NCBI RefSeq assembly: GCF_014879975.1
Contig: NZ_CP062500.1
Coordinates: 1,426,001 to 1,490,000, forward strand
Direction: 5' to 3'
From: Vibrio bathopelagicus
GTDB lineage: Bacteria; Pseudomonadota; Gammaproteobacteria; Enterobacterales; Vibrionaceae
Length of the DNA stretch: 64,000 nt
The notes under the pieces are model-generated. The model was not told where the DNA came from and did no database searches. It saw nothing but the letters and a program-made list of their open reading frames with translations. Numbering within the stretch: position 1 is the stretch's first letter; each line of letters begins with the position of its first letter. The position numbers and the translations under genes were made by a program. Below are positions 1 to 64,000 of the stretch, one piece after another.

Positions 1-1
1 A

Positions 2-205
2 GTCGAAGCAATATACCTGCATCGTATGGGTGTTGATTGCGGCGCCATACAGGTGGTGATATTGAACCAAAGCGGCTGGAAAGACATCAGTTCAAGCTTT
101 AAATTGACGCACTGCAATGATACGCAAGTTGGGCTTTATGAGATCAAACCAATTAATAGGCTGGGAATAAACCAAGCAACAGAAGGAACGGTCGATGAAG
201 CGTAA
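2..205 (+). CDS. 3' end of an unrecognised gene (partial)
   Basis: An open frame runs from the left edge to a TAA at 203-205 and gives a 67-residue C-terminal fragment (begins VEAIYLHRMG, ends ATEGTVDEA). The stop lies 11 nt inside the next gene, which starts at 195, so the two genes are probably translationally coupled. No domain is recognised. The upstream part is outside the window, so the size and function of the full protein cannot be judged. Confidence 0.55.
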   Translation, partial: VEAIYLHRMGVDCGAIQVVILNQSGWKDISSSFKLTHCNDTQVGLYEIKPINRLGINQATEGTVDEA

Positions 206-632
206 GTTTTGGTTACCTATCGTGGTTACCTTGTCCGCTATTTTTCTGTTTGGTGTCATTTCCGGTGTGATGACCCGAGGGGCTTATCAGTTTGAGGGTA
301 TCTATGAAAACGTCGGTTACGAAGTGCTGACGCTGGATCTGAAGAATGGCCGTTCAAAGATGCGTTATGTTGGTTATGATATTGACGGCCAAGTCGTGCA
401 AACGAAGCAGCTTTTTGGTGTCTTCTTGCGCTGGGGCAATCACTACTATTTCTATCAGATTGAACAAGACCAAGCTCATAGGCAGCAGACCTTTAATGTG
501 AAGAATCTTTTTATTCAGCATCACAACAACAGACGCAGTGTGATGGTTTCGGATCAGCGAGGTGCTTACGTGACCAAAGATGGGAAAATTCTGGAACTGA
601 AAGGGATTCTTTATGGGCGAGCACTTCGTTAA
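195..632 (+). CDS. hypothetical membrane-anchored protein
   Basis: A 145-residue protein. Residues 5-27 form one hydrophobic segment after a basic MKRK start, so it is either a signal anchor or an uncleaved signal peptide; the rest is polar and aromatic and probably lies in the periplasm. AAGGAACGG lies just before the ATG and serves as ribosome binding site. It overlaps the preceding gene by 11 nt, suggesting a shared operon, and a strong terminator follows at 692. The family is not recognised and no catalytic motif is visible. Confidence 0.7.
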   Translation: MKRKFWLPIVVTLSAIFLFGVISGVMTRGAYQFEGIYENVGYEVLTLDLKNGRSKMRYVGYDIDGQVVQTKQLFGVFLRWGNHYYFYQIEQDQAHRQQTFNVKNLFIQHHNNRRSVMVSDQRGAYVTKDGKILELKGILYGRALR

Positions 633-691
633 CTTGTACCTGTTTTTAAATTCGCTCAGTTAAAGCAAATTAATTCAGTCTTGTCTGACAT

Positions 692-723
692 AAAAGCGAC
701 GGCCCATTGAGCTGTCGCTTTTT
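692..723. terminator. bidirectional intrinsic terminator
   Basis: AAAAGCGAC and GTCGCTTTT form a perfect stem around a short loop, with A and T runs on the two sides. It sits between convergent genes (ending at 632 and 738) and can serve both. Confidence 0.85.
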
Positions 724-737
724 AGTTTGTTCAGAAT

Positions 738-1187
738 CTAATCTTCACCTAGAACACTCAATTTACTTTTGATGAAATCTTTGTGGTCAACGTAAAGTAG
801 TTCAGCCGTTTTGCGGATCACTGAATCTTCAAGTGGATCAATCTCTCCATCGGCATGCGCGACTTCCCACATAGCTTTAATCAGGTCTATGCGAACCGAC
901 TGCGAAAGCTCTCGCAGTTGGGAAGTGAAGTCGTACAGAGAAACAGATTGTTCAACTTGAGGCTCAGCTTGTGCCAATAAGGCTTTAGATTCTTCTTCGG
1001 TTATATTCAACAAACGTTGCAGCAAGTGAAGTTTGGCTTCTTGCTCTGATTCGTTGATCGCGTGGTCTGCACCGGCAACTTCGCATAACAAGCTGGCGAT
1101 AGCTAAGTTAGGTGAGGTGGTAGGTGTTTTACCTAAATCTGAGCCTTCAACTAATTGTTTAAATAACGAGGTAAGTGAGTTAAACAT
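738..1187 (-). CDS. TerB-like (tellurite resistance B / DjlA N-terminal fold) protein
   Basis: A 149-residue, all-helical, acidic protein. Two matching halves, each with an acidic helical stretch of the type AGADHAINESE (residues about 38-50) and AHADGEIDPLED (about 108-120), are typical of TerB/DjlA-type domains, where the acidic loops can bind metal. No signal peptide or membrane segment is seen, so it is cytoplasmic. It stands alone, ending at the shared terminator at 692. TerB-family members in vibrios mostly lack an assigned role; tellurite resistance should not be assumed. Confidence 0.75.
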   Translation of the reverse strand: MFNSLTSLFKQLVEGSDLGKTPTTSPNLAIASLLCEVAGADHAINESEQEAKLHLLQRLLNITEEESKALLAQAEPQVEQSVSLYDFTSQLRELSQSVRIDLIKAMWEVAHADGEIDPLEDSVIRKTAELLYVDHKDFIKSKLSVLGED

Positions 1188-1301
1188 AAGAGCATTCCAG
1201 TTATGGTGAATATTATTACTATTGGGCCTACAGAGTGTGATCGCAAGCGTCTTTACTTAAAACTGACATTACGAAGAGGTCAGCAATAAGGAACACTTAG
1301 T

Positions 1302-1569
1302 TAGGGCGTGTTGACCTTTTGCGGTTAAATTTTGTTCGATATAAAAGCGTTTTAATCGCGGCGAGGGGGAAGTAGCCTAGTCATTCTAAGCAAATCTCCC
1401 TCAACAAAGAGTAAAGCGCTTTTAGTCGAACCCTTCGGGCAGCGTTTGCTGGTCATTTCTACTACGTTATCGGCTTCTCATGTAGGCTAGCTACACATCG
1501 AAGCCTCTGCCTTGTATAAATCCCCAGCAATTCGCTGCAAAAGTCAGCTCGAAAGATTAACACGCCCTA
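1302..1569. mobile_element. MITE-like element with terminal inverted repeats
   Basis: The ends are near-perfect inverted repeats: TAGGGCGTGTTGACCTTTT at the left and, on the other strand, TAGGGCGTGTTAATCTTTC at the right. The element is about 264 bp inside a TA dinucleotide that looks like the target duplication (TA at 1302-1303 and 1568-1569). It has no coding capacity. TA targets and short GGGCG ends fit a non-autonomous element moved by a Tc1/mariner or IS630-type transposase, but this is inference. Inside, TTCGATATAAAAGCG and CGCTTTTAGTCGAA form a second imperfect inverted repeat. Confidence 0.7.
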
Positions 1570-3546
1570 GTACGGCTCAGGAAAACGCGTGACTTTTCCA
1601 TCACCACTTAACGTCGTAATCGCTTGTGGTTTCCCGTCGTTATCTAACCTGAGTTCACCAATTGCACTGCGGTTTGAAAGGCGATAAAAGGTCTGATTGT
1701 CAGGGCTACGCTTTTCGATTTTTAGGCGCTTTCGCTTGGTGAAATAGTTAAGAACTGAACGCGGGCTATACAATAATCGGTCACACACATCGCAGAATTT
1801 AAGCAATGGAGCAGGGAACTGATTCTTGATGCCACTGCAGGTGATTTGGTAGATGTTAGGACTGTTTCGGCGATACCTCAGCTTGATGTCGTAGGCAAAC
1901 GAGTAGTGAACATCACCGGAAAGCACCACGAAGTTGGTGGGCGTTTTGGTGTGGGTAAATATACTGATGAGCGTGTTAGCACTGCCAGGGTGTGCCATCC
2001 AGTTTTCAGCATCAATCATCAATGGCTTACCTATTGTAGTCGCCATCTTTTGCAGTGTTTCAATGAACTTAACACCGAACATTGGTGCAGCAGAAATAAT
2101 CACCACCTTGTCTTGATTAATCAACTGATGCTGAAATTCCGTCAGCGCTTCCCAGTCCATCAAACCCGATGGCTTGTTCATTCGTGATTCAGAGCGCCAA
2201 CGGCGCGTCCGAGTATCCAACACAATTACTTTTGGTGACGTATTGATGGTGTAATGCCACTCTTCAAAGCGATCGATCATCTCTAAGTATTGCTGGTGCT
2301 TTTGGGGGGCTATATTCTTACTGAGATCACCGTGGTTTTCGGTACCGCTAACCACCGAAGAGAAAAGCTGTTTGGTTTGTTCTATGAATTCATTGCTGAA
2401 CTTCTCTGGCGCATTACCCCAGCCTTGGCACATCCAATAAGCTGCAAGGCCGTTACCAATCACTTGAGTCGCAAAGCGATTTTGATCGACGGCATGTTCC
2501 CAACCCACAGTAAGGTTCCAATCATCGGTGACGTCATGGTCATCGAAGATCATATAAGTCGGAATATGAGCGAACAGTCGCTGTACCTGTGGCAAGCCTG
2601 CGACGAAGTCATCAATGATAACGCTTTCGTCACGCCACTGTTGTTGCTCGGCAGGTGTTAATTGACGATCGGCCTGCTTGAAATCATTTTCGATTAATCG
2701 CTCACGGTTGATGCATTGCCACAAGGTCGGGGACCAAACCAGCAGGTACATCGCGATGAATTCAGATAATGTGACCAAGTGGTTCTCACAATCGGTCGAG
2801 CTAAAGATAGGAATCCCGCGTTTAGGGAATAACTTATCGAGCAGCGAATCTGACGTGTTGTGGTGTGGCAGTAGGTGATGGCGTTGGTAGAGGTGATATT
2901 CACTCTCAAACAAGGCATCACTACTGTTGATTTGGCTAACCTGCGAATCGATTGGTAAATGCTCTCCAACCAGACCAAGCAATTGAATCACTTGCTGAAT
3001 AGCATCCAATGTTGGACCTGCAACGTGATCAGCGTAGATCTGATCGCCGCTCATCATCAGCATATCTGGTCGTTCAAGTACCGCTTGATTTGATATTTTG
3101 TTGTCTGCTGCGACTAGGCTGTCTTTGCTTGGGTGATGAGGGTTACGACAAGAACCATGCAAGATGTAGTCGGCAGTGGTTGAGATCTTAAATTCGATTC
3201 GAGAACTGTCGTTGTTGGTTCGCTTGCCCTCGTACACTAAATGCGGTGCCAGTTCAGTTAGTGAACCTTGATTGGTCTCTATTTGATATTCCAACGGAAC
3301 ATTGGTGGGAAACTCACCTTGTAAATGAATCAAGGTGACCCAAGCGTGTGTGCCGACTTGAATCGACTCTTGTTCATCGAGTGATGACAAATAAAAAGGC
3401 GTCTCTTGCTCTGCATTGAATAGTTGAGTTGTGCCCGAAAGTTGGGTGCTGGTGACTACCCAGAGTACCACCTCAGTTGCGGTGGTTTTTCTTAAAATTG
3501 GGCCAGCAAGCAATAAGGGAAGAGGTGATGTCGTCGAGCGTTTCAA
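1567..3546 (-). CDS. PhoD-like metallophosphoesterase (alkaline phosphatase D family)
   Basis: A 659-residue protein. An N-terminal beta-sandwich-like region (about 1-115) is followed by a calcineurin-like phosphatase domain with MMSGDQIYADH (about 162-172), FDDHDVTDDWN (about 335-345) and LSGDVHYSFAYD (about 545-556), which carry the Asp, Asn and His metal ligands of the PhoD superfamily. Classical PhoD enzymes are Tat-exported, but no twin-arginine or other signal is visible here, so it may work in the cytoplasm. The gene starts 8 nt after the stop of the 3555-4082 gene, so the two form an operon. Its stop codon is created by the inverted-repeat element at 1302-1569. The substrate is unknown. 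Confidence 0.85.
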   Translation of the reverse strand: MKRSTTSPLPLLLAGPILRKTTATEVVLWVVTSTQLSGTTQLFNAEQETPFYLSSLDEQESIQVGTHAWVTLIHLQGEFPTNVPLEYQIETNQGSLTELAPHLVYEGKRTNNDSSRIEFKISTTADYILHGSCRNPHHPSKDSLVAADNKISNQAVLERPDMLMMSGDQIYADHVAGPTLDAIQQVIQLLGLVGEHLPIDSQVSQINSSDALFESEYHLYQRHHLLPHHNTSDSLLDKLFPKRGIPIFSSTDCENHLVTLSEFIAMYLLVWSPTLWQCINRERLIENDFKQADRQLTPAEQQQWRDESVIIDDFVAGLPQVQRLFAHIPTYMIFDDHDVTDDWNLTVGWEHAVDQNRFATQVIGNGLAAYWMCQGWGNAPEKFSNEFIEQTKQLFSSVVSGTENHGDLSKNIAPQKHQQYLEMIDRFEEWHYTINTSPKVIVLDTRTRRWRSESRMNKPSGLMDWEALTEFQHQLINQDKVVIISAAPMFGVKFIETLQKMATTIGKPLMIDAENWMAHPGSANTLISIFTHTKTPTNFVVLSGDVHYSFAYDIKLRYRRNSPNIYQITCSGIKNQFPAPLLKFCDVCDRLLYSPRSVLNYFTKRKRLKIEKRSPDNQTFYRLSNRSAIGELRLDNDGKPQAITTLSGDGKVTRFPEPY

Positions 3547-3554
3547 TGCGGTTC

Positions 3555-4082
3555 CTAAATCGTTGGAGGTGAGTCGTTAAGTTGTTTCGTTTCAAGAGCA
3601 GAGGCTTCGAGTTCTGGTGTTTGAGGCTCGTTAGTTTCGCAAGCAGATGTTTCTGGTACGATCATATCAGACTCAGCCATTTCAGCTTCTGTTGTCTCAA
3701 GAACTTCGATAACTTCTGAGCTAGAAAGTTCATGACCCATTAGAAATATTGCTAATAGGGCATCGGCTTTAGTCTTGGTATCGGAAGGCTCGTCTAACAA
3801 TTGTTCAAGCTTTTCTCGAATCATAGCAATTTCGTGCTCAACAAAGCCACGGCCTTCGTCGTCCCCTTGGTTTTCTTCAGGGGCGTTATCGAACTCCATA
3901 AACAGCAGCTCACCGTCCAACTTTGTGTTGACCAGTCGCTCTGGTAACCATTCTTCACCCATAACGATATCTGGGTCGGAATCATTGGGTAAGTGGTCTA
4001 TAATGTTTTGTAATTCTGAGACTTTCACAATACTTTCATTTAACCGAGAATATTCTACATTGTAACGGTCAATGTCGATCAA
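3555..4082 (-). CDS. acidic hypothetical protein upstream of the PhoD-like gene
   Basis: A 175-residue, strongly acidic protein with no signal peptide or membrane segment. The last 50 residues are low complexity, with repeats of the type ETxEPQTPELEASALETK, probably disordered. It is the first gene of a two-gene operon with the PhoD-like phosphatase and is divergent from the OmpV-like gene, with about 80 nt between the start codons. The family is not recognised. Confidence 0.65.
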   Translation of the reverse strand: MIDIDRYNVEYSRLNESIVKVSELQNIIDHLPNDSDPDIVMGEEWLPERLVNTKLDGELLFMEFDNAPEENQGDDEGRGFVEHEIAMIREKLEQLLDEPSDTKTKADALLAIFLMGHELSSSEVIEVLETTEAEMAESDMIVPETSACETNEPQTPELEASALETKQLNDSPPTI

Positions 4083-4163
4083 ACCTAAAATTAGTTGGCT
4101 GGCATGGCCAATAAATGTCTATTCAGTAACACAATATTTATTACAAAGAGTAATTACACAAGA

Positions 4164-5480
4164 ATGAAGCACAAATTTTCACCTAAGCTCATTTCGTATG
4201 GAGCGGTTTTATTAAGTAACGCTTTTTTAGGTAATAGCGTGGCGTCGGCTGCGGAAGAGCAAGAGTGGGGCATTGCCGCAATGTTCCGTACTGCGAGTAT
4301 TCCTTACGACACGTCTGGTGGTGACCAATCGGTTAACTCGTTTGTACCGATGTTGTTTTTTAAAAATGATTATGTGTTCATTGATGGCACTGAAATGGGC
4401 GTATACCTGTATCAAGCCGATGATGAAAAGTGGTCACTAAACGCTATATCTCGTATGCGTTTTATTGATATCCCAGCTTCAGAGCAAAACGCCATTGAAG
4501 GTGATACCGCCGATTTCGGTGCTCAATTTACTTATCAACTTGATGAGCAATGGGCCGTCGAAACGGAAATCATGAGTGACAGTGAATACAACTTTCACGG
4601 TAACCTGCGAGCAAAAGCCAAGTATGAAACCGGTGATTGGGAGTTTTCTCCAAGTGCCACGTTGCGATACAAAAGTGCCGACTTCAACAGTGAATATTAT
4701 TCCGCAGCGGGCGAAACCATTGGCGCCGGGGTTGACCTTAATGTCGGTGTAGAAGCGCGTTATCACGTGTTTTCGAACCTTTACCTATTGGGCTCAACCA
4801 GTGTGACTCGATTGGATGACAACGCTTACGATTCGTCTATTGTTGAAGACCGCTATCAAGGTGAATTGTACCTTGGCTTTGGTTTCTTTAACGACAAAGA
4901 GAAAGCGCCGAAACCTAAGCTGAGCAATGCGCCGTATTTACGTGTCGCACACGGCTGGGCAACGCCATCCAATATTGGCGACATCATGAAGTTCAACGCC
5001 GAGAAAGACGAATACAACAACCAGCTTACCTCATTCTTCTATGGCCACCCGTTAACGGATGAAGTATTCGGCTTCCCATTGGACATTTACCTAACGCCGG
5101 GTATCGCGCACCACTGGAGTTCAGATGTTCAGTCCAGCAGTACCGAATACATCATTGCAATCAAAGCCTACTATACGTTTAACTGGCCAACAGAGTGGCG
5201 ATTTGGTGTTGCAGAAGGTATGTCTTACATCGATTCGATTACCTATATCGAAGGATCTGAGATGGACCGTAAAGGGTATACCGCGAGCCATCTATTGAAC
5301 TACCTGGATTTCTCATTGGATCTGAATGTGGGTGATTTAATCGGTAAGAACGATTTGAATAACTTGTGGTTCGGCTACTCGTTGCATCATCGTTCTGCGA
5401 TCTTTGAAAACGCCTCTCAGTTTGGTCGTATCAAAGGCGGCAGTAACTACAACACCGTTTACTTCCAGTACGAGTTCTAA
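4164..5480 (+). CDS. MipA/OmpV family outer membrane protein
   Basis: A 438-residue protein from the start chosen here. MKHKFSPK begins a classical signal peptide ending near SVASAAEEQ; an ATG at 4095 would put 23 unlikely residues in front of it. The mature part is rich in alternating aromatic and polar residues, includes the OmpV-like stretch MFFKNDYVFIDG-type region near residues 70-90, and ends in YFQYEF, the terminal Phe expected of a beta-barrel. MipA/OmpV proteins are scaffolds or porin-like proteins of uncertain role. The gene stands alone, divergent from the phosphatase operon. Confidence 0.85.
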   Translation: MKHKFSPKLISYGAVLLSNAFLGNSVASAAEEQEWGIAAMFRTASIPYDTSGGDQSVNSFVPMLFFKNDYVFIDGTEMGVYLYQADDEKWSLNAISRMRFIDIPASEQNAIEGDTADFGAQFTYQLDEQWAVETEIMSDSEYNFHGNLRAKAKYETGDWEFSPSATLRYKSADFNSEYYSAAGETIGAGVDLNVGVEARYHVFSNLYLLGSTSVTRLDDNAYDSSIVEDRYQGELYLGFGFFNDKEKAPKPKLSNAPYLRVAHGWATPSNIGDIMKFNAEKDEYNNQLTSFFYGHPLTDEVFGFPLDIYLTPGIAHHWSSDVQSSSTEYIIAIKAYYTFNWPTEWRFGVAEGMSYIDSITYIEGSEMDRKGYTASHLLNYLDFSLDLNVGDLIGKNDLNNLWFGYSLHHRSAIFENASQFGRIKGGSNYNTVYFQYEF

Positions 5481-5606
5481 GCGCAGCGTTTAACTGTGGT
5501 TGTCATACATACGGTTTTCAACGGTAGCTTTTAGCCGTAGTTTACCAAGCATGACTTGCATTTGACCTGGCTTTCATAGCCCCTGTTAGCGTTAGTGTAA
5601 TTAATC

Positions 5607-5650
5607 AGCCTGATAGCAAAAGGTTTTCCCTTTGTTGTCAGGCTTTTTTG
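5607..5650 (+). terminator. intrinsic terminator after the OmpV-like gene
   Basis: AGCCTGA (5607-5613) pairs with TCAGGCT (5638-5644), with further A-rich/T-rich pairing inside, followed by TTTTTTG. It lies between the OmpV-like gene and hrpA. Confidence 0.75.
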
Positions 5651-5706
5651 TTTGAGACTTGTGGTACAATCGCGCGAGTTTAATAAGTACAAGAATAGGA
5701 CACGCT

Positions 5707-8700
5707 TTGACTTCGTCTCCGGAAAAAGCAGACAACAACAAGAATGCAGCACAGCCAAGTTCTCCACAGAACGAAGCGAAATCGAATAAGCCTGCATCGA
5801 ACCGACCTGCTAAACAACCAAAAGCTAAATCTGCCGATCATTCAGCAGCAGCCAATACAAAAGCATCTCAAAATAGCCCAGCCTCTCTTCGTAAAGCGCT
5901 CAACGAATGTATGATGCGCGATCGCTTCCGTCTGAGTAAGCGAATTGCTGGTGCGAGTAGAATTAAAAACGAACAATCCAAGAACGTTGTCTTCGATGAG
6001 ATTGCGTTAGACATTGCCAAGTCAATGATGACGGCAAATCAGCGTGCCTCGCACAAACCAACCATCGAATACCCAGAAATTCTCCCTGTTAGCCAAAAGC
6101 GCGATGATATTGCGAAAGCCATTTCTGAAAACCAAGTGGTTATCGTGGCGGGTGAAACGGGCTCGGGTAAAACCACTCAGTTACCAAAGATTTGTTCTGA
6201 GCTTGGCCGTGGCCGCTTTGGCTTAATTGGTCACACTCAGCCTCGTCGTCTTGCGGCTCGTTCGGTTGCAAACCGCATCGCGGAAGAGATGGAAACACAG
6301 CTGGGTGATTTTGTTGGTTATAAGGTTCGTTTTAACGACCAAATTTCTGATAACACACAAATCAAACTGATGACCGACGGTATTCTACTGGCGGAAATTC
6401 AGCACGACCGTTTCTTAAGTCAATACGACACCATCATCATCGATGAAGCTCACGAACGTAGCCTGAACATCGACTTCATCATGGGTTACTTAAGAGAGCT
6501 TCTGCCAAAGCGTCCTGACCTTAAAGTTATCATTACATCGGCGACCATCGATCCTGAGCGTTTCTCGAAGCACTTTAACAATGCACCGATCATCGAAGTA
6601 TCAGGTCGAACGTACCCTGTAGATACGCGTTACCGTCCATTAGGTGGTGATGAAAGTGATTCAGATCGTGACCAAATCGAAGGGATTTTTGAAGCGGTAG
6701 ATGAGCTTTGTGATGAAGGGCAAGGCGATATCTTGATCTTCATGAACGGTGAGCGTGAAATTCGTGACACTGCCGATTCTTTAAGTAAACGTAACCTGCG
6801 TGATACTGAGATTGTTCCGCTGTACGCGCGTCTTTCTGCAGGCGAACAGAACCGCATCTTCCAGTCTCACACTGGTCGACGCATCGTTCTCGCGACCAAC
6901 GTGGCAGAAACCTCATTAACCGTTCCGGGCATCAAGTATGTAATCGACCCAGGTACGGCGCGTATTAGCCGTTACAGCTACCGTACTAAAGTACAACGCC
7001 TACCGATTGAGCCAGTGTCTCAAGCGAGTGCGAACCAGCGTAAAGGTCGTTGTGGTCGTGTTGCGGAAGGTATCTGTATTCGTTTGTACTCTGAGGAAGA
7101 TTTCGAATCACGCCCAGAGTTTACTGACCCTGAGATCCTTCGTACTAACCTAGCATCCGTTATCCTTCAGATGACAGCGCTGGGCCTAGGCGACATTCAA
7201 GCATTCCCATTTGTTGAAGCGCCCGATAAGCGCAACATTCAAGATGGTGTAAGGCTGCTTGAAGAGCTCGGTGCGATCGCGACAGCTGAACCGGCTGCGA
7301 ACAAAAACAAGAATCAAGGCGACGATAAGAAGAAGCTAACAGCAATTGGTCGCAAGCTGGCTAAGCTGCCGATTGACCCACGTTTAGCGCGTATGGTGAT
7401 TGAAGCGCCAAGTAACCGCTGTTTGCACGAAGTGATGGTGATTGCTTCTGCATTGTCGATTCAAGATCCGCGTGAGCGTCCATCAGACAAGCAACAATCG
7501 TCTGACGATAAGCACAAGCGCTTCTTCGACAAAGAGTCAGACTTCATCACGTTTGTGAACCTTTGGGATTACGTTAAGCAGCAACAAAAAGAGTTGTCGA
7601 GTAACCAGTTCCGCAAACAGTGTAAGCAAGATTACCTGAACTATTTACGTATCCGTGAATGGCAAGATGTGTACTTCCAAATTCACCAAGCGATGCGTGA
7701 ATTGGATACCAAGCTGAATACAGAACCGGGCAGTTACGACGGCATTCACATGTCTCTGTTATCAGGTTTGCTTTCACACATCGGTATGAAAGACCAAGAG
7801 AAGAATGAGTATCAAGGTGCTCGTAACGCACGCTTCCATATCTTCCCTGCGTCTGGCTTATTTAAGAAACAACCAAAGTGGATCATGTCTGCTGAGCTGG
7901 TGGAAACCTCAAAACTTTGGGGTCGTGTTATCGCTAAGATTCAGCCTGAATGGATTGAACCACTAGCAAAACACCTGATTAAGCGCAGCTACAGCGAACC
8001 ACATTGGTCGAAGAAGCAAGCGGCAGTAATGGCACACGAAAAAGTGATGCTTTACGGAATCCCAATCATCCCGAAACGTTTAGTGAACTACGGTGCGATT
8101 GATGCCACTGTCAGCCGTGAATTGTTCGTGCGCAGCGCTTTGGTTGAAGGTGAGTGGGAAACCAAACATGCCTTCTTCAAGCAGAACCGTAAGCTACTGC
8201 AAGAAGTAGAAGAGCTAGAACATAAATCGCGTCGTCGTGACATCTTGATCGATGATGATGAGCTGTTCGACTTCTATGACCAACGTGTTGGCGAAGAGGC
8301 TGTGTCAGGCCGTCACTTTGATACATGGTGGAAGAAGACCAGCCAGAAAACACCTGAACTGCTGAACTTCGAAAAGTCGATGCTGTTCCGCGGTGATGCA
8401 AGCCACGTTACTGATTTGGATTACCCGAACTTCTGGCACCAAAATGGTATCAAGCTAAAGCTGAGCTACCAATTTGAGCCGGGCGACGACAACGATGGTG
8501 TAACGGTACACATTCCGCTGCCTATCTTGAACCAAATCGACCAGAACGGTTTTGATTGGCAGATCCCAGGCTTGCGTCAGGAATTGGTGATTAGCCTAAT
8601 TAAGTCGCTACCTAAAACGCTACGCCGTAACTTTGTGCCTGCGCCAAACTACGCCGATGCGTTCTTGGCTCGTGTGACACCACTTGAAGCACCGTTGTTG

Positions 8701-9777
8701 GATTCTCTTGAGAAAGAGCTGCGCCGCATGACAGGTGTGGAAGTGGTACGTGATGACTGGAAGTTAGACCAGATCCCAGAGCACTTAAAGGTAACATTCC
8801 GCGCTGTGGATCATCGCAAGCGTAAGCTGAAAGAACAGAAAGATCTGCATGAGCTAAAAGAAAGCCTGAAAGACAAGGTTCAAGAAACGCTTTCTAAGGT
8901 TGCTGACGATGATATCGAGCAGCAGAACCTGCATACGTGGAGCTTTGGTGAGTTACCAAAAGTTTACCAACAGAAGCGTGGCGGCTACGATGTTAAAGCC
9001 TTCCCAGCATTGGTGGATTCTAAAGACAGCGTAGAAATTAAACTGTTCGAAACCGAGCAAGAGCAGATCTCAGCAATGAAATCGGGCCAGCGTCGTTTAA
9101 TCCTGCTGAACGTGCCATCGCCGATTAAATACTTGCACTCTAACTTGCCGAACAAATCGAAACTTGGCTTGTATTTCAACCCATATGGGCAGGTTCTCGA
9201 TCTCATCGATGACTGTATCGCTTGTGGTATTGATAAGCTGATTGAAGAGAAGGGCGGTTTAGTTTGGGAACCAGAGCAGTTTGAAGCACTGAAAGAGCAC
9301 GTACGTGCAGAGCTGGGTGACAGCGTGGTTGAGATTGCTCAACAGGTTGAAACCATTTTAACCACGGCATTCAGCATCAGTAAGAAGCTGAAAGGACGTG
9401 TCGACCTTTCAATGGCATTTGCGCTTTCAGACATCAAAGCTCAAGTAGAAGGTTTGATTTTTAAGGGGTTTGCCACAGAATGCGGGTGGAAACGTCTGCC
9501 GGATATTCTACGCTATATGAAAGCCATTGAGCGTCGTATGGAAAAACTGCCGATTGACCCGAACAAAGATCGTTTGCATATGATCAAAGTTGAGTCAGTA
9601 ATGAACGATTACAAAGAGCTGCTGAATAAGATTCCAAAAGGGATCGCGGTTCCAGAAAATGTAAAAGAGGTGCGTTGGATGATAGAAGAGCTTCGTGTAA
9701 GCTTCTTCGCACAGCAGCTCGGTACGCCTTACCCAGTTTCAGATAAGCGTGTTAAAAACGCTATTGATGCTTGCTAA
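5707..9777 (+). CDS. hrpA: ATP-dependent RNA helicase HrpA
   Basis: A 1356-residue DEAH-box helicase, close to the usual size of about 1300. From the TTG start, Walker A GETGSGKT is at 149-156, the DEAH box at 246-249, SAT soon after, and QRKGRCGR (motif VI) in the second RecA domain; the winged-helix, ratchet, OB-fold and long C-terminal HrpA region follow. E. coli HrpA takes part in mRNA processing and rescue of stalled ribosomes. An ATG at 5659 lies upstream, but it sits in a likely promoter (TACAAT at 5665) just after a terminator, while TTG at 5707 has AGGA spaced correctly; TTG is preferred. The N-terminal 60 residues are a basic, disordered extension. Confidence 0.95.
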   Translation: MTSSPEKADNNKNAAQPSSPQNEAKSNKPASNRPAKQPKAKSADHSAAANTKASQNSPASLRKALNECMMRDRFRLSKRIAGASRIKNEQSKNVVFDEIALDIAKSMMTANQRASHKPTIEYPEILPVSQKRDDIAKAISENQVVIVAGETGSGKTTQLPKICSELGRGRFGLIGHTQPRRLAARSVANRIAEEMETQLGDFVGYKVRFNDQISDNTQIKLMTDGILLAEIQHDRFLSQYDTIIIDEAHERSLNIDFIMGYLRELLPKRPDLKVIITSATIDPERFSKHFNNAPIIEVSGRTYPVDTRYRPLGGDESDSDRDQIEGIFEAVDELCDEGQGDILIFMNGEREIRDTADSLSKRNLRDTEIVPLYARLSAGEQNRIFQSHTGRRIVLATNVAETSLTVPGIKYVIDPGTARISRYSYRTKVQRLPIEPVSQASANQRKGRCGRVAEGICIRLYSEEDFESRPEFTDPEILRTNLASVILQMTALGLGDIQAFPFVEAPDKRNIQDGVRLLEELGAIATAEPAANKNKNQGDDKKKLTAIGRKLAKLPIDPRLARMVIEAPSNRCLHEVMVIASALSIQDPRERPSDKQQSSDDKHKRFFDKESDFITFVNLWDYVKQQQKELSSNQFRKQCKQDYLNYLRIREWQDVYFQIHQAMRELDTKLNTEPGSYDGIHMSLLSGLLSHIGMKDQEKNEYQGARNARFHIFPASGLFKKQPKWIMSAELVETSKLWGRVIAKIQPEWIEPLAKHLIKRSYSEPHWSKKQAAVMAHEKVMLYGIPIIPKRLVNYGAIDATVSRELFVRSALVEGEWETKHAFFKQNRKLLQEVEELEHKSRRRDILIDDDELFDFYDQRVGEEAVSGRHFDTWWKKTSQKTPELLNFEKSMLFRGDASHVTDLDYPNFWHQNGIKLKLSYQFEPGDDNDGVTVHIPLPILNQIDQNGFDWQIPGLRQELVISLIKSLPKTLRRNFVPAPNYADAFLARVTPLEAPLLDSLEKELRRMTGVEVVRDDWKLDQIPEHLKVTFRAVDHRKRKLKEQKDLHELKESLKDKVQETLSKVADDDIEQQNLHTWSFGELPKVYQQKRGGYDVKAFPALVDSKDSVEIKLFETEQEQISAMKSGQRRLILLNVPSPIKYLHSNLPNKSKLGLYFNPYGQVLDLIDDCIACGIDKLIEEKGGLVWEPEQFEALKEHVRAELGDSVVEIAQQVETILTTAFSISKKLKGRVDLSMAFALSDIKAQVEGLIFKGFATECGWKRLPDILRYMKAIERRMEKLPIDPNKDRLHMIKVESVMNDYKELLNKIPKGIAVPENVKEVRWMIEELRVSFFAQQLGTPYPVSDKRVKNAIDAC

Positions 9778-9919
9778 AGGAATAAAGCTAGACGCAATGG
9801 CAAGGTTTGGGTATAAATCTTGCTTATTGCATTACTAATTAAATAGTTACAACAAAAAGGGCGACTTGGTGGCAATTTATTACCACGCAAGGCCTGCCAC
9901 TAGGACGAAAAGGTCGAAT

Positions 9920-10414
9920 ATGAAAAAAACGTTATTGGCACTAGCACTGCTAGGTGCATCTTCAACAGCAATGGCTGATTCTTGGTTGTACGGCGGTGTT
10001 ATGGGTGGTCAAAACTCATTAGGCAACGAAGAAGAAACAGCGATGGGCATCCACGTGGGTACAGGTATCCTTCCACTAATCGGTATTGAAGCGGGTTACT
10101 GGGATCTAGGTTCTTTCGACAGCGTTAAGTACGGCAGCCGTGACCTTACAAACCTAGATGCAAGCACAGCTTACCTAGCGATCAAACCAAGCATCGATTT
10201 TGGCCCTCTTCACGTATACGCGAAGGCTGGTATTCACTCTTACGATCTTAAATCTGACGGCTTCAAGCAATCAGGTGAGGACGTAATGTACGGTGTAGGC
10301 GCAGAATACTTCATCTTTGGTCCACTATCTGTAGGCGCTAGCTACCAAAACTTCAAAATGAAAGATGACGACTCTGGCGTATTCACGCTAAACGCAACTA
10401 TCCACCTACTGTAA
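9920..10414 (+). CDS. small outer membrane beta-barrel protein (OmpA/OmpX-like porin family)
   Basis: A 164-residue protein from MKKTLLALAL; the signal peptide is cleaved after STAMA-D near residue 20. The mature chain of about 145 residues has eight likely strands with alternating Gly and aromatic residues, as in the eight-stranded OmpA-like or OmpX-like barrels, and ends HLL. An upstream ATG at 9866 would precede the signal peptide and is rejected. It is a single gene with a strong terminator after it. The exact role is unknown. Confidence 0.8.
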   Translation: MKKTLLALALLGASSTAMADSWLYGGVMGGQNSLGNEEETAMGIHVGTGILPLIGIEAGYWDLGSFDSVKYGSRDLTNLDASTAYLAIKPSIDFGPLHVYAKAGIHSYDLKSDGFKQSGEDVMYGVGAEYFIFGPLSVGASYQNFKMKDDDSGVFTLNATIHLL

Positions 10415-10479
10415 TTAATCAGTAAGGCGATCGTAAATAACGGTCGTATAGTCGTTAAAGAGTTCGTAAGAATTCAATA

Positions 10480-10510
10480 AAAAATGCCAGCTTGATAGCT
10501 GGCATTTTTG
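10480..10510. terminator. bidirectional intrinsic terminator
   Basis: AAAAATGCCAGCT and AGCTGGCATTTTT form a perfect stem around TGAT. It lies between convergent genes ending at 10414 and 10558. Confidence 0.9.
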
Positions 10511-10557
10511 TATTTATTAACCGTGTAATCGCTACTCTGTTTTCTTATAGCAGATCG

Positions 10558-11415
10558 TTACTTTTTACTGTTCAGAATACGCTGGATTCTTGGGTTAATC
10601 GCTTTACCGTGTTGGCTTTCATACTCTTCGCGTTTCAAGTCGTTCAGGTTTTTCACTGAGTTAGCAGCAAGAAGGAACTGCGGCAACTCCGTTTCCAGCA
10701 TGCCTTTCTCATCTAAACGCTTCGCTTCCAAGTAGTATTTCTTAAACAAGCCATCGAGCTTGTTTTCAGCCGTACGTTTCAAGTCGTACAGTTTGTTTTG
10801 GATTAACCACTTCTCAATCTTGTTCACAGCAGTACGCGACAACACACGAATGCGGCTATCAAGCAGCTCTTCTTCGGTCAGTGAATCTTTTAGGATCCAA
10901 AGCTCACCCATTTGCGGCGGCCAACTGTTGCCAAGTTGAATACGCTCATGGCAGTGCATTAGCACGCGGTTAAGGCCGTCTGAGTCGACAGAGTGGGCAA
11001 ACTCAAGAAATTTACCACTTGGTTCACTACCGTATTGGTATTCCCACTGAGTTTCGTACACGCTCAGGAAAGAACCGAACACATGGATACACCAATCGGT
11101 CAGCTCTAATTCTGCTGGATCTTGATCAACAACAGGCACTTGCTGAGACGCACCAGAGCTAGCAGCGTTTGGTGCCGCTACTTTCACTTCGGTACTTTGC
11201 GCTTCAATCACTTCAGGTACTACGGGATCTTTAGGCAGAACTGTAGCGTCAGGAACAACAGGTGAAGCTGGCTCAGAAGGTTGGCTTTTTGCCTTTTTGA
11301 ATGAGCTGCTGCCTGAAGCGTTCAGATGGGCTAAGCTTTTGTCGATACCCATTGCCTTGAGCTTGTCCTGCATTTCCTGAATATTGAGAGGTCTTCTGCT
11401 GTTGTTGTCTTTCAT
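10558..11415 (-). CDS. putative helicase-loader-like protein (phage P-like), partner of the DnaT-like gene
   Basis: A 285-residue cytoplasmic protein. Residues 1-45 are basic, 45-105 are a disordered Pro/Val/Ala linker, and 105-285 form a helical domain with ELTDWCIHVFGSFLS, HERIQLGNSWPPQMGEL and a basic C-terminus. The WPP-containing segment recalls the replication protein P family of lambdoid phages, which load DnaB helicase; this is a weak motif-level resemblance. The start at 11415 has AGAAG before it and lies 143 nt inside the DnaT-like gene in another frame. Pairing with a DnaT domain protein supports a replication-restart role, as in E. coli dnaTC. Confidence 0.6.
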   Translation of the reverse strand: MKDNNSRRPLNIQEMQDKLKAMGIDKSLAHLNASGSSSFKKAKSQPSEPASPVVPDATVLPKDPVVPEVIEAQSTEVKVAAPNAASSGASQQVPVVDQDPAELELTDWCIHVFGSFLSVYETQWEYQYGSEPSGKFLEFAHSVDSDGLNRVLMHCHERIQLGNSWPPQMGELWILKDSLTEEELLDSRIRVLSRTAVNKIEKWLIQNKLYDLKRTAENKLDGLFKKYYLEAKRLDEKGMLETELPQFLLAANSVKNLNDLKREEYESQHGKAINPRIQRILNSKK

Positions 11416-12058
11416 TTTGCTTCTCGTTAACTAACCAGTACTGCAACTTAGATTCGATGCGTGATATTGGCATTAGTTCATTGGCTTTGGCTTTATACCA
11501 GAGGACAAATTTCTTCCATATTAAACTATGGTCACCAGCAAGGCCGGAGAATTTAAACGCACGTTCCGCCCATGTTGGAATGATCTCTTCATCCAAATCA
11601 TGAGTTGAAACGGTATTGCTGGTCATTGAGCCTCGGCTTTGTGGGCGAGGGGCATGCTGCATGTTTTGCATCGGTGCCGGAGCTGGCTGAAACTTAGGTG
11701 CAGGTGCAGGTGCAGGTGCAGGTGCAGGTGCCGTAGAGTAGACCGGAATACTATTGGTCGGTTGAGCCTCAACGCGAACCGCAGCTTGCTCTTGCTCAAT
11801 GAGCATTTTGAAAACGTGAATCTCTTTCTGATCTCGATAATCTACTTTTACCTTATCGAGAAAACCTTGGTCGACTAAACACTTAAGGCAGTCGGCTAAA
11901 CCAAACGTAGAGAGAGCACAAAGTTGACCTGCTGATTGTAGGCACACATTGGTATAGCCGAATTCGTCAGCACCGTCTGCAAGCATCAATAAAACCAGCT
12001 TTTCTGCTGGGCTTGAAGTCTTCACTTGCCAAGCTAAATAAGAATATTTGGCGCTCAA
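11273..12058 (-). CDS. DnaT-like ssDNA-binding domain protein with winged-helix N-terminus
   Basis: A 261-residue protein. Residues 1-90 resemble a helix-turn-helix replication-initiator fold (YSYLAWQVKTSSPAEKLVLL then two helices with a short wing). Residues 105-150 are a Pro-Ala linker. Residues about 160-215 match the DnaT C-terminal domain pattern (PTWAERAFKFSGL, then W, K and YW at the family spacing), which binds single-stranded DNA in PriA-dependent primosome assembly. It ends in a basic tail. It is the first gene of a pair with the P-like gene, overlapping by 143 nt. The domain call is fairly secure; the cellular role is inferred. Confidence 0.7.
   Translation of the reverse strand: MSAKYSYLAWQVKTSSPAEKLVLLMLADGADEFGYTNVCLQSAGQLCALSTFGLADCLKCLVDQGFLDKVKVDYRDQKEIHVFKMLIEQEQAAVRVEAQPTNSIPVYSTAPAPAPAPAPAPKFQPAPAPMQNMQHAPRPQSRGSMTSNTVSTHDLDEEIIPTWAERAFKFSGLAGDHSLIWKKFVLWYKAKANELMPISRIESKLQYWLVNEKQNERQQQQKTSQYSGNAGQAQGNGYRQKLSPSERFRQQLIQKGKKPTF
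11695..11732. repeat. CAGGTG hexanucleotide repeat in the DnaT-like linker
   Basis: Five exact CAGGTG copies (11701-11730) with degenerate copies at the edges. On the coding strand they encode alternating Pro-Ala. As the unit is 6 nt, slippage changes linker length without shifting the frame. Confidence 0.9.
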
Positions 12059-12360
12059 TATCGTGTTCTCAAAAAAGGTAGGTCGTTGACTCTATTGTAA
12101 GTCACCGCTTACGGAATTTATAGCAACTTAACAGAAAACAACATTAGTGAGACAAATATTAACCATAAGGAGAGGTGTGACCCAGAAAGCAGGTGTAAGC
12201 CAACAATTTTTTAGTAGTAAGCAGCCACAGTTGCTATGTTGAAATGATTCTTATTGCTTAATGATTGCTAATAAATGGCAGATAAAGCAGATGCGACCAT
12301 CAGCATTAAATGTTTAAGGGGTTGCTTAATCCTAGGAAGGACACGACAGAAGGAGACTGT

Positions 12361-13541
12361 ATGCCAACCAGTGTGGAATTCACCATGATGCCGGAAAATG
12401 GTACCTCGTTTACCAAGACAGAATGGGAATTGAAGAAAGAAGAGATTAAAAAGCGCAAGCCAGAAGTTCTAAAGCACATCGATAAATCGACTCACATGTC
12501 TCAAGGCTTTCGTTTGGTCAACAACAAAGCGTATCAACAAGCCTTAGCTGAACTAAAAGCGAGCCTACAAGGACAATCCTTTCGCAACACCGAGCAAGGT
12601 AAAGTTGCACAGCTGATGTATTCGATTCTAACCGACGACAACGCCTTCAAAACTTACCTCAGCGAAGAGATGCAGGGTAACGTAGTGAGTTCAACCAATG
12701 GCACATCGAAGATCATGTCGAAGGGTGCGAGCTTTAAAGCCAAAAACCAACTCGCTAATGCTCACTTAAAGCGCAAACAGTTATTTATGATGTATCGCGA
12801 CATCATTCAGGCACAAGAAGAACTGAAAGAGTTTTCCAAGCACGTAGTATCACTGTTCAAAGGCAAGCTCTCCGTGCCGCCGGGTGCTTATGGCGGCATT
12901 AAAAGCTTCAATGGCGCTCTGGATAAGATCACTAACCGAAACCCGTTAGATGATATTGGCGATCTCAAAGATTGTGCTTGACCATAGAGTTCGAAAGCGT
13001 GCGCGCCATGTCTGCGGCCAAGGTGTTTATCTCGCGCACTAAGGAGTTCAGAGATTTAGAACACTACCAGTCGGCACTAAAAGATCGCTATGGTCTCGGC
13101 TCTAAATTGTCGGGGCTAAGCAAGTTCAACAAAAAGGCTCAAGGCTCGGGTTACAAAGACATTAAATTCTTCTTGAAGATGAAGAATGGCATCATTGGTG
13201 AGCTACAGTTAAACATCTCTGGCATGTTGGTCGCTAAAGAAAAAGAACACGTGATTTACGATATTTTGCGTGATGCCAAGGAAGGTGCGAAAACGTTTAC
13301 CATCGTGAATAAAGATGTGTTGGAAAAAGTGAAGCACCATATGAACGAAGGTTGGTTCCAGTTCATCGATACGCGTATTCCAAGCGTGAAACCACAACTA
13401 ATGATAGTAAGGCAGATGTTGATCCGATTGAACGGGAGCACTGTGTCGTCATTAACCGTCAGTGAAACCGAGTCAGAAGCGTTGAAGACCATTAGTTTAG
13501 CTCTGTACGCCCAGGGTGAAAATGGAACAGCACTGCTTTAA
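12361..13541 (+). pseudogene. RelA/SpoT-like nucleotidyltransferase-fold gene, frameshifted
   Basis: The first frame (12361-12981) starts at an ATG behind AAGGAG and reads MPTSVEFTMM to DIGDLKDCA-stop. The second (to 13541) continues from about 12978 with LTIEFESVRAMSAAKVF. Joined, they form one protein of about 390 residues: a helical first half and a RelA/SpoT-like domain with GDLKDC, SGYKDIKFFLKMKNG, GELQLN and EKEHVIYDILR, the family's central core. The switch needs loss of 1 (or 4) nt near 12975-12981. No canonical slippery heptamer lies in the 28-nt overlap, so a disabling mutation or sequence error is likelier than programmed frameshifting. It stands alone, divergent from the DnaT-like gene. 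Synthesis of (p)ppGpp or another activity is not shown. Confidence 0.65.
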
Positions 13542-13616
13542 TGGGACTGGGTTAACTAAAACCTAACTTTCAGGATGAATAAACGCTAATTGTTTACCCT
13601 CAGTCTGCAATCTTCC

Positions 13617-13653
13617 AAGCCAGCGATTCTGATATTCGTTGGCTTTTTATTTT
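13617..13653 (+). terminator. intrinsic terminator after the RelA/SpoT-like gene
   Basis: AAGCCAGCGA pairs with TCGTTGGCTT (one G-U pair) and is followed by TTTATTTT. Confidence 0.8.
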
Positions 13654-13743
13654 GCCCGGTCAACTATTGATGACTTTCTCACCTATTCATAAATCATATT
13701 TAATTCATAAAACACCTTGATGTGATCAATATTTACGCTATTA

Positions 13744-13773
13744 TGACGATAAGTCAGAAATGACGAAGCGTCA
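13744..13773. promoter_or_regulatory. two operator-like palindromes upstream of the TetR gene
   Basis: TGACGATAAGTCA (13744-13756) and the perfect dyad TGACGAAGCGTCA (13761-13773) lie about 110 nt before the TetR start. The second matches two near-identical dyads before the RND gene (14716 and 14828). The likely role is binding of the adjacent TetR protein, giving autoregulation; this is inferred from position and symmetry. Confidence 0.65.
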
Positions 13774-13885
13774 TGAAATGGTTAACTACATGAATTTACC
13801 ATTCGTGTTAATATATTGAATAGGAGCGTTTTAAATACTGGCGAAGCTTAGATAACGGCTAAGCTCATATACGGACTGAAAAATT

Positions 13886-14671
13886 ATGTTTGGCTTTAGT
13901 TGTAAAGGCGATAAACAAGGTATCTTTGGTTGCAAGGGCGTGTTGTCTAAAAAGCAGCAGTCTATCGCAGACCGAGAAGTAGAGTTGATGTTGTTAGCAA
14001 AAGATCTGGTTCGAGAACAAGGGTTCGGAAACCTAACGATGGACAAGCTAACGGCCGCGAGCTGTTATTCGAAAGGTACGATATACAATCACTTTTGCAG
14101 CAAAGAAGATGTGGTTTTAGCTTTGTGTATTCATTCTTTAAAGGCCGAGGCATTGATGTTTGCTCGCTCTGGAGAGTTTGAAGGCAACACACGTGAAAAG
14201 ATCGTCGCACTGCACGTTGCTTACCGAATCTATGCTCGCATGGAGCCGGTACTATCAACTTGTGCGATCATGGCGAAAAGCCCGTGGGTACTGGAGAAAG
14301 CATCTAGTGCACGTGTAACCGAGATGAACGAACTGGAAGAATTGGTGATTGAACAAGCCGATTCCATGGTTAACCAAGCTGTAGAGGCGGGTGACCTAAA
14401 GTTCTCTTCTGGTGTGGGTTCAGATGCCATCGTGTTTGCAAACTGGTCAATCGCATTTGGTTCAAATGCCTTGTCACAGAACGCATCAAACAGTCATTGT
14501 ATCAAGCGGTTACAAGACCCGTACTCAGTATTACATAACGCGAATATGCTTTTAGACGGCCTAAATTGGCAGCCCCTTTCTAGCGATTGGGATTACCGCA
14601 AAACTTGGCGTCGTGTAGAACAAGAACTGTTCAGTGAAGAAATCACCTACTTAGAATCAGTAGGTCGATAA
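13886..14671 (+). CDS. TetR/AcrR family transcriptional regulator
   Basis: A 261-residue protein. Residues about 30-80 hold the TetR helix-turn-helix (GNLTMDKLTAASCYSKGTIYNHF). The first 25 residues are unusual, with two Cys-Lys-Gly motifs (SCKGDK and GCKGVL). The rest is the helical ligand-binding and dimer domain. It is followed by its own terminator and the RND export operon. Palindromes of the form TGACGNNNCGTCA stand before both this gene and the RND gene, so it probably represses both; the inducer is unknown. The ribosome binding site is weak, so the start could lie further in. Confidence 0.85.
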   Translation: MFGFSCKGDKQGIFGCKGVLSKKQQSIADREVELMLLAKDLVREQGFGNLTMDKLTAASCYSKGTIYNHFCSKEDVVLALCIHSLKAEALMFARSGEFEGNTREKIVALHVAYRIYARMEPVLSTCAIMAKSPWVLEKASSARVTEMNELEELVIEQADSMVNQAVEAGDLKFSSGVGSDAIVFANWSIAFGSNALSQNASNSHCIKRLQDPYSVLHNANMLLDGLNWQPLSSDWDYRKTWRRVEQELFSEEITYLESVGR

Positions 14672-14680
14672 GCTTCTATT

Positions 14681-14704
14681 AAGCCCACTCATGTGGGTTT
14701 ATTA
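14681..14704 (+). terminator. terminator of the TetR gene
   Basis: AAGCCCAC and GTGGGTTT form a perfect stem around TCAT, followed by ATTAATAA. The U-run is short, so it may be a weak terminator. Confidence 0.6.
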
Positions 14705-14715
14705 ATAACCATTTG

Positions 14716-14728
14716 TGACGATTCGTCA
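14716..14728. promoter_or_regulatory. operator-like palindrome, distal RND site
   Basis: TGACGATTCGTCA is a perfect dyad, the same motif as at 13761 and 14828. It lies 140 nt before the RND start. Confidence 0.65.
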
Positions 14729-14794
14729 TAAACTTAAGTTTAGCCTAATGTGGTTTTGGTTTTCTTGAGTGTATGACTAAGAATTGTGCCTTTT

Positions 14795-14815
14795 GTCAGC
14801 TTCGGCTGGCTTTTT
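14795..14815 (+). terminator. terminator-like hairpin in the RND leader
   Basis: GTCAGC, loop TTCG, GCTGGC, then TTTTT. It lies between the distal and proximal operators, before the RND start. It could finish TetR read-through, or act as an attenuator if the RND promoter lies upstream of it. Confidence 0.6.
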
Positions 14816-14827
14816 AAGACACAACTA

Positions 14828-14840
14828 TGACGAATCGTCA
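14828..14840. promoter_or_regulatory. operator-like palindrome, proximal RND site
   Basis: TGACGAATCGTCA is the inverted partner of the site at 14716. It ends only 4 nt before the RND ribosome binding site (GGAGA at 14845), so a bound protein would block transcription or translation start. Confidence 0.65.
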
Positions 14841-14855
14841 CAAATGGAGACTGTG

Positions 14856-17333
14856 ATGGAACATGACAGCCAGAAGCCCAATTTAGCTAGTAACCTCGAT
14901 TTAGATAGTCAATCGTCCAACTCAGGTCAACAGGCTCATAATCTAAATAACAGTTGGCACTCAATACCGACCAAGCGTTCGTTTATCGTTCTGCTAGTGG
15001 TTTTTTCAATCATTATGCTCTCTGCATTAGGGGCAAAGAACCTCTACTTTAGAGGGGACTACAACATCTTCTTCGAAGGCACCAACAAACAGTTGATGGC
15101 GTTCGATGAAATTCAAACCACCTTTGCAAAAACCGACAACCTTGCGATTGTTGTCGCCCCTGAAGATGGCAATGTCTTCACCCCAGAAACCCTCACCCTA
15201 ATTCAAAATCTCACGGTCGATGCGTGGCAGATCCCGTATTCAAGCCGTGTCGATTCGCTTGCCAATTATCAGCACACCGAAGCCGTTGAAGACGACTTAC
15301 TGGTCGAAGACCTTCTTTACGAAGAATATGAACACACACCAGAGCGCATCGCCAAAGTCAAACAGATCGCCCTGAACGAACCACTGCTTAAGAACGCATT
15401 AGTGTCAGCCTCTGGCGATGTGACCATTGTGAACGTGACGGTGCAATTGCCTGAAGTGGATAAAACCGCGGAAGTTCAAGAGGTGATTGCGGCTATCAAT
15501 ACCATGATCGCCAAGTATCAAGCCGATTATCCGAATGTCGAGTTCCACAAAGCGGGCATCATTGCCATGAACAACGCGTTTATGATGTCGGCTCAAGAAG
15601 ACAGCTCAACGCTGGTTCCGTTAATGCTATTGGTGGTGTTGGTGTTCCTGACCTTTATGCTGCGCTCGTTCTTTAGCGTGGTGGCTACCTTAGTTGTGAT
15701 TATCTCGTCGATTGTTGCCACCATGGGGTTGTCTGGCTGGGCAGGGATGTTCCTCAGCACCGCAACGGTTAACGTTCCAACCTTGGTATTAACCCTCGCT
15801 GTTGCCGATTGTGTTCACGTAATCGTGACCATGAGACAAGCCATGCAGCGTGGGATGGAGAAAGCACAAGCCATTCAATACAGCATCAAGTTGAACGCGA
15901 TGCCGATTCTAATCACCTCGGTCACCACCGCAATTGGTTTCTTGATGATGAACATGTCGGATTCTCCCGTGTTGCGCGACTTCGGTAACTTGTCTGCATT
16001 AGGCGTGATGATTGCGTGTTTCCTCTCTGTGACCATGCTTCCTGCGCTGTTAAAACTATTGCCAGTAAAGACTCTGCCGGTCAATGAAGCAGCGGAAAGC
16101 AAAGTGACCTTCATGGATAAGCTCGGTGATTTTGTGGTTGCGAACCGCAAAGCACTGCTGCCTATTTCAACCCTTGTGATTGTTGGCGCTGCGGCGTTAA
16201 TTCCACTGAACAAAGTGAATGATGAATCGGTGAAGTATTTCGATACCTCAAGCGAATTTAGACAAGCTGCCGATTTCATGGAACAGACCGTAAGCGGCAT
16301 GACAACCATCAGCATCGCGGTCAAAACCAACGAGTCTCAAGCGATTGCCGATCCTGTGTTTTTGCAAGCGATTGGCGACTTTACCGAGTGGTCACGTGTT
16401 CAACCAGAAACCGACCATGTAGCAACGCTTTCTGATGTTTACATGCGTTTGAACAAGAACATGCATGGCGATGATGACAGCTACTACCAACTGCCACTTA
16501 ATCGTGAACTTGCCGCGCAATACCTGCTGCTTTACGAAATGTCTCTGCCTTATGGCTTGGACTTGAACAACCAAATCAACGTCGATAAGTCATCGATCAA
16601 AATGGTACTCACGGTCGACAACCTCGGCAGCGTGGAATTGGTGGAACTTGAAGAGCGCATCTACTCATGGTTTGCGGCTAATGCACCTCAATATGAAGTA
16701 GTCGCATCCAGCCCGTCACTGATGTTTGCTCACATTGGCGAAACCAACATGGCGAGCATGCTATCGACTCTGCCTATCACCTTAGTACTTATCTCTGGCT
16801 TGATGATCTTCGCATTGCGCTCGGTTCGCTTGGGCGTGATCAGCCTAGTGCCAAACATTGCCCCGGCGATTATCGGCTTTGGTTTGTGGGCGCTTATCTC
16901 CGGTGAAATCAACCTCGGCTTGTCTGTAGTCGTTACGTTAACACTCGGAATCGTGGTTGATGATGCGGTGCATTTCTTAAGTAAATACCAACGCGCACGA
17001 TTAGAAGGTAAATCAGCGGAAGAAGCCGTTCGTTACGCCTTCCACACCGTTGGCCGCGCATTGTGGATCACCACTGTCGTGTTAGTGGCTGGTTTCTCTG
17101 TGTTGGCGATGTCGAGCTTCAGGCTCAACTCCGACATGGGCTTACTCAGTGCGATTGTGATTTTCATTGCGTTGGTGGTCGACTTCATTTTGCTACCGAG
17201 CTTACTGATGATTTTCGACAAACAGACTCACTATTCAGATAAACCTCAGCACGAATCAAAGCCATCTAAAGCCGAGTTAACTACAGCAGAGCAATCTAGC
17301 CCTGTTGGCGAACTGACTACTTCGACCAAATAA
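14856..17333 (+). CDS. RND/MMPL-superfamily exporter
   Basis: An 825-residue inner-membrane transporter. The ATG at 14856 (MEHDSQK) follows GGAGA with good spacing; an ATG at 14844 is possible, and the one at 14784 lies before the operator. After an acidic N-terminus there is one membrane helix (about 45-67), a large periplasmic loop, five helices containing ADCVHVIVT, a second helix-loop, and five more helices with GIVVDDAVHFLSK. Both halves carry the Asp of the RND/HpnN-like two-fold architecture. With the downstream LolA-like and porin genes it forms a probable lipid or hydrophobic-compound export operon under TetR control. The substrate is unknown. Confidence 0.85.
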   Translation: MEHDSQKPNLASNLDLDSQSSNSGQQAHNLNNSWHSIPTKRSFIVLLVVFSIIMLSALGAKNLYFRGDYNIFFEGTNKQLMAFDEIQTTFAKTDNLAIVVAPEDGNVFTPETLTLIQNLTVDAWQIPYSSRVDSLANYQHTEAVEDDLLVEDLLYEEYEHTPERIAKVKQIALNEPLLKNALVSASGDVTIVNVTVQLPEVDKTAEVQEVIAAINTMIAKYQADYPNVEFHKAGIIAMNNAFMMSAQEDSSTLVPLMLLVVLVFLTFMLRSFFSVVATLVVIISSIVATMGLSGWAGMFLSTATVNVPTLVLTLAVADCVHVIVTMRQAMQRGMEKAQAIQYSIKLNAMPILITSVTTAIGFLMMNMSDSPVLRDFGNLSALGVMIACFLSVTMLPALLKLLPVKTLPVNEAAESKVTFMDKLGDFVVANRKALLPISTLVIVGAAALIPLNKVNDESVKYFDTSSEFRQAADFMEQTVSGMTTISIAVKTNESQAIADPVFLQAIGDFTEWSRVQPETDHVATLSDVYMRLNKNMHGDDDSYYQLPLNRELAAQYLLLYEMSLPYGLDLNNQINVDKSSIKMVLTVDNLGSVELVELEERIYSWFAANAPQYEVVASSPSLMFAHIGETNMASMLSTLPITLVLISGLMIFALRSVRLGVISLVPNIAPAIIGFGLWALISGEINLGLSVVVTLTLGIVVDDAVHFLSKYQRARLEGKSAEEAVRYAFHTVGRALWITTVVLVAGFSVLAMSSFRLNSDMGLLSAIVIFIALVVDFILLPSLLMIFDKQTHYSDKPQHESKPSKAELTTAEQSSPVGELTTSTK

Positions 17334-17377
17334 GGAATCGTCAGCCTACTGCGGTGGGCTTACTCAAGGAGATCATT

Positions 17378-18184
17378 ATGAAAAGCTTTAAACACTCTAT
17401 TACAAAGAAAACACTAATAACGTCACTGATGACAATTGGCGCGTTCGCGGCTTTCACGGCATTAGCAGACCCAGCGAAAGGCTTAGAAATTGCTGAGCAA
17501 CGCAAAGCTGTCGATGTCGGGTGGGGCGATTCTGTCGCGACCATGGAAATGCTACTTCGCAATAAGCAGGGCGAAAGCAGCACACGCCTAATGCGATTGA
17601 AGTCGTTAGAAGTGGATGACGATGGCGACAAAGGGCTGACCATTTTTGATGAACCACGCGACGTGAAAGGCACGGCTTTCTTAAACCATTCGCACATCAC
17701 TAAATCGGATGACCAATGGTTGTACTTGCCTGCATTGAAACGTGTAAAACGCATCTCTTCACGCAACAAATCGGGCCCATTTATGGGCAGTGAATTTGCA
17801 TACGAAGACCTAAGCTCGTTTGAACTTAAAAAGTATACCTTTAACTACATTGAAGACGCCAAAATTGAAGGTGTCGATACCTTTGTGTTAGAGCAAATTC
17901 CGACTGATAAAAACTCTGGTTACACCATGCAAAAAGTATGGCTAGACCAACAATACTACCGCCCCGTTCAAGTGGAGTTTTACGACCGCAAAGGCGCATT
18001 GCTGAAAACCCTCTCGTTCCAAGACTACAAACAATACCTAAACCAATACTGGCGCGCACACACCATGTCGATGCAAAACCACCAAACGGGTAAAAGTACG
18101 GTATTAACCACGACAGATTTAGCGTTCCAGACCGGTCTTAAGGACAAGGATTTTCAAAAAAACACACTTAAACGTGCAAAGTAA
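17378..18184 (+). CDS. LolA-like outer membrane lipoprotein-sorting family protein
   Basis: A 268-residue periplasmic protein. It starts at MKSFKHS behind AAGGAGAT; the signal peptide ends near FTALA-DP (about residue 29). The mature part has the pattern of the LolA-like family linked to RND exporters (MRLKSLEVDDDG, WLYLPALKRVKRIS, GSEFAYEDLSSF, then VWLDQQYYRPVQVEFYD). This fold carries hydrophobic ligands in an open beta-barrel, which fits shuttling RND cargo. It lies 44 nt after the RND gene and 9 nt before the porin-like gene, so the three are an operon. Confidence 0.85.
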   Translation: MKSFKHSITKKTLITSLMTIGAFAAFTALADPAKGLEIAEQRKAVDVGWGDSVATMEMLLRNKQGESSTRLMRLKSLEVDDDGDKGLTIFDEPRDVKGTAFLNHSHITKSDDQWLYLPALKRVKRISSRNKSGPFMGSEFAYEDLSSFELKKYTFNYIEDAKIEGVDTFVLEQIPTDKNSGYTMQKVWLDQQYYRPVQVEFYDRKGALLKTLSFQDYKQYLNQYWRAHTMSMQNHQTGKSTVLTTTDLAFQTGLKDKDFQKNTLKRAK

Positions 18185-18193
18185 GGCAAGAAT

Positions 18194-19426
18194 ATGAAAA
18201 GGATTGTGTTAACAGGAACGCAGTTATCTTTAACCTTGGCGGCGACAGTTGGGTTAATGCAGGTGTCGCTGCCTTGTGTGGCGGCTGGATCTAGCTCTGA
18301 GTTCGTAGAACAGATTAGCCCACAACTCGCGGGGCAGGTAAACCTTGAACACAGGCAGTTCTTTAGTGACGGCTTGCAAGGGCAAGATAAAGGACAAAGC
18401 TCACTGGTGTTGCAACCGGAGTTTTACTGGGAGCAAGAAGAAGGTAACGGCAGCTTCACCTTCACGCCGTTTTATCGCCTAGACCGCGAAGACGATGAAC
18501 GAACCCATGGCGACGTTCGTGAAGCTTTATATCTCAATTATTGGGACGATTATGAACTGCGCGCAGGTGTTGGCAAAGTGTTCTGGGGCGTGACCGAATC
18601 AGCGCACTTGGTGGACGTGGTAAACCAAACCGATGCCATTGAATCGGTTGATGGCGAATCGAAGTTGGGTCAGCCGATGGTGCACTTCACGTCGATTAAA
18701 GATTGGGGAACCATAGATGCCATGCTACTGCCGTATTTTCGTGAACGTACCTTTGCAGGTGAAGACGGACGCTTAAGGCCAACTGTGCTCGTATCGGACG
18801 ATGCGCTTTACGAATCTTCGAGAGAAGAAAAGCACGTCGATGTAGCACTGCGTTATAGCCAAATGTACGGCGATTGGGATGTCGGTTTAAGCTACTTAGG
18901 CGGCACTAATCGCGACCCTTATTACCGTGTTGAAGGCAATGAACTCAAGCCGTATTACGCGCAGATGCAGCACTTTGGGCTTGATGTACAAGGCATTATT
19001 GGCGATTGGTTGTGGAAGCTGGAAAGTATTTATCGCGACAGTTACGACAACCACACCGGCGTGGCGACAGGCTTTGAATACACTTGGGTTGGCGCGCTTG
19101 AATCGTATTGGGATATCGGCTTCATCGCTGAATATCTGCATGACAGCCGAGGCAATAACGCCCAAACCATCGGTCAAAACGATGTGTTTCTTGGTGCGCG
19201 TTTCGCCTTGAACGATGAAGACGGTACTGAAGTGCTCACGGGCATCACTCAAGACTTAGATAACAGCGATGTCTACAGTGCAAAGCTCGAAGCATCGAGT
19301 CGCATCAACAACAACCTTAAGTGGCGATTAAACGCTTGGTTGTTTGAGAACGAAACCCCAGAAGACTTGTTGTTCTTCGCGCGTAAGGACGACTTTGTTG
19401 AAATGGCGTTGGAATACTACTTTTAG
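18194..19426 (+). CDS. outer membrane beta-barrel protein of the RND operon
   Basis: A 410-residue protein with a signal peptide (cleavage near SLPCVAA-GS, about residue 32). The mature chain has many alternating aromatic strands and Asp-rich turns (FYRLDREDDE, YLNYWDDYELRAGVGKVFWG) and ends VEMALEYYF with the terminal Phe of outer-membrane barrels. It resembles large porin-like proteins encoded with MMPL exporters and LolA-like carriers. It is the third gene of the operon and probably the outer-membrane step. Exact family membership is uncertain. Confidence 0.75.
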   Translation: MKRIVLTGTQLSLTLAATVGLMQVSLPCVAAGSSSEFVEQISPQLAGQVNLEHRQFFSDGLQGQDKGQSSLVLQPEFYWEQEEGNGSFTFTPFYRLDREDDERTHGDVREALYLNYWDDYELRAGVGKVFWGVTESAHLVDVVNQTDAIESVDGESKLGQPMVHFTSIKDWGTIDAMLLPYFRERTFAGEDGRLRPTVLVSDDALYESSREEKHVDVALRYSQMYGDWDVGLSYLGGTNRDPYYRVEGNELKPYYAQMQHFGLDVQGIIGDWLWKLESIYRDSYDNHTGVATGFEYTWVGALESYWDIGFIAEYLHDSRGNNAQTIGQNDVFLGARFALNDEDGTEVLTGITQDLDNSDVYSAKLEASSRINNNLKWRLNAWLFENETPEDLLFFARKDDFVEMALEYYF

Positions 19427-19493
19427 TATTTCCAACAAGTTAGCATTTCCAACAACTTAGTCTTTCCAAAAAGTTAGCATTTCCAATAATTTA
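19427..19493. repeat. four 17-bp tandem repeats directly after a stop codon
   Basis: Units TATTTCCAACAAGTTAG, CATTTCCAACAACTTAG, TCTTTCCAAAAAGTTAG and CATTTCCAATAATTTA follow each other without gaps, beginning one base after the stop of the porin-like gene. Each unit except the last ends in TAG, matching the gene's own stop TTTTAG. Confidence 0.85.
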
Positions 19494-19506
19494 ATGTTGG
19501 TTTCGT

Positions 19507-19533
19507 GAGGCGTCCTCGTTAAGGGGACGTCTC
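19507..19533 (+). terminator. weak terminator-like hairpin
   Basis: GAGGCGTCC pairs with GGACGTCTC (with one G-U pair) around a short loop. It is followed by AAATTT rather than a clean U-run, so it may be only an mRNA 3' stabiliser of the RND operon. Confidence 0.4.
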
Positions 19534-19695
19534 AAATTTAAGATGACTTATATTTAGGGTGTTCAAAGTCGCCTTTTTATAAAACGGATCAAACAATCGA
19601 ATAGACCCACAGGTAGAATGGTTATATTTTTCGAATATCTATAACCTCCGAATATGCATATAAATTGTGCTGGTGGTATCGGCCCTAAGGGATTT

Positions 19696-20805
19696 ATGAA
19701 TTCATTTAATTGGGATAAAAACTTTGAAACAGGCATTGGTGTTGTAGACGAACAGCATCAATACCTTGTTGGTTTTATCAATCACTACGGAAACCTGTTG
19801 TCAGAGAATACGATCTCTATAGACGACATGAGCGTCGCTTTACTCGATCTCACACGCTATGCCGAATTTCATTTTAAAGAAGAAGAATCTTTGATGAGAG
19901 ATTGCGGGCTCTATGACTTACACATTGAAGAGCACATAAAAGTGCATCGTGTGTTTATGCAAGATATCTACAGCATGCAAGCTTTCATCTTGGAAGAAGA
20001 TCAGGCGTCAGCACGTCACCTACTGGACTTCCTCATTCATTGGCTTGCTTATCACATCCTCGGCATCGACCAAAACATGGCGCGACAAGTGGCCGCGATA
20101 GAAGAGGGCGCAACACCCCTTCAAGCCTTTGAAGCAGAAGAAAAGCAGCAAGATTCGTCAACCATTCCTTTACTAGCTGCGCTTAAAGGCTTATTTGAAC
20201 AAGTTTCTGAACGCAACAAACAGTTGTTACGCTTCAACCAGTTACTCGAAGACAAAGTTGAGGAACGTACGGCAGAGTTAAAACAAGCGAATAAGAAACT
20301 TGAAGAACTCTCCTTAACAGACTCACTCACTAATTTGCCTAACCGCCGCTGTGCTTTTAAACAGTTAGCCGTGCATTGGCAAGACTCCAAAGAACTTGGC
20401 GTGCCTTTGGTGTGCATTATGATTGATGCCGACCACTTCAAGCGCATTAATGACACTAGTGGACATGATGCTGGTGACTTGGTACTAAAAACCCTCTCGC
20501 GCGAACTGAAAAACACATTCCGCAACGATGATATTGTGTGCCGATTAGGGGGCGATGAATTCTTGGTGATTTGCCCTGATACCGATCTTAAAGGGGGCAT
20601 GCACATCGCAGAAACGACTCGCCAGAAAGTGTCTGAATTAGAGGTCGAGACCGGCAACCAAGCTTGGATTGGCAGCATTAGTGTCGGTGTAGCTGAAATG
20701 ACCCAAGAATTCGAAACCATGAATGAATTGATTAAGGCGGCTGACGAGTCCGTTTATCTAGCGAAAAACGCGGGGAAGAACAGCGTTTGTTCGATTCAGA
20801 TTTAG
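19696..20805 (+). CDS. bacteriohemerythrin-diguanylate cyclase (GGDEF)
   Basis: A 369-residue soluble sensor-cyclase. The N-terminal hemerythrin domain holds the di-iron ligands His21, His59, Glu63, His80, His84 and a later HILGID motif. A coiled coil (about 180-215) leads to a GGDEF domain with the intact active site GGDEF at 285-289. An RxxD inhibitory site (Arg276-Asp279) stands exactly five residues before it, so product inhibition is expected. It should make c-di-GMP in response to oxygen or redox state. The start at 19696 (MNSFNWDK) follows AAGGGA; 19654 would add 14 residues without support. V. cholerae carries a hemerythrin-DGC gene close to pheS as well (recalled). Confidence 0.9.
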   Translation: MNSFNWDKNFETGIGVVDEQHQYLVGFINHYGNLLSENTISIDDMSVALLDLTRYAEFHFKEEESLMRDCGLYDLHIEEHIKVHRVFMQDIYSMQAFILEEDQASARHLLDFLIHWLAYHILGIDQNMARQVAAIEEGATPLQAFEAEEKQQDSSTIPLLAALKGLFEQVSERNKQLLRFNQLLEDKVEERTAELKQANKKLEELSLTDSLTNLPNRRCAFKQLAVHWQDSKELGVPLVCIMIDADHFKRINDTSGHDAGDLVLKTLSRELKNTFRNDDIVCRLGGDEFLVICPDTDLKGGMHIAETTRQKVSELEVETGNQAWIGSISVGVAEMTQEFETMNELIKAADESVYLAKNAGKNSVCSIQI

Positions 20806-20850
20806 ATCTCGATTTACTTAAGATTTAGAACCATAGCTCTCGTCAGTTTT

Positions 20851-20928
20851 AGCGCTCAGTTCACTTTATTTTTTGAGCGCTATTCGCTTCCAAATTAAGG
20901 AGTGGAACCTGTAATTGTTCCACTTCTT
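20851..20928 (+). promoter_or_regulatory. two hairpins between the cyclase gene and pheS
   Basis: AGCGCTCA (20851) pairs with TGAGCGCT (20874-20881), and AAGGAGTGGAAC (20897) pairs with GTTCCACTTCTT (20917-20928) with one mismatch. Neither has a clean U-run. They may end the cyclase transcript or belong to the pheS leader. I did not find a Phe-rich leader peptide like E. coli pheM. Confidence 0.45.
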
Positions 20929-20991
20929 CCTACTCCTCATTAATATCCTGTTAAATTTGCCGTGTTTTTAGTCAATAACTTGCTCTTTTAG

Positions 20992-22077
<1,086 letters not shown>

Positions 22078-22095
22078 TCCGGGGCAGTCAAAACT

Positions 22096-24483
22096 ATGAA
22101 ATTCAGTGAATCTTGGCTACGCGAGTGGGTTAAACCTGCAATTAACAGCGAAGAGCTAGCTCACCAAATCACTATGGCTGGTTTGGAAGTTGACGATGTA
22201 GAACCTGTTGCTGGTGAATTCACCGGCGTTAAAGTAGGTAAAGTAGTTGAGTGCGGTCAGCACCCAGACGCAGACAAACTACAAGTTACAAAAATTGATA
22301 TCGGCGAAGAAGAACTTTTAGACATCGTATGTGGTGCATCTAACTGTCGTCTTGGCCTAACTGTAGCAGTAGCAACAGTTGGCGCAGTACTTCCTGGTGA
22401 CTTCAAAATCAAGAAAGCAAAACTACGTGGCGTTCCATCGCACGGCATGCTTTGCTCTTTCTCTGAGCTAGGTATCGACGTAGAGTCTGACGGCATCCTT
22501 GAGCTACCAGAAGGCACAACGCTAGGTATGGACGTACGTGAGCTTCTTGAGCTTAATGACGTAACTATCGACGTAGACCTAACAGCAAACCGCGCAGACT
22601 GCTTTAGCATCCGTGGCCTTGCTCGTGAAGTTGGCGTACTAAACCGCGCAGACGTTACAGAGCCAACAGTTGAAGCTGTTGCAACAAGCATTGAAGACAC
22701 AGTATCTGTTGAAATCAAAGCAACAGACGCTTGTCCACGTTACCTTGGCCGTGTGGTTAAGAACGTAAACGTGAAAGCGGAATCGCCAATCTGGATGCAA
22801 GAAAAACTGCGTCGTTGTGGTATTCGTTCAATCGACCCAATTGTAGACATCACAAACTACGTGATGCTAGAGCAAGGCCAACCAATGCACGCATTTGATC
22901 TAGCTAAGATCGAAGGCGGTATCGTGGTTCGTCTAGCAGAGCAGGGCGAAAAGCTAACACTTCTAGATGGCAACGAAGCTGAGCTAAACAGCAACACGCT
23001 TGTTATCGCTGACCAAAACAAAGCACTAGCAATCGCTGGTATCTTTGGCGGTCAAGATTCAGGTGTTACGACTGAAACAACTGACGTACTTCTTGAAGCT
23101 GCATTCTTCGCACCGGATCACATCCGTGGTCGCGCACGTGCTTACGGTCTTCACACTGATTCTTCTCTACGTTTCGAACGTGGTGTTGATTCAACACTTC
23201 AAGCAGCAGCAATGGAGCGTGCAACACAGCTTCTAGTTGAAATCTGCGGTGGTGAAGTTGCGCCAGTAAACGGCAGCGAATCTGAAGCTGATCTTCCTAA
23301 AGCAAACGTAGTTGCTCTACGTCGCGCTAAGCTAGACAGCCTACTAGGTCACGAAATCCCATCTACAGACGTAGTAGAAATTCTTACTCGCCTAGGTTGT
23401 GAAGTTGAGACTACGGACGCAGGTTGGACGGCAACGTCTCCATCTTGGCGTTTTGATATCGCAATCGAGCAAGACCTAATTGAAGAAGTAGGTCGTATCT
23501 ACGGTTACGATAACATTCCAAACCAAGCGCCTAAAGCGGCACTTAAAATGAATGACCACAAAGAAGCTAACCAACCGCTTAAGCGCGTTCGTGACCTTCT
23601 TGTAGACCGTGGCTACCACGAAGCAATCACATACAGCTTCGTAGAACCAGAACAGCAAAAACTTGTTGTACCTGGTGTTGAGCCGCTAATCCTGCCATTC
23701 CCAATCTCTGCGGACATGTCAGCAATGCGTCTTGGCCTAATCCAAGGTCTTCTAAACACAGTTGTTCACAACCAGAAGCGTCAACAGTCTCGCGTTCGTC
23801 TATTCGAATCAGGCCTACGTTTCATCCCTGAAGCAACTGCTGAAAACGGCATGCGCCAAGAAATGATGCTTGCGGGCGTTATCTCTGGTACTCGTGGCGA
23901 AGAGCACTGGGACATTGCAACTAACACTGTAGATTTCTTCGATCTTAAAGGTGACCTAGAAGCAGTTCTTGAGCTTTCTGCAAACGAAATCGCATACAGC
24001 TTCAAAGCAGCTAAGCACCCAGCACTTCACCCAGGTCAAACTGCGGCTATCGTAGTAGACGGCAAAGAAGTGGGTATCATTGGTACTGTTCACCCAGAAC
24101 TAGAGCGTAAGTTTGGTCTTAACGGCCGTACTATCGTATTCGAAATCGAATGGGCAGCTATCAACACTCGAGTGCTTCCAGAAGCAGTAGCCGTATCTAA
24201 GTTCCCTGCAAACCGTCGTGATATCGCGGTTGTTGTTGACGAAGCAGTAGCTTCTGGCGACATCGTAGAAGCGTGTATCGCAGCGGGTGGCGAATTCCTA
24301 ACAGGCGCTAAACTGTTCGACGTATACGTTGGTCAAGGCGTTGAAGAAGGTAAGAAGAGCCTAGCAATCGCACTTAGCCTACAGTCTGTAGAGCGCACAC
24401 TAGAAGATGCAGACATCGCTGGTTCAGTAGATGCTATCGTAGCTTCAATCTCAGAGAAATTTGGCGCAGCACTTCGCGACTAA
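22096..24483 (+). CDS. pheT: phenylalanyl-tRNA synthetase beta subunit
   Basis: A 795-residue protein, the same length as in E. coli. The order is an OB-fold tRNA-binding domain (about 40-150), B3/B4 with the editing site, B5, the catalytic-like B6-B7 and the C-terminal anticodon-binding domain. It follows pheS in one operon. In enterobacteria, and as I recall in V. cholerae, ihfA comes next; here the operon ends at a terminator and an AT-rich island begins. Confidence 0.98.
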
Positions 24484-24495
24484 TCTCTTCTGATA

Positions 24496-24537
24496 GATAG
24501 AAAAATCAAAGGCCTCGCAATTGCGAGGCCTTTTTGT
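24496..24537 (+). terminator. pheST terminator (T0), homologous to the array terminators
   Basis: AGGCCTCGC, AATT, GCGAGGCCT, then TTTTTG. The preceding GATAGAAAAATCA is almost the same as the stretch in front of the hydrolase-array terminators, so the similarity extends beyond the hairpin. Confidence 0.9.
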
Positions 24538-24737
24538 TTATTGCATGTAGGGCACATAGCTAATTAAGAATTGGACAAAAATGAACAAATGATTTTACTC
24601 GATTAGCAATCCATGAATTCGTCTAAATATGGTAATCGATTTATGATATATTCATTTTTAATGATGAGGAACATTAACTATTTGGTTATTTAAGAAGTAA
24701 TTTAATTACACCGTTCGCCCCATTATATTATCTAAAC

Positions 24738-25512
24738 TTACATATTCTGGCCTACTTGATTCACGACTTTAAGATAGTGTTCATATAATGAAATGAAAAT
24801 GTTGTCTATCAGTACTAATATAGAAAAGTAAATAAAGTAATTATCATATTGATAATTTTCGTTTAACAAGGTTTTTAAGGTTGGAAGATTTTGTTGATAT
24901 GAAAGAGTGTTGTGAGCGACTCTATTTCGTTGCTTATATAAGCTTTCATACATATCTATGAGATCTTTTCTATACCCTTTCCTATGTTTTTTATTTATAA
25001 AAGATTTTCTTAGTTAGCAAAATATTTGCAATTGACATTAGACCAAATTGACTCATATTCAATGTAATATTTTTAGCCCAAGTTAACAAATTTGTATTTT
25101 CAAAAGATTCTATTATTGAATGATTTGTTATTCTTAATATTTGATTGTTATCTATTAAGTTGTCTTTGAATTTTAATTCACTATGTTTTTCTATTTGTAT
25201 AACTAAATCTTTATAAAGTTCTTTTTTTTCTTGATAATTTGAGCATTCACCGAAAGGCTTTAAGTTGAATCTTTGATATCTATATTCATAATCATTTGTG
25301 GCAAGTTCCCAGCAAATGCATTTCATTTTTTGTTCTTGAGCACCGGTCATCTTAAGTAAAGCTGACTGCATTACATAATCACATAACGGATAAGTCTCTA
25401 CACCTGAACCAATGCCAATGCATGCAGATGTTACATCTACAAGAATATTTTTTATAGGGGATAAAATGAATTTATTATGATTCATGGACTGTATACTCCC
25501 CATAGATAGCAA
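24738..25512 (-). pseudogene. HEPN-domain gene, frameshifted, partner of the DUF262 gene
   Basis: The first part runs from 25512 (possible starts 25503 and 25485) to a stop at 24991. The second part is open from about 25014 in the +1 frame and ends at 24738. Joined near the T-rich and A-rich tracts at about 24990-25010, they give one protein of about 250 residues. The second part carries RNRVAHN, the R-x4-6-H motif of HEPN ribonucleases. The joint position in homopolymers suggests a 1-nt insertion or a sequencing error. The gene overlaps the end of the DUF262 gene and is translationally coupled to it. DUF262 and HEPN pairs occur in predicted defence or toxin loci; the family name is uncertain. 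Confidence 0.65.
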
Positions 25513-26677
25513 TAGATTCAGATATTCTACGTCTAAGGTTTCCTAAGTTATTAGGACTTTTTAAATGAGAGCTATCTAATTTATAATTTGCTATTTTATC
25601 TTCCAATTTGGAAGTTATATTATCCTTTTCTGAAATATCAATGTTTTTCTTTTCGAAAAGAATGTAATAAATGATACCGAAAAGGTAAGTATCGAGTTCA
25701 ATAATGGATGTGTACTTTTTAAACAGGTCCATCTCAGCCAGCGTATTTTCTAGTTTATCTAATTGAGCTTTATATTCTTTATTAGGAAATACGCTCAAGA
25801 AAGTGCCAAAAATGTCAGAAGTTCCACCATTTATTGCAGAGAAAATATATTCTTCGTATAGTTTCTCCATTTTCTGTTTGTAGCCGCGAGCTATCTTCCA
25901 GCTATCTCCATCGATATGATATTGAGATAAAAGTGCCAGATATCGAATAAAATCAGATTTTGATTCACTACTAACAAGCTTAATTCTAATTTTCTTAGAA
26001 AAATCCGGATTAAATAATCCGACCAATTCTTGATCTAAAAAGTATAAAGAGGCTCTACTTTCTTGTGGCAACAAAGTTTCACCTTGAATGTTTATATTTC
26101 TAAATACTGATGAGTAATATTTCTGCTGTGTCTGTTCATCTGATGTCTGAGGAACTAAGTATGAAAAACCAAGGAAATGGTTATCTAAAAATTCATCAGT
26201 TATGCTCAGATTCGTATGTTTATAGTTGCCATGCTGAATGTTGCTTAAAATATCTACTTTGCTTGTTCCTTTTTTAACTAAGCTTTTGAAGTTCCACTCT
26301 AGAACGTTGTCATAGATAACATCGCTAATATCCTCATTGTCATCATCATCATCATTATCGTTGGCAAAAGAATCAAGTTTTAATTTATAATTTGCAGCAT
26401 CAGGGTAGAGACCTAAATATGCAAGTAAAATACTCGTAATCCTTTGTTGACCATCCAATAGCAAGTTTTCATTACTGTCTCCAATTTTGAATGCGCCAAT
26501 AGTTACAGGAGGAACAAACTGCTTTTTTTTAAATGTTTCAATGAGCGTTTCCACCTTTTTCTCGTTCCAGACGAAGTAACGTTGATAGTCAGGTAAAACT
26601 ATGTTTTGTTTTAACACTAAGTCAATCCAGTGACGTAGTGAGTATTCACCGTAATATACTCTATTTTCCATATTCAC
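25475..26677 (-). CDS. DUF262 (GmrSD N-terminal, ParB/Srx-like) protein
   Basis: A protein of about 400 residues. LPDYQRYFVW (about 28-37) and LLLDGQQRITS (about 72-82) are the signature motifs of the DUF262 NTPase/nuclease-like domain found in GmrSD and BrxU. The HNH DUF1524 domain that usually follows in GmrD is absent; the C-terminal half is helical and unrecognised. An acidic DNDDDDDNED run lies near 108. The start may be GTG at 26677 or ATG at 26671. The HEPN gene overlaps its 3' end, so the two probably form a toxin-type or antiphage module with DUF262 as sensor or regulator (inferred). Confidence 0.8.
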   Translation of the reverse strand: MNMENRVYYGEYSLRHWIDLVLKQNIVLPDYQRYFVWNEKKVETLIETFKKKQFVPPVTIGAFKIGDSNENLLLDGQQRITSILLAYLGLYPDAANYKLKLDSFANDNDDDDDNEDISDVIYDNVLEWNFKSLVKKGTSKVDILSNIQHGNYKHTNLSITDEFLDNHFLGFSYLVPQTSDEQTQQKYYSSVFRNINIQGETLLPQESRASLYFLDQELVGLFNPDFSKKIRIKLVSSESKSDFIRYLALLSQYHIDGDSWKIARGYKQKMEKLYEEYIFSAINGGTSDIFGTFLSVFPNKEYKAQLDKLENTLAEMDLFKKYTSIIELDTYLFGIIYYILFEKKNIDISEKDNITSKLEDKIANYKLDSSHLKSPNNLGNLRRRISESIAIYGEYTVHES

Positions 26678-26865
26678 AAACTCATATTTTAAATGTTTTT
26701 AATCTTTCCCTGTAATGGTCAACTAAAATTGCTCCTTTCTTTGGGCTATCAGAAACTGGCTCTGACATTATCCTCAATATTCTAAGGAACCTTGGTTGAT
26801 TCATCGTATCACTTGCATGGCAAACATAATACGTAGGCTCCTTTCTTCTAGGAGCCTAAACAGTT
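26678..26865. other. intergenic gap between the two defence modules
   Basis: AT-rich, with no open frame worth calling. GGCTCCTTTCTTCTAGGAGCC near 26839-26859 can pair as an inverted repeat downstream of hamB and may act as its terminator, although a U-run on the minus strand is not clear. Confidence 0.4.
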
Positions 26866-28956
26866 TTAATCTGTGGTTATACCTTCTAAGAAGTAATCAT
26901 AAATGTATCTGTCAAAAGAACTAAACATTAGTAGTAAGATACTTTTGTTCTCTATAGTCATGTCTATGAACTCTTTAAATATTTTGTGCAGCTCAATGTC
27001 AGTTCTTTCTAAGTCGATAACACCGCACTCATGTATTTTTTTCGACAACATTCGTGGTAAGCCATACTCTTCTAATTGATAAACAAGAGGAGGTAAAAAA
27101 GCGTTTGATGTCTTAGCTATGAATGATGATATGTCGACAGATTTATCAATAATATTTTTTTGAATGACATTAATGTCATTCAAAATTGAAGTTAATTTAA
27201 AGGTAACGTGTCTTTCTAGCTCAAAAAACTTGTCAACGTCAATATCGTAGTGGTCTAACTCATCTAGCAATTCAGGTATTGTTAGTTTCCAGTTGTTTGA
27301 TAGCACTTTTATAAAGCCGACAAAACTCCCATACTGGATTCCCCATTGTCCTGGCGCCATTTTTAGCACCAAATAAAGTAAACGATCCCACTCATTAACA
27401 TCTGTTGAGTTAAGGTAATTTAACCCTGACCAAGTCTGCTTGTTAGCGACAAGCTCTTTAGCTATATCACGAAGTGCCATTGAATTACTGGATTCAAATT
27501 GACCGGATTCTTGTAGTTCGTTGAACTTGCCGTAACCAAGAATCTCATCCATTTCCTGCTTGTAAGCGATAATATGGGCAATCTGTTCAGGAGTTAGTTC
27601 GCTCTTAAGTTCGTCGAGGTCAACATCGCCAGCTAGCTCTTCTGGTAAATCTAGATTTAACTGTGTATCACCTGCTTGTGGCGGTTTGTCTAATATGTAG
27701 ATTTGACCAATAAAATGCTTAAACATTCTGCCGCCACGGCCGATTATGTTCCTATAAGTGAAATCATTTAATTTAGATCTACCATTTTTATTTTTCCAAA
27801 TAATAACGTTTTCAGCTGATGTATTGACACCTTCAATGATCGAAGAAGTTGAAACTAGATTAGTCAATCCTTCAGGCTCTTCAAATAACCTAACTTGAAT
27901 CTGAGTTAATGAGCGATGCAACTGCCCGTTGTGGATACCTGATCCTCTTTTAATCAAGTTCGTCAACTTCCAATTTCTGTCGTAATTTTCAGTTAGCCAT
28001 GACTCAAAGTCTCTCAACAATCGACGTTCAGTAGGTCTGTGCTTGTCTATTAATAGATTCGAAATGTTGGTAATGTTGGAATATGTACCCGCATAAATCA
28101 GAGACTTTCCGTTAGTTTTAGAGAGGATTTCAAGTAGAACGTCACTTTTAAGATTGTCGTCTTTACCAATATTTCTATATAACTCATGCTTCTCCAAAAA
28201 CACCGTATTAAAGTCTACAGGTACAAACTCCATACCCTTGGTGAATATACTTTCGTTAACCGATTTTATGTTGGGAGCTAAGAAGTAACGTTGTTTAGCT
28301 TTAGTACCAAGTTTCAAAATTGCATTTATTAATGCAGGAGAACGCTCCTTATCGAAATCGGCACTAGCTTTATAAAATTCATCTATAACAAGCATATCTA
28401 TTGAATCCAGTTTGTTAACATAATGGATTGCTCGTTCCTGAGGGAAAATAAAGATATTCTTGTCTGCTAAGGTGACTTCTGAAGTCGTAATTACTTTATA
28501 TTCATGGCTAAATTTTTTGTGTAAACGGCGGCGTGTTTCATCGGTTAAGGCAATTGTCGGTACGATTATGACAACATTAGTCGGTTTTTTGATCGCAATA
28601 AATGAATCAATAATGAAGCTTTTTCCGAAACTAGTAGAGGCACTTACTGCAAGGTGTTTACCGTTGATCAGCTTTTTTAAGATAGATGATTGTTCACGAT
28701 GAAGTGTTAACGGATTTTTTTCACCTACATCAACCTTAAATGATTCATGTGCGAAACGGTCTTGCCACGACGATGTATCTAAATCTAAATAAGGGTATAG
28801 CCCAACTTGCCTAATCAAGTTATTAATTAGTGGGTTATACGGCTCTTCACTTTCCTCCAAAAATGCCAGTAACTTAATTAACTCATTTCTAGCAGAAGAT
28901 TCATCATAAATGTTAATAAGATCGTTTATTTCAATACATTTATCAAAAACATCCAT
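26866..28956 (-). CDS. hamB: Hachiman antiphage helicase HamB
   Basis: A 696-residue superfamily 2 helicase. Walker A is ASTSFGKS (about 106-113, Lys112), Walker B is VIDEFYKA (about 191-198, DEFY rather than DEAD/DEAH), and NIIGRGGRMFKH is the motif VI region. The C-terminal 250 residues are helical. The usual SAT motif is replaced by APN. Hachiman systems pair such a helicase with a DUF1837 protein; HamB is thought to sense DNA damage or ends and restrain HamA. The ATG overlaps the hamA stop (TGATG), so translation is coupled. AT-rich composition points to horizontal transfer. Confidence 0.85.
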   Translation of the reverse strand: MDVFDKCIEINDLINIYDESSARNELIKLLAFLEESEEPYNPLINNLIRQVGLYPYLDLDTSSWQDRFAHESFKVDVGEKNPLTLHREQSSILKKLINGKHLAVSASTSFGKSFIIDSFIAIKKPTNVVIIVPTIALTDETRRRLHKKFSHEYKVITTSEVTLADKNIFIFPQERAIHYVNKLDSIDMLVIDEFYKASADFDKERSPALINAILKLGTKAKQRYFLAPNIKSVNESIFTKGMEFVPVDFNTVFLEKHELYRNIGKDDNLKSDVLLEILSKTNGKSLIYAGTYSNITNISNLLIDKHRPTERRLLRDFESWLTENYDRNWKLTNLIKRGSGIHNGQLHRSLTQIQVRLFEEPEGLTNLVSTSSIIEGVNTSAENVIIWKNKNGRSKLNDFTYRNIIGRGGRMFKHFIGQIYILDKPPQAGDTQLNLDLPEELAGDVDLDELKSELTPEQIAHIIAYKQEMDEILGYGKFNELQESGQFESSNSMALRDIAKELVANKQTWSGLNYLNSTDVNEWDRLLYLVLKMAPGQWGIQYGSFVGFIKVLSNNWKLTIPELLDELDHYDIDVDKFFELERHVTFKLTSILNDINVIQKNIIDKSVDISSFIAKTSNAFLPPLVYQLEEYGLPRMLSKKIHECGVIDLERTDIELHKIFKEFIDMTIENKSILLLMFSSFDRYIYDYFLEGITTD

Positions 28957-29879
28957 CAATCATCTTCCTTGTATTGTTCTACTTTTTTTACAAATCTATC
29001 CACGATTCTTTGCTTATCTGGGACTGGAAATAGAATTATATGGAATGTCACCTGGTCATATAAGTGAACACCTTCTAAGCCCTTTATTTGTTTTTTGAAA
29101 AAGGCGTTAGCTCTATCTAAATGATAATCCTTGATTTCCTTTACATAAATGTTATCCATACTTGTACACGAACTGGTTATTTCGCATTCGTGTAGAATAA
29201 AAATGGGTACATGAATTTTTGGTTTTAAGGAGTCTATAGAGATACGACTGGAAAGAGCGTCTTTAATGGACTTTCGAAGTGTTTCGTCTTCAATCAGAAA
29301 GTCTATATCACTAACATTGGTGATGATGCTGTTTTCTTTTTTTAATTTTTTAGTGTCCAGAGAATTAGCTACAGAACTAACGATGGAAGCCAATCTAGTA
29401 TCTTCGATTTTATTGTAGAATTTGGCTTCACCAAACCAGACAGTAAAGTCATTATCTTTGATGACTAAATGTACACTATCTGCACCTTTTGCATTATCTT
29501 GCGCATTTTGCTTATAAAATATCTTTGGCACGACGGGTAAAGCGCCGTAGTGGTGCTTCATAATACCGTATAGAAGTATTTCCGCTAACTCACTTCCCTT
29601 GCTGATGTCTTTAGTCTTATCTTTGTCTACCAATCGTAAGTTTTCAGCAGCAGCTGTTAAAAGAGAATGAGATTGGTCAACTAGTGCTTGTCGTTCGGTA
29701 ATTGAAAGAGAAGTTTCGGCAATGTTGTCCCAAATGAAATTTTGAAAGTGTTTGAACCTCCATTTACCATCTTCGAAGTCATTGACAAGGCTCAGTACAT
29801 GTTTGTTGTGTATAGGTGAAATGTTTTGATTACTGCAGTGTTCAGAAAAAGAACTATCAATTAGTATTTCAAAATCCAT
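28956..29879 (-). CDS. hamA: Hachiman antiphage effector HamA (DUF1837 nuclease)
   Basis: A 307-residue protein. The DUF1837 core reads SELAEILLYGIMKHHYG (about 96-112), KGADSVHLVI (131-140) and WFGEAKFYNK (148-157). Asp134, Glu151 and Lys153 form the PD-(D/E)xK-type triad, intact here, so the nuclease should be active. HamA is the effector that degrades DNA when released by HamB in the published Hachiman work. It is the first gene of the operon, followed directly by hamB. Size and gene order match known hamAB pairs. Confidence 0.87.
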   Translation of the reverse strand: MDFEILIDSSFSEHCSNQNISPIHNKHVLSLVNDFEDGKWRFKHFQNFIWDNIAETSLSITERQALVDQSHSLLTAAAENLRLVDKDKTKDISKGSELAEILLYGIMKHHYGALPVVPKIFYKQNAQDNAKGADSVHLVIKDNDFTVWFGEAKFYNKIEDTRLASIVSSVANSLDTKKLKKENSIITNVSDIDFLIEDETLRKSIKDALSSRISIDSLKPKIHVPIFILHECEITSSCTSMDNIYVKEIKDYHLDRANAFFKKQIKGLEGVHLYDQVTFHIILFPVPDKQRIVDRFVKKVEQYKEDD

Positions 29880-30343
29880 AAAGTTGCTACCGTATTAAAC
29901 TTGGTGAAATGCACATAGTTGATCAATAGAGACTGAGCGTACACTCTTTAATATCCAATTAATAGAACAAACGAAAATATATGAGACCTAACTTACTGTT
30001 TTATAATTATAATGGCGTGAACGTCGGCACTTGTAAAAGAACATGACCAAAGGTTGATAGTTAGATCGAATTTTGCTGCAGTGATATATCGGTGGAGGGA
30101 TTCTCAGCTTTCTGCATTATAAGAGTGGATAACTTTTAGCAGGGAAAAGTCTCATGGACGGGATATGAATTGGTAAAAGGTCTAGCAAATAATTGAGCAG
30201 AAATGACTTGGTTGAATCACCAGCAGGGAAGAGTTCTATATTTAAATCACCCTTGACCCGTCTACAACTTCACACTTTATAGTGCCTATATTGATTGAGA
30301 GGGGCGCTTTCTGTGTTCCCTCCAAAGTAAGTAGAGAGACACT
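29880..30343. other. intergenic region between hamA and the hydrolase gene
   Basis: About 460 nt, AT-rich toward hamA, without a convincing gene. It must hold the divergent promoters for hamA and the hydrolase; TATAGT near 30278 is a possible -10 for the hydrolase, with GTAGAGAGA before its ATG as ribosome binding site. Confidence 0.5.
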
Positions 30344-31216
30344 ATGAAACGCTTAATTTTAAACGTCACAATCTTGGTATTTATGGTTCTTGGTAGCATT
30401 AGTGCCATGGCTCATGATTCAACGGTTAAGTACGGTATTGCGATATCTCATGATGGTGAGCAAATTGCGTATGGCAAAAGTGGGAGTGGGGATACGACGC
30501 TGATCTTCATTCACGGTTGGAGCTTAGACAGCAGGCTTTGGCAAAACCAAGTGAGTGAGTTTTCAAAACAGTATCAAGTGATCACTATGGGCTTAGCAGG
30601 GCACGGTAACTCGTCGTTCAACCGCGAAGAGTACACCATGGTTGCGTTCGCAAAAGACGTGAAAGCAGTAATCGACAAAGAGCAACTCGAATCCGTCATC
30701 TTAGTCGGACATTCCATGGCGGGTGGCGTTATTGCAGAAGCCGCAAAACTGATGCCGAAAAGAGTGAAAGGCATTATTGGTGTCGACACATCGCAAAACG
30801 TCGCACTAGCGGTTTCACAAAACGACCTAGATGCAATGACCAAACCGTTTGAAGCAGACTTCCAAGCGGGCATCACTATGTTCGTGAAAGATTCGCTACC
30901 AAAAGACGTAGACGCAGATTTACTTTACTGGGTAACGCAAGACATGGCATCAGCACCGCCAGCTATCGCGATAAACCAGTTCCGCCATTATCTAGGGCAA
31001 TACGTGACAGGCGAAGCTCACCGCGTGTATGAGAACGTGAATGTGCCAGTAATATTGGTTAACGCTCGCCTATGGCCCACGGATTCAGAAGCGAACAAGA
31101 AACACATCAAGGACTACAGTATTTTCTACATTGAAAACTCAGGCCACTTCCCAATGCTAGAACAACCTGAGCAGTTCAACGCAACGTTGAAGAAAGCGGT
31201 GAAGTCAGTGAAGTAG
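30344..31216 (+). CDS. secreted alpha/beta hydrolase, parent of the downstream 3'-tail array
   Basis: A 290-residue protein with a signal peptide (cleavage near SAMA-HD, about residue 23), so it is periplasmic or secreted. The alpha/beta-hydrolase fold has oxyanion FIHGWS (55-60), nucleophile elbow GHSMAGG (Ser124) and catalytic His268 in SGHFPMLEQP; Asp247 is a candidate acid. Esterase or other hydrolase chemistry is likely, substrate unknown. It is intact and ends AVKSVK-stop, followed by terminator T1. Diverged copies of its 3' end recur seven times downstream. Confidence 0.88.
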   Translation: MKRLILNVTILVFMVLGSISAMAHDSTVKYGIAISHDGEQIAYGKSGSGDTTLIFIHGWSLDSRLWQNQVSEFSKQYQVITMGLAGHGNSSFNREEYTMVAFAKDVKAVIDKEQLESVILVGHSMAGGVIAEAAKLMPKRVKGIIGVDTSQNVALAVSQNDLDAMTKPFEADFQAGITMFVKDSLPKDVDADLLYWVTQDMASAPPAIAINQFRHYLGQYVTGEAHRVYENVNVPVILVNARLWPTDSEANKKHIKDYSIFYIENSGHFPMLEQPEQFNATLKKAVKSVK

Positions 31217-31246
31217 GGCGGTTGTAATCATCCTATAGATAAAACT

Positions 31247-31273
31247 AAGGCCTCGCGTGTGCGAGGCCTTTTT
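31247..31273 (+). terminator. hydrolase terminator T1
   Basis: AAGGCCTCGC, GTGT, GCGAGGCCTT, then TTT. It is preceded by ATAGATAAAACT, the stretch shared by the array terminators. Confidence 0.92.
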
Positions 31274-31358
31274 GTTCTAGATGGTGCGCTCATGCCGATT
31301 AGTTCAGCAACGATTAAAAGGCATTGCTCTAAACTTTTCGACCTTGTTAAAATGTATT

Positions 31359-32042
31359 CTACCTGATCTTAAGGAATACTCTTTTTTCTTCATCAGATAG
31401 TTTTTGTGCCCAAAAGCAGAATTTCCTTAACCTAGTCAATGCTCGGTGTTTTCCAGAATTGCTTAATATCCATGGCACAAAAAACAAAGAAGCGTAAACG
31501 ACGAAAAATAGCCCTATAGCCATAAATGTCTCATTGGACTCCCAAAATAGTGATATTAGTGATGCTGCTAAAAAGGACGCAAATATTATGAACCAAGGGT
31601 TTGTAACTATTGGTGATTGTGAATAACTTTCGATTTCGGTATTACAATATTCTAGAGTGCTATTAAAATCACAATTTTTTGTTGTTTTTGATTTAATCGC
31701 CCCTTCATAGAATAAAACGAATTGTAAATATTCGTTATTTTTACTAAAAAATGAGAGCTCATGCTGGAAAATGTTCGAGTAACGCTCAAATGCTTTTTGT
31801 CGGCATATGTTGTATTGTTTGATCATTTTGAAGCACATGATCAAAGAGAAAGACAGTGACAACGTTGACTGAAACATTCCCTCTGCGAAATACTTGAGAC
31901 CAATTGCTCCGAATGTAAAGAGTAAGAACTGACATATCAACACAATCAGATCACCGATATTATTATTTACAACTATCGTCCTAAATACTTTCCATACATC
32001 TGCGTCATTACAAAGTTTGTAATGTTCCAAAAATACTTTCAC
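31359..32042 (-). CDS. hypothetical four-helix membrane protein
   Basis: A 227-residue protein starting at GTG behind GGGAG. Two hydrophobic helices at about 29-48 and 55-75, a polar region of about 70 residues, two more helices at about 147-165 and 170-192, then a basic C-terminal tail. The layout (two TM pairs round a cytoplasmic segment) recalls SLATT-type predicted effector proteins, but no family signature is certain. It is AT-richer than its surroundings and forms cargo 1 of the array, between the intact hydrolase and tail remnant 1. Confidence 0.65.
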   Translation of the reverse strand: MKVFLEHYKLCNDADVWKVFRTIVVNNNIGDLIVLICQFLLFTFGAIGLKYFAEGMFQSTLSLSFSLIMCFKMIKQYNICRQKAFERYSNIFQHELSFFSKNNEYLQFVLFYEGAIKSKTTKNCDFNSTLEYCNTEIESYSQSPIVTNPWFIIFASFLAASLISLFWESNETFMAIGLFFVVYASLFFVPWILSNSGKHRALTRLRKFCFWAQKLSDEEKRVFLKIR

Positions 32043-32225
32043 TCACTGCTCCCGAAGACGCGCTAGTTTTTTTTACTAGGATTATAGGATAATTTCCTTT
32101 TAAAACATGAGATTAACGTTATTGGTCAAAGTTGTATATATCTTTTAGGTTACTAAACATTAAAACACTAATTTAGGTAAAGGATGCGTCAGGTTTGCGG
32201 GATGCTTCCCCATAGTTTTTAAAAC

Positions 32226-32606
32226 TCGCTACCAAAAGGTGTAGACGCGAATTTACTTTACTGGGTAACGCAAGATATGGCATCAGCACCGCCAGCTATC
32301 GCGATAAACCAGTTCCGCCATTATCTAGGGCAATACGTGACAGGCGAAGCCCACAGAGTATATGAGAACGTGAACGTGCCAGTAATATTGGTCAACGCTC
32401 GTCTATGGCCAACGGATTCAGAAGCGAACAAAAAGCACATTAAGGATTGCAGCATTTACTACATTGAAGACTCAGGCCACTTCCCAATGCTCGAGCAACC
32501 TGAGCAGTTCAACACAACGTTGATGAAAGTGGTTAAGTCAGTGAGGTAGGGCGCTGTGGTTGTTAAATGATGGCTGCAACTGTTGATATAAAAACCAAGG
32601 CCTCGC
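32226..32606 (+). pseudogene. hydrolase 3'-tail remnant 1 with half a terminator
   Basis: About 325 nt match the last third of the hydrolase gene. From 32277 it encodes 90 residues, of which I count 83 identical to the parent, ending VVKSVR-stop at 32549. The catalytic-His motif GHFPMLEQPEQFN is kept. The following AAAACCAAGGCCTCGCG is the left arm of the shared terminator, but the sequence then changes to TTTTTTAAG, so the right arm is lost. There is no nucleophile and no start, so it is not a functional gene. Confidence 0.88.
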
Positions 32607-32652
32607 GTTTTTTAAGTTAAATCGATGGAGCCTATCAATCTGATAGAGTCCA

Positions 32653-32775
32653 TTATTTTTTGTCTTGAGATTCTTTATATTTTTTTGCAATCCACTCATG
32701 CAAATGAAGCCCCGTTTGACGCTTTAGGAATACGCTGATACCAGCCAAAATTAACAGTCCAATTATTGTACCCAT
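32653..32775 (-). CDS. small single-TM protein (40 aa)
   Basis: ATG at 32775 follows GGAGATG. The product has a hydrophobic N-terminal helix (MGTIIGLLILAGISVF) and a basic tail ending SQDKK. The good ribosome binding site and membrane-helix layout support it. It lies in cargo 2, next to the ribbon-helix-helix gene, with no known family. Short membrane peptides of this type can be toxins, but there is no further evidence. Confidence 0.55.
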   Translation of the reverse strand: MGTIIGLLILAGISVFLKRQTGLHLHEWIAKKYKESQDKK

Positions 32776-32835
32776 AATCATCTCCACGCTTTGTCATTTT
32801 TTAAATTCAGTTTAATCAATACGTTAGTGTTTTGA

Positions 32836-33093
32836 TTAATCCATTGATTTCATCATTTTATCTATATTAAGCCCACCAAGATCCTCGAGGTTGTTCTTAA
32901 TCTCTTCATCGATTGATAGCTGGCGTTCCACTTGCTTTATTTCCTTCTCAAGAAACTTTTCAACTTCTTGAGATACGTTGAACATTAAGCCTTGTTCACG
33001 CGCTGCTTTTCTCGCTCGTTTAAGACGAACATCTAAGTCTGATGAGATTTTGATGTTCAGTGATACTTTGGATTGTTTTTTCTGTAATGACAT
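32836..33093 (-). CDS. ribbon-helix-helix-like small protein
   Basis: An 85-residue protein from the ATG at 33093. Residues about 8-45 read as a beta strand then two helices (KVSLNIKISSDLDVRLKRAR, then VSQEVEKFLEKEI), the pattern of MetJ/Arc-type DNA-binding proteins such as antitoxins and partition factors. The C-terminal helix is acidic. It is close to the 40-residue gene downstream on the same strand; no classical toxin gene is present, so an antitoxin role is unproven. Confidence 0.65.
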   Translation of the reverse strand: MSLQKKQSKVSLNIKISSDLDVRLKRARKAAREQGLMFNVSQEVEKFLEKEIKQVERQLSIDEEIKNNLEDLGGLNIDKMMKSMD

Positions 33094-33163
33094 ATCGATT
33101 CTCAACTTTATCTAAAAAATACTATAAACTTTTCTACCCTTTTAGCAAGAAATTTCGACGTTG

Positions 33164-33375
33164 ACGGATTCAGGATCGAACAAGAAACACATCAAGGATT
33201 ACAGTATTTACTACATTGAAGACTCCGGGCATTTCCCAATGCTAGAGCAACCTGAGCAGTTCAACACAAGGTTGATGAAAGCGGTGAAGTCAGTGAAGTA
33301 GGGTGCTGTAGTCATTAAAGGATAGTTGTAATTGTTGATAGAAAAACTAAGGCCTCGCGTGTACGAGGCCTTTTT
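33164..33375 (+). pseudogene. hydrolase 3'-tail remnant 2 with terminator T3
   Basis: From ACGGATTCAG the sequence follows the parent 3' end to the stop at 33301, in frame (reads IKDYSIYYIEDSGHFPM, then ends MKAVKSVK-stop). By eye about one base in ten differs from the parent. The complete terminator AAGGCCTCGC-GTGT-ACGAGGCCTTTTT is at 33349-33375. Confidence 0.88.
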
Positions 33376-33563
33376 GTCTTAGTTAGAAATCCAGATGTAA
33401 CTTGGAATTGAGCAATTTGAGCTAGTTATTCTGATTTTCTAGATCAGATACGACAAGCAGTAGAAGTAAAATAATGTTTGGCGTGAAATGGTAAGTATTT
33501 GCCGATAGGAAATTTAAGCTTTAGTCGATCCTAAATTACCCATCCAAATGGTTGATATTCATT

Positions 33564-33932
33564 ATGAGAAAGTTTTTTAAATATGCTATGACATTGTTTA
33601 TTTGCGTGAGCCTATTCGTTTTTGGTTATGTCTATGGGCATAAACAAGCAGAGAAGTTGGTTCCCCAATACTCTGGTATTTTTAAGAAAATGAACGGGGA
33701 TGAAGTTCAATGGGAAGCGCCTGCCGAAGCAACGTTGAGATGGCGTTCTGGGCAGTACGAGATTCGATACAAAGCTCCTGATGGAGACAGCGCATACACT
33801 GCAATTGATCCAAGCTTTGGAGATATGTGCGGAGTCATGTTAGGCATGTCTGAAAAACTAGTGTGCTGGAACGACAACTCTAATCACAAAATTCAAAACT
33901 TCAGCTTTGAAGGTATAGAGGTTATGCAGTGA
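33564..33932 (+). CDS. hypothetical membrane-anchored or secreted protein
   Basis: A 122-residue protein from MRKFFKYAM, with one hydrophobic helix (about 5-25, containing FGYVYG) and a polar, Trp-rich rest including one Cys pair (DMCGVMLG and LVCWND). Probably periplasmic and anchored by its N-terminus. The ribosome binding site is weak. It is cargo 3 of the array, with the secreted protein at 34127. No family recognised. Confidence 0.6.
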   Translation: MRKFFKYAMTLFICVSLFVFGYVYGHKQAEKLVPQYSGIFKKMNGDEVQWEAPAEATLRWRSGQYEIRYKAPDGDSAYTAIDPSFGDMCGVMLGMSEKLVCWNDNSNHKIQNFSFEGIEVMQ

Positions 33933-34126
33933 CAGGAATAGTCAACGCAAGCAACCAATTGTGACTGATCCAACTGGTGTCAGGAAAATAAGAGCTTTAA
34001 TTGAGGCTTTAGAACATTAGCTAGAACATTTGGCGGCGCAAGCTAATTATGAAAATGCTTTTGTTTAATTACATAGTTATCGCTGGTAATTACTGCCCTA
34101 ATTTACTGATTACAGGAACAAATAAA

Positions 34127-34504
34127 ATGAAAAAATTGATTACCTTAGCGACTCTAGTAGCTGCATCGCTCACGGCTCAAGCGGGAACATTCATTTACCA
34201 GTCAGAGGAGACAGGCAAGGGCTACGAGCTGCCTGTTGAATGTGCGGATGAATCGTACGAATACGCCCCGAATGGTAATTTGATTTGTGATGAGACGAGC
34301 TATTTCCCTACAACGCGCATCAACCCGTCAGACATGACACCACCGCCACCAATGGAGACGGCAGAGCCTGAGGGGGATGGTTGGGGATTCCCTTTACTGA
34401 GCACTGTAGGCAAAGTGATCATCTTCCTAGACCCCAAGCCGCCTGCTGATGCCTACATAGAATGCGAAAGCCAAGGCAACACACAACAATGCACAGTTTA
34501 CTAG
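34127..34504 (+). CDS. small secreted hypothetical protein
   Basis: A 125-residue protein. MKKLITLATLVAASLTAQA is a clean signal peptide behind AGGA; the ATG at 34049 is rejected. The mature part holds four Cys (about residues 36, 54, 117, 122), probably disulfides, and a PPPPME stretch. No known domain. Confidence 0.65.
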   Translation: MKKLITLATLVAASLTAQAGTFIYQSEETGKGYELPVECADESYEYAPNGNLICDETSYFPTTRINPSDMTPPPPMETAEPEGDGWGFPLLSTVGKVIIFLDPKPPADAYIECESQGNTQQCTVY

Positions 34505-34556
34505 CATGACACCGCAGCAAGCGTTCGCAGTTTGTGAAGACCTGATCACGGTTTAC

Positions 34557-34660
34557 TAGAGCAGTTCAACACATTGTAGATTAAAGGTTTTAAGTCAATG
34601 AAGTAGTGCGGTTGCAATCGTTGATAGAAAAACCAAGGCCTCGCGGTGCGAGGCCTTTTT
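34557..34660 (+). pseudogene. hydrolase 3'-tail remnant 3 with terminator T4
   Basis: GAGCAGTTCAACACA to AAGTCAATGAAGTAG follows the last 50 nt of the parent, with an early in-frame break. The parent-like 3' flank GTGCGGTTGCAATCGTTGATAG and the terminator (34635-34660, with a shortened loop) follow. Confidence 0.82.
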
Positions 34661-34698
34661 GTTTGTGTTAATGATGTACCTGACTTGGAGAGTATTAG

Positions 34699-35079
34699 CT
34701 ACTCTATGTAGATCGCTATTCCATTCACCGTCTGTTCTGAAACAGGGATTAAGTACTGGTAGTCTGTGCCAACGCCTCCCAATACTACAGAGTTGTTGCT
34801 TCCTGTCGCTTGAAGTAAGACACCATTAGCTCCTAGTTTAGCCGCCTGCTTTTTTAACTTTTCGATTGCATAGTCGATGGATCCTTGTTTAGTCACACCA
34901 GTATCACTAGATGCATCAACTAAAGCTATTTTTTCATAGGTCTCAGGCGCTTCAAGATAAAGCCTAACCTCTTGAGGTGTAATTGGGTCTCTGGCTTCAC
35001 CGACTAATATTGCTGAACCAGATGCACAGCCAACTAAAAATAGCGTGATAAAAAGAGCTAAGGTTTTAAAGATATTCAT
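34699..35079 (-). CDS. hypothetical lipoprotein
   Basis: A 126-residue protein from MNIFKTLALF; the lipobox LVGC-A (Cys near residue 18) predicts a lipid-anchored protein. The mature part has VRLYLEAPETYEKIALVDASS and AAKLGANGVLLQATG, a pattern seen in small periplasmic lipoproteins with a two-layer alpha-beta domain. An earlier ATG at 35133 would precede the signal and is less likely. Role unknown. Confidence 0.7.
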   Translation of the reverse strand: MNIFKTLALFITLFLVGCASGSAILVGEARDPITPQEVRLYLEAPETYEKIALVDASSDTGVTKQGSIDYAIEKLKKQAAKLGANGVLLQATGSNNSVVLGGVGTDYQYLIPVSEQTVNGIAIYIE

Positions 35080-35242
35080 TGGTATTAGGTCTGTTTCTGG
35101 AATTAGGCGCGGAGTATAGCGAAATAAGACCATCCTTTAATTATGGGTATTGTAACAAGTTGCGTTATTGCTTGTGAATCAGATGCATATGAGACTTGAC
35201 CGACAATCCCCTCATAGCCTCCCCTTGGTTTACATCTCCAAT

Positions 35243-35269
35243 CTCTTGTTGGTAACGGGAAAGGGGAGG
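35243..35269. repeat. 27-bp direct repeat, copy 1
   Basis: CTCTTGTTGGTAACGGGAAA followed by GGGGAGG. The other copy at 37305-37331 differs by one base. The pair flanks the GST and MFS genes. Here CCTCCCCTT at 35218 can pair with AAGGGGAGG, so this copy may also fold as a terminator. Confidence 0.75.
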
Positions 35270-35310
35270 GGTGATATTAGACTCGTTCAACACAACACTG
35301 TTCAAAGTGA

Positions 35311-35943
35311 TTAAGCATTTTTGTATTCGCAATAGCTAAGTTTTTTTGCAAGTGACTCTAGGCTAAACGTTGCCAATGTGTCTTTGAAAGGCGAACTGTG
35401 TAAGGCAGTGGTGAGGATGTCGTGCTCCTCTGCTGAAAGCAAACTAGCGTGCCTGAATAGAACGTAATCTAATGCTATGTGCAGGTACAATGTTGAGAAG
35501 TCAGGCTGAAGAATGTCATGATTGTTATTCAACTGCCCGACAAGCGCTTTAACGCTTCTTTGAATTCCTTTCTTTCCTCTAATCGTTAGCACGTTTTGCT
35601 CAGCTTCGAAGCGGCTTAGTGCTGCGCACCGAAATGCCACTTCCATTAGCGTTTTACTCAGTCCCAATAACGACATGCGTTGAGTGTCGCTAGCCTTGGT
35701 CGCTGCTAGTTTTTCAGTTGGGTAAGCTTGCATGAGAAACTCGCAGATCGTTAAGCTCTCGGTGAGTGCAACCTCATCACTGGTTTCTAGAACCGGAATG
35801 GTACTGAATGGATTGATTGTGACCAATGTGTTGGGTGTTTGCCATGGGTCGATCCATTCAAGAACTATTGGAGCATCACACAGATAGGCCGTGGCTAACA
35901 CTGCTCTGGAGAATGGAGAGGTGTCGTTTAAATACAATTTCAT
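35311..35943 (-). CDS. glutathione S-transferase-like protein
   Basis: A 210-residue protein with the thioredoxin-like N-terminal domain of GSTs (MKLYLNDTSPFSRAV, with INPFSTIPVLE and ALTESLTICEFL supplying the cis-Pro and Glu-Ser glutathione contacts, about 45-70) and a helical C-terminal domain. Cytoplasmic. It lies 14 nt after the MFS gene on the same strand, so the two are an operon. Substrate unknown. Confidence 0.8.
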   Translation of the reverse strand: MKLYLNDTSPFSRAVLATAYLCDAPIVLEWIDPWQTPNTLVTINPFSTIPVLETSDEVALTESLTICEFLMQAYPTEKLAATKASDTQRMSLLGLSKTLMEVAFRCAALSRFEAEQNVLTIRGKKGIQRSVKALVGQLNNNHDILQPDFSTLYLHIALDYVLFRHASLLSAEEHDILTTALHSSPFKDTLATFSLESLAKKLSYCEYKNA

Positions 35944-35957
35944 GAGCGATTCCTTTG

Positions 35958-37160
35958 CTAAGAATTTATTTGAGCAGTGTTTAATGTCTGTTGTTTGGTT
36001 GTTGTAAACGCAATGCAGAATACCGACAAAATGAGTGCACTCGCGCTGATCATAAATAAGAGGTTATAACTGGTGAGTTGCGGGGCGTAATTAGCCATAA
36101 CGAAGCCGACTATTCCTTGCGATATCGCAAAAGCCATTGTCATTGCTCCCCAAGATTTCGTATGGAGCTGTGTCCCAACGATCTCTAAGGTATAAGTTGA
36201 GACCAGTGTTACGGTGCCAGGAGTAAACATACCGACCAACAAAGATGAAGCAAAAAGTGCTATTTCACTGGTGCTTAATAGCGGAAGAGCAACCCCTACA
36301 GCTTTACAAATAAACGCAGCTAATAGTGCTTTTTTAAGTCCAAATTTATCACCTAGTATACCGGTTACTATTGGCCCAATCGCTGCCCCTATGCCAAAGA
36401 CAGCCCAATAAAAACCGTCACTCGCAAAACTCATTTCTAGCTCTCGAACAATATAGTCGACCCAAAAGAGAGTGTGGGGTAAATAACCGATGGCGCTAAA
36501 GCTATAGGCTAAAAGTACGCAGCTAATACTGATGCGCTCATTCTTAGATAAGGCATTAAACGTCGATGGGCTTTTATCGCAATGGTTTGGCTTGACCTCA
36601 AGAGACCATGTGTTCCACGTCAGGACGGTTGCGAGGAAAGCGATCGCTCCCATACCTAACCATGCACTTTCAACACTTTGGTAGATTAGCAAAGGTATGA
36701 TGGTTCCTGAAATCATGGCGCCGAGACCAATGCCTGAAAATACGACGCCACTGATTCTTGCTTTCATCTCTTGAGGGTGAAGGCTGGTGATCACGGGTGG
36801 TGCGAGTACCATAAGTACGGCTCCCGATACACCCGCAATGGTTCTAAGCGTTAAAAACCATTCAAAGGGCGCAGACTTTAAAGCACAGCCAAGATAACTA
36901 AAGCTACTTAACAATAGAGAGGCGCGTATGAGTGTGCCTGTTGAATAATACCTTTGTAAAAAGCTCGAAGCAGGAGCCCCGAAGATATAGCCAATCAGTG
37001 TCGCAGCCCCAAGTATGGAGGCATCTTCGCTTGAGAACCACCCACTTTGAATGAGCACTGGCATTAAAGCTATATAAGCAAATCGCCCAATGCCGTTTCC
37101 AACTAATGTTGCTGCGAGCCCTGCGAAGGTGTTGCGATTCAATAGTTTTACGTGCTGCAT
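35958..37160 (-). CDS. MFS transporter, YbfB/YjiJ type
   Basis: A 400-residue protein with about 12 hydrophobic helices. The start region (GNGIGRFAYIALMPVL) and the GAATLIGYIFGAP loop fit the YbfB/YjiJ branch of the major facilitator superfamily. It is the first gene of a two-gene operon with the GST-like gene. The operon is bracketed by a 27-bp direct repeat. Confidence 0.82.
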   Translation of the reverse strand: MQHVKLLNRNTFAGLAATLVGNGIGRFAYIALMPVLIQSGWFSSEDASILGAATLIGYIFGAPASSFLQRYYSTGTLIRASLLLSSFSYLGCALKSAPFEWFLTLRTIAGVSGAVLMVLAPPVITSLHPQEMKARISGVVFSGIGLGAMISGTIIPLLIYQSVESAWLGMGAIAFLATVLTWNTWSLEVKPNHCDKSPSTFNALSKNERISISCVLLAYSFSAIGYLPHTLFWVDYIVRELEMSFASDGFYWAVFGIGAAIGPIVTGILGDKFGLKKALLAAFICKAVGVALPLLSTSEIALFASSLLVGMFTPGTVTLVSTYTLEIVGTQLHTKSWGAMTMAFAISQGIVGFVMANYAPQLTSYNLLFMISASALILSVFCIAFTTTKQQTLNTAQINS

Positions 37161-37639
37161 GTCACGTACCCTTAATATGTATCTGTAACATTACGCTAAC
37201 ATTTAAAGCTGAACTTTCTCAACTGAGTTTTTGCTCTACTTTGTAGGGTTTGATGACAGGTCAGATTCTTTGTAAGTGTTAGATTGGTCACTTACATTTT
37301 CAAGCTCTTGTTGGTAATGGGAAAGGGGAGGAACTGAATCCGGATCGTGACAAGTACAGCTCTATATTCAGCGACAAATAATAATCTCCAATGAATTTCT
37401 CAAAGAAGTAAAAGCTCTCTGAATACTTACCAATCTCAAGAAATAACATTCTAAAAATGATCGTGTAACAACCTGTTAACTGGTTGTATTGTCGCTGTGT
37501 TATCTGTCTTAGTTGCATATCGTTACCAAGCTCAGAACATATCATTACTTTTGAGGATTTGAATATGAACAGAAAACTAATAACGGCTTTATTCATGCGC
37601 GATCATATTCAAGGTTTTCTTTTAGAATCGGCGACTTAA
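37161..37639. other. intergenic region between two MFS genes
   Basis: About 480 nt between divergent transporter genes. It holds the second 27-bp repeat (37305-37331). An open frame on the minus strand (37300-37596) has no ribosome binding site or family and is not called. No other structure seen. Confidence 0.5.
37305..37331. repeat. 27-bp direct repeat, copy 2
   Basis: CTCTTGTTGGTAATGGGAAA followed by GGGGAGG, one base different from the copy at 35243. Same orientation, about 2.06 kb apart. Confidence 0.75.
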
Positions 37640-38830
37640 ATGACTCTTTGGCTAAGGCTTTTAACATCGCGGAGCTCATTCGCGATGTTGGTCATTATCG
37701 CTATCGCGTCAGTGATAGCGAATACGGGCTGGCGAGTCGTGATGAATAATTTCGCTGTCGATACTGTTGGTATGACTGGGGCTGATGTGGGTGTACTGCA
37801 GAGCGTTAGGGAAATCCCAGGCTTGCTCTCATTTACCGTTTTGTTTCTGTTGTTCATCGCGTCAGAACAAAGAGTCGCGGTATTGTCGATTGCAACATTA
37901 GGGCTAGGCGTTGCGGTAACTGGTTATTTGCCTTCGATTTATGGCTTCTATTTCAGCACGACGATCATGTCTATTGGTTTCCATTATCTAGAAGCGGTGA
38001 ACAAATCACTCTCAACACAATTGTTAGCGACTGAGAACTTTAGCGAATCAATGGGAAAGATTCGCTCTGCCGCCTCGTTTTTCTCGATGGTGACTTTTCT
38101 ATGCATTATGGTCGCGAGCTATCTGTTTGATGTTTCAGATAAGGCCATTTTCTTTACTTGTGGAGCAATATGTTTCTGGCTAGCGGTCTATTTGGTCACG
38201 TTCCAAGATACTCACACAGAGGTTAAGCAACACACCAAACTTATTGTACGACGTGAGTACACGACCTATTACATTTTGACCTTTTTAAGTGGGGCAAGAA
38301 GACAGATCTTTGTGGCATTTGCTGGCTTACTGATGGTGGCCAAGTTTCAATATACCATCTCGATGATGGCCGCACTGTTCATGGTCTCCAGCTTAGCTGC
38401 GACGCTTGCTCTTCCTTATGTTGGGAGATTTATCGATAGAGTAGGAGAGAGGCAAGCTTTGATCATTGAGTATGCCGCGTTAGTGTTGGTGTTCCTATCT
38501 TACGCATTTGTGGATGATCATTATGCGGCCGCGGGACTGTATGTTATCGACAGTATTATTTTTAGTTTTGCGATAGCTTTAAACACGTACTTTAAAAAGA
38601 CAATTAGGGAAGATGAAGTGGCTTCAATGGCGAGTTTGTCGTTCACCATCAATCATATTGCAGCGGTGTTCCTACCATTTTTGTTGGGAATTATCTGGAT
38701 GTCTGGTTATCAATGGGTATTTGTTACAGGAGCAGTGATAGCTTTGATTAGCTTGTTGGTATCGCTGACCATGGGCACTACGCTGCACCAGCGGATTAAT
38801 GGGTTTGATAAGCTACAGAAACGGGTTTGA
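37640..38830 (+). CDS. MFS transporter
   Basis: A 396-residue protein with about 11-12 membrane helices and major facilitator features (PYVGRFIDRVGERQ loop near 252-265). No ligand can be assigned. It stands alone in this cargo block, divergent from the YbfB-type operon, and is followed after about 25 nt by tail remnant 4. The last codons (GFDKLQKRV) are followed by a near repeat of the same bases (GGGTTTGATAAG), a small local duplication at the junction. Confidence 0.8.
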   Translation: MTLWLRLLTSRSSFAMLVIIAIASVIANTGWRVVMNNFAVDTVGMTGADVGVLQSVREIPGLLSFTVLFLLFIASEQRVAVLSIATLGLGVAVTGYLPSIYGFYFSTTIMSIGFHYLEAVNKSLSTQLLATENFSESMGKIRSAASFFSMVTFLCIMVASYLFDVSDKAIFFTCGAICFWLAVYLVTFQDTHTEVKQHTKLIVRREYTTYYILTFLSGARRQIFVAFAGLLMVAKFQYTISMMAALFMVSSLAATLALPYVGRFIDRVGERQALIIEYAALVLVFLSYAFVDDHYAAAGLYVIDSIIFSFAIALNTYFKKTIREDEVASMASLSFTINHIAAVFLPFLLGIIWMSGYQWVFVTGAVIALISLLVSLTMGTTLHQRINGFDKLQKRV

Positions 38831-38856
38831 TAAGTTACAGAAATAATAGCGACTCT

Positions 38857-38989
38857 CATCAAGAACTACACATTTTACATCGAAGGCTTAGGTCATTTGC
38901 CAATGTTAGAGCAATCAGAGCAGTTCAACACAACGCAGATGGAAGCGGTTAAGTCGGTGTCTAAAATTGACAGTGCAGGTGATGTTTAG
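38857..38989 (+). pseudogene. hydrolase 3'-tail remnant 4
   Basis: In frame it reads IKNYTFYIEGLGHLPMLEQ, then EAVKSV, then a new tail SKIDSAGDV-stop. About a quarter of the bases differ from the parent by eye. The parental stop and terminator are missing, so sequence after GTCGGTG is unrelated. Confidence 0.8.
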
Positions 38990-39049
38990 GAGCGAATAGT
39001 GAGGCCAATACCATTGTCTTCGGTATCTCATGAACTGATTGGCTTTAAG

Positions 39050-39091
39050 CAAAAATAAAAGTCAGTACAATTGAAAATTAATTGTACTGAC
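39050..39091 (-). terminator. intrinsic terminator of the 39114-39368 gene
   Basis: GTCAGTACAATT (39061-39072) and AATTGTACTGAC (39080-39091) form a perfect 12-bp stem. On the minus strand it is followed by TTTTATTTTTG. Confidence 0.85.
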
Positions 39092-39113
39092 TAATGATGA
39101 TAAGAAATAGAAC

Positions 39114-39368
39114 CTAGATTGACAACCCACCAGCTCCCGCTGTCGCAATCCCTATCCACATTTGTGATTTCGCTAAGACTCTTAATTCATCACCATGAAT
39201 GGATTTAAACGTTTCATGCGCTACTTGGCCATTTTCAGCATCTATAATGTCACCTATGAGCTCAAAACCTTGATCAATGAGTTGTTCGTTTTCCGTTGTA
39301 AATGAAGGGCTATGTACATCTAAATGAACTAATATTTTATCTTTTTTATAAAATTGAAATGAAGCCAT
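39114..39368 (-). CDS. small hypothetical protein
   Basis: An 84-residue protein behind AGGAT at the right distance from its ATG, with its own terminator. The N-terminal part alternates strands and helices (FQFYKKDKILVHLDVHS, then LIDQGFELIGDIID); the C-terminus is Gly-rich (GIATAGAGGLSI). No family recognised. It is the only gene of cargo 5. Confidence 0.65.
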   Translation of the reverse strand: MASFQFYKKDKILVHLDVHSPSFTTENEQLIDQGFELIGDIIDAENGQVAHETFKSIHGDELRVLAKSQMWIGIATAGAGGLSI

Positions 39369-39617
39369 ATTTACATCCTAATTGGTCATTAAACGATCAA
39401 GATCATGGTAATTTATAGGATGCTTAACATCAATTGATTCTATAAATAAAAGTGTGTCCGAATATTTAGAGCTTCTTATCTACTTGGCTGATTATAAATG
39501 GGGGTAGAACGTAAGGAGATCGCGCGTATTTCTCACAAACTTGGAGAATAACGAGTCATTAAATTCAATAACTTTTCATTCGATAGTTTCATGACTTAAA
39601 AAGGATATATGGATAGA

Positions 39618-39752
39618 GAGGGCCACTTCCCAATACTAGATCAAATAGATCAGTTAAATACAAGGTTGATGAAAGCGGTTAAGTCGGTGAAATAGGGTGC
39701 TTATCAACGTTCGGTAGATAAAACGAAGGCCTCGCGTATGCGAGGCCTTTTT
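39618..39752 (+). pseudogene. hydrolase 3'-tail remnant 5 with terminator T5
   Basis: In frame it reads EGHFPILDQIDQLN, then TRLMKAVKSVK-stop at 39694. About one base in five differs from the parent. The shared terminator AAGGCCTCGC-GTAT-GCGAGGCCTTTTTG follows at 39726-39752. Confidence 0.83.
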
Positions 39753-39829
39753 GTGTTCCGGCCGAAACCTAATAATGGAGAGGGTCGAACATTCGATAAC
39801 TCTTATTTAAAGGAACTCTTATTTAAAGG

Positions 39830-41338
39830 TTAACGAAAACTCGGGATAATCGCTGGGATTCCTGGTAGAAGGCCAACCAATGCCATCACACCACTTAGTA
39901 CAATAAACATAGCTCCAGGTAACACCCAACGGTTCATTTTACTCAGTTCACTGCTACGTTCTTTACAACCGACTAAGCCTAAGTTATCTAACAGCATGGT
40001 GAGAGCCCAACCAAATGCAGGGTTAACGAGCGCTGAAGAAAACACAACAATTGCTGCTGATTGGGTGGTTTTCCCTTCACGTGTCATTTCCATTCCAGCT
40101 TCTAGCAATGGCACAAATACGCCAACAATTAACGCGACACAAAGTACAGGCTGCCATATAGCTAAATCCATCGGGTAGCCCCAAACAGCGGCGATAATAC
40201 AGAACAGAGCCGTGAGCAATGCGCCAGCAGGAATAGGGCGTTTAGCAATTGCTGCAGGGACGATATAAGTACCCCATGAAGACGTAAAGTTAGTACCGCC
40301 AAGTAGAGAACCGAACGTTTGACGAATTGATGCCGTGGTCATGGTGTCATCAATGTTCATGTGTACTTTTTCGGTACGTTCTGGATAGCTGATCTTTTGG
40401 AATACTTGATGGCCTAAGAAATCTGGTGACCACATAGCCACAGCTAAAATAGCAAACGGCAATACCACCATGAAATGTTCAATCGTTGGTAGGCCTAGCA
40501 TCCAACCTGTATCTTCTCCCCACCAATACATAGGGTTCATGTTAGGCAAGCCTGGTTCAGTGTGGAAAGCAAATGGGGCACCCATGGCAAATGCAATCGT
40601 ACCACCTAGCAAGCAGCTAAGAGGCACAGCTAACCAACGCTTACGGAAATGTTCCAATAACGCGTACAAAATAATGGTGCAAAAGATCACGACAAACGCG
40701 ATGTGACTCATACCGATTCCTTCAGCCCAAGCGAAGAGTTTTTTCACTTGAGAAGCAGTTCCAACAAAGCCAAGGTAAAGTAATAAACCGCCACACACAC
40801 CTTTACTGGTGAGGTTGGCCAACATGCTGCCACCTTTACTGATGGCTAAAATTAGGCCAAAAGCGCCAATCAACAAGCCAAAGGCCATAGGGTGTCCGCC
40901 GGCTGCAACGACAATCGGAATTAAAGGGATGAGTGGGCCGTGTGTACCTGCGAGGTTCGCGGTCGGCAATAAAAAGCCAGAGAAAAGAATGATGAAAACA
41001 GAGGCGATGAGTAGTTCATAACGAACGTTTTCTAAAATGAAGCCTTCATCTAGCCCTAGAGCCCCGGCAAATGTTGCTGCAATGGCACCCACCATAACAA
41101 CTTTACCGATGGTAGCCGCCATCGCTGGGATAGTATCTTCTATCTCAAATCGATAATCTTTAAACGGCAAATTAGGACGCCAGCGTTTAGGCGCCATGAT
41201 TTGTAATTCATGCTCTAAATATTGTTCGCGGGAATCAAATTCCGATCTTGGTTTGTGTTGTTGTTCATAAGTGAGTTCATCCTCATTGGCTTGAGGCTTA
41301 TCTGCTTGTATATGTACGGACTCTAAAGTACTGCTCAT
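39830..41338 (-). CDS. DUF3360 family permease (SLC23-like)
   Basis: A 502-residue protein. A hydrophilic N-terminus of about 65 residues is followed by about 11-12 membrane helices with Gly-rich turns (GTHGPLIPLIP near 130 and LGGTNFTSSWGTYIVPAA near 345). This matches the DUF3360 family, distantly related to nucleobase/anion exchangers. The substrate is unknown. It is a single gene with a long upstream region. Confidence 0.82.
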   Translation of the reverse strand: MSSTLESVHIQADKPQANEDELTYEQQHKPRSEFDSREQYLEHELQIMAPKRWRPNLPFKDYRFEIEDTIPAMAATIGKVVMVGAIAATFAGALGLDEGFILENVRYELLIASVFIILFSGFLLPTANLAGTHGPLIPLIPIVVAAGGHPMAFGLLIGAFGLILAISKGGSMLANLTSKGVCGGLLLYLGFVGTASQVKKLFAWAEGIGMSHIAFVVIFCTIILYALLEHFRKRWLAVPLSCLLGGTIAFAMGAPFAFHTEPGLPNMNPMYWWGEDTGWMLGLPTIEHFMVVLPFAILAVAMWSPDFLGHQVFQKISYPERTEKVHMNIDDTMTTASIRQTFGSLLGGTNFTSSWGTYIVPAAIAKRPIPAGALLTALFCIIAAVWGYPMDLAIWQPVLCVALIVGVFVPLLEAGMEMTREGKTTQSAAIVVFSSALVNPAFGWALTMLLDNLGLVGCKERSSELSKMNRWVLPGAMFIVLSGVMALVGLLPGIPAIIPSFR

Positions 41339-41932
41339 GTTGATTCCTTTCGTTCACACTCTAAGGTGTGTTATTCCAACAAACGTTATTAACTCACGGC
41401 ACGAAGATTTAGCTGAGTTGCTATAAAGTTTCTGCCACGAAGAACTCGATGACTGTATTTTATATATGAGCAGATTTATTATTAATAAGTGAAATTAACT
41501 CACCATCAAATACGAATAACAAATCAACCTATAATTAAAAAAATCATGATGATTCAGTAGTTAGTACCTTATACCAAACCAAAAAAAACAAATAGTCTCA
41601 GTTAGTTAGACATTAGTCGTAGAGTTAGACGACTAGTATGCGACCCTGTAGGGAATAGGCATTTATTCAGAAATAATTAAGTAATGTTCGGCAATAAATG
41701 GCTTGATTTTAACCCCCCGAGAAAATCTATCGACTCATGCTTGGTTGCATGTTTGACTGCGTTCTTGGTGTGATTTGATAGTGAACATCTGCTCCAGTTT
41801 TATGCCGGATATATTGGGGCGATAAACAGTGTCAGGCCTTGCCTTTTGCCACTAAATCTCTACTACGTTCTGCCCCTGATAGTGATAGAATCTCCGCATC
41901 ATAATTATCGAGAAACTAGGTATTTATAAACA
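41339..41932. other. long intergenic region upstream of the permease
   Basis: About 590 nt without a convincing gene. TAGTCGT (41614-41620) and ACGACTA (41629-41635) form an inverted repeat that could be a regulator site for the permease. TGATAGAAT near 41879 is a possible -10 element for the gene at 41933. Confidence 0.5.
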
Positions 41933-42271
41933 ATGTTTATCCATCACGTTAACGGCATCGACTGGCTGGTGATTACAGCTTTTGAAGAACTGAAAACTAT
42001 GTTTATCGAAGATGCTGGTCCCATCCCATCTTACTTCTCTACCGCCAGTGAATTAAGCCTGATTGATCAAGCCAAGCGCAGCTATGGATTTTTGCCTACA
42101 CTCCGCGGTGTGGTCACCGATACCGGCACGTATCAAAGTAAAGATCTGGAAGAAGATTTGAACCCACAGCTTGCGTGTATCGTTGAAGGGCGTGGTCGGG
42201 TGTTTATCTATCACGGCGACTATGTGGCTTTTGTGGATGACGAGCAAACCTTCATTACCCGAATGGACTGA
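41933..42271 (+). CDS. conserved hypothetical protein
   Basis: A 112-residue cytoplasmic protein with no signal or membrane segment (MFIHHVNGIDWLVITAFEE, then TGTYQSKDLEEDLNPQ, then VFIYHGDYVAFVDDE). The mixed alpha-beta pattern is not assigned to a known domain. It lies 96 nt before the patatin gene on the same strand, possibly in one transcript. Confidence 0.65.
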   Translation: MFIHHVNGIDWLVITAFEELKTMFIEDAGPIPSYFSTASELSLIDQAKRSYGFLPTLRGVVTDTGTYQSKDLEEDLNPQLACIVEGRGRVFIYHGDYVAFVDDEQTFITRMD

Positions 42272-42367
42272 AAATGATTCAGTAACTTGAAATGGGCAAA
42301 TCAGTATTACGGCTACAGGGTTTTACCCAAAGATTTGAAAGAACTAATGAATTAAAGGATTAGTACG

Positions 42368-43240
42368 ATGGCAAAAACGATCTCATTGGTACTTGGTAGT
42401 GGTGGCGCTAGAGGCTTAGTTCACGTTGGCGTTATCCGCTGGCTGATTGAACATGGCTATCAGATAAAATCCATCTCTGGCTGTTCAATTGGCGCACTTA
42501 TCGGTGGTGTTTACGCGGCAGGTAAGCTAGATGAATTTGAAGAGTGGGTCACCAGTATCGATCAATCGGATATGGCTATGATGTTGGACTTTTCATGGCA
42601 ATCGAGTGGTATGTTTAAGGGCGATAAGATCATCGACACACTGCGTGGATTAATCGGCGAGATTTCAATTGAAGATCTGCCTATCCCTTATACCGCAGTT
42701 GCCGCTAACGTCGCCGATGAAAAAGAGGTTTGGCTGCAATCAGGTTCTCTGTTCGATGCCATTCGCGCCTCTATCTCTTTGCCACTATTCTTCACACCTC
42801 ATGTCATCAATGGCGAAGAGCTGATTGATGGCGGAGTACTTAATCCCGTACCGATTGCGCCTACCTTTGGGGACAATACTGACTTTACGTTGGCTGTGAA
42901 CTTAGGTGGTGAACCTGAAATGGTACAACAAGAGGTGCCCCCTGTTTCTTTACCAGCGAAAGAGGGCAACTTACACGACAAGGTCGTCCACTTTATCGAT
43001 AATCTAGGTAGCAGTGTAAAAAGCAAAATGAGTTTTAACTTTGCAGCTTACGACATTGCCAACCAAGCGTTTGATGCGATGCAATCGACTATTGCTCGCC
43101 AGAAATTGGCCGCTTATCCTGCCGACATTACGCTTGAGATCCCACGCAATGCCTGCGGCACCTTAGAGTTTGAACGCTCACAAGAGATGATAGATAGAGG
43201 CTACCATTTAGCACAGGCTAAACTCGGCAACCGGCTTTAA
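42368..43240 (+). CDS. patatin-like phospholipase, RssA type
   Basis: A 290-residue protein with the patatin oxyanion loop GSGGARGLVHVG (about 10-21), nucleophile motif GCSIG (Ser near 41) and DGG (Asp near 156), the intact Ser-Asp dyad. Size and motif order fit the small RssA/YchK group of cytoplasmic patatins, which hydrolyse acyl esters. It starts behind AAAGGATTAGTACG and is followed 1 nt later by the pseudopilin-like gene. Confidence 0.87.
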   Translation: MAKTISLVLGSGGARGLVHVGVIRWLIEHGYQIKSISGCSIGALIGGVYAAGKLDEFEEWVTSIDQSDMAMMLDFSWQSSGMFKGDKIIDTLRGLIGEISIEDLPIPYTAVAANVADEKEVWLQSGSLFDAIRASISLPLFFTPHVINGEELIDGGVLNPVPIAPTFGDNTDFTLAVNLGGEPEMVQQEVPPVSLPAKEGNLHDKVVHFIDNLGSSVKSKMSFNFAAYDIANQAFDAMQSTIARQKLAAYPADITLEIPRNACGTLEFERSQEMIDRGYHLAQAKLGNRL

Positions 43241-43241
43241 G

Positions 43242-43886
43242 ATGAGAGACAGAAAAGACATGTTGAAATTGTTGCGCCAGATGAAAAAGTGGAAACTTGC
43301 GTCGCTTAGCTTGATCATTCTCGTTGCCACTTTCTTTATCTATCATCAGTTCGGTAACAGCATGTCCCGTGCCGATGAGGCAAAATTTCTAATCGGGCAA
43401 CTTAATACTGTCTTGGATGCTGCTGAGCAATATTCTCATGATAATGGTTCTTTGCCCCCAATTACTTCCGATACCGACACTAAATTCGGCTACTTAAATA
43501 TCAATCAATTAATCGAGAATCCGGGCGTATCAACATGGCGAGGACCATATCTAGCTTTTGACGATACATGGATTGGTGGTGATCAGTATATTGACCACCC
43601 AGACTACATAGCAACGCAATTACTGCTTAAGGAAAAGGGGAGTCAGTGGGTACGAGGAAGCTCAGAAACCGGCTGTAATGCGTCGTCACCAGCATGCTCT
43701 CTTGCGGCTTGTATTTGGTTGGTGCCAACAAAAGTCGCACAAGAGATTAATCAGATTGTGGACGGAGATACGAGTATAGAAAGCTCGGATGCGACAGGAA
43801 AAATACGTTACGACAACACTTTTGGTGGCGCTCTTGTATGTATGATTGGAGATGATTTCCCAATGCCTTCGACACAGCCAAATTAA
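43242..43886 (+). CDS. pseudopilin-like inner-membrane protein
   Basis: A 214-residue protein. A basic N-terminus, then one hydrophobic helix (about 18-36), a coiled stretch LIGQLNTVLDAAEQYSHDNGSLP and a compact domain with four Cys. This spacing resembles type II secretion or type IV pseudopilins after the helix, but the prepilin cleavage motif (G-F-T-L-x-E) is missing, so processing is not expected. It starts 1 nt after the patatin stop. Confidence 0.6.
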   Translation: MRDRKDMLKLLRQMKKWKLASLSLIILVATFFIYHQFGNSMSRADEAKFLIGQLNTVLDAAEQYSHDNGSLPPITSDTDTKFGYLNINQLIENPGVSTWRGPYLAFDDTWIGGDQYIDHPDYIATQLLLKEKGSQWVRGSSETGCNASSPACSLAACIWLVPTKVAQEINQIVDGDTSIESSDATGKIRYDNTFGGALVCMIGDDFPMPSTQPN

Positions 43887-43900
43887 GTCGTTTCTTATTA

Positions 43901-43985
43901 CTCACTGGCCGCTTCGTTTTTGTTTTTACCTGACCGAAGGCGAAGCCGGACTCGATAGACGCAATATTGGGAAACGAGTTGTTCT
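43901..43985 (-). pseudogene. 3' tail of an Lrp/AsnC gene (remnant)
   Basis: On the minus strand it encodes FPNIASIESGFAFGQVKTK then TKRPVS. It matches the last 24 codons of the intact Lrp-type gene at 47611, mostly with silent base changes, so it comes from a diverged allele. The similarity runs upstream for about another 15 nt. No start or DNA-binding domain is present. Confidence 0.85.
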
Positions 43986-43997
43986 GTAGATAAAATT

Positions 43998-44023
43998 AAG
44001 GCCTCGCGTGTGCGAGGCCTTTT
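43998..44023. terminator. array terminator T6
   Basis: AAGGCCTCGC-GTGT-GCGAGGCCTT, then TT. The upstream TGTAGATAAAATT is the same stretch as before T1, but no hydrolase tail precedes it; the Lrp tail does. Confidence 0.88.
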
Positions 44024-44111
44024 GATTTTAGGGTAATAACAATAAACTAATCTTTAATAAATTATTGGGCAGAAGGGTTCTAGTCCATACAAATTAGAGT
44101 CGTTGTTATCC

Positions 44112-45119
44112 TTACCAGATATCTTCAATTAAAGAGTCTTTGAGCTGCTCTGCTGCTGCAATGTTTTCTTTCGACATATATTGCTTAACGTCAATTATCT
44201 CTTTCTCTGCATCCGAGTTTCCGTATTCCTGCGCGACTTCAAACCATGCTAGCGCTTTAACAAAATCGCTCCATGTACCGTGACCATTACGGTAGGCGTA
44301 ACCAACGGAATACTGACCATAATCGTTGCCCTGCATAGCGGCGCTAGTGTAATACTCTAATGCTTTTTTTGCGTCTGTAGTTTTGAAACCACAAGGCTTT
44401 TTGTACCGAGTAGAAGAGTAAATATCACCCATCTTTACATAAGAAAGTGTATGTTCATCTTCTTCAATGGCGTTGCTAAATAATTGCATCGCTTTAGAAC
44501 AACTCTTTTCAACGCCTTGTCCATTTAGGTAAGAAATACCCAAGTTGTACATGGCACTTGCATCACCTAAGTTTGCTGATTGCTCAAACCAATAAGCAGA
44601 TTTAGTGAAGTCCTGAGCGACGCCTTGACCTTCATCGTATGAAAACGCGAGTTGATACATAGCGTCAGAATAACCCGCTTGCGCAGAAGCGAGGTAATAG
44701 TCGTTGCCTTTTTTAAGATCGACAGGTGACCCTTCGCCATCAAAATACATTACGCCTAATGAATAGAGCACATAGGGGTCTTTGCTCGGTTCCGCTTTAT
44801 GGTACCAAGCCAGTGCTTTGTCGTACTGTTCGTCGTAGTAATACTTATCTGCCAAGGTAATGATGGCTTTCACCTCACCAGATTCCGCGAGTTGATTCAT
44901 GTACTCATAACCGCGCTCTATGTTCTCTTCATACATTGAATCTTCAATCAAAAGGTTAGCAGCCTGCATCACCAATTCGTTATCACTAGAATTTTCTGCC
45001 GTCTTTAATAGAGTGAGCTCTTCGCCTTCAAAAACTTCAATCTCAAGATCGTATGCAAAAGCATTGGCTGACAACACCAACGACAGTGACGTTAAAAAAG
45101 CACAACTTTGTTTCATCAT
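44112..45119 (-). CDS. secreted Sel1-repeat protein
   Basis: A 335-residue protein with a signal peptide (ending near NAFA-YD, about residue 23). Residues about 80-320 contain six to seven Sel1-like repeats (A-x2-YxLGxMYxxGxGV type: YSLGVMYFDGEGSPVD, YQLAFSYDEGQGVAQD, YNLGISYLNGQGVEKS, YSVGYAYRNGHGTWSD). Sel1 solenoids mediate protein contacts. Periplasmic; no partner is evident. It is cargo between T6 and tail remnant 6. Confidence 0.85.
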   Translation of the reverse strand: MMKQSCAFLTSLSLVLSANAFAYDLEIEVFEGEELTLLKTAENSSDNELVMQAANLLIEDSMYEENIERGYEYMNQLAESGEVKAIITLADKYYYDEQYDKALAWYHKAEPSKDPYVLYSLGVMYFDGEGSPVDLKKGNDYYLASAQAGYSDAMYQLAFSYDEGQGVAQDFTKSAYWFEQSANLGDASAMYNLGISYLNGQGVEKSCSKAMQLFSNAIEEDEHTLSYVKMGDIYSSTRYKKPCGFKTTDAKKALEYYTSAAMQGNDYGQYSVGYAYRNGHGTWSDFVKALAWFEVAQEYGNSDAEKEIIDVKQYMSKENIAAAEQLKDSLIEDIW

Positions 45120-45227
45120 TTAAGCCATTTGTTATATTAATTAAGTTTCACATAAATATAACAAGATAACTTTGAAAATAAAGGAGTTTTAGGGATATCG
45201 GCCTCTGGGTTTACGACAATGAGACCT

Positions 45228-45359
45228 AGGGCATTTCCGAATGCTAGAGCAGCTAGAATAGTTAAACCAACCTCTGATGAAAGTGATTAAGCCAGTGAAG
45301 TAGTGTGGGGGAATTGTTAGACAGATAAAACTAAGTCTCCTCGTTTACGAGGTCTTTTT
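45228..45359 (+). pseudogene. hydrolase 3'-tail remnant 6 with terminator T7
   Basis: An ungapped match to the parent 3' end from AGGGCATTTCCGAATGCTAGAG to the stop region (CCAGTGAAGTAG), with an internal in-frame stop in place of EQF. About a quarter to a third of the bases differ by eye. The terminator AAGTCTCCTCG-TTTA-CGAGGTCTTTTT (45333-45359) is also decayed. Confidence 0.78.
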
Positions 45360-45421
45360 GTTATAGGTCGGAATATTAAGGGAGCTTAATTTAGTGGTTG
45401 AACCCTATGTGAGCTCCTTTA

Positions 45422-46321
45422 TTAATGGCAAGGGTCAACTCCGAGTAAGAAGTCGATGACACAACGTGTTCGTTTTGGAACTTGGTGCCGAGATGGATAG
45501 AGCAGAGACACGGTTAGTTCTGGTCCCTGCAGCTCCGGCATTATGGATACGAGTTGACCAGATTCAATTTCAGCATGCATGGAGCTTGGCAAAATTACTC
45601 CAATGCCCAGGCTGTAGAGGAGCATCTGCTGGATAATGTATGGAGAGTTACAAGCATAAAGCCTCTTGGGTTTGATTGTGACTCTGCTATCTTCGCTTAG
45701 ATAGAAGAGCTGAGAACCGTCATTACTAACCTGAGAGAGTGTGAGCCAATGGTGATTTTCTAATTCACTAATACTTTGTGGCTTGCCGTACTTTGTAATG
45801 TACTCGGTGCTCGCATAAATTCCCGCTCTCTCTCTGCGTAAGGTGCGAGTAACTAGAGAACTATTTTCACGAAAGCTAGTTCGAATTGCGAGATCAACGT
45901 CTTCGTTGATCAAGTTTGAGGTATTGTCGTTCAGAATGAGGTTAAGCATAATTTTTGGAAAGCGTTTCTTAAATTCTTCCAACTTTGGGAGTAAATAAGA
46001 TTGTGCAACATCGTTTGATAGCGACAAGGTCACTTTACCAGAAGGCTCCTTTGATGAGGCTATATCATTGACGCACTCGACGAGTGAAGGTAATGCTTTG
46101 GCCAGTTCATGAACCTTTACGCCTTCTTCTGTGAGAGATAGTTTTCTTGTTGAGCGTTGGATTAGCCGCACACCTAATATTTCTTCTAATTGAGCGACTT
46201 GCTCACTCACCCGAGAACGACTTGTATTCAAAGCCTTTGCTGCTTGAGCAAAGCTGCCTCTCTCGATTACTGTGGCAAATATGGCTAAGTGCTTCAATTT
46301 TGAATGGTCAATTGTACTCAA
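45422..46321 (-). CDS. LysR family transcriptional regulator
   Basis: A 299-residue protein with the LysR winged helix at the N-terminus (GSFAQAAKALNTSRSRVSEQVAQLEEILGVRLIQRSTR, about 22-60) and a substrate-binding-like effector domain (about 90-295). It is divergent from the oxidoreductase gene with about 105 nt between start codons, which suggests that it controls it; the inducer is unknown. Confidence 0.88.
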   Translation of the reverse strand: MSTIDHSKLKHLAIFATVIERGSFAQAAKALNTSRSRVSEQVAQLEEILGVRLIQRSTRKLSLTEEGVKVHELAKALPSLVECVNDIASSKEPSGKVTLSLSNDVAQSYLLPKLEEFKKRFPKIMLNLILNDNTSNLINEDVDLAIRTSFRENSSLVTRTLRRERAGIYASTEYITKYGKPQSISELENHHWLTLSQVSNDGSQLFYLSEDSRVTIKPKRLYACNSPYIIQQMLLYSLGIGVILPSSMHAEIESGQLVSIMPELQGPELTVSLLYPSRHQVPKRTRCVIDFLLGVDPCH

Positions 46322-46425
46322 AATCAGAACTCCTCATTCTAAAAGTAACGTCTACTGGGTTGTTTTAACTTTACCTAATATGGTCATCGAAAGAAAACTA
46401 TCAGTAGAAAAAGAGGAAAATTACT

Positions 46426-47361
46426 ATGAAAGCAGCTCGTATACACACTTATGGTGGCGCTGAAGTACTAACCATCGATGATGTAGAAAAGCCAACCATT
46501 ACTGACGAAGAAGTGTTGGTAAAAGTGATCGCTAGTTCGATTAATCCATTAGATTGGCTACTTCGTTCTGGCGAGCTGAAGGACCTAATTCCAGTGTCAT
46601 TCCCTCACACACTAGGTTGGGATTTTTCGGGAATCATTGAAAAAGTAGGATCCAAGGTAACAAAATATGCGGTGGGGGATGCCATCTATTCACGGCCAGA
46701 GGTTTCTAGGCACGGTTCTCATGCTGAATATATTGCGGTTCCTGCTGTTGATATTGCAATCAAGCCTAGAACTGTCTCGTTTGCTTCTGCAGCGTCACTT
46801 CCTATTGCATCCATTACGGCGTGGCAGGCATTGTTTGAAAAAGGGGAGCTAAAAAAAGGACAACGTATATTAATTCATGGTGGTGCTGGTAGCCTTGGTG
46901 CTATCGCGGTTCAACTAGCAAAAGCCCAAGGAGCCTACGTGATTACGACTGCAGCAGAGAATGATCACGAGTTTGTCAGGTCTTTAGGAGCAGATGAAGT
47001 GATTGATTTTCGAAAAGTGCGTTTTCAAGATGTGGTAAGCGATGTGGATGTAGTGCTTGATACGATTGGTCGTCAGGTACAGGTGGATTCTTACGCGGTG
47101 TTAAAACACAAGGGGATTCTTGTAGCTGTAAATACCTACCCAGACTTGGAGCTTGCCAAATCATACGGTGTTGAAGCGCGATTTTTGTCCATTAAACCTA
47201 ATGGTAGTCATTTGAAAAAAGTCGCGGAGTGGGTCGACAATGGTCGACTGCGTCCCATTGTTGGGCACGAATATTCGTTTGAGGACATTGCTCAAGCTTA
47301 CAGCTTAAGTGAAAGTGGAGCAGCTAAAGGGAAAATCGTTCTGCATGTGTCAACTCCTTGA
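46426..47361 (+). CDS. zinc-independent quinone oxidoreductase/alcohol dehydrogenase family (NADP-dependent)
   Basis: A 311-residue MDR-superfamily enzyme. The GroES-like N-terminal domain (about 1-120) has no catalytic zinc Cys/His set, and the Rossmann NADPH motif is GGAGSLGAIAVQLA (about 145-158). It lacks the structural-zinc lobe, as in quinone reductases. It starts behind GAGGAAAATTAC. The divergent LysR gene is a likely regulator. Confidence 0.87.
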   Translation: MKAARIHTYGGAEVLTIDDVEKPTITDEEVLVKVIASSINPLDWLLRSGELKDLIPVSFPHTLGWDFSGIIEKVGSKVTKYAVGDAIYSRPEVSRHGSHAEYIAVPAVDIAIKPRTVSFASAASLPIASITAWQALFEKGELKKGQRILIHGGAGSLGAIAVQLAKAQGAYVITTAAENDHEFVRSLGADEVIDFRKVRFQDVVSDVDVVLDTIGRQVQVDSYAVLKHKGILVAVNTYPDLELAKSYGVEARFLSIKPNGSHLKKVAEWVDNGRLRPIVGHEYSFEDIAQAYSLSESGAAKGKIVLHVSTP

Positions 47362-47487
47362 TACTATTGCCTTTCTACAGAATGGCAACGTGACGCTTAT
47401 GAAAAATTCATGAGTTGATATGAAGGGGGAAGTTGATTTCGCATTTGTTAGTAGTGAACTGATTTGCAACTGCTGAACGATACAACT

Positions 47488-47513
47488 AAGGCCTCTCGTT
47501 TACGAGGCCTTTT
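47488..47513. terminator. array terminator T8
   Basis: AAGGCCTCTCGT-TT-ACGAGGCCTT then TT, preceded by ACGATACAACT. It resembles T7 in having CTCGTTTACGAGG. No recognisable hydrolase tail precedes it. Confidence 0.85.
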
Positions 47514-47610
47514 AGGTTTTTCGGAACGTTCTAACTCTGAATTGGGGCGATTTCTTTCAGTGCAATTCATGCTCCAGCGAGCTTTAAACCCAAACAGCTG
47601 CGCCCCACAT

Positions 47611-48072
47611 TTACCTCACTGGCAGCTTAGTTTTTGTTTTTACCTGACCGAAGGCGAAGCTAGATTCAATAGAAGCAATATTGGGCAGGCGGGTTAATTG
47701 TTTACGGATAAACTGCTCGTAGCTTTTGAGCGATTCACTGACCACATGCAGCAAATAGTCGTGATTGCCTGTCATCAAAAAGCACTCTAATACTTCATCA
47801 ATCACTTCAATGTGCTGCTCAAAGTCTCGCATGTTTTCTTCTGTTGGCTTTTCGAGCTTCACCAACACAAACACATTAACCGGCAGTCCACACGCCTCTT
47901 GGTCTACACTGGCGTGATAGCCACGAATAATCCCTTGCTTCTCTAATGCTCGAACTCGGCGTAAACAAGGAGAGGGCGATAGTGCCACGCGATCAGCCAA
48001 CTCTTGATTAGTAAGCCGAGCGTTGCTTTGCAGTTCAGCCAGTATTCTTTTATCGATCTCATCCATTGGCAT
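47611..48072 (-). CDS. Lrp/AsnC family transcriptional regulator
   Basis: A 153-residue protein with an AsnC-type helix-turn-helix (DEIDKRILAELQSNARL, then NQELADRVALSPSPCLRRV, about 4-41) and a RAM ligand-binding domain (about 65-145, with CFLMTGNHDYLLHV). It is divergent from the PLP-enzyme gene; amino-acid-responsive control of it is likely. A diverged copy of its last 25 codons lies at 43901. Confidence 0.9.
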   Translation of the reverse strand: MPMDEIDKRILAELQSNARLTNQELADRVALSPSPCLRRVRALEKQGIIRGYHASVDQEACGLPVNVFVLVKLEKPTEENMRDFEQHIEVIDEVLECFLMTGNHDYLLHVVSESLKSYEQFIRKQLTRLPNIASIESSFAFGQVKTKTKLPVR

Positions 48073-48208
48073 ATTCCATCAATATTTAATTCCATTTGGC
48101 AATATTATTGCTCAAAGTGTATGTCTTACTTCGCAAATAGCAATTTTTAACATCTGCGCAAAACTAAAATTAAAGGAGGAACAACAAGCATGGAATGACT
48201 TAGGAATT

Positions 48209-50020
48209 ATGAATACTTCAACTCAACTTAGCCCGCTGCGTAAAACCACCAAGCACGAACAAGCAGAAGCTCTTGCCATTGAGCAGGCAAAACACTTTGG
48301 TATCGACCCAAATAGTGATTACGGCGTCACGCTGATTGAACTGGCGACGACCCTGTACAAAGCTAATACCAAGACACACGATCTTTGGGCATTGACGGTT
48401 GATGGCTTATCAGATCTCGACAAGAGTGACCGGATCGCTTGGTTTAACGCTAAACGTTTTTTGTCATTCCAGATCGCTAAGATCCTCGATAACCTGCAAA
48501 ACCCAATGCGCGCCACTTACCAATCTATTGCTACCAATAATGGCAATTTTGCTTCAAAAGGTGCGTATCCTATCTTCGATAATGTTGCTGCTATCTTCTC
48601 GGCAAGCCCAGTGATTACGCGCACCGCGACCTATTTGTTTGCGTGTACTGAATGGATTGAAGACGCGTTCAACGGTAAAGAGCCGCTACACGATATCTAT
48701 TCTCGACTTCTCAACCCAACATCGATTTCACTGGCGAACCACATGGTTGACATTGAGGCGGGCTCCAGAGCTAACGAGTACCTCGCATGGAACTTTAACT
48801 CCGGTATGGCGGCTATTGATGGGTTGTTGAGTCATTTGCTCGGGCATGAAGACATTGTCTTGGCCTCACGCAATATCTACGGCGGTTCTTATCAGCTGTT
48901 GGAAGATTGGTTTGGCAAGCCTTCGAATCTAAATGTTGCGGTAGAGTGGGTCGATGGTTACTCAGGAGATGAGTTTGCGGCTCGCCTTGATGAGGTTGCT
49001 GAAAAATACGCAGATCGCCTCGCCGCGGGTAAGAAGATCTATGTCTACCTAGAGTCACCGTGTAACCCGCACGGGTACGTGTTAGATGTAGCCAACATCA
49101 GTAAAGCTGGTCACCTTCGAGGTTGGGACGTAATTGTCGACTCAACAGTGGGTACACCATTGTTGCACCCAGTACTAAAACGCGATGATGTGATGGAAAG
49201 ACCAGATTATGTCATTCACTCCTACACCAAAGAACTAGCGGGTTCAGGTACCACAACCGCTGGGGTAGTCATCGGACGCAACGAGACCATGTTTGTTCCA
49301 AAAGGAGAAGAGGTCACCTGTACCAAACCCAACGGCGATGAGGTCACTATTCCATGGAACGAAACGCTGTTTTGGAATGTGTATTACATCAAAGGCGCAT
49401 TCTTAGATGCAGACAAAGCGTTCGAAGTGCTCAATGGTATGAAAACGTATGAGATGCGCGTGGTGCAGAAAACCATTAATACTCTGACTCTGGCGAAGAT
49501 TTTTGATGCTCACCCTGACATCAACGTATCGTGTCCTGCTTTGCCAGATAGCGATAACTATGAACATTGTCAGAACAACATGTATTTGGGATTGCCAGCG
49601 GCATTATTTACTATCGATATGGAAGGTAACGGCGATCGTGCGCCAATCAATCGTGATGGGTTCAAACAGTTCTTCGATATGCTTGAGCCAGCAATCGGCA
49701 TGCAAGTGAGCCTGGGGCAAACTAATACGGTGGCGCTGTGTCCGGCACTGACAACGCATTCAGAACTAAGCGATGAGGCACTCAATGAAGCAGGGATCAA
49801 ACCGACCACAATGCGTATCTCTATTGGCTTGGAAGATCCGCGAATGTTCATCGCTCATATTATCGAGGCGGCCAAATTGTCGATTGACCGTAAACACGCC
49901 GATTTCTCATCGAGCTTCCCTAGTGGTGACAGTATCGATCAAATCTATATGCAAACCTATATGGATGTACACCAGAGGTTTGTGAAGAGCTTGCCGAAGT
50001 TCAGTCAGCTTACTCAATAA
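48209..50020 (+). CDS. Cys/Met-metabolism PLP-dependent enzyme (long form)
   Basis: A 604-residue protein starting at MNTSTQ behind TAGGAA; upstream starts lie in the divergent regulator's start. Residues about 185-600 hold the gamma-family PLP fold, with SGMAAIDGLLSHLL, DSTVGTPLL and HSYTKELAGSGTT; Lys341 is the predicted PLP lysine. It belongs to the Cys/Met metabolism (PF01053-type) enzymes (cystathionine gamma-synthase or methionine gamma-lyase group), but it is about 200 residues longer, with an extra N-terminal helical domain. The divergent Lrp-type regulator suggests amino-acid control. The reaction cannot be named. Confidence 0.8.
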   Translation: MNTSTQLSPLRKTTKHEQAEALAIEQAKHFGIDPNSDYGVTLIELATTLYKANTKTHDLWALTVDGLSDLDKSDRIAWFNAKRFLSFQIAKILDNLQNPMRATYQSIATNNGNFASKGAYPIFDNVAAIFSASPVITRTATYLFACTEWIEDAFNGKEPLHDIYSRLLNPTSISLANHMVDIEAGSRANEYLAWNFNSGMAAIDGLLSHLLGHEDIVLASRNIYGGSYQLLEDWFGKPSNLNVAVEWVDGYSGDEFAARLDEVAEKYADRLAAGKKIYVYLESPCNPHGYVLDVANISKAGHLRGWDVIVDSTVGTPLLHPVLKRDDVMERPDYVIHSYTKELAGSGTTTAGVVIGRNETMFVPKGEEVTCTKPNGDEVTIPWNETLFWNVYYIKGAFLDADKAFEVLNGMKTYEMRVVQKTINTLTLAKIFDAHPDINVSCPALPDSDNYEHCQNNMYLGLPAALFTIDMEGNGDRAPINRDGFKQFFDMLEPAIGMQVSLGQTNTVALCPALTTHSELSDEALNEAGIKPTTMRISIGLEDPRMFIAHIIEAAKLSIDRKHADFSSSFPSGDSIDQIYMQTYMDVHQRFVKSLPKFSQLTQ

Positions 50021-50031
50021 CTTTCGTCAAT

Positions 50032-50123
50032 AAGCCAAGTCAGTGACGTAGGGAGCTGTAATCGTTAGAGAATAGCTGCACCGCTAGATAGAAAACTAAG
50101 GCCTCGCATGTGCGAGGCCTTTT
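50032..50123 (+). pseudogene. hydrolase 3'-tail remnant 7 with terminator T9
   Basis: AAGCCAAGTCAGTGACGTAGGG matches the last codons and stop region of the parent (AAGTCAGTGAAGTAGGG). The 3' flank follows (GCTGTAATCGTTAGAG, CTAGATAGAAAACT), then AAGGCCTCGC-ATGT-GCGAGGCCTTTT at 50098-50123. This is the last array unit I can see. Confidence 0.78.
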
Positions 50124-50214
50124 GGGTTTCGGAGAGTGGCAATAAATCTGTTTCGAATAAACTTTTGAAGACTACGGTTATCGAATTTTGAATCCTCGTT
50201 TATCCATTTACTTA

Positions 50215-50457
50215 CTATTTCGGCTGGTGGCCAGTCTTCTTGGCAAGCTCTTGCATAGCCTCAGCAAAGGTTGTTGTTCCGCCTTTCGCTTTAACCTGTA
50301 CCACTTTATATCCTAGATCTTCCAGTGCTTGGCGCTCTGCTAAAACCGCTTTATCGTCCTGTTGACTACCTTGTACAGGATGATGAATGTAGCACCCTTC
50401 TAGTTGACCATCTTCGATCAGTTGGTGGTGTTTCAGTGCATTGATATCAAAATTCAT
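50215..50457 (-). CDS. small hypothetical protein
   Basis: An 80-residue cytoplasmic protein (MNFDINALKHHQLIEDGQLEG, then LAERQALEDLGYKVVQVKAKGG). No signal, no membrane helix and no recognised family. The compact helix-strand pattern and the good spacing from its neighbours support a real gene. It has no clear partner. Confidence 0.6.
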   Translation of the reverse strand: MNFDINALKHHQLIEDGQLEGCYIHHPVQGSQQDDKAVLAERQALEDLGYKVVQVKAKGGTTTFAEAMQELAKKTGHQPK

Positions 50458-50601
50458 AGTCAGTCTTTTCGTTTTAAATGGAGAGTCTCTGTGGCAAAGG
50501 CCTCAGGTATCTATAATTTTATTGTTTGTACCATACGGCATTTTAACGACAAGAATCTAGTGTAAATACAGTAATTCAATTGCAGTAAGCCGGCCTCTAT
50601 A

Positions 50602-51582
50602 CTAAAGCCTCATGGAATTACGACGGCATTGGTTTGGAGTCATCCCGAATCTTTTGCGGAAAATTTTACACAGGTAGCTGGTGTCCTTTACACCGATCTC
50701 ATCCGCCAGTTGTATCAAGCTATGATTAGAATGGATTAATCGCCACTGCACGTGCTGTAGACGTAATTCTTGCCAATACTGATGCACAGATACATCAAAC
50801 TGTTGTTGAAAAAGGCGGTCTAGTTGTCGGCGGCTGAGGCCAATAAACGTTCCTATCTGATCTACCGTGGTACCTAGTGCTAAATGTTCCTGCATTAATG
50901 AGATTGCGCGGTCGACGTGTCGATTTTGGTAATTGCCATGCTGTGAGGATTTTAAACGGTGGTGATTACTGCGGCTCTCATCAACAAGCATATCGGCTAA
51001 CCCTTTTTCAGCTTTGATTTGACCGACATGGTTTTGCAAAATAGCGACGAGAAGATCGATAGTCGCGCTACCCCCCGTGCAACTGATGAGTTTTTTGTCG
51101 AAGTGATAAAGCTGCTCATCACGCACAACCACTTTGGGATAAGTCGCTTTAAATTCATGATGATGCCTCCAGTGAACCACGACCTGATGTTGGTTTAACA
51201 ACCCTAGCTCTGCAAGTGTAAAACAAGCGTTATCGATGCTAATAATGTTGATAGCAGTCGATACCACCTTTCTAAAAAAAGTTCGATAAAGATCGGCCTG
51301 TTGTTGTGACTCCAGAGCACTTCGACTGCCAAATAAGACAACGTAATTAACGTCCTTCAATTCGATAGTATCAGGGGTAAGGTCAACCATAATGGGGATG
51401 TTACTGCTAGAAGTGACCAACCCTTGAGTGTGGGACATTATCTGCCAAGAGCAATAGCGTTGCTGGCTGAGATCTGCGTCATCTGCCGAAAAGCGCAGTT
51501 TGTCTAGAAACGCGCCGAAGGGGAACATGTTGAAATTATTCAAGGGTATTAATAAAAACCGGACGCCTTTGGATTGGCTCAT
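50602..51582 (-). CDS. GlxA-type AraC family transcriptional regulator
   Basis: A 326-residue protein. The N-terminal half is a DJ-1/PfpI-like domain (about 1-195), typical of GlxA regulators, and the C-terminal half has an AraC double helix-turn-helix (about 230-320, with GTFIGLSRRQLDRLFQQQF and GVKDTSYLCKIFRKRFG). It is divergent from the LysE-type exporter and probably controls it. The ligand is unknown. Confidence 0.87.
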   Translation of the reverse strand: MSQSKGVRFLLIPLNNFNMFPFGAFLDKLRFSADDADLSQQRYCSWQIMSHTQGLVTSSSNIPIMVDLTPDTIELKDVNYVVLFGSRSALESQQQADLYRTFFRKVVSTAINIISIDNACFTLAELGLLNQHQVVVHWRHHHEFKATYPKVVVRDEQLYHFDKKLISCTGGSATIDLLVAILQNHVGQIKAEKGLADMLVDESRSNHHRLKSSQHGNYQNRHVDRAISLMQEHLALGTTVDQIGTFIGLSRRQLDRLFQQQFDVSVHQYWQELRLQHVQWRLIHSNHSLIQLADEIGVKDTSYLCKIFRKRFGMTPNQCRRNSMRL

Positions 51583-51696
51583 AGGAATGGCTCTTGATGT
51601 CTAGATAGTAATATTTTACGTCCATATATTACCGTTATCAATTCGATTTTCGAAGGATACTAGCGACAGGTTAAGTTGTCTTTTTATAGGTTAGTT

Positions 51697-52317
51697 ATGA
51701 CGTTTGAAGTGTGGTGCGTGTTTATTTTGTCTGCTTTGGGTCTTGCATGTATCCCTGGTCCCAACTCTTTATTGGCACTCAGCCATGGTGCTCAATTTGG
51801 TTATAAGAAAACAATGTGGACGATCTATGGCGGGATTTGTGGTTTCTTCTTATTGATCACGATTGCCATGTTTGGGCTTGGAACAATATTAGAGGCTGAG
51901 CCGAAGCTGATGATTGTTCTGCAATGGCTAGGCGCTTTGTATCTCGGATACCTAGGTCTGACGTTGTTTTCTGCTCCCTCTGTTAGCGTTGAAGGTACAA
52001 CTGAAAAGGTCACATTGTTACCACGCGAGTTGTTCAAACAAGGGTACTTTGCTGCGCTGTCTAACCCGAAAGTCTTACTATTTTTTACCGCGTTCTTGGC
52101 TCAATTTATTAACCCTGATAAAGCCTTTCTACCTCAGTTTGTTGTCATCACCTTGAGCTTTCTTTGTATTGAGTTTGCTGTCGAGTTCGCGGTGGCTAGA
52201 GTTGCAGACAAGGTCAAAGTGTTGTTATTAACGAATGGTCGTATGTTTAATCGATGCTGCGGCGCTCTTTTCTTACTGCTAGGCATAATGGCATTAGTGA
52301 AAAGTCTCCCTCAATAA
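51697..52317 (+). CDS. LysE/RhtB family amino-acid exporter
   Basis: A 206-residue protein from MTFEVWC, with about six membrane helices and the family motif GPNSLLALSHGAQFG (about 17-31), then YLGYLGLTLFS. LysE/RhtB proteins export amino acids or related compounds. It is divergent from the GlxA-type regulator, which may control it. ATAGGTTAG lies before the ATG; the upstream ATG at 51676 adds seven residues without support. Confidence 0.88.
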   Translation: MTFEVWCVFILSALGLACIPGPNSLLALSHGAQFGYKKTMWTIYGGICGFFLLITIAMFGLGTILEAEPKLMIVLQWLGALYLGYLGLTLFSAPSVSVEGTTEKVTLLPRELFKQGYFAALSNPKVLLFFTAFLAQFINPDKAFLPQFVVITLSFLCIEFAVEFAVARVADKVKVLLLTNGRMFNRCCGALFLLLGIMALVKSLPQ

Positions 52318-52440
52318 GAAGACTTGTCGAATTATTTCTCGCCGTGAGTTACGCAGAGCATCATAGTCCCCAAATGAGGTAGGTTTACGAGGTGCCACCC
52401 ACTTGTGGGGATGGGGCGATAGCCCTGTGTATTTAGCTTT

Positions 52441-54507
52441 CTAGCTCTCTAACTTTCTAGCTTTTTCATTTTCAAGATTGTGCCGAGCTAAATCATGCAT
52501 TTGCTTTATTGTCATCAGCGCCAACCAGATGATCTCTTCTACTGATTGCTGACCAGTTGTCGAAGTTGGGTGCCCAGTATCGGTTTTGTTACTCAGTGTT
52601 GGCAGTTCATGGACGCGGTTATCACGGATGGTGTTGATCAACGCATCCATAGCATTATGAATGACGTTTTCGATTTGTTGGGTACCTTGGTATTGGGTAC
52701 CTTTTCTCACAAGCGGAATGAGTAAGCAGAGGTAATGGCTTAGCAAACGATAGTGGCTCAACATATCTTCGTAGTAGTGAGGATCAGCGCGAGTGTGCCT
52801 TGGTTCTTGCTGCATCTCGTTATAGATGAGTTCAAGGTCGCTTTCTGCGGTTAGCATGGCGGCACGTTGCTTGGTTAGTTCAATATGGTCATGTTGTTCT
52901 GCATCGACTTGAAGTTGTTCATAGCAATACACGAACAAGCTTTTTGAACTGCTCAAGGCTTTTAACGCTTGATTGTGGATCTCTTTACCTCGCCATTGAG
53001 GCCATAGCAAACCATAGCCCAGTAGGACAATCGCACCTCCGATGACGTTATCGATCAAACGTGGCGCTGCAAAATCGAGCCCTTGATGTGCCATGGTTTG
53101 GTAGACCAAAATCAATAGTGCGGTAATACAACCAATGGCCAGTGAGTAGTGGCGCATAATATTAAGCATAGCGACGGGTAAAAGAATGGCGATCAGCACA
53201 ATCATGGTGGTGGCCGATACACCTATTTGGATTAAAGATGTCGCGAATAATACGCCGGCAGCAGTGCCTAAGCAGCGCTTCCAAGTCTTACTGCGTGTTG
53301 CTAAAAAGCTTGGCTGAATCACCATCAGCATTGAGATAAGCACCCAGTCAGGGCGAATTAATTCATAGTATTCTGCGATGCCTGCGCCAAGGGAAAACAT
53401 TAAACCGACACGGGTAACGTGCCGCCAAATAGGGTTGTCTCGTTTTGGCAGACGAAAAGACAATTCGAACGGTTGCACTTCAAAAGATCGTTCATATGCG
53501 GGTTCATTCAGCTCGATACGACGTGAGATGTGTTTTACGGCGAATGCCCAATAACGGAAGCGAGGTTGATCTTCCAGCTTCACCGCTTCAATCAAATCAT
53601 CGGCTTCTTGTTCTAACGAACTTAAATGCTGTATGTCTTCATGGGTGTTGTGCAGAAGTTGCTTGGCTTTATGTTTTAATCTTTGTTGGCAATGCTGGCT
53701 CCAAACTAACAACAAGTCACGTTTGTGCTTATTTGATTGAAATTGGTTTAACAGATCTGGATTGTTGGTATGGCTGCTCATTACCACTTCAAACGTATCG
53801 ATAGCGAGGAATAGTGCTTCTCGAAGCTTACTAGCATCGTCATGTTTAGAGCGGAATGATTCAGACTGAAGAGCCTGTTGGAACAACTCGATAAGTTGGT
53901 ACTTTATACGTCTTTTTAACGCTTCATTCTCACCCCCTAACAAGAACTCTTGGCGATATTGAATGTAGTCCGCCAATGCCTCGTAAATTGCTGCTAAGCA
54001 CACACGTAACGCATAGTGCTTCCACAGGGCAAACCATAGCCAACTAAACAGTGCGAAAGTAAGAGGCCCAAGTATCAGCATAGGGTACAAGCTGAGCGCT
54101 GTGTTGGAGTTATGAAGTGATAAGGTGACAACAGCAATCAATAGGCTAGACATGCCGAGTCGTCCCCAAAATGGACCATTGACTGCTGCACTAGCAAGTA
54201 GGGCACCCAATAGACCAAAGGTTACCCATAAAGGCAGCCCGCTAATAAGTAGTAGGTAACTGACAGCTTGAGTAGATCCCCAAGCGGTGGCGGTAATAGC
54301 AAAACGCGTCCAACGTTTTGGGCCCGCAGAATCAAGGCCACTAATTAGAGCGGCTGGCATTGTCATCAGAGCAGTCATTGCGACAGCGATTTGATCAAAC
54401 AATACTCCTAAACCGAGAAACAGCACAATGGCGCTGGTGGCACGAAGCCCAAGGTTGACCGAAGGTGAGTACCAGATTTTACGTAGAATGGCAGGGGAAA
54501 ACGTCAT
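52441..54507 (-). CDS. FUSC/YccS-like membrane protein
   Basis: A 688-residue protein. Two blocks of about five to six membrane helices (about 15-165 and 365-480) are separated and followed by large cytoplasmic helical domains, the layout of the FUSC (fusaric acid resistance-like)/YccS family. Family members are linked to export of aromatic compounds or are of unknown role. It starts behind AGAGGT. Single gene. Confidence 0.82.
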   Translation of the reverse strand: MTFSPAILRKIWYSPSVNLGLRATSAIVLFLGLGVLFDQIAVAMTALMTMPAALISGLDSAGPKRWTRFAITATAWGSTQAVSYLLLISGLPLWVTFGLLGALLASAAVNGPFWGRLGMSSLLIAVVTLSLHNSNTALSLYPMLILGPLTFALFSWLWFALWKHYALRVCLAAIYEALADYIQYRQEFLLGGENEALKRRIKYQLIELFQQALQSESFRSKHDDASKLREALFLAIDTFEVVMSSHTNNPDLLNQFQSNKHKRDLLLVWSQHCQQRLKHKAKQLLHNTHEDIQHLSSLEQEADDLIEAVKLEDQPRFRYWAFAVKHISRRIELNEPAYERSFEVQPFELSFRLPKRDNPIWRHVTRVGLMFSLGAGIAEYYELIRPDWVLISMLMVIQPSFLATRSKTWKRCLGTAAGVLFATSLIQIGVSATTMIVLIAILLPVAMLNIMRHYSLAIGCITALLILVYQTMAHQGLDFAAPRLIDNVIGGAIVLLGYGLLWPQWRGKEIHNQALKALSSSKSLFVYCYEQLQVDAEQHDHIELTKQRAAMLTAESDLELIYNEMQQEPRHTRADPHYYEDMLSHYRLLSHYLCLLIPLVRKGTQYQGTQQIENVIHNAMDALINTIRDNRVHELPTLSNKTDTGHPTSTTGQQSVEEIIWLALMTIKQMHDLARHNLENEKARKLES

Positions 54508-54646
54508 AAAACCTCTTTGCGTGCTGTGTCTTACTCAGTGTAACGCCAAACTTCGCTGCTGTGCTGGTTTCAATCACAAGTTGATAAATTGAGAGTATAG
54601 AAACCTTTCCTTGAAGGGGGCATGGAGCTGGGCTCACGCCATAAAG

Positions 54647-54674
54647 AAAAACCTGCCATGTTCGGCAGGTTTTG
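54647..54674. terminator. intrinsic terminator
   Basis: AAAACCTGCC and GGCAGGTTTT form a perfect stem around ATGTTC. It follows the phosphoesterase gene on the minus strand and carries T-runs both ways. Confidence 0.88.
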
Positions 54675-54696
54675 TTGTTGGGATACCAGTTCAGTT

Positions 54697-55422
54697 CTAA
54701 AGGTAGATAGCTTGGTATTCGATAGAGTTCGAAGAGAGCGAGATCTTACTTAATCCAATCTTTTCACTACGATTATATTCGTCGATAGTGTGGTCAAATC
54801 CATAGGCTGTAGAAGGCGCCATATATTGGGTTATTCCTTGTTGTGTCACAGTTATTCCATCATGGCCGTGACCGCAAATAACGTCGCGCACGCGATATTT
54901 GCGAAGAACCTTCATTACATTGGTATCGTTTTCCAAACGGATGGCTTTCATCCACTCAGAGCCGACTGGAATGATAGGATGGTGGACGACAACGATTGGA
55001 GCATGTGCTTTTCTGAGCCGCTGTTTCAGCTGAGCCATGCCACTATTATCGATACGCCCTGAGCCGAGCGGATGCTGGCTATCAAGTGGCTTGAAGCTCG
55101 AGTCGAGAAACACAAACTCTCGCTCACAGATGGTGGCTTTGTTAGTGACGAAAATCGTCGATCCTTTTAGCTCTTTGCGCATCAAGGAATAGTCATCATG
55201 GTTGCCCGCAATCGCGTGAACAGACTTATCGCTAATGTGTTGTCTAATGAACGCCTCTAATCGAATGTAGTCGCCCGATTTTGGGTTACAACAAATATCA
55301 CCCGTTAGGAAAATGGTTTTGCATTCTGTGTCTGTGTTGACGTATTCCAGTGCTCTACGCAGGTTCTCAAAGCTGGATTTATCGGAAAGGTGACAATCAC
55401 TGATTTGGTATACGGTAGTCAT
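54697..55422 (-). CDS. CpdA-like calcineurin-type metallophosphoesterase
   Basis: A 241-residue cytoplasmic enzyme. All five metal-ligand motifs are present: ISDCHL (7-12), LTGDI (39-43), AGNHDD (71-76), VVHHP (149-153) and CGHGHDG (about 183-189). Size and motif order fit the CpdA group (3',5'-cAMP phosphodiesterase) but other substrates are possible. It is followed by a terminator. Confidence 0.82.
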   Translation of the reverse strand: MTTVYQISDCHLSDKSSFENLRRALEYVNTDTECKTIFLTGDICCNPKSGDYIRLEAFIRQHISDKSVHAIAGNHDDYSLMRKELKGSTIFVTNKATICEREFVFLDSSFKPLDSQHPLGSGRIDNSGMAQLKQRLRKAHAPIVVVHHPIIPVGSEWMKAIRLENDTNVMKVLRKYRVRDVICGHGHDGITVTQQGITQYMAPSTAYGFDHTIDEYNRSEKIGLSKISLSSNSIEYQAIYL

Positions 55423-55462
55423 TGGTGTTGTCCGGTTATGCTATACCTAAATAAAGGTGATA

Positions 55463-55495
55463 GAAAAATGCCTGCCAAATTGGCAGGCATTTTTA
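55463..55495. terminator. bidirectional intrinsic terminator
   Basis: AAAAATGCCTGCCAA and TTGGCAGGCATTTTT form a perfect stem immediately after the YcxB-like gene on the minus strand. Confidence 0.92.
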
Positions 55496-55500
55496 TGTGA

Positions 55501-55995
55501 TTAGTCTGTTTTTGATGCTTCGTGCTGTTCAATCATGAATGCAATGGCTTCATCGCTTAAGCAAGATTTACTCACATATTGACGCTGTTTGCCAATATGA
55601 AGGATAAAGCCGAGATCGGTCTGTTCAAGTTGGTCGATGTCACTCCAAGCGATAGTATTGATGGCTTTGCGGTTTTTGTAACTCACACCATCAGTATCGC
55701 CCGTAAAGACCACTTTGCTACCAGCGCCTGAGCTGATCTTTTGTCGCCATAACCACCAGGTTCGTTTGCAATACACGCTGAATGCTTCAATCACACTCAA
55801 AACAATAAAGAACCAGCCAACGTAACCGTTCGGTAATAGTTCAAACTCTAATAGAACCACACCAAAAACAAGAAACAGTATTCCTTTCAAATAGGCTTTT
55901 GGAAATTGAGTCGGAAGGCTTGTTTGATCATAACACTCTGCGAAAAACGTCTTGTCGAGGGTGTATTCTGTGGTGAAACCGGATTCTTTAGACAT
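55501..55995 (-). CDS. YcxB-like membrane protein
   Basis: A 164-residue protein with two adjacent hydrophobic helices (about 34-53 and 58-75) and a C-terminal beta domain (GVSYKNRKAINTIAWSDIDQLEQTDLGF), the order of the YcxB-like domain family. Function unknown. Single gene with its own terminator. Confidence 0.8.
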   Translation of the reverse strand: MSKESGFTTEYTLDKTFFAECYDQTSLPTQFPKAYLKGILFLVFGVVLLEFELLPNGYVGWFFIVLSVIEAFSVYCKRTWWLWRQKISSGAGSKVVFTGDTDGVSYKNRKAINTIAWSDIDQLEQTDLGFILHIGKQRQYVSKSCLSDEAIAFMIEQHEASKTD

Positions 55996-56206
55996 GTGTG
56001 GCTACTTTAAGGTTTTGTGTTAATGGGCTTTCTTTGCATGGGTATTCTATGCTGCGACCTCGCAACTCGAGCATTGTATCGCTTCTCGGTATTTTTCTTT
56101 AGAGGTTTTGAGGCTCTTTTGTAAATCAATAATACTGACATGGAGTATTCACGCTATTAGTCATGCCATCGCGTGAATACGGCTACGAGTGTTTATGTCG
56201 CTGAAA

Positions 56207-56238
56207 TAAAAATGCCCCGCAAGTGCGAGGCATTTTTT
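56207..56238. terminator. intrinsic terminator of the HbpS-like gene
   Basis: AAAAATGCCCCGC and GCGAGGCATTTTTT form the stem around AAGT. It looks superficially like the array terminators but lacks their flanks. Confidence 0.88.
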
Positions 56239-56280
56239 GAGGCAAGGGTATAACCAAATTGGGCTAGTAAATGAGTTTGC

Positions 56281-56778
56281 TTAGAAGAACTTCTTAATCG
56301 CTTTTTCAGCACATGCAACATCTAAATGACCACCCGGAGCGCCGCCTACACCAATCGCACCAATCATTGCATTGTTCAATTGTACTGGAACACCGCCAGC
56401 CAAGAACAGCAAGTTATCATCCATATTTTGTAGTGGTTGCATGATTGGCTTATCAGCGATGAGCTTCATCAGGTTACCTGACGGCTGCTTCATGCTAGCT
56501 ACTGTAAAAGCTTTTTTGCGTGAGCTATCAAGCGTGTGGATGCCTGCGCCATCAGAACGTAGTTGAGCAATTACATTGCCTGACAAATCAACAACAGTCG
56601 CAGAAACCTTGTAGCCATCGGCTTCACATTGGTTAACGGCTTCATGGGCAAGCTTGAATGCCGCTTCTGATGATATTTGAGTGAAAGAGACCGATTGTGT
56701 TTCTGCCGCCATTGCATTGTGAGAAAGGCTAAGGAAGCCAAGAGTTGCCGCTAGTACAGTGAGTTTTGTCGTTTTCAT
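56281..56778 (-). CDS. GlcG/HbpS family heme-binding-like secreted protein
   Basis: A 165-residue protein with a signal peptide (ending NAMA-AE, about residue 24). The mature chain matches the GlcG/HbpS fold: SATVVDLSGNVIAQLRSDGAG, then SRKKAFTVASM, then FLAGGVPVQLNNAMIGAIGVGGAPGG near the end. Streptomyces HbpS binds heme and works with the SenS-SenR two-component system; here a response regulator and kinase lie divergently 230 nt away. Heme binding is inferred. Confidence 0.83.
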   Translation of the reverse strand: MKTTKLTVLAATLGFLSLSHNAMAAETQSVSFTQISSEAAFKLAHEAVNQCEADGYKVSATVVDLSGNVIAQLRSDGAGIHTLDSSRKKAFTVASMKQPSGNLMKLIADKPIMQPLQNMDDNLLFLAGGVPVQLNNAMIGAIGVGGAPGGHLDVACAEKAIKKFF

Positions 56779-57009
56779 GTTTACTCCGTTAAATCATCTG
56801 TTTTCAAAAAATTAGTTTTTAAATATTGAATTTGGTTCTAGGGGCTTGTTTGGTATGAACAAGCCACTTTTAATCAACAGGTTCATACTAACGAATGCAT
56901 TATTACGACTGGCTTTCTAGAACCTTACAAAGTTGCAATGTTGGTTATATTTGAGAAAGGATATTGATAGAGTGTATTCAGACCACGGCTAACAGATAAA
57001 CGGACGTTA

Positions 57010-57684
57010 ATGAAAATACTATTGATTGAAGATGACATTCATATCGCGAGATTTTTGGTGAATGGTTTTCAGCAAGAAGGGATAACGGTGACGCACTCAG
57101 CAGATGGTGTTGATGGATTGCATGAGGCCATAACCGAAGAATACGATGTGATAATTCTCGATATCATGTTGCCCAAGAAAGACGGATTCGAAGTGTTGGC
57201 CGAACTCAGAGGGCAGGGTTACGCGACACCCGTCATCATATTAAGTGCCAAGCATTCAGTGGAAGAGCGAGTGCAAGGATTACAGTCGGGCGCTGATGAT
57301 TACTTGGTGAAGCCTTTTGCATTCCCTGAGCTGCTCGCTCGTTGCCAAACCTTGGTGCGTCGAGGAAACCAACCAACACCTCAAGCATTAGAACTGCATT
57401 ACGATTCGCTGAACCTAGACCTGCTTAAACACACGCTACAAAGAGATCAACAAACGATCACCATCAATCAGCGCGAATTTATGCTGATGAAGTTGCTGCT
57501 CGAAAATCCAGAGATCGTGATGTCGAAAACGGCGATTCTTGAGCATGTTTGGGGGCATCAATTTGATCCGCAAACCAACGTGGTCGATGTGCTCGTGTGC
57601 CGCCTTCGCAGCAAAGTCGATAAGGGCTTTTCTAAGCCATTAATTCATACACTGCGAGGCGTTGGTTATGTCCTCAAGTCGTAG
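57010..57684 (+). CDS. OmpR/PhoB family response regulator
   Basis: A 224-residue protein. The receiver domain (1-120) has the acidic pair at Asp8-Asp9, phospho-acceptor Asp51 (ILDIMLPKKDGF) and Lys103-type switch residues (LVKPFAFPE). The C-terminal winged helix (about 130-224) is of the OmpR type. It overlaps the kinase gene by 17 nt. Together with the divergent HbpS-like gene it forms a possible heme or redox sensing locus. Confidence 0.92.
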   Translation: MKILLIEDDIHIARFLVNGFQQEGITVTHSADGVDGLHEAITEEYDVIILDIMLPKKDGFEVLAELRGQGYATPVIILSAKHSVEERVQGLQSGADDYLVKPFAFPELLARCQTLVRRGNQPTPQALELHYDSLNLDLLKHTLQRDQQTITINQREFMLMKLLLENPEIVMSKTAILEHVWGHQFDPQTNVVDVLVCRLRSKVDKGFSKPLIHTLRGVGYVLKS

Positions 57685-59071
57685 TATTGAACAGGCGCTT
57701 GCTAAAACGCAGAGACATTTGTTGGTTCGCTTTATGTCGACTTTGCTGCTCTGCTTACTGATGGTGGAATTGATTGTCGGGGCTATCTTCTTTTTCGACC
57801 TTTACCAAACGGAAAAGAAGATCCTTACGTCGATGTCGACCGAGTATCAGCGTATTTTGACTTACGATTCGAGTGAGCGATTGATTCATGTGTTAGAAGC
57901 CAACCCTCATCGGTTACTCGAAAACAGTATTGCGGCTTATAAGGTTGAGAAGGGCGTTTCATCTGAGGGAACATTCATTGCGGGAACTCAAAACCTATCA
58001 ACAGAACAGCCTCTTTCCAGCTACCAAATTAATGACCACCGATCGTGGTTAGAGAGCTTCATCTTTAGTCCCTATATGTCGCTATCTATTGAAGGGGAGC
58101 AGTATGATTTCTGGTTGGTTTTAGATAACCGAGCCAGAGACTTTATCGCCTACAATCAATGGCTAATGACCTTGTATGCGTTGCTTGCACTTGTGGCAGT
58201 GACCGCGGTATTTACTCGTAGCATCATTCAGAGTGCTATGTCGCCGTTGGTTACCTTTGGCGACCTACTCGATAAGCTGAAAAAAGGGCAATTAGAGTTT
58301 ACTAGCACTGACACTAAGACAGAAACCGAATCTGAAATACCGCAAGGGCTTAACGTGATCAGTTCCAGTGTTCACACCGCAGTTGCAAAGCTTCAGCATG
58401 TAACGACAACCTTAAATACGACCGTCGATGCGATTGCTCATGATATTCGAACCCCTTTGTCTCGCATTACTTTGGCGTCCCAAACAGCATTGCTGAATAA
58501 CGCCGACCAACAAGCGATGAAAGAAGCATTGGCAGACTGTTCTGAACATGCGATGCAGGCAAGCAATATGCTAACTGCCTTGATGAAGTTGAACGACGAA
58601 CTGACTGGTAAACGAATACCGCAGAAGGTTCCGACTCAGATCTCTGATGTGATTGCTAACGTGGTGAGCTGGTATGAAGATGTCGCAGATGATAAACAAA
58701 TCGAGCTGGTGGTTGAAGGTGAGGGTGGCCTTGTTGTTCAGTCAGACCCAGACAAGTTGACTCAAGTCTTGGTTAACCTTATTGATAACGCGATTAAGTA
58801 CACTGATCCCGAAGGAAGAGTGACGGTCAAAGTCGAGCGAAGTGCAGAGGGTAAGGTTGCGATAAGCATCCAAGATTCTGGTGTTGGCATTGACCAGAAG
58901 TATCAGGACTTGATTTTTGAACGGCTTTACCGAGTCGACAGCAGCCGCAGCAACGTTGAGGGGTATGGCCTTGGTTTGTCTCTAGCGCTTGCCATGGTCG
59001 AGAATCTTGAGGGCACCTTAGTCGTGAAATCTGAGTTGGGTGTAGGGAGTACTTTCACGCTTACGCTTTAA
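57668..59071 (+). CDS. sensor histidine kinase
   Basis: A 467-residue protein starting at the ATG at 57668, inside the 3' end of the response-regulator gene. Membrane helices at about 22-44 and 160-185 bound a periplasmic sensor domain of about 115 residues; a HAMP-like linker follows, then the HisKA box AIAHDIRTPLSRI (His258) and the ATPase N, G1 and G2 boxes (LVNLIDNAIKYT, QDSGVGID, GYGLGLSL). It phosphorylates the neighbouring regulator. The signal is unknown; HbpS-like protein is a candidate partner. Confidence 0.92.
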   Translation: MSSSRSIEQALAKTQRHLLVRFMSTLLLCLLMVELIVGAIFFFDLYQTEKKILTSMSTEYQRILTYDSSERLIHVLEANPHRLLENSIAAYKVEKGVSSEGTFIAGTQNLSTEQPLSSYQINDHRSWLESFIFSPYMSLSIEGEQYDFWLVLDNRARDFIAYNQWLMTLYALLALVAVTAVFTRSIIQSAMSPLVTFGDLLDKLKKGQLEFTSTDTKTETESEIPQGLNVISSSVHTAVAKLQHVTTTLNTTVDAIAHDIRTPLSRITLASQTALLNNADQQAMKEALADCSEHAMQASNMLTALMKLNDELTGKRIPQKVPTQISDVIANVVSWYEDVADDKQIELVVEGEGGLVVQSDPDKLTQVLVNLIDNAIKYTDPEGRVTVKVERSAEGKVAISIQDSGVGIDQKYQDLIFERLYRVDSSRSNVEGYGLGLSLALAMVENLEGTLVVKSELGVGSTFTLTL

Positions 59072-59194
59072 CCATGATGCGATCATCAAAATAGCCCTAA
59101 GCACTAGTTATAATAAGTTGTGGGGCATTTTGGTTTCTTGAAGAAAGCACATATTCCCTTTCCTATCGGGTTCTTTTGTTATCATTTTTATCTG

Positions 59195-60115
59195 CTATGA
59201 AGGATGACGACTGCCTTTGTAGGTTACGAGTAGATTACCCAGCAGCATCACCACACCACCAATGATCAGAGCCAGCGTTAACGGTTCGTCATACAAGAGA
59301 ATCCCAACAACTGCGATAACAGGCAGCCTAAAGAAGTCGAGTATCATCACCAGAGTCACTTCAGCGTTCTTCATGGCTTTGGTCAAACAATAATGAGCTG
59401 ATAGTGCAGACAGGGCGACGAGCGACAGCCAAGCTGATTCTAATGCTGAGGGTGTTTTCCACGTTTGCCAAGATAGAACCAAGCCTATCGGCAGTTGAAT
59501 TAAACACATGTAGAACAGGATGGTCAGCGGAGCTTCGGTACTGGCTAAAGATTTGGTCGACGTATGCGCGACCGCGTAACACAACGCTGCACACAATACG
59601 ATAATAGCGCCAACACTTATAACATCTTGTGTCGGTTGAACAATGATGACAACACCTAGCAACCCTAATGCAATCGCCATCATTTTCTTGAGTGTCAGGC
59701 TTTCTCCCAAAAAGAGACTCGCTAACAGAGCAGTCCAAAGTGGGACGGTGAATTCAAGCGCAAACACTTCCGAAAGAGGAAGTAATCCAATTCCAACAAA
59801 CCAGCCAAATTGCCCACCAAAGTGGAAGACATTACGTAGGCAATGAAGGCGGAGTCGCTTTGTTGAAAACAGTTCCTTTTTCTGAGACGCGAAGATCAGA
59901 AATGATACGACGCACAAACCAATGACACTTCGTACAAGCAATACTTGATAAGTGCTGATGTTACCACTGAGCTCTCGCGCTCCGATGGCCATCAAGCTGA
60001 ATGACATCAGCGTACCTATCATCCAGAGAATTGTTAATGAGATAGTTATTTCCTTGTTGCGCGTGCCATGGTTTCCATACTTAGTAATTGTGCAGAGTTT
60101 AACCACTGCATTCAA
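59195..60115 (-). CDS. EamA/DMT family transporter
   Basis: A 306-residue protein with about ten membrane helices and two EamA repeats (about 25-155 and 170-300). The open frame begins with TTG at 60115 behind AATAGG; the alternative ATG at 60022 would remove 31 residues and match the usual family length better, so the start is uncertain. Drug/metabolite exporters of this kind have unknown substrates. Confidence 0.85.
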   Translation of the reverse strand: MNAVVKLCTITKYGNHGTRNKEITISLTILWMIGTLMSFSLMAIGARELSGNISTYQVLLVRSVIGLCVVSFLIFASQKKELFSTKRLRLHCLRNVFHFGGQFGWFVGIGLLPLSEVFALEFTVPLWTALLASLFLGESLTLKKMMAIALGLLGVVIIVQPTQDVISVGAIIVLCAALCYAVAHTSTKSLASTEAPLTILFYMCLIQLPIGLVLSWQTWKTPSALESAWLSLVALSALSAHYCLTKAMKNAEVTLVMILDFFRLPVIAVVGILLYDEPLTLALIIGGVVMLLGNLLVTYKGSRHPS

Positions 60116-60261
60116 TTGAAACCTATTGTTTAATTAGATTTTCCGACTTGTCATTAAGATCTCTGCAAACGGTAAATCTAATTTTTCACATGATGGTTAT
60201 TGGCATATGCCAGTAATGAGGCGTATTCTGAATTCCTGATCATCAATAACAGGAAGTTACC

Positions 60262-60708
60262 ATGTTATACGCAGTACCTTGCCGCGACCTTTATGTCGGC
60301 AACCATTTTTCTCGTTCTCCGCAGATAGCCATTGTCGATGAGCGACAACAAATCAAGCATCTTATCCCTTTGGTTGAGTCTGACTCGCCCTGCAATAAAA
60401 AGAAGCAATGGATCTCTGTCCTCCGTTCTTACGATGTGAAATCTGTAGTTGTCCGTCACATAGGTAAGAAGATGCTGGCGCACTTGTTCAATAACGATAT
60501 TCGCGTATTTGCATCTAAAGGAAAGGCGGAAGTTGCTACTCTGGATTTCAATAATCTGCAAGAAGTCACTGGCCTCGGTTATGGTCGCGAGTCGCGAAAT
60601 AGCGGATGTAGTCATAGAACGTGCGGCGAGAAAGGAGACAAGAACGAAACGTCGATTCTCACGCCACAGTCGAACAGGTTCAGTGTTATTCGAGGTGTCC
60701 GTAAATGA
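60262..60708 (+). CDS. NifX/NifB-like molybdenum-iron cluster-binding family protein
   Basis: A 148-residue protein. The start (YAVPCRDLYVGNHFSRSPQIAIVDE) and the segment VRHIGKKMLAHLFNNDIRVFA match the dinitrogenase cofactor-binding fold of NifX/NifY proteins. The C-terminal 40 residues are basic with three Cys/His. It starts behind AGGAAG and overlaps the NqrM gene by 4 nt (ATGA), so they are translationally coupled. There are no nif genes here, so a non-nitrogenase metal role is likely. Confidence 0.82.
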   Translation: MLYAVPCRDLYVGNHFSRSPQIAIVDERQQIKHLIPLVESDSPCNKKKQWISVLRSYDVKSVVVRHIGKKMLAHLFNNDIRVFASKGKAEVATLDFNNLQEVTGLGYGRESRNSGCSHRTCGEKGDKNETSILTPQSNRFSVIRGVRK

Positions 60709-60902
60709 CGTTGTTATTCACGCTACTGGGTTTTGTTGGAATCGTCTTTCTGATGGCAATAGGTGTGATTTTTTCACGTAAGCCAATCAAAGGCAGTTGT
60801 GGAGGGCTCGCGCAGTTAGATATTGAGCGCGAATGCAACTGTAAGGATGTGTGCGAAGGGCAAAGCCGAAAGCTGTATCAGATTACTGAGCCATCAAATT
60901 AA
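60705..60902 (+). CDS. nqrM: NqrM-like Na+-NQR maturation protein
   Basis: A 65-residue protein with one membrane helix (about 3-24) followed by RKPIKGSCGGL and RECNCKDVC, the four-Cys motif of NqrM (DUF539), needed to deliver iron to Na+-translocating NADH:quinone reductase in Vibrio. Length and motif fit the family. Here it sits with a NifX-like gene and not with nqr genes, so it could be a paralogue; the main nqrM is usually beside nqr/apbE. Confidence 0.83.
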   Translation: MTLLFTLLGFVGIVFLMAIGVIFSRKPIKGSCGGLAQLDIERECNCKDVCEGQSRKLYQITEPSN

Positions 60903-60945
60903 GGCGCTTTCGGAGTCTCTCGACAAGTAACGTTAAAGCTTCGGA

Positions 60946-61224
60946 CTATGAGCCTTGAATCACTAATGCATGGCCGTTGACGATGCACTTGGCTACCTTA
61001 GCTCGTGCACGTTTAATGATGTTACCGAACGTTTGACGAGACACCTGCATTTGCTCGGCGGCTTCAAGCTGGCTCAGGCCTTCTTGATCAGCCAAGCGCA
61101 AGGCTTCCAATTCTTCTAATAGCAGCTCTTCCTTATGAAGATCATCCATAGGAACACCATTTGGCTTGAAACAAGAGTAAGCCGCACGAGTACATAACTG
61201 GCGATGTTTTTTTGGTCGAGCCAT
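60946..61224 (-). CDS. DUF134 family DNA-binding-like protein
   Basis: A 92-residue protein from MARPKKHRQLC. It has Cys residues near 11 and 18, then LLLEELEALRLADQEGLSQLEAAEQMQVSRQTFGNIIKRAR, a helix-turn-helix of the DUF134 type (predicted RNA-polymerase sigma-like DNA-binding). An ATG further upstream at 61320 would overlap the divergent gene and is less likely. DUF134 genes often lie with NifX-like genes, as here; a regulator of the cluster is inferred. Confidence 0.82.
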   Translation of the reverse strand: MARPKKHRQLCTRAAYSCFKPNGVPMDDLHKEELLLEELEALRLADQEGLSQLEAAEQMQVSRQTFGNIIKRARAKVAKCIVNGHALVIQGS

Positions 61225-61269
61225 ATCAATCTCTAGGAATCTAAGGGTAAAAAAGGAATAAGGATAAGT

Positions 61270-61779
61270 ATGAAAGTTTTCATTCCTCACAACCATCGGC
61301 GTTGCCAAGTATGCAGCCAAGGTTTTTTCACGGACAGCCCCATATGTTTTGAAGCTGTTGGCGAGCGCGAGACTTTAGTCAATCATAAAGCCTTGGCTAA
61401 GCATGAACCGCTAGCCAATCATGAGACTTTGACTAAGCATGAAACTTTAATTAAGTATGAAGCTTTCGCCAAGTATGACGTTATAGCCAAGATTGTACCA
61501 ACAGATAAAGCTGAGGGCTACGACGGTATTATGCAGGGCGGTATTGTTACCACGTTACACGACAGCGCGATGCTGCATTGTTTGTTCCAAAACAGTATCA
61601 AAGCGATGACGGTGAGTTTAACGTCTCGCTTTCATCATCCAATAGCCATTGGTCAAGAGCTAGACATTCGCGCTCAATGGGTCAAAAGCAGACGCAATAT
61701 TCACTTCTTAGAGAGCAAAATCACTCAGAACGGAAAGCTGTGTTCATCGGCACAAAGCCAGTTTATGTCATCCCACTAG
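61270..61779 (+). CDS. PaaI/hotdog-fold thioesterase with internal repeat
   Basis: A 169-residue protein. After a Cys pair (CQVC at 12-15) comes a 42-residue insert of seven hexapeptide repeats (34-75), then the hotdog core with GYDGIMQGGIVTTLHDSAM (the family's HGG-like loop replaced by MQGG) and HHPIAIGQELDIRAQW. It starts behind AAGGAT, 45 nt from the divergent DUF134 gene. Acyl-CoA thioesterase chemistry is likely; no substrate can be named. Confidence 0.78.
   Translation: MKVFIPHNHRRCQVCSQGFFTDSPICFEAVGERETLVNHKALAKHEPLANHETLTKHETLIKYEAFAKYDVIAKIVPTDKAEGYDGIMQGGIVTTLHDSAMLHCLFQNSIKAMTVSLTSRFHHPIAIGQELDIRAQWVKSRRNIHFLESKITQNGKLCSSAQSQFMSSH
61369..61494 (+). repeat. seven in-frame 18-bp repeats inside the thioesterase gene
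   Basis: Seven units of 18 nt with encoded hexapeptides ETLVNH, KALAKH, EPLANH, ETLTKH, ETLIKY, EAFAKY and DVIAKI. Silent and other base differences separate the units, so the expansion is not very recent. Confidence 0.9.
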
Positions 61780-61988
61780 CTATCGAACGAGGTTTGGTAT
61801 GCCGTTAGTTTGTTGAGCCCATTCTTTGCACAATAAATAGGGTTCTCTATAGTTAAAGTTATAACTATTAAAGCTAGGGCAGTATTGAATTTATCATAAA
61901 CTCTCTCCACTTCTGAGCACATTAATATGTGTTCGTTAGGCGAGCCTTCGCACTCAATTCATCGCTGCCTTTTTTTGGAGGGCTGCTG

Positions 61989-63080
61989 ATGCACAAATTC
62001 TTCAAATCGACACTCCGATATTGTGTCACTTCAATCGTTTTACTTTTTCCATTCTTCAGTTTTTTTGCTTTGACTTCTCCACTTAAAGTTGGTGTGTACC
62101 CGTGTCCGCCTTTTGTTATTAGCTCGATGGAAAGTGAATGGAATGGCCTGAGTATTGAACTTTGGGAACAGATCGCAAAAGAAATGGACGTCGAGTTTAC
62201 GGTAGAGAATCATAGGCTGGATGATTTGCTCAATGCGATTGAGACGCAGAAAATCGACATCGGTGTGTCTTGTATTTCAATCACTCCAGAACGTGAATTA
62301 TTCGCTGACTTTTCCCATTCCTTTTACGAAACTCATCTCGCCATCGCGGTGAAGAAACAGGGATACCTTCATACCTTGCACGCCATTTTCTTGAACCCTG
62401 CATTGTGGCTGATTATTGGTGTCATCGTTTTTATCTCTGGGGTCATTGGCGCATTTTTCTACGTATTGGAACACGGTGAGAATGAAAAGCTCTATTCGAT
62501 GAAAAGCCGCACTGGTCGTTGGTTAGAAAGCTTCATACTAGGCTTACTGTTCATCACTAGAGGCCCATTCAATTACTTTGAGTTTAAAAGCTTAACCGGA
62601 CGAATTGCCACAGTATTCATTGGTGTATTGAGCATGCTGTTCATCGCAAGTATTACCGCCGTGTTAGCCAGTAAGCTTACGCTTAGCCAAGGCTCTTCTC
62701 ATATTAAAGGCGTTAATGATCTCGCGGATGTTGAAGTAGGGGCAAAAGTCGCGACGACTTCTTCTTTAATGCTCACAAGCTTTGGTATCCGACACAAGAG
62801 TTATGTGGATATGCCAAGGCTTTTGGCGGCTTTAGAGGAAGGTGAAGTTGAAGCCATCGTCGCCGATGATGTAGTGCTCAAATATATGATCGGTAATGGC
62901 AGAGTGACGGGACAATTTGATGACTTGGAGGTGTTACCTTATCAGCTAGAAAAGCAAAATTATGGCTTTATCATTACGGAAAACAATTCGTACGAAGAAG
63001 AGATAAACCGAGCGCTGCTTAAAATTCGCGAGTCGCGTAAGTGGCGTAAAATTTTGGTCGATTATTTTGCGGATCAATAA
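61989..63080 (+). CDS. ionotropic-glutamate-receptor-like ligand-gated channel (GluR0-like)
   Basis: A 363-residue protein from MHKFFKS behind GGAGG. A signal peptide (about 1-28) precedes a periplasmic binding lobe (30-130, with ISITPERELFADFSHSF). TM1 is at about 136-158, a re-entrant pore segment WLESFILGLLFITRGPF at 178-194, and TM2 at about 205-228; the second binding lobe follows. This lobe-TM-pore-TM-lobe order is the prokaryotic ionotropic receptor layout, but the potassium filter TVGYG is replaced by FITRGPF, so selectivity is unknown. It could also be annotated as an amino-acid-binding protein. Confidence 0.78.
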   Translation: MHKFFKSTLRYCVTSIVLLFPFFSFFALTSPLKVGVYPCPPFVISSMESEWNGLSIELWEQIAKEMDVEFTVENHRLDDLLNAIETQKIDIGVSCISITPERELFADFSHSFYETHLAIAVKKQGYLHTLHAIFLNPALWLIIGVIVFISGVIGAFFYVLEHGENEKLYSMKSRTGRWLESFILGLLFITRGPFNYFEFKSLTGRIATVFIGVLSMLFIASITAVLASKLTLSQGSSHIKGVNDLADVEVGAKVATTSSLMLTSFGIRHKSYVDMPRLLAALEEGEVEAIVADDVVLKYMIGNGRVTGQFDDLEVLPYQLEKQNYGFIITENNSYEEEINRALLKIRESRKWRKILVDYFADQ

Positions 63081-63123
63081 CCGACATCTGCTGCTTAGTT
63101 CGGCGTTTACTGGGCTCTTTCCG

Positions 63124-63327
63124 TTACAGTTGGTCTGAGTCAGAGGCTTTGCTTTTCTTGAAGTATTTGAACGCGGTCCAAACGGCATAAGCCGAAACAC
63201 CGACAATCAATGCTGAGCGAAGGAGAATCGGCGCATCATGCTCTAACTGGCTAACATGGGGCACAATACTGGCAAACAACCGACTGGTAAAAAGCAGCCC
63301 TATTACTAACATAACAATCTTATTCAT
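63124..63327 (-). CDS. small membrane protein
   Basis: A 67-residue protein from MNKIVMLV behind AGGTCAC. Two hydrophobic segments (about 3-20 and 38-55) surround a short polar loop; the C-terminus is basic then acidic (YFKKSKASDSDQL). No family recognised. It is convergent with the channel gene. Confidence 0.6.
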   Translation of the reverse strand: MNKIVMLVIGLLFTSRLFASIVPHVSQLEHDAPILLRSALIVGVSAYAVWTAFKYFKKSKASDSDQL

Positions 63328-63359
63328 GTGACCTGCCATTTCTTGGATACATTGCACAG

Positions 63360-63665
63360 AACGAGTTATGGGGCGGTTACAGGGTAAACACGCTAGACAA
63401 CTATTCTGCTCGAAATAAAATCATGCGCTTCTCAAACGTAACCGTCAACGCGATATCGGCGTTAGGCCAGTAAGCTAAAGTTTCGTTTTTGGAAGAGGTT
63501 TGTTCTGTCAGATACAGCTAGAGCGCGGGACAGGTAAGGGCGTTAAGGGATCTAAAATGTTTACGTCAATGTATCGGTAAAGTTATTATCTTTGAAATTT
63601 ACAACTGATTTAGAATTATCAACTTCAAAGATAATATTGCTTAACGAGATCAGATTATTCGGTTC
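63360..63665. other. intergenic region
   Basis: About 300 nt without an open frame or hairpin terminator that I would call. Confidence 0.4.
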
Positions 63666-63845
63666 TTATTTTGTCGAATATATCTTTTCGACCACAGATA
63701 AAGCCATGTAAAAGTTAAGGCTATGTTCAAGGCAGGTATACTTAATACCAACTTCGCCCGTGTTGTAATCAACGGATTTTGCGACATCTTCTTGAAAGTT
63801 ATCAATGACTAACTGTAATAAGCAATCCTTGTCTAATACATTCAT
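63666..63845 (-). CDS. small hypothetical protein (59 aa)
   Basis: ATG at 63845 follows AAGGAA with a spacer of about 5 nt and the frame closes at TAA (63666-63668). The product, starting MNVLDKDCLLQLVI and containing YNTGEVGIKYTC, is mixed helix and strand with two Cys and no signal or membrane segment. The good ribosome binding site supports it; the family is unknown. Confidence 0.55.
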   Translation of the reverse strand: MNVLDKDCLLQLVIDNFQEDVAKSVDYNTGEVGIKYTCLEHSLNFYMALSVVEKIYSTK

Positions 63846-64000
63846 AAGTTTCCTTAAATATAATATGGTTGCAGATGCATATTAAAGGATAGGTTCCGAT
63901 CATTATCAAGGAAAGCGGAAGAATATTTTATCGTACAAACCTCGTACCTTTATAACCCCTACTCATAATAAATCCTGAACACATACCATGTTGTACTCTG

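What the first reader, a model, noticed from the sequence alone, without database searches (positions are those of the whole stretch)
30344..50123. An array of seven diverged 3' tails of one alpha/beta-hydrolase gene separates unrelated cargo genes
Sites at 32226, 33164, 34557, 38857, 39618, 45228 and 50032 carry the last part of the hydrolase gene at 30344, all on the same strand. Five of them lead into a complete AAGGCCTCGC-loop-GCGAGGCCTT terminator and one into a half terminator. Remnants 1, 2, 4 and 5 are still in frame for GHFPMLEQP-type sequence, with silent and conservative changes. Tails start at different points, so no single crossover site is used. Cargo between them differs in function and orientation. 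This looks like repeated insertion at the gene's 3' end, each new piece bringing or leaving a hydrolase tail. No integrase, transposase or attC site is in the region, so the mechanism is open.
Basis: partly seen in the sequence, partly recalled or inferred. Interest (0 to 1): 0.85.

Follow-up and report, generated by a model that had tools for sequence, protein, structure and literature searches.

The report
Displaced gene tails mark insertion history
In a group of marine Vibrio bacteria, new DNA seems to be added again and again beside the end of one gene with no dedicated insertion enzyme in sight, and additions leave a scrap of the old gene end behind, so the locus keeps a readable record of how the surroundings of an anti-phage defence hotspot grew.

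Summary
The intact hydrolase gene (HYD, 30344-31216) is followed by seven diverged copies of its 3' end; five lead into a complete terminator (one degenerate), one into a half. Of 30 regions compared (window plus 29 genus genomes), 25 carry tails, with differing cargo. HYD ends one side of a pheT-HYD slot that is occupied in all 25 regions measured and holds almost entirely different, often anti-phage genes (Hachiman here). Tails are not local duplicates: own HYD is best match of 1 of 38. Tails farther from HYD are more diverged. A tail's coding end is linked to the cargo on its left, its terminator to the cargo on its right, so joins lie inside the tail. pheT leaves 3' tails in 4 of 30 regions and AsnC one in the window, so the process is not hydrolase-specific. 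No tyrosine recombinase was found in the window. Best reading: repeated recombinase-free insertion anchored on homology at a gene's 3' end, as proposed for T6SS 'sequential displacement', then homologous exchange and deletion at tails. A new variant of a known kind, bearing on how core defence hotspots are built. Strain-level and experimental proof are missing.

The parts
22096..24483 (+). pheT, left anchor of the defence slot
   Evidence: Pfam tRNA_synthFbeta, B3_4, B5, FDX-ACB; its 3' end leaves displaced tails in the slot of 4 of 30 regions, not in the window
24509..24532 (+). pheT terminator of the same stem-loop type
24991..25512 (-). 173-aa ORF in the defence slot, no PADLOC match
25475..26677 (-). 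GmrSD_N-domain protein, weak PADLOC NsnA match
26866..28959 (-). HamB (Hachiman defence helicase)
   Evidence: PADLOC HamB2 E 2.1e-243
28956..29879 (-). HamA (Hachiman defence)
   Evidence: PADLOC HamA2 E 2.1e-149, Pfam HamA
30344..31216 (+). HYD, intact alpha/beta hydrolase gene, anchor of the array
   Evidence: Pfam Abhydrolase_1/_6; 29 further genus genomes match over at least residues 1-257 at more than 520 bits
31247..31270 (+). HYD terminator stem-loop
31359..32042 (-). 227-aa ORF, newest cargo by position, no clustered homologue in the other 29 regions
32221..32651 (+). tail 1 (HYD nt 545 on), half terminator at 32597
32836..33105 (-). 89-aa ORF (my cluster c20), in 13 of 30 regions and in several contexts
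33164..33383 (+). tail 2 (HYD nt 736 on) and complete terminator
33552..34504 (+). two small ORFs (126 and 151 aa), unique among the 30 regions
34555..34670 (+). tail 3 (HYD nt 822 on) and terminator
34699..38830 (.). cargo block: c41, GST, YbfB-type MFS, c42, MFS
38855..38959 (+). tail 4 (HYD nt 760-867), no terminator
39114..39368 (-). 84-aa ORF cargo (c78)
39621..39762 (+). tail 5 (HYD nt 799 on) and terminator
39830..43886 (.). conserved block DUF3360, c1, patatin, c34 (DUF3360 in 24 of 30 regions, patatin in 25)
43901..43971 (-). displaced 3' tail of the AsnC gene (71 nt, 90%)
   Evidence: (D9)
43998..44021 (+). array-type terminator
44112..45119 (-). Sel1-repeat protein cargo
45208..45372 (+). 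tail 6 (HYD nt 777 on) and degenerate terminator
45422..47361 (.). LysR regulator and zinc alcohol dehydrogenase, unique to this genome among the 30 regions
47488..47511 (+). array-type terminator with weak tail match
47611..50020 (.). conserved AsnC regulator and Cys/Met PLP enzyme (23 and 22 of 30 regions)
50034..50141 (+). tail 7 (HYD nt 856 on) and terminator

Best explanation
The array is a scar record of repeated recombinase-free insertions anchored on homology at a gene's 3' end. Incoming DNA from a related Vibrio carries its own HYD (or HYD 3' end) plus new cargo. It pairs with the resident HYD, and the far end joins inside the resident HYD's last third or in a tail already present. 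The new HYD end and cargo move in, HYD usually stays whole, and the old 3' end with its terminator is pushed downstream as a tail beside the old neighbour. Repetition yields an array with the youngest tails nearest HYD. Existing tails and terminators then serve as short homologies for exchange, and cargo is also lost by deletion. On the other side, pheT and HYD bound a slot that is swapped as a whole and often holds anti-phage genes; pheT shows the same tail scars. Shown: different cargo joined at tails, tails are foreign alleles, distance-divergence trend, linkage switch inside the tail, displaced old 3' end in a with/without pair, pheT and AsnC tails. Inferred: uptake by natural transformation (TfoX- and ComEC-type genes are present), and joining by homology-facilitated illegitimate recombination plus ordinary homologous recombination.
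For: Tails in 25 of 30 regions, 70 in all. Own HYD best match of 1 of 38 tails of 70 nt or more. Distance from HYD against identity to own HYD: 51 tails, rho -0.49, p 2e-4. Linkage, 77 tails: coding end (nt 820-873) linked to left cargo (10 of 5000 permutations reach it), not to right cargo (3686 of 5000); UTR linked to both (25 and 4 of 5000); terminator linked to right cargo (0 of 5000), not to left (1086 of 5000). 30 HYD ends: coding part not linked to the following cargo (5366 of 10000), UTR (4 of 10000) and terminator (0 of 10000) linked. G192 versus G120: the long type of 3'UTR and the terminator loop of G192's HYD are in G120's tail beside c13, while G120's HYD has a short UTR and another loop. 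pheT tails in G015, G202, G203, G216 at E 1.5e-81 to 4.5e-46. HYD 5' heads upstream of HYD in G180, G040, G045. No Phage_integrase in the window. TfoX_N and Competence families present in this genome. Precedent model: PMC5361080, passages.
Against: Donor and event were never seen; one genome per species. Per-tail test on 19 tails: UTR plus terminator closer to other genomes' HYD ends abutting the same cargo in 14 (p 0.064), and 6 of the 19 share a replaced UTR that makes the match easy; terminator alone 18 of 19, coding part 7 of 19. 103 of 274 distinct indels have neither end at a repeat. One apparent insertion (LysR-ADH in the window against G062) looks like a deletion in G062. The HYD frame is broken in 4 of the 30 regions (G015, G017, G205, G179), and several genomes have lost HYD, so it is not always restored. 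Order is mostly conserved. Five regions have no tail. Labels and tails shared by descent make points in the correlation and permutations not independent. Terminator-only joints share about 45 bp, little for homologous recombination.
Confidence: 0.75

Rival explanations
1. Integrase-bearing islands that target the 3' end of HYD and restore it, stacked in tandem; the integrases have been lost.
For: Some islands do target gene 3' ends (trmE islands: PMC8409611, start of abstract seen in the listing). Tails lie on one strand downstream of an intact gene. A start near nt 736 recurs in three left-flank types, although types 5 and 17 share the flank at the joint and so look like one inherited joint.
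Against: Tail starts range from nt 545 to 859 over 25 left-flank types (an upper count of independent joints). No Phage_integrase in the window. Coding ends stay with the left cargo while terminators follow the right neighbour. pheT and AsnC show the same scars.
Confidence: 0.06
2. Local tandem duplication of the HYD 3' end followed by decay, with cargo inserted later.
For: All window tails are on the same strand, and tails decay with distance.
Against: Own HYD is best match for 1 of 38 tails; tails 1 and 2 of the window match HYDs of other genomes at 92.7 and 94.3% against 91.3 and 91.4% for its own; cargo differs between genomes at the same joint.
Confidence: 0.05
3. Tails are old and vertically inherited; present variety is mostly deletion between tails in a long ancestral array, with HYD alleles swapped independently.
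For: Order of shared cargo mostly conserved (96 of 1395 pairs conflict); 260 of 295 genes between HYD and the Cys/Met gene in 22 regions have a homologue in another region; one case reads better as a deletion.
Against: Cargo next to HYD is unique to one genome in several regions, and the same cassette (c20, GST-MFS4) sits in several contexts; G120's HYD end differs from the displaced one.
Confidence: 0.14

Closest known systems
Sequential displacement arrays of T6SS effector-immunity modules in V. cholerae (Kirchberger 2017, PMC5361080; passages read)
   Same: Intact gene at the head, older pieces downstream, no recombinase known, alleles from other strains rather than duplicates, homology-facilitated illegitimate recombination proposed, likeness to integrons noted there.
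   Different: Here the anchor is not a toxin and the displaced tail is no useful gene; cargo is unrelated in function (transporters, regulators, lux genes in G202); tails keep the terminator and mark the joints; genes on both sides of a defence slot do it.
Orphan 3' regions of Rhs loci (mentioned in PMC5361080; PMC3967940 seen only in the listing)
   Same: Strings of displaced 3' ends behind one complete gene.
   Different: From recall, displaced Rhs ends carry toxin and immunity; here the displaced ends are scraps between independent genes.
Core defense hotspot 1 of Pseudomonas aeruginosa (PMC10250203; passages and section 17 read)
   Same: pheS/pheT among the left-flank genes, flanking genes conserved, very diverse anti-phage systems, no single mobile element.
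   Different: Right anchor here is HYD, not the DUF4011 gene; no IHF/HU-family gene lies in this window; sizes here are 1.3-7.2 kb against a median of 26 kb there; here scars show how pieces joined.
Hotspots without mobile elements and with recombination at flanking core genes (Oliveira 2017, PMC5635113; passages read)
   Same: High turnover, no mobile-element signature, double homologous recombination at flanks proposed, commoner in transformable species.
   Different: That work infers it statistically; this locus keeps individual joints.
Chromosomal integron of Vibrio (recalled; likeness also drawn in PMC5361080)
   Same: Cassettes in a row behind a fixed entry point, older ones further away.
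   Different: No integrase in the window and no single recombination core.

Membership tests
Sequential-displacement array | Displaced pieces are alleles from outside, not local copies | tested here: met
   Own HYD best match in 1 of 38 tails
Sequential-displacement array | Older pieces lie farther from the intact gene | tested here: met
   51 tails, rho -0.49, p 2e-4; points not independent
Sequential-displacement array | Anchor is a toxin/effector gene and the retained part confers immunity | tested here: not met
   Anchor is an alpha/beta hydrolase; tails are short 3' scraps
Core defense hotspot (cDHS) | Conserved flanking genes, occupied in every genome, diverse anti-phage genes | tested here: met
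   pheT-HYD interval of 1.3-7.2 kb in all 25 regions measured; 3 of 74 genes there have a homologue in another region; PADLOC matches to HamA/HamB, GajA, Drt3b, Dsr1, ThsA among ten proteins chosen. HYD itself is not conserved genus-wide
Integron | Integron integrase next to the array | tested here: not met
   No Phage_integrase in the window
Integron | attC sites at cassette ends | not tested
   No attC model was run
Integrase island at a gene 3' end | One core site shared by all copies | tested here: not met
   Starts from nt 545 to 859 over 25 left-flank types; the recurrence near nt 736 is largely one shared joint
Homology-facilitated illegitimate recombination | One homologous arm and one microhomology joint with donor sequence known | not testable with these tools
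   Donor molecules are not known

The most novel reading that the evidence does not exclude
The locus works as a recombinase-free cassette system: the 3' end of HYD plus its terminator is a standing entry point, every displaced tail plus terminator becomes a further address, and cells of the clade trade, add and drop cargo cassettes by homologous recombination between these addresses, while the gene is mostly restored and terminators insulate the cassettes.
Probability: 0.3. Interest if true: 0.8.

Novelty: new variant of a known kind. Interest (0 to 1): 0.62.

Why it matters
Defence hotspots without recognisable mobile elements are common, and how they are built is left open for the pheT-flanked hotspot of P. 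aeruginosa (PMC10250203). Here a pheT-flanked hotspot in another order of bacteria keeps scars of individual additions, with order, relative age and allele type readable. That makes recombinase-free growth testable by strain comparison and by transformation. It also extends displacement arrays from toxin loci to ordinary cargo, including lux genes in one genome.

Tried and rejected
Local duplication, integrase islands and integron membership were tested and rejected as above. Phage or plasmid carriage of HYD: in both collections every matching record is below 60% identity to it (74 phage, 1097 plasmid records). Structured RNA: no Rfam match at gathering score in 24000-56000. HYD outside the clade: six loci (L047-L051, L053; Photobacterium, Shewanella canadensis, Vibrio sp. 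Of7-15) have HYD without tails or a pheT end in the 14-21 kb fetched, so HYD does not make tails by itself. HYD's relatives in the PDB are general alpha/beta hydrolases and gave no clue to its role. A mini-unit of about 190 bp that travels with HYD nt 822 on was seen and not explained. Strain-level comparison was not possible with one genome per species. Literature: ten answered searches; among the titles and abstract starts listed (not all hits were listed) none describes this locus or hydrolase tails. Most subscription papers and all preprints are outside that library.
Full report
What is there. HYD (30344-31216) is an intact alpha/beta hydrolase gene. Five lead into a complete stem-loop terminator (tail 6's is degenerate), one into half of one, one has none. 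The terminator sequence is nearly confined to this locus: 7 of 9 genome matches with up to two mismatches. In 1.264 Mb of this genome, window included (994 ORFs of 100 aa or more), no other gene has such a multi-copy array of decayed tails; the other multi-copy cases belong to one block of near-identical 3.1-kb repeats. Single 3' pieces were seen for AsnC (at 43901-43971) and for three genes elsewhere. The rest of the genome was not scanned for this.

The same locus in relatives. The genus search covered 227 genomes. I took regions of up to 40 kb of the 29 whose best HYD match exceeds 520 bits, plus the window (30 regions); three more distant full-length HYDs and genomes with fragments only were fetched apart (18 stretches). 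Map (c-numbers are my protein clusters): pheT, then genes that differ in nearly every genome, then HYD, then modules separated by tails and terminators, then a conserved end (AsnC, Cys/Met enzyme). pheT is seen upstream in 26 of 30; G179 and G204 are cut by contig ends, and G030 and G045 lack it within 12 kb. Tails reaching into the coding part occur in 25 of 30 regions, 70 in all, most (8) in the window. HYD's own frame is broken in 4 of 30 (G015, G017, G205, G179). Some genomes without HYD keep its 5' head, and some of these also tails, on the pheT side of the same locus: in G042 a head of 191 nt is fused to a tail, and its upstream terminator falls in the pheT flank group.

Modules and joints. 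Among 212 repeat instances in 30+18 regions, the left edge of DUF3360 is reached through a tail or terminator from 12 kinds of left flank (29 instances). The left edge of c13 is reached from HYD itself (8) and from tails of five further kinds (21 instances, one of them an overlapping second hit). The left edge usually followed by c20 (9 of 12 instances) is reached from HYD (6) and from five kinds of tail. In G202 one module between a terminator and a tail holds lux genes: Pfam LuxC, Acyl_transf_2 (LuxD by recall), Bac_luciferase, LuxE, an NAD-binding oxidoreductase and DHBP synthase; one further ORF there spans two stretches and was not scanned.

Not local copies. For 38 tails with at least 70 nt of coding sequence, the genome's own HYD is best match once (ties counted for it); its median rank is 13 of 30. 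Age trend: mean identity to own HYD falls from 0.85 within 2.5 kb to 0.61 beyond 10 kb (51 tails, rho -0.49, p 2e-4).

Where the joints lie. If a tail were an untouched relic, all of it would share one history. Instead, among 77 tails (pairs from different genomes), the coding end (nt 820-873) follows the left cargo (10 of 5000 permutations) and not the right (3686 of 5000); the UTR follows both (25 and 4 of 5000); the terminator follows the right (0 of 5000) and not the left (1086 of 5000). Among 30 HYD ends the coding part does not depend on the next cargo (5366 of 10000), whereas UTR (4) and terminator (0) do. Less clean: a per-tail test gives 14 of 19 for UTR plus terminator (p 0.064), 18 of 19 for the terminator alone, 7 of 19 for the coding part, and 6 of the 19 share a replaced UTR. 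Direct example: G192 has HYD next to c13 with a long UTR and its own terminator loop; G120 has a 299-aa gene in between, its HYD has a short UTR and another loop, and the long UTR with G192's loop sits in the tail beside c13. Whole-locus indels: 274 distinct (564 pairwise), both ends within 25 bp of a repeat in 59, one end in 112, none in 103, where repeats cover 5.5% of sequence. One insertion-like difference in the window (LysR-ADH against G062) reads better as a deletion in G062. Tail starts range from nt 545 to 859 over 25 left-flank types; this is an upper count of independent joints, since for instance types 5 and 17 share the flank at nt 736.

Order. Of 1395 pairs of cargo clusters seen together in two or more genomes, 96 conflict in order, mostly through GST, MFS4, c1 (which may hold paralogues), c20 and c26. 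So most variety is presence or absence in a conserved order, with a few cassettes that moved.

The other side. The pheT-HYD interval is 1.3-7.2 kb in the 25 regions with a full pheT ORF, and none is empty; in G040 it is near 9.9 kb. Of 74 genes there, 3 have a clustered homologue in any other region; right of HYD, in 22 regions, 260 of 295 do. PADLOC and Pfam scans of 81 slot proteins list many defence families; how many of the 81 match any was not counted. Ten chosen proteins include HamA and HamB in the window and matches to GajA, Drt3b, Dsr1 and ThsA elsewhere. Cargo right of HYD is mostly ordinary: 13 PADLOC families over 110 representatives, led by viperin-type proteins (2), and many metabolic Pfam families. 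pheT itself has left 3' tails in the slot of G015, G202, G203 and G216, and pheT pieces lie beyond HYD remnants in G046 and G218. HYD heads lie in the slot of G180, G040 and G045.

Mechanism. No tyrosine recombinase was found in the window. TfoX- and ComEC-type genes exist in this genome, so uptake of DNA is plausible but not shown. The simplest account is insertion anchored on a homologous gene end with a loose second joint, followed by homologous recombination and deletion at tails. Kirchberger and colleagues proposed this kind of step for T6SS effector genes (passages), and a later paper invokes it for transfer between Vibrio species (PMC9711863, passages). The slot between pheT and HYD fits double recombination at flanking core genes as argued in PMC5635113 (passages). 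Which side of each event was the homologous arm cannot be told from these data.

Place in the literature. P. aeruginosa core defense hotspot 1 also has pheS/pheT among its left-flank genes, and its authors leave open how such hotspots are built and whether other clades have them. The present locus looks like such a case in Vibrio, with scars. I found no description of it in ten searches, of which I saw listings only.

Limits. One genome per species, unnamed for most; named relatives with tails include V. lentus, V. fortis, V. profundi, V. chagasii and V. splendidus. That the window is a Vibrio of their kind is inferred from these matches. Shared ancestry inflates counts of joints and permutation results. 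Gene calling was by longest ORF, and clusters are coarse.

Noticed in passing
L065:16150-16340 and matches in 26 of 30 genomes; window 35202-35269 and 37292-37389: A non-coding element of about 190 bp with two hairpins, often joined at its right end to HYD nt about 822, sits behind many different cargos in this locus; some genomes have further copies about 340-430 kb away.
   Followed up: partly
L059:16215-19684 and L060:774-3332: Lux genes sit between a terminator and a HYD tail in G202.
   Followed up: partly
window 43901-43971 and 47611-48072: The AsnC regulator gene on the minus strand has its own displaced 3' tail 3.6 kb away.
   Followed up: partly
G000:C1:1736844-1748261: Near-identical tandem repeats of about 3.1 kb, four copies, with a diverged fifth upstream.
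   Followed up: no
G000:C1:1535086-1536033, 2075882-2076469 and 2241400-2242971: Three further genes with one diverged copy of their 3' end within 12 kb; possible other sites of the same process.
   Followed up: no
L128 about 10021-10160 and L133 (head match): A HYD tail on another contig (C2) of G056 and a HYD head on another contig (C12) of G203, away from the locus.
   Followed up: no
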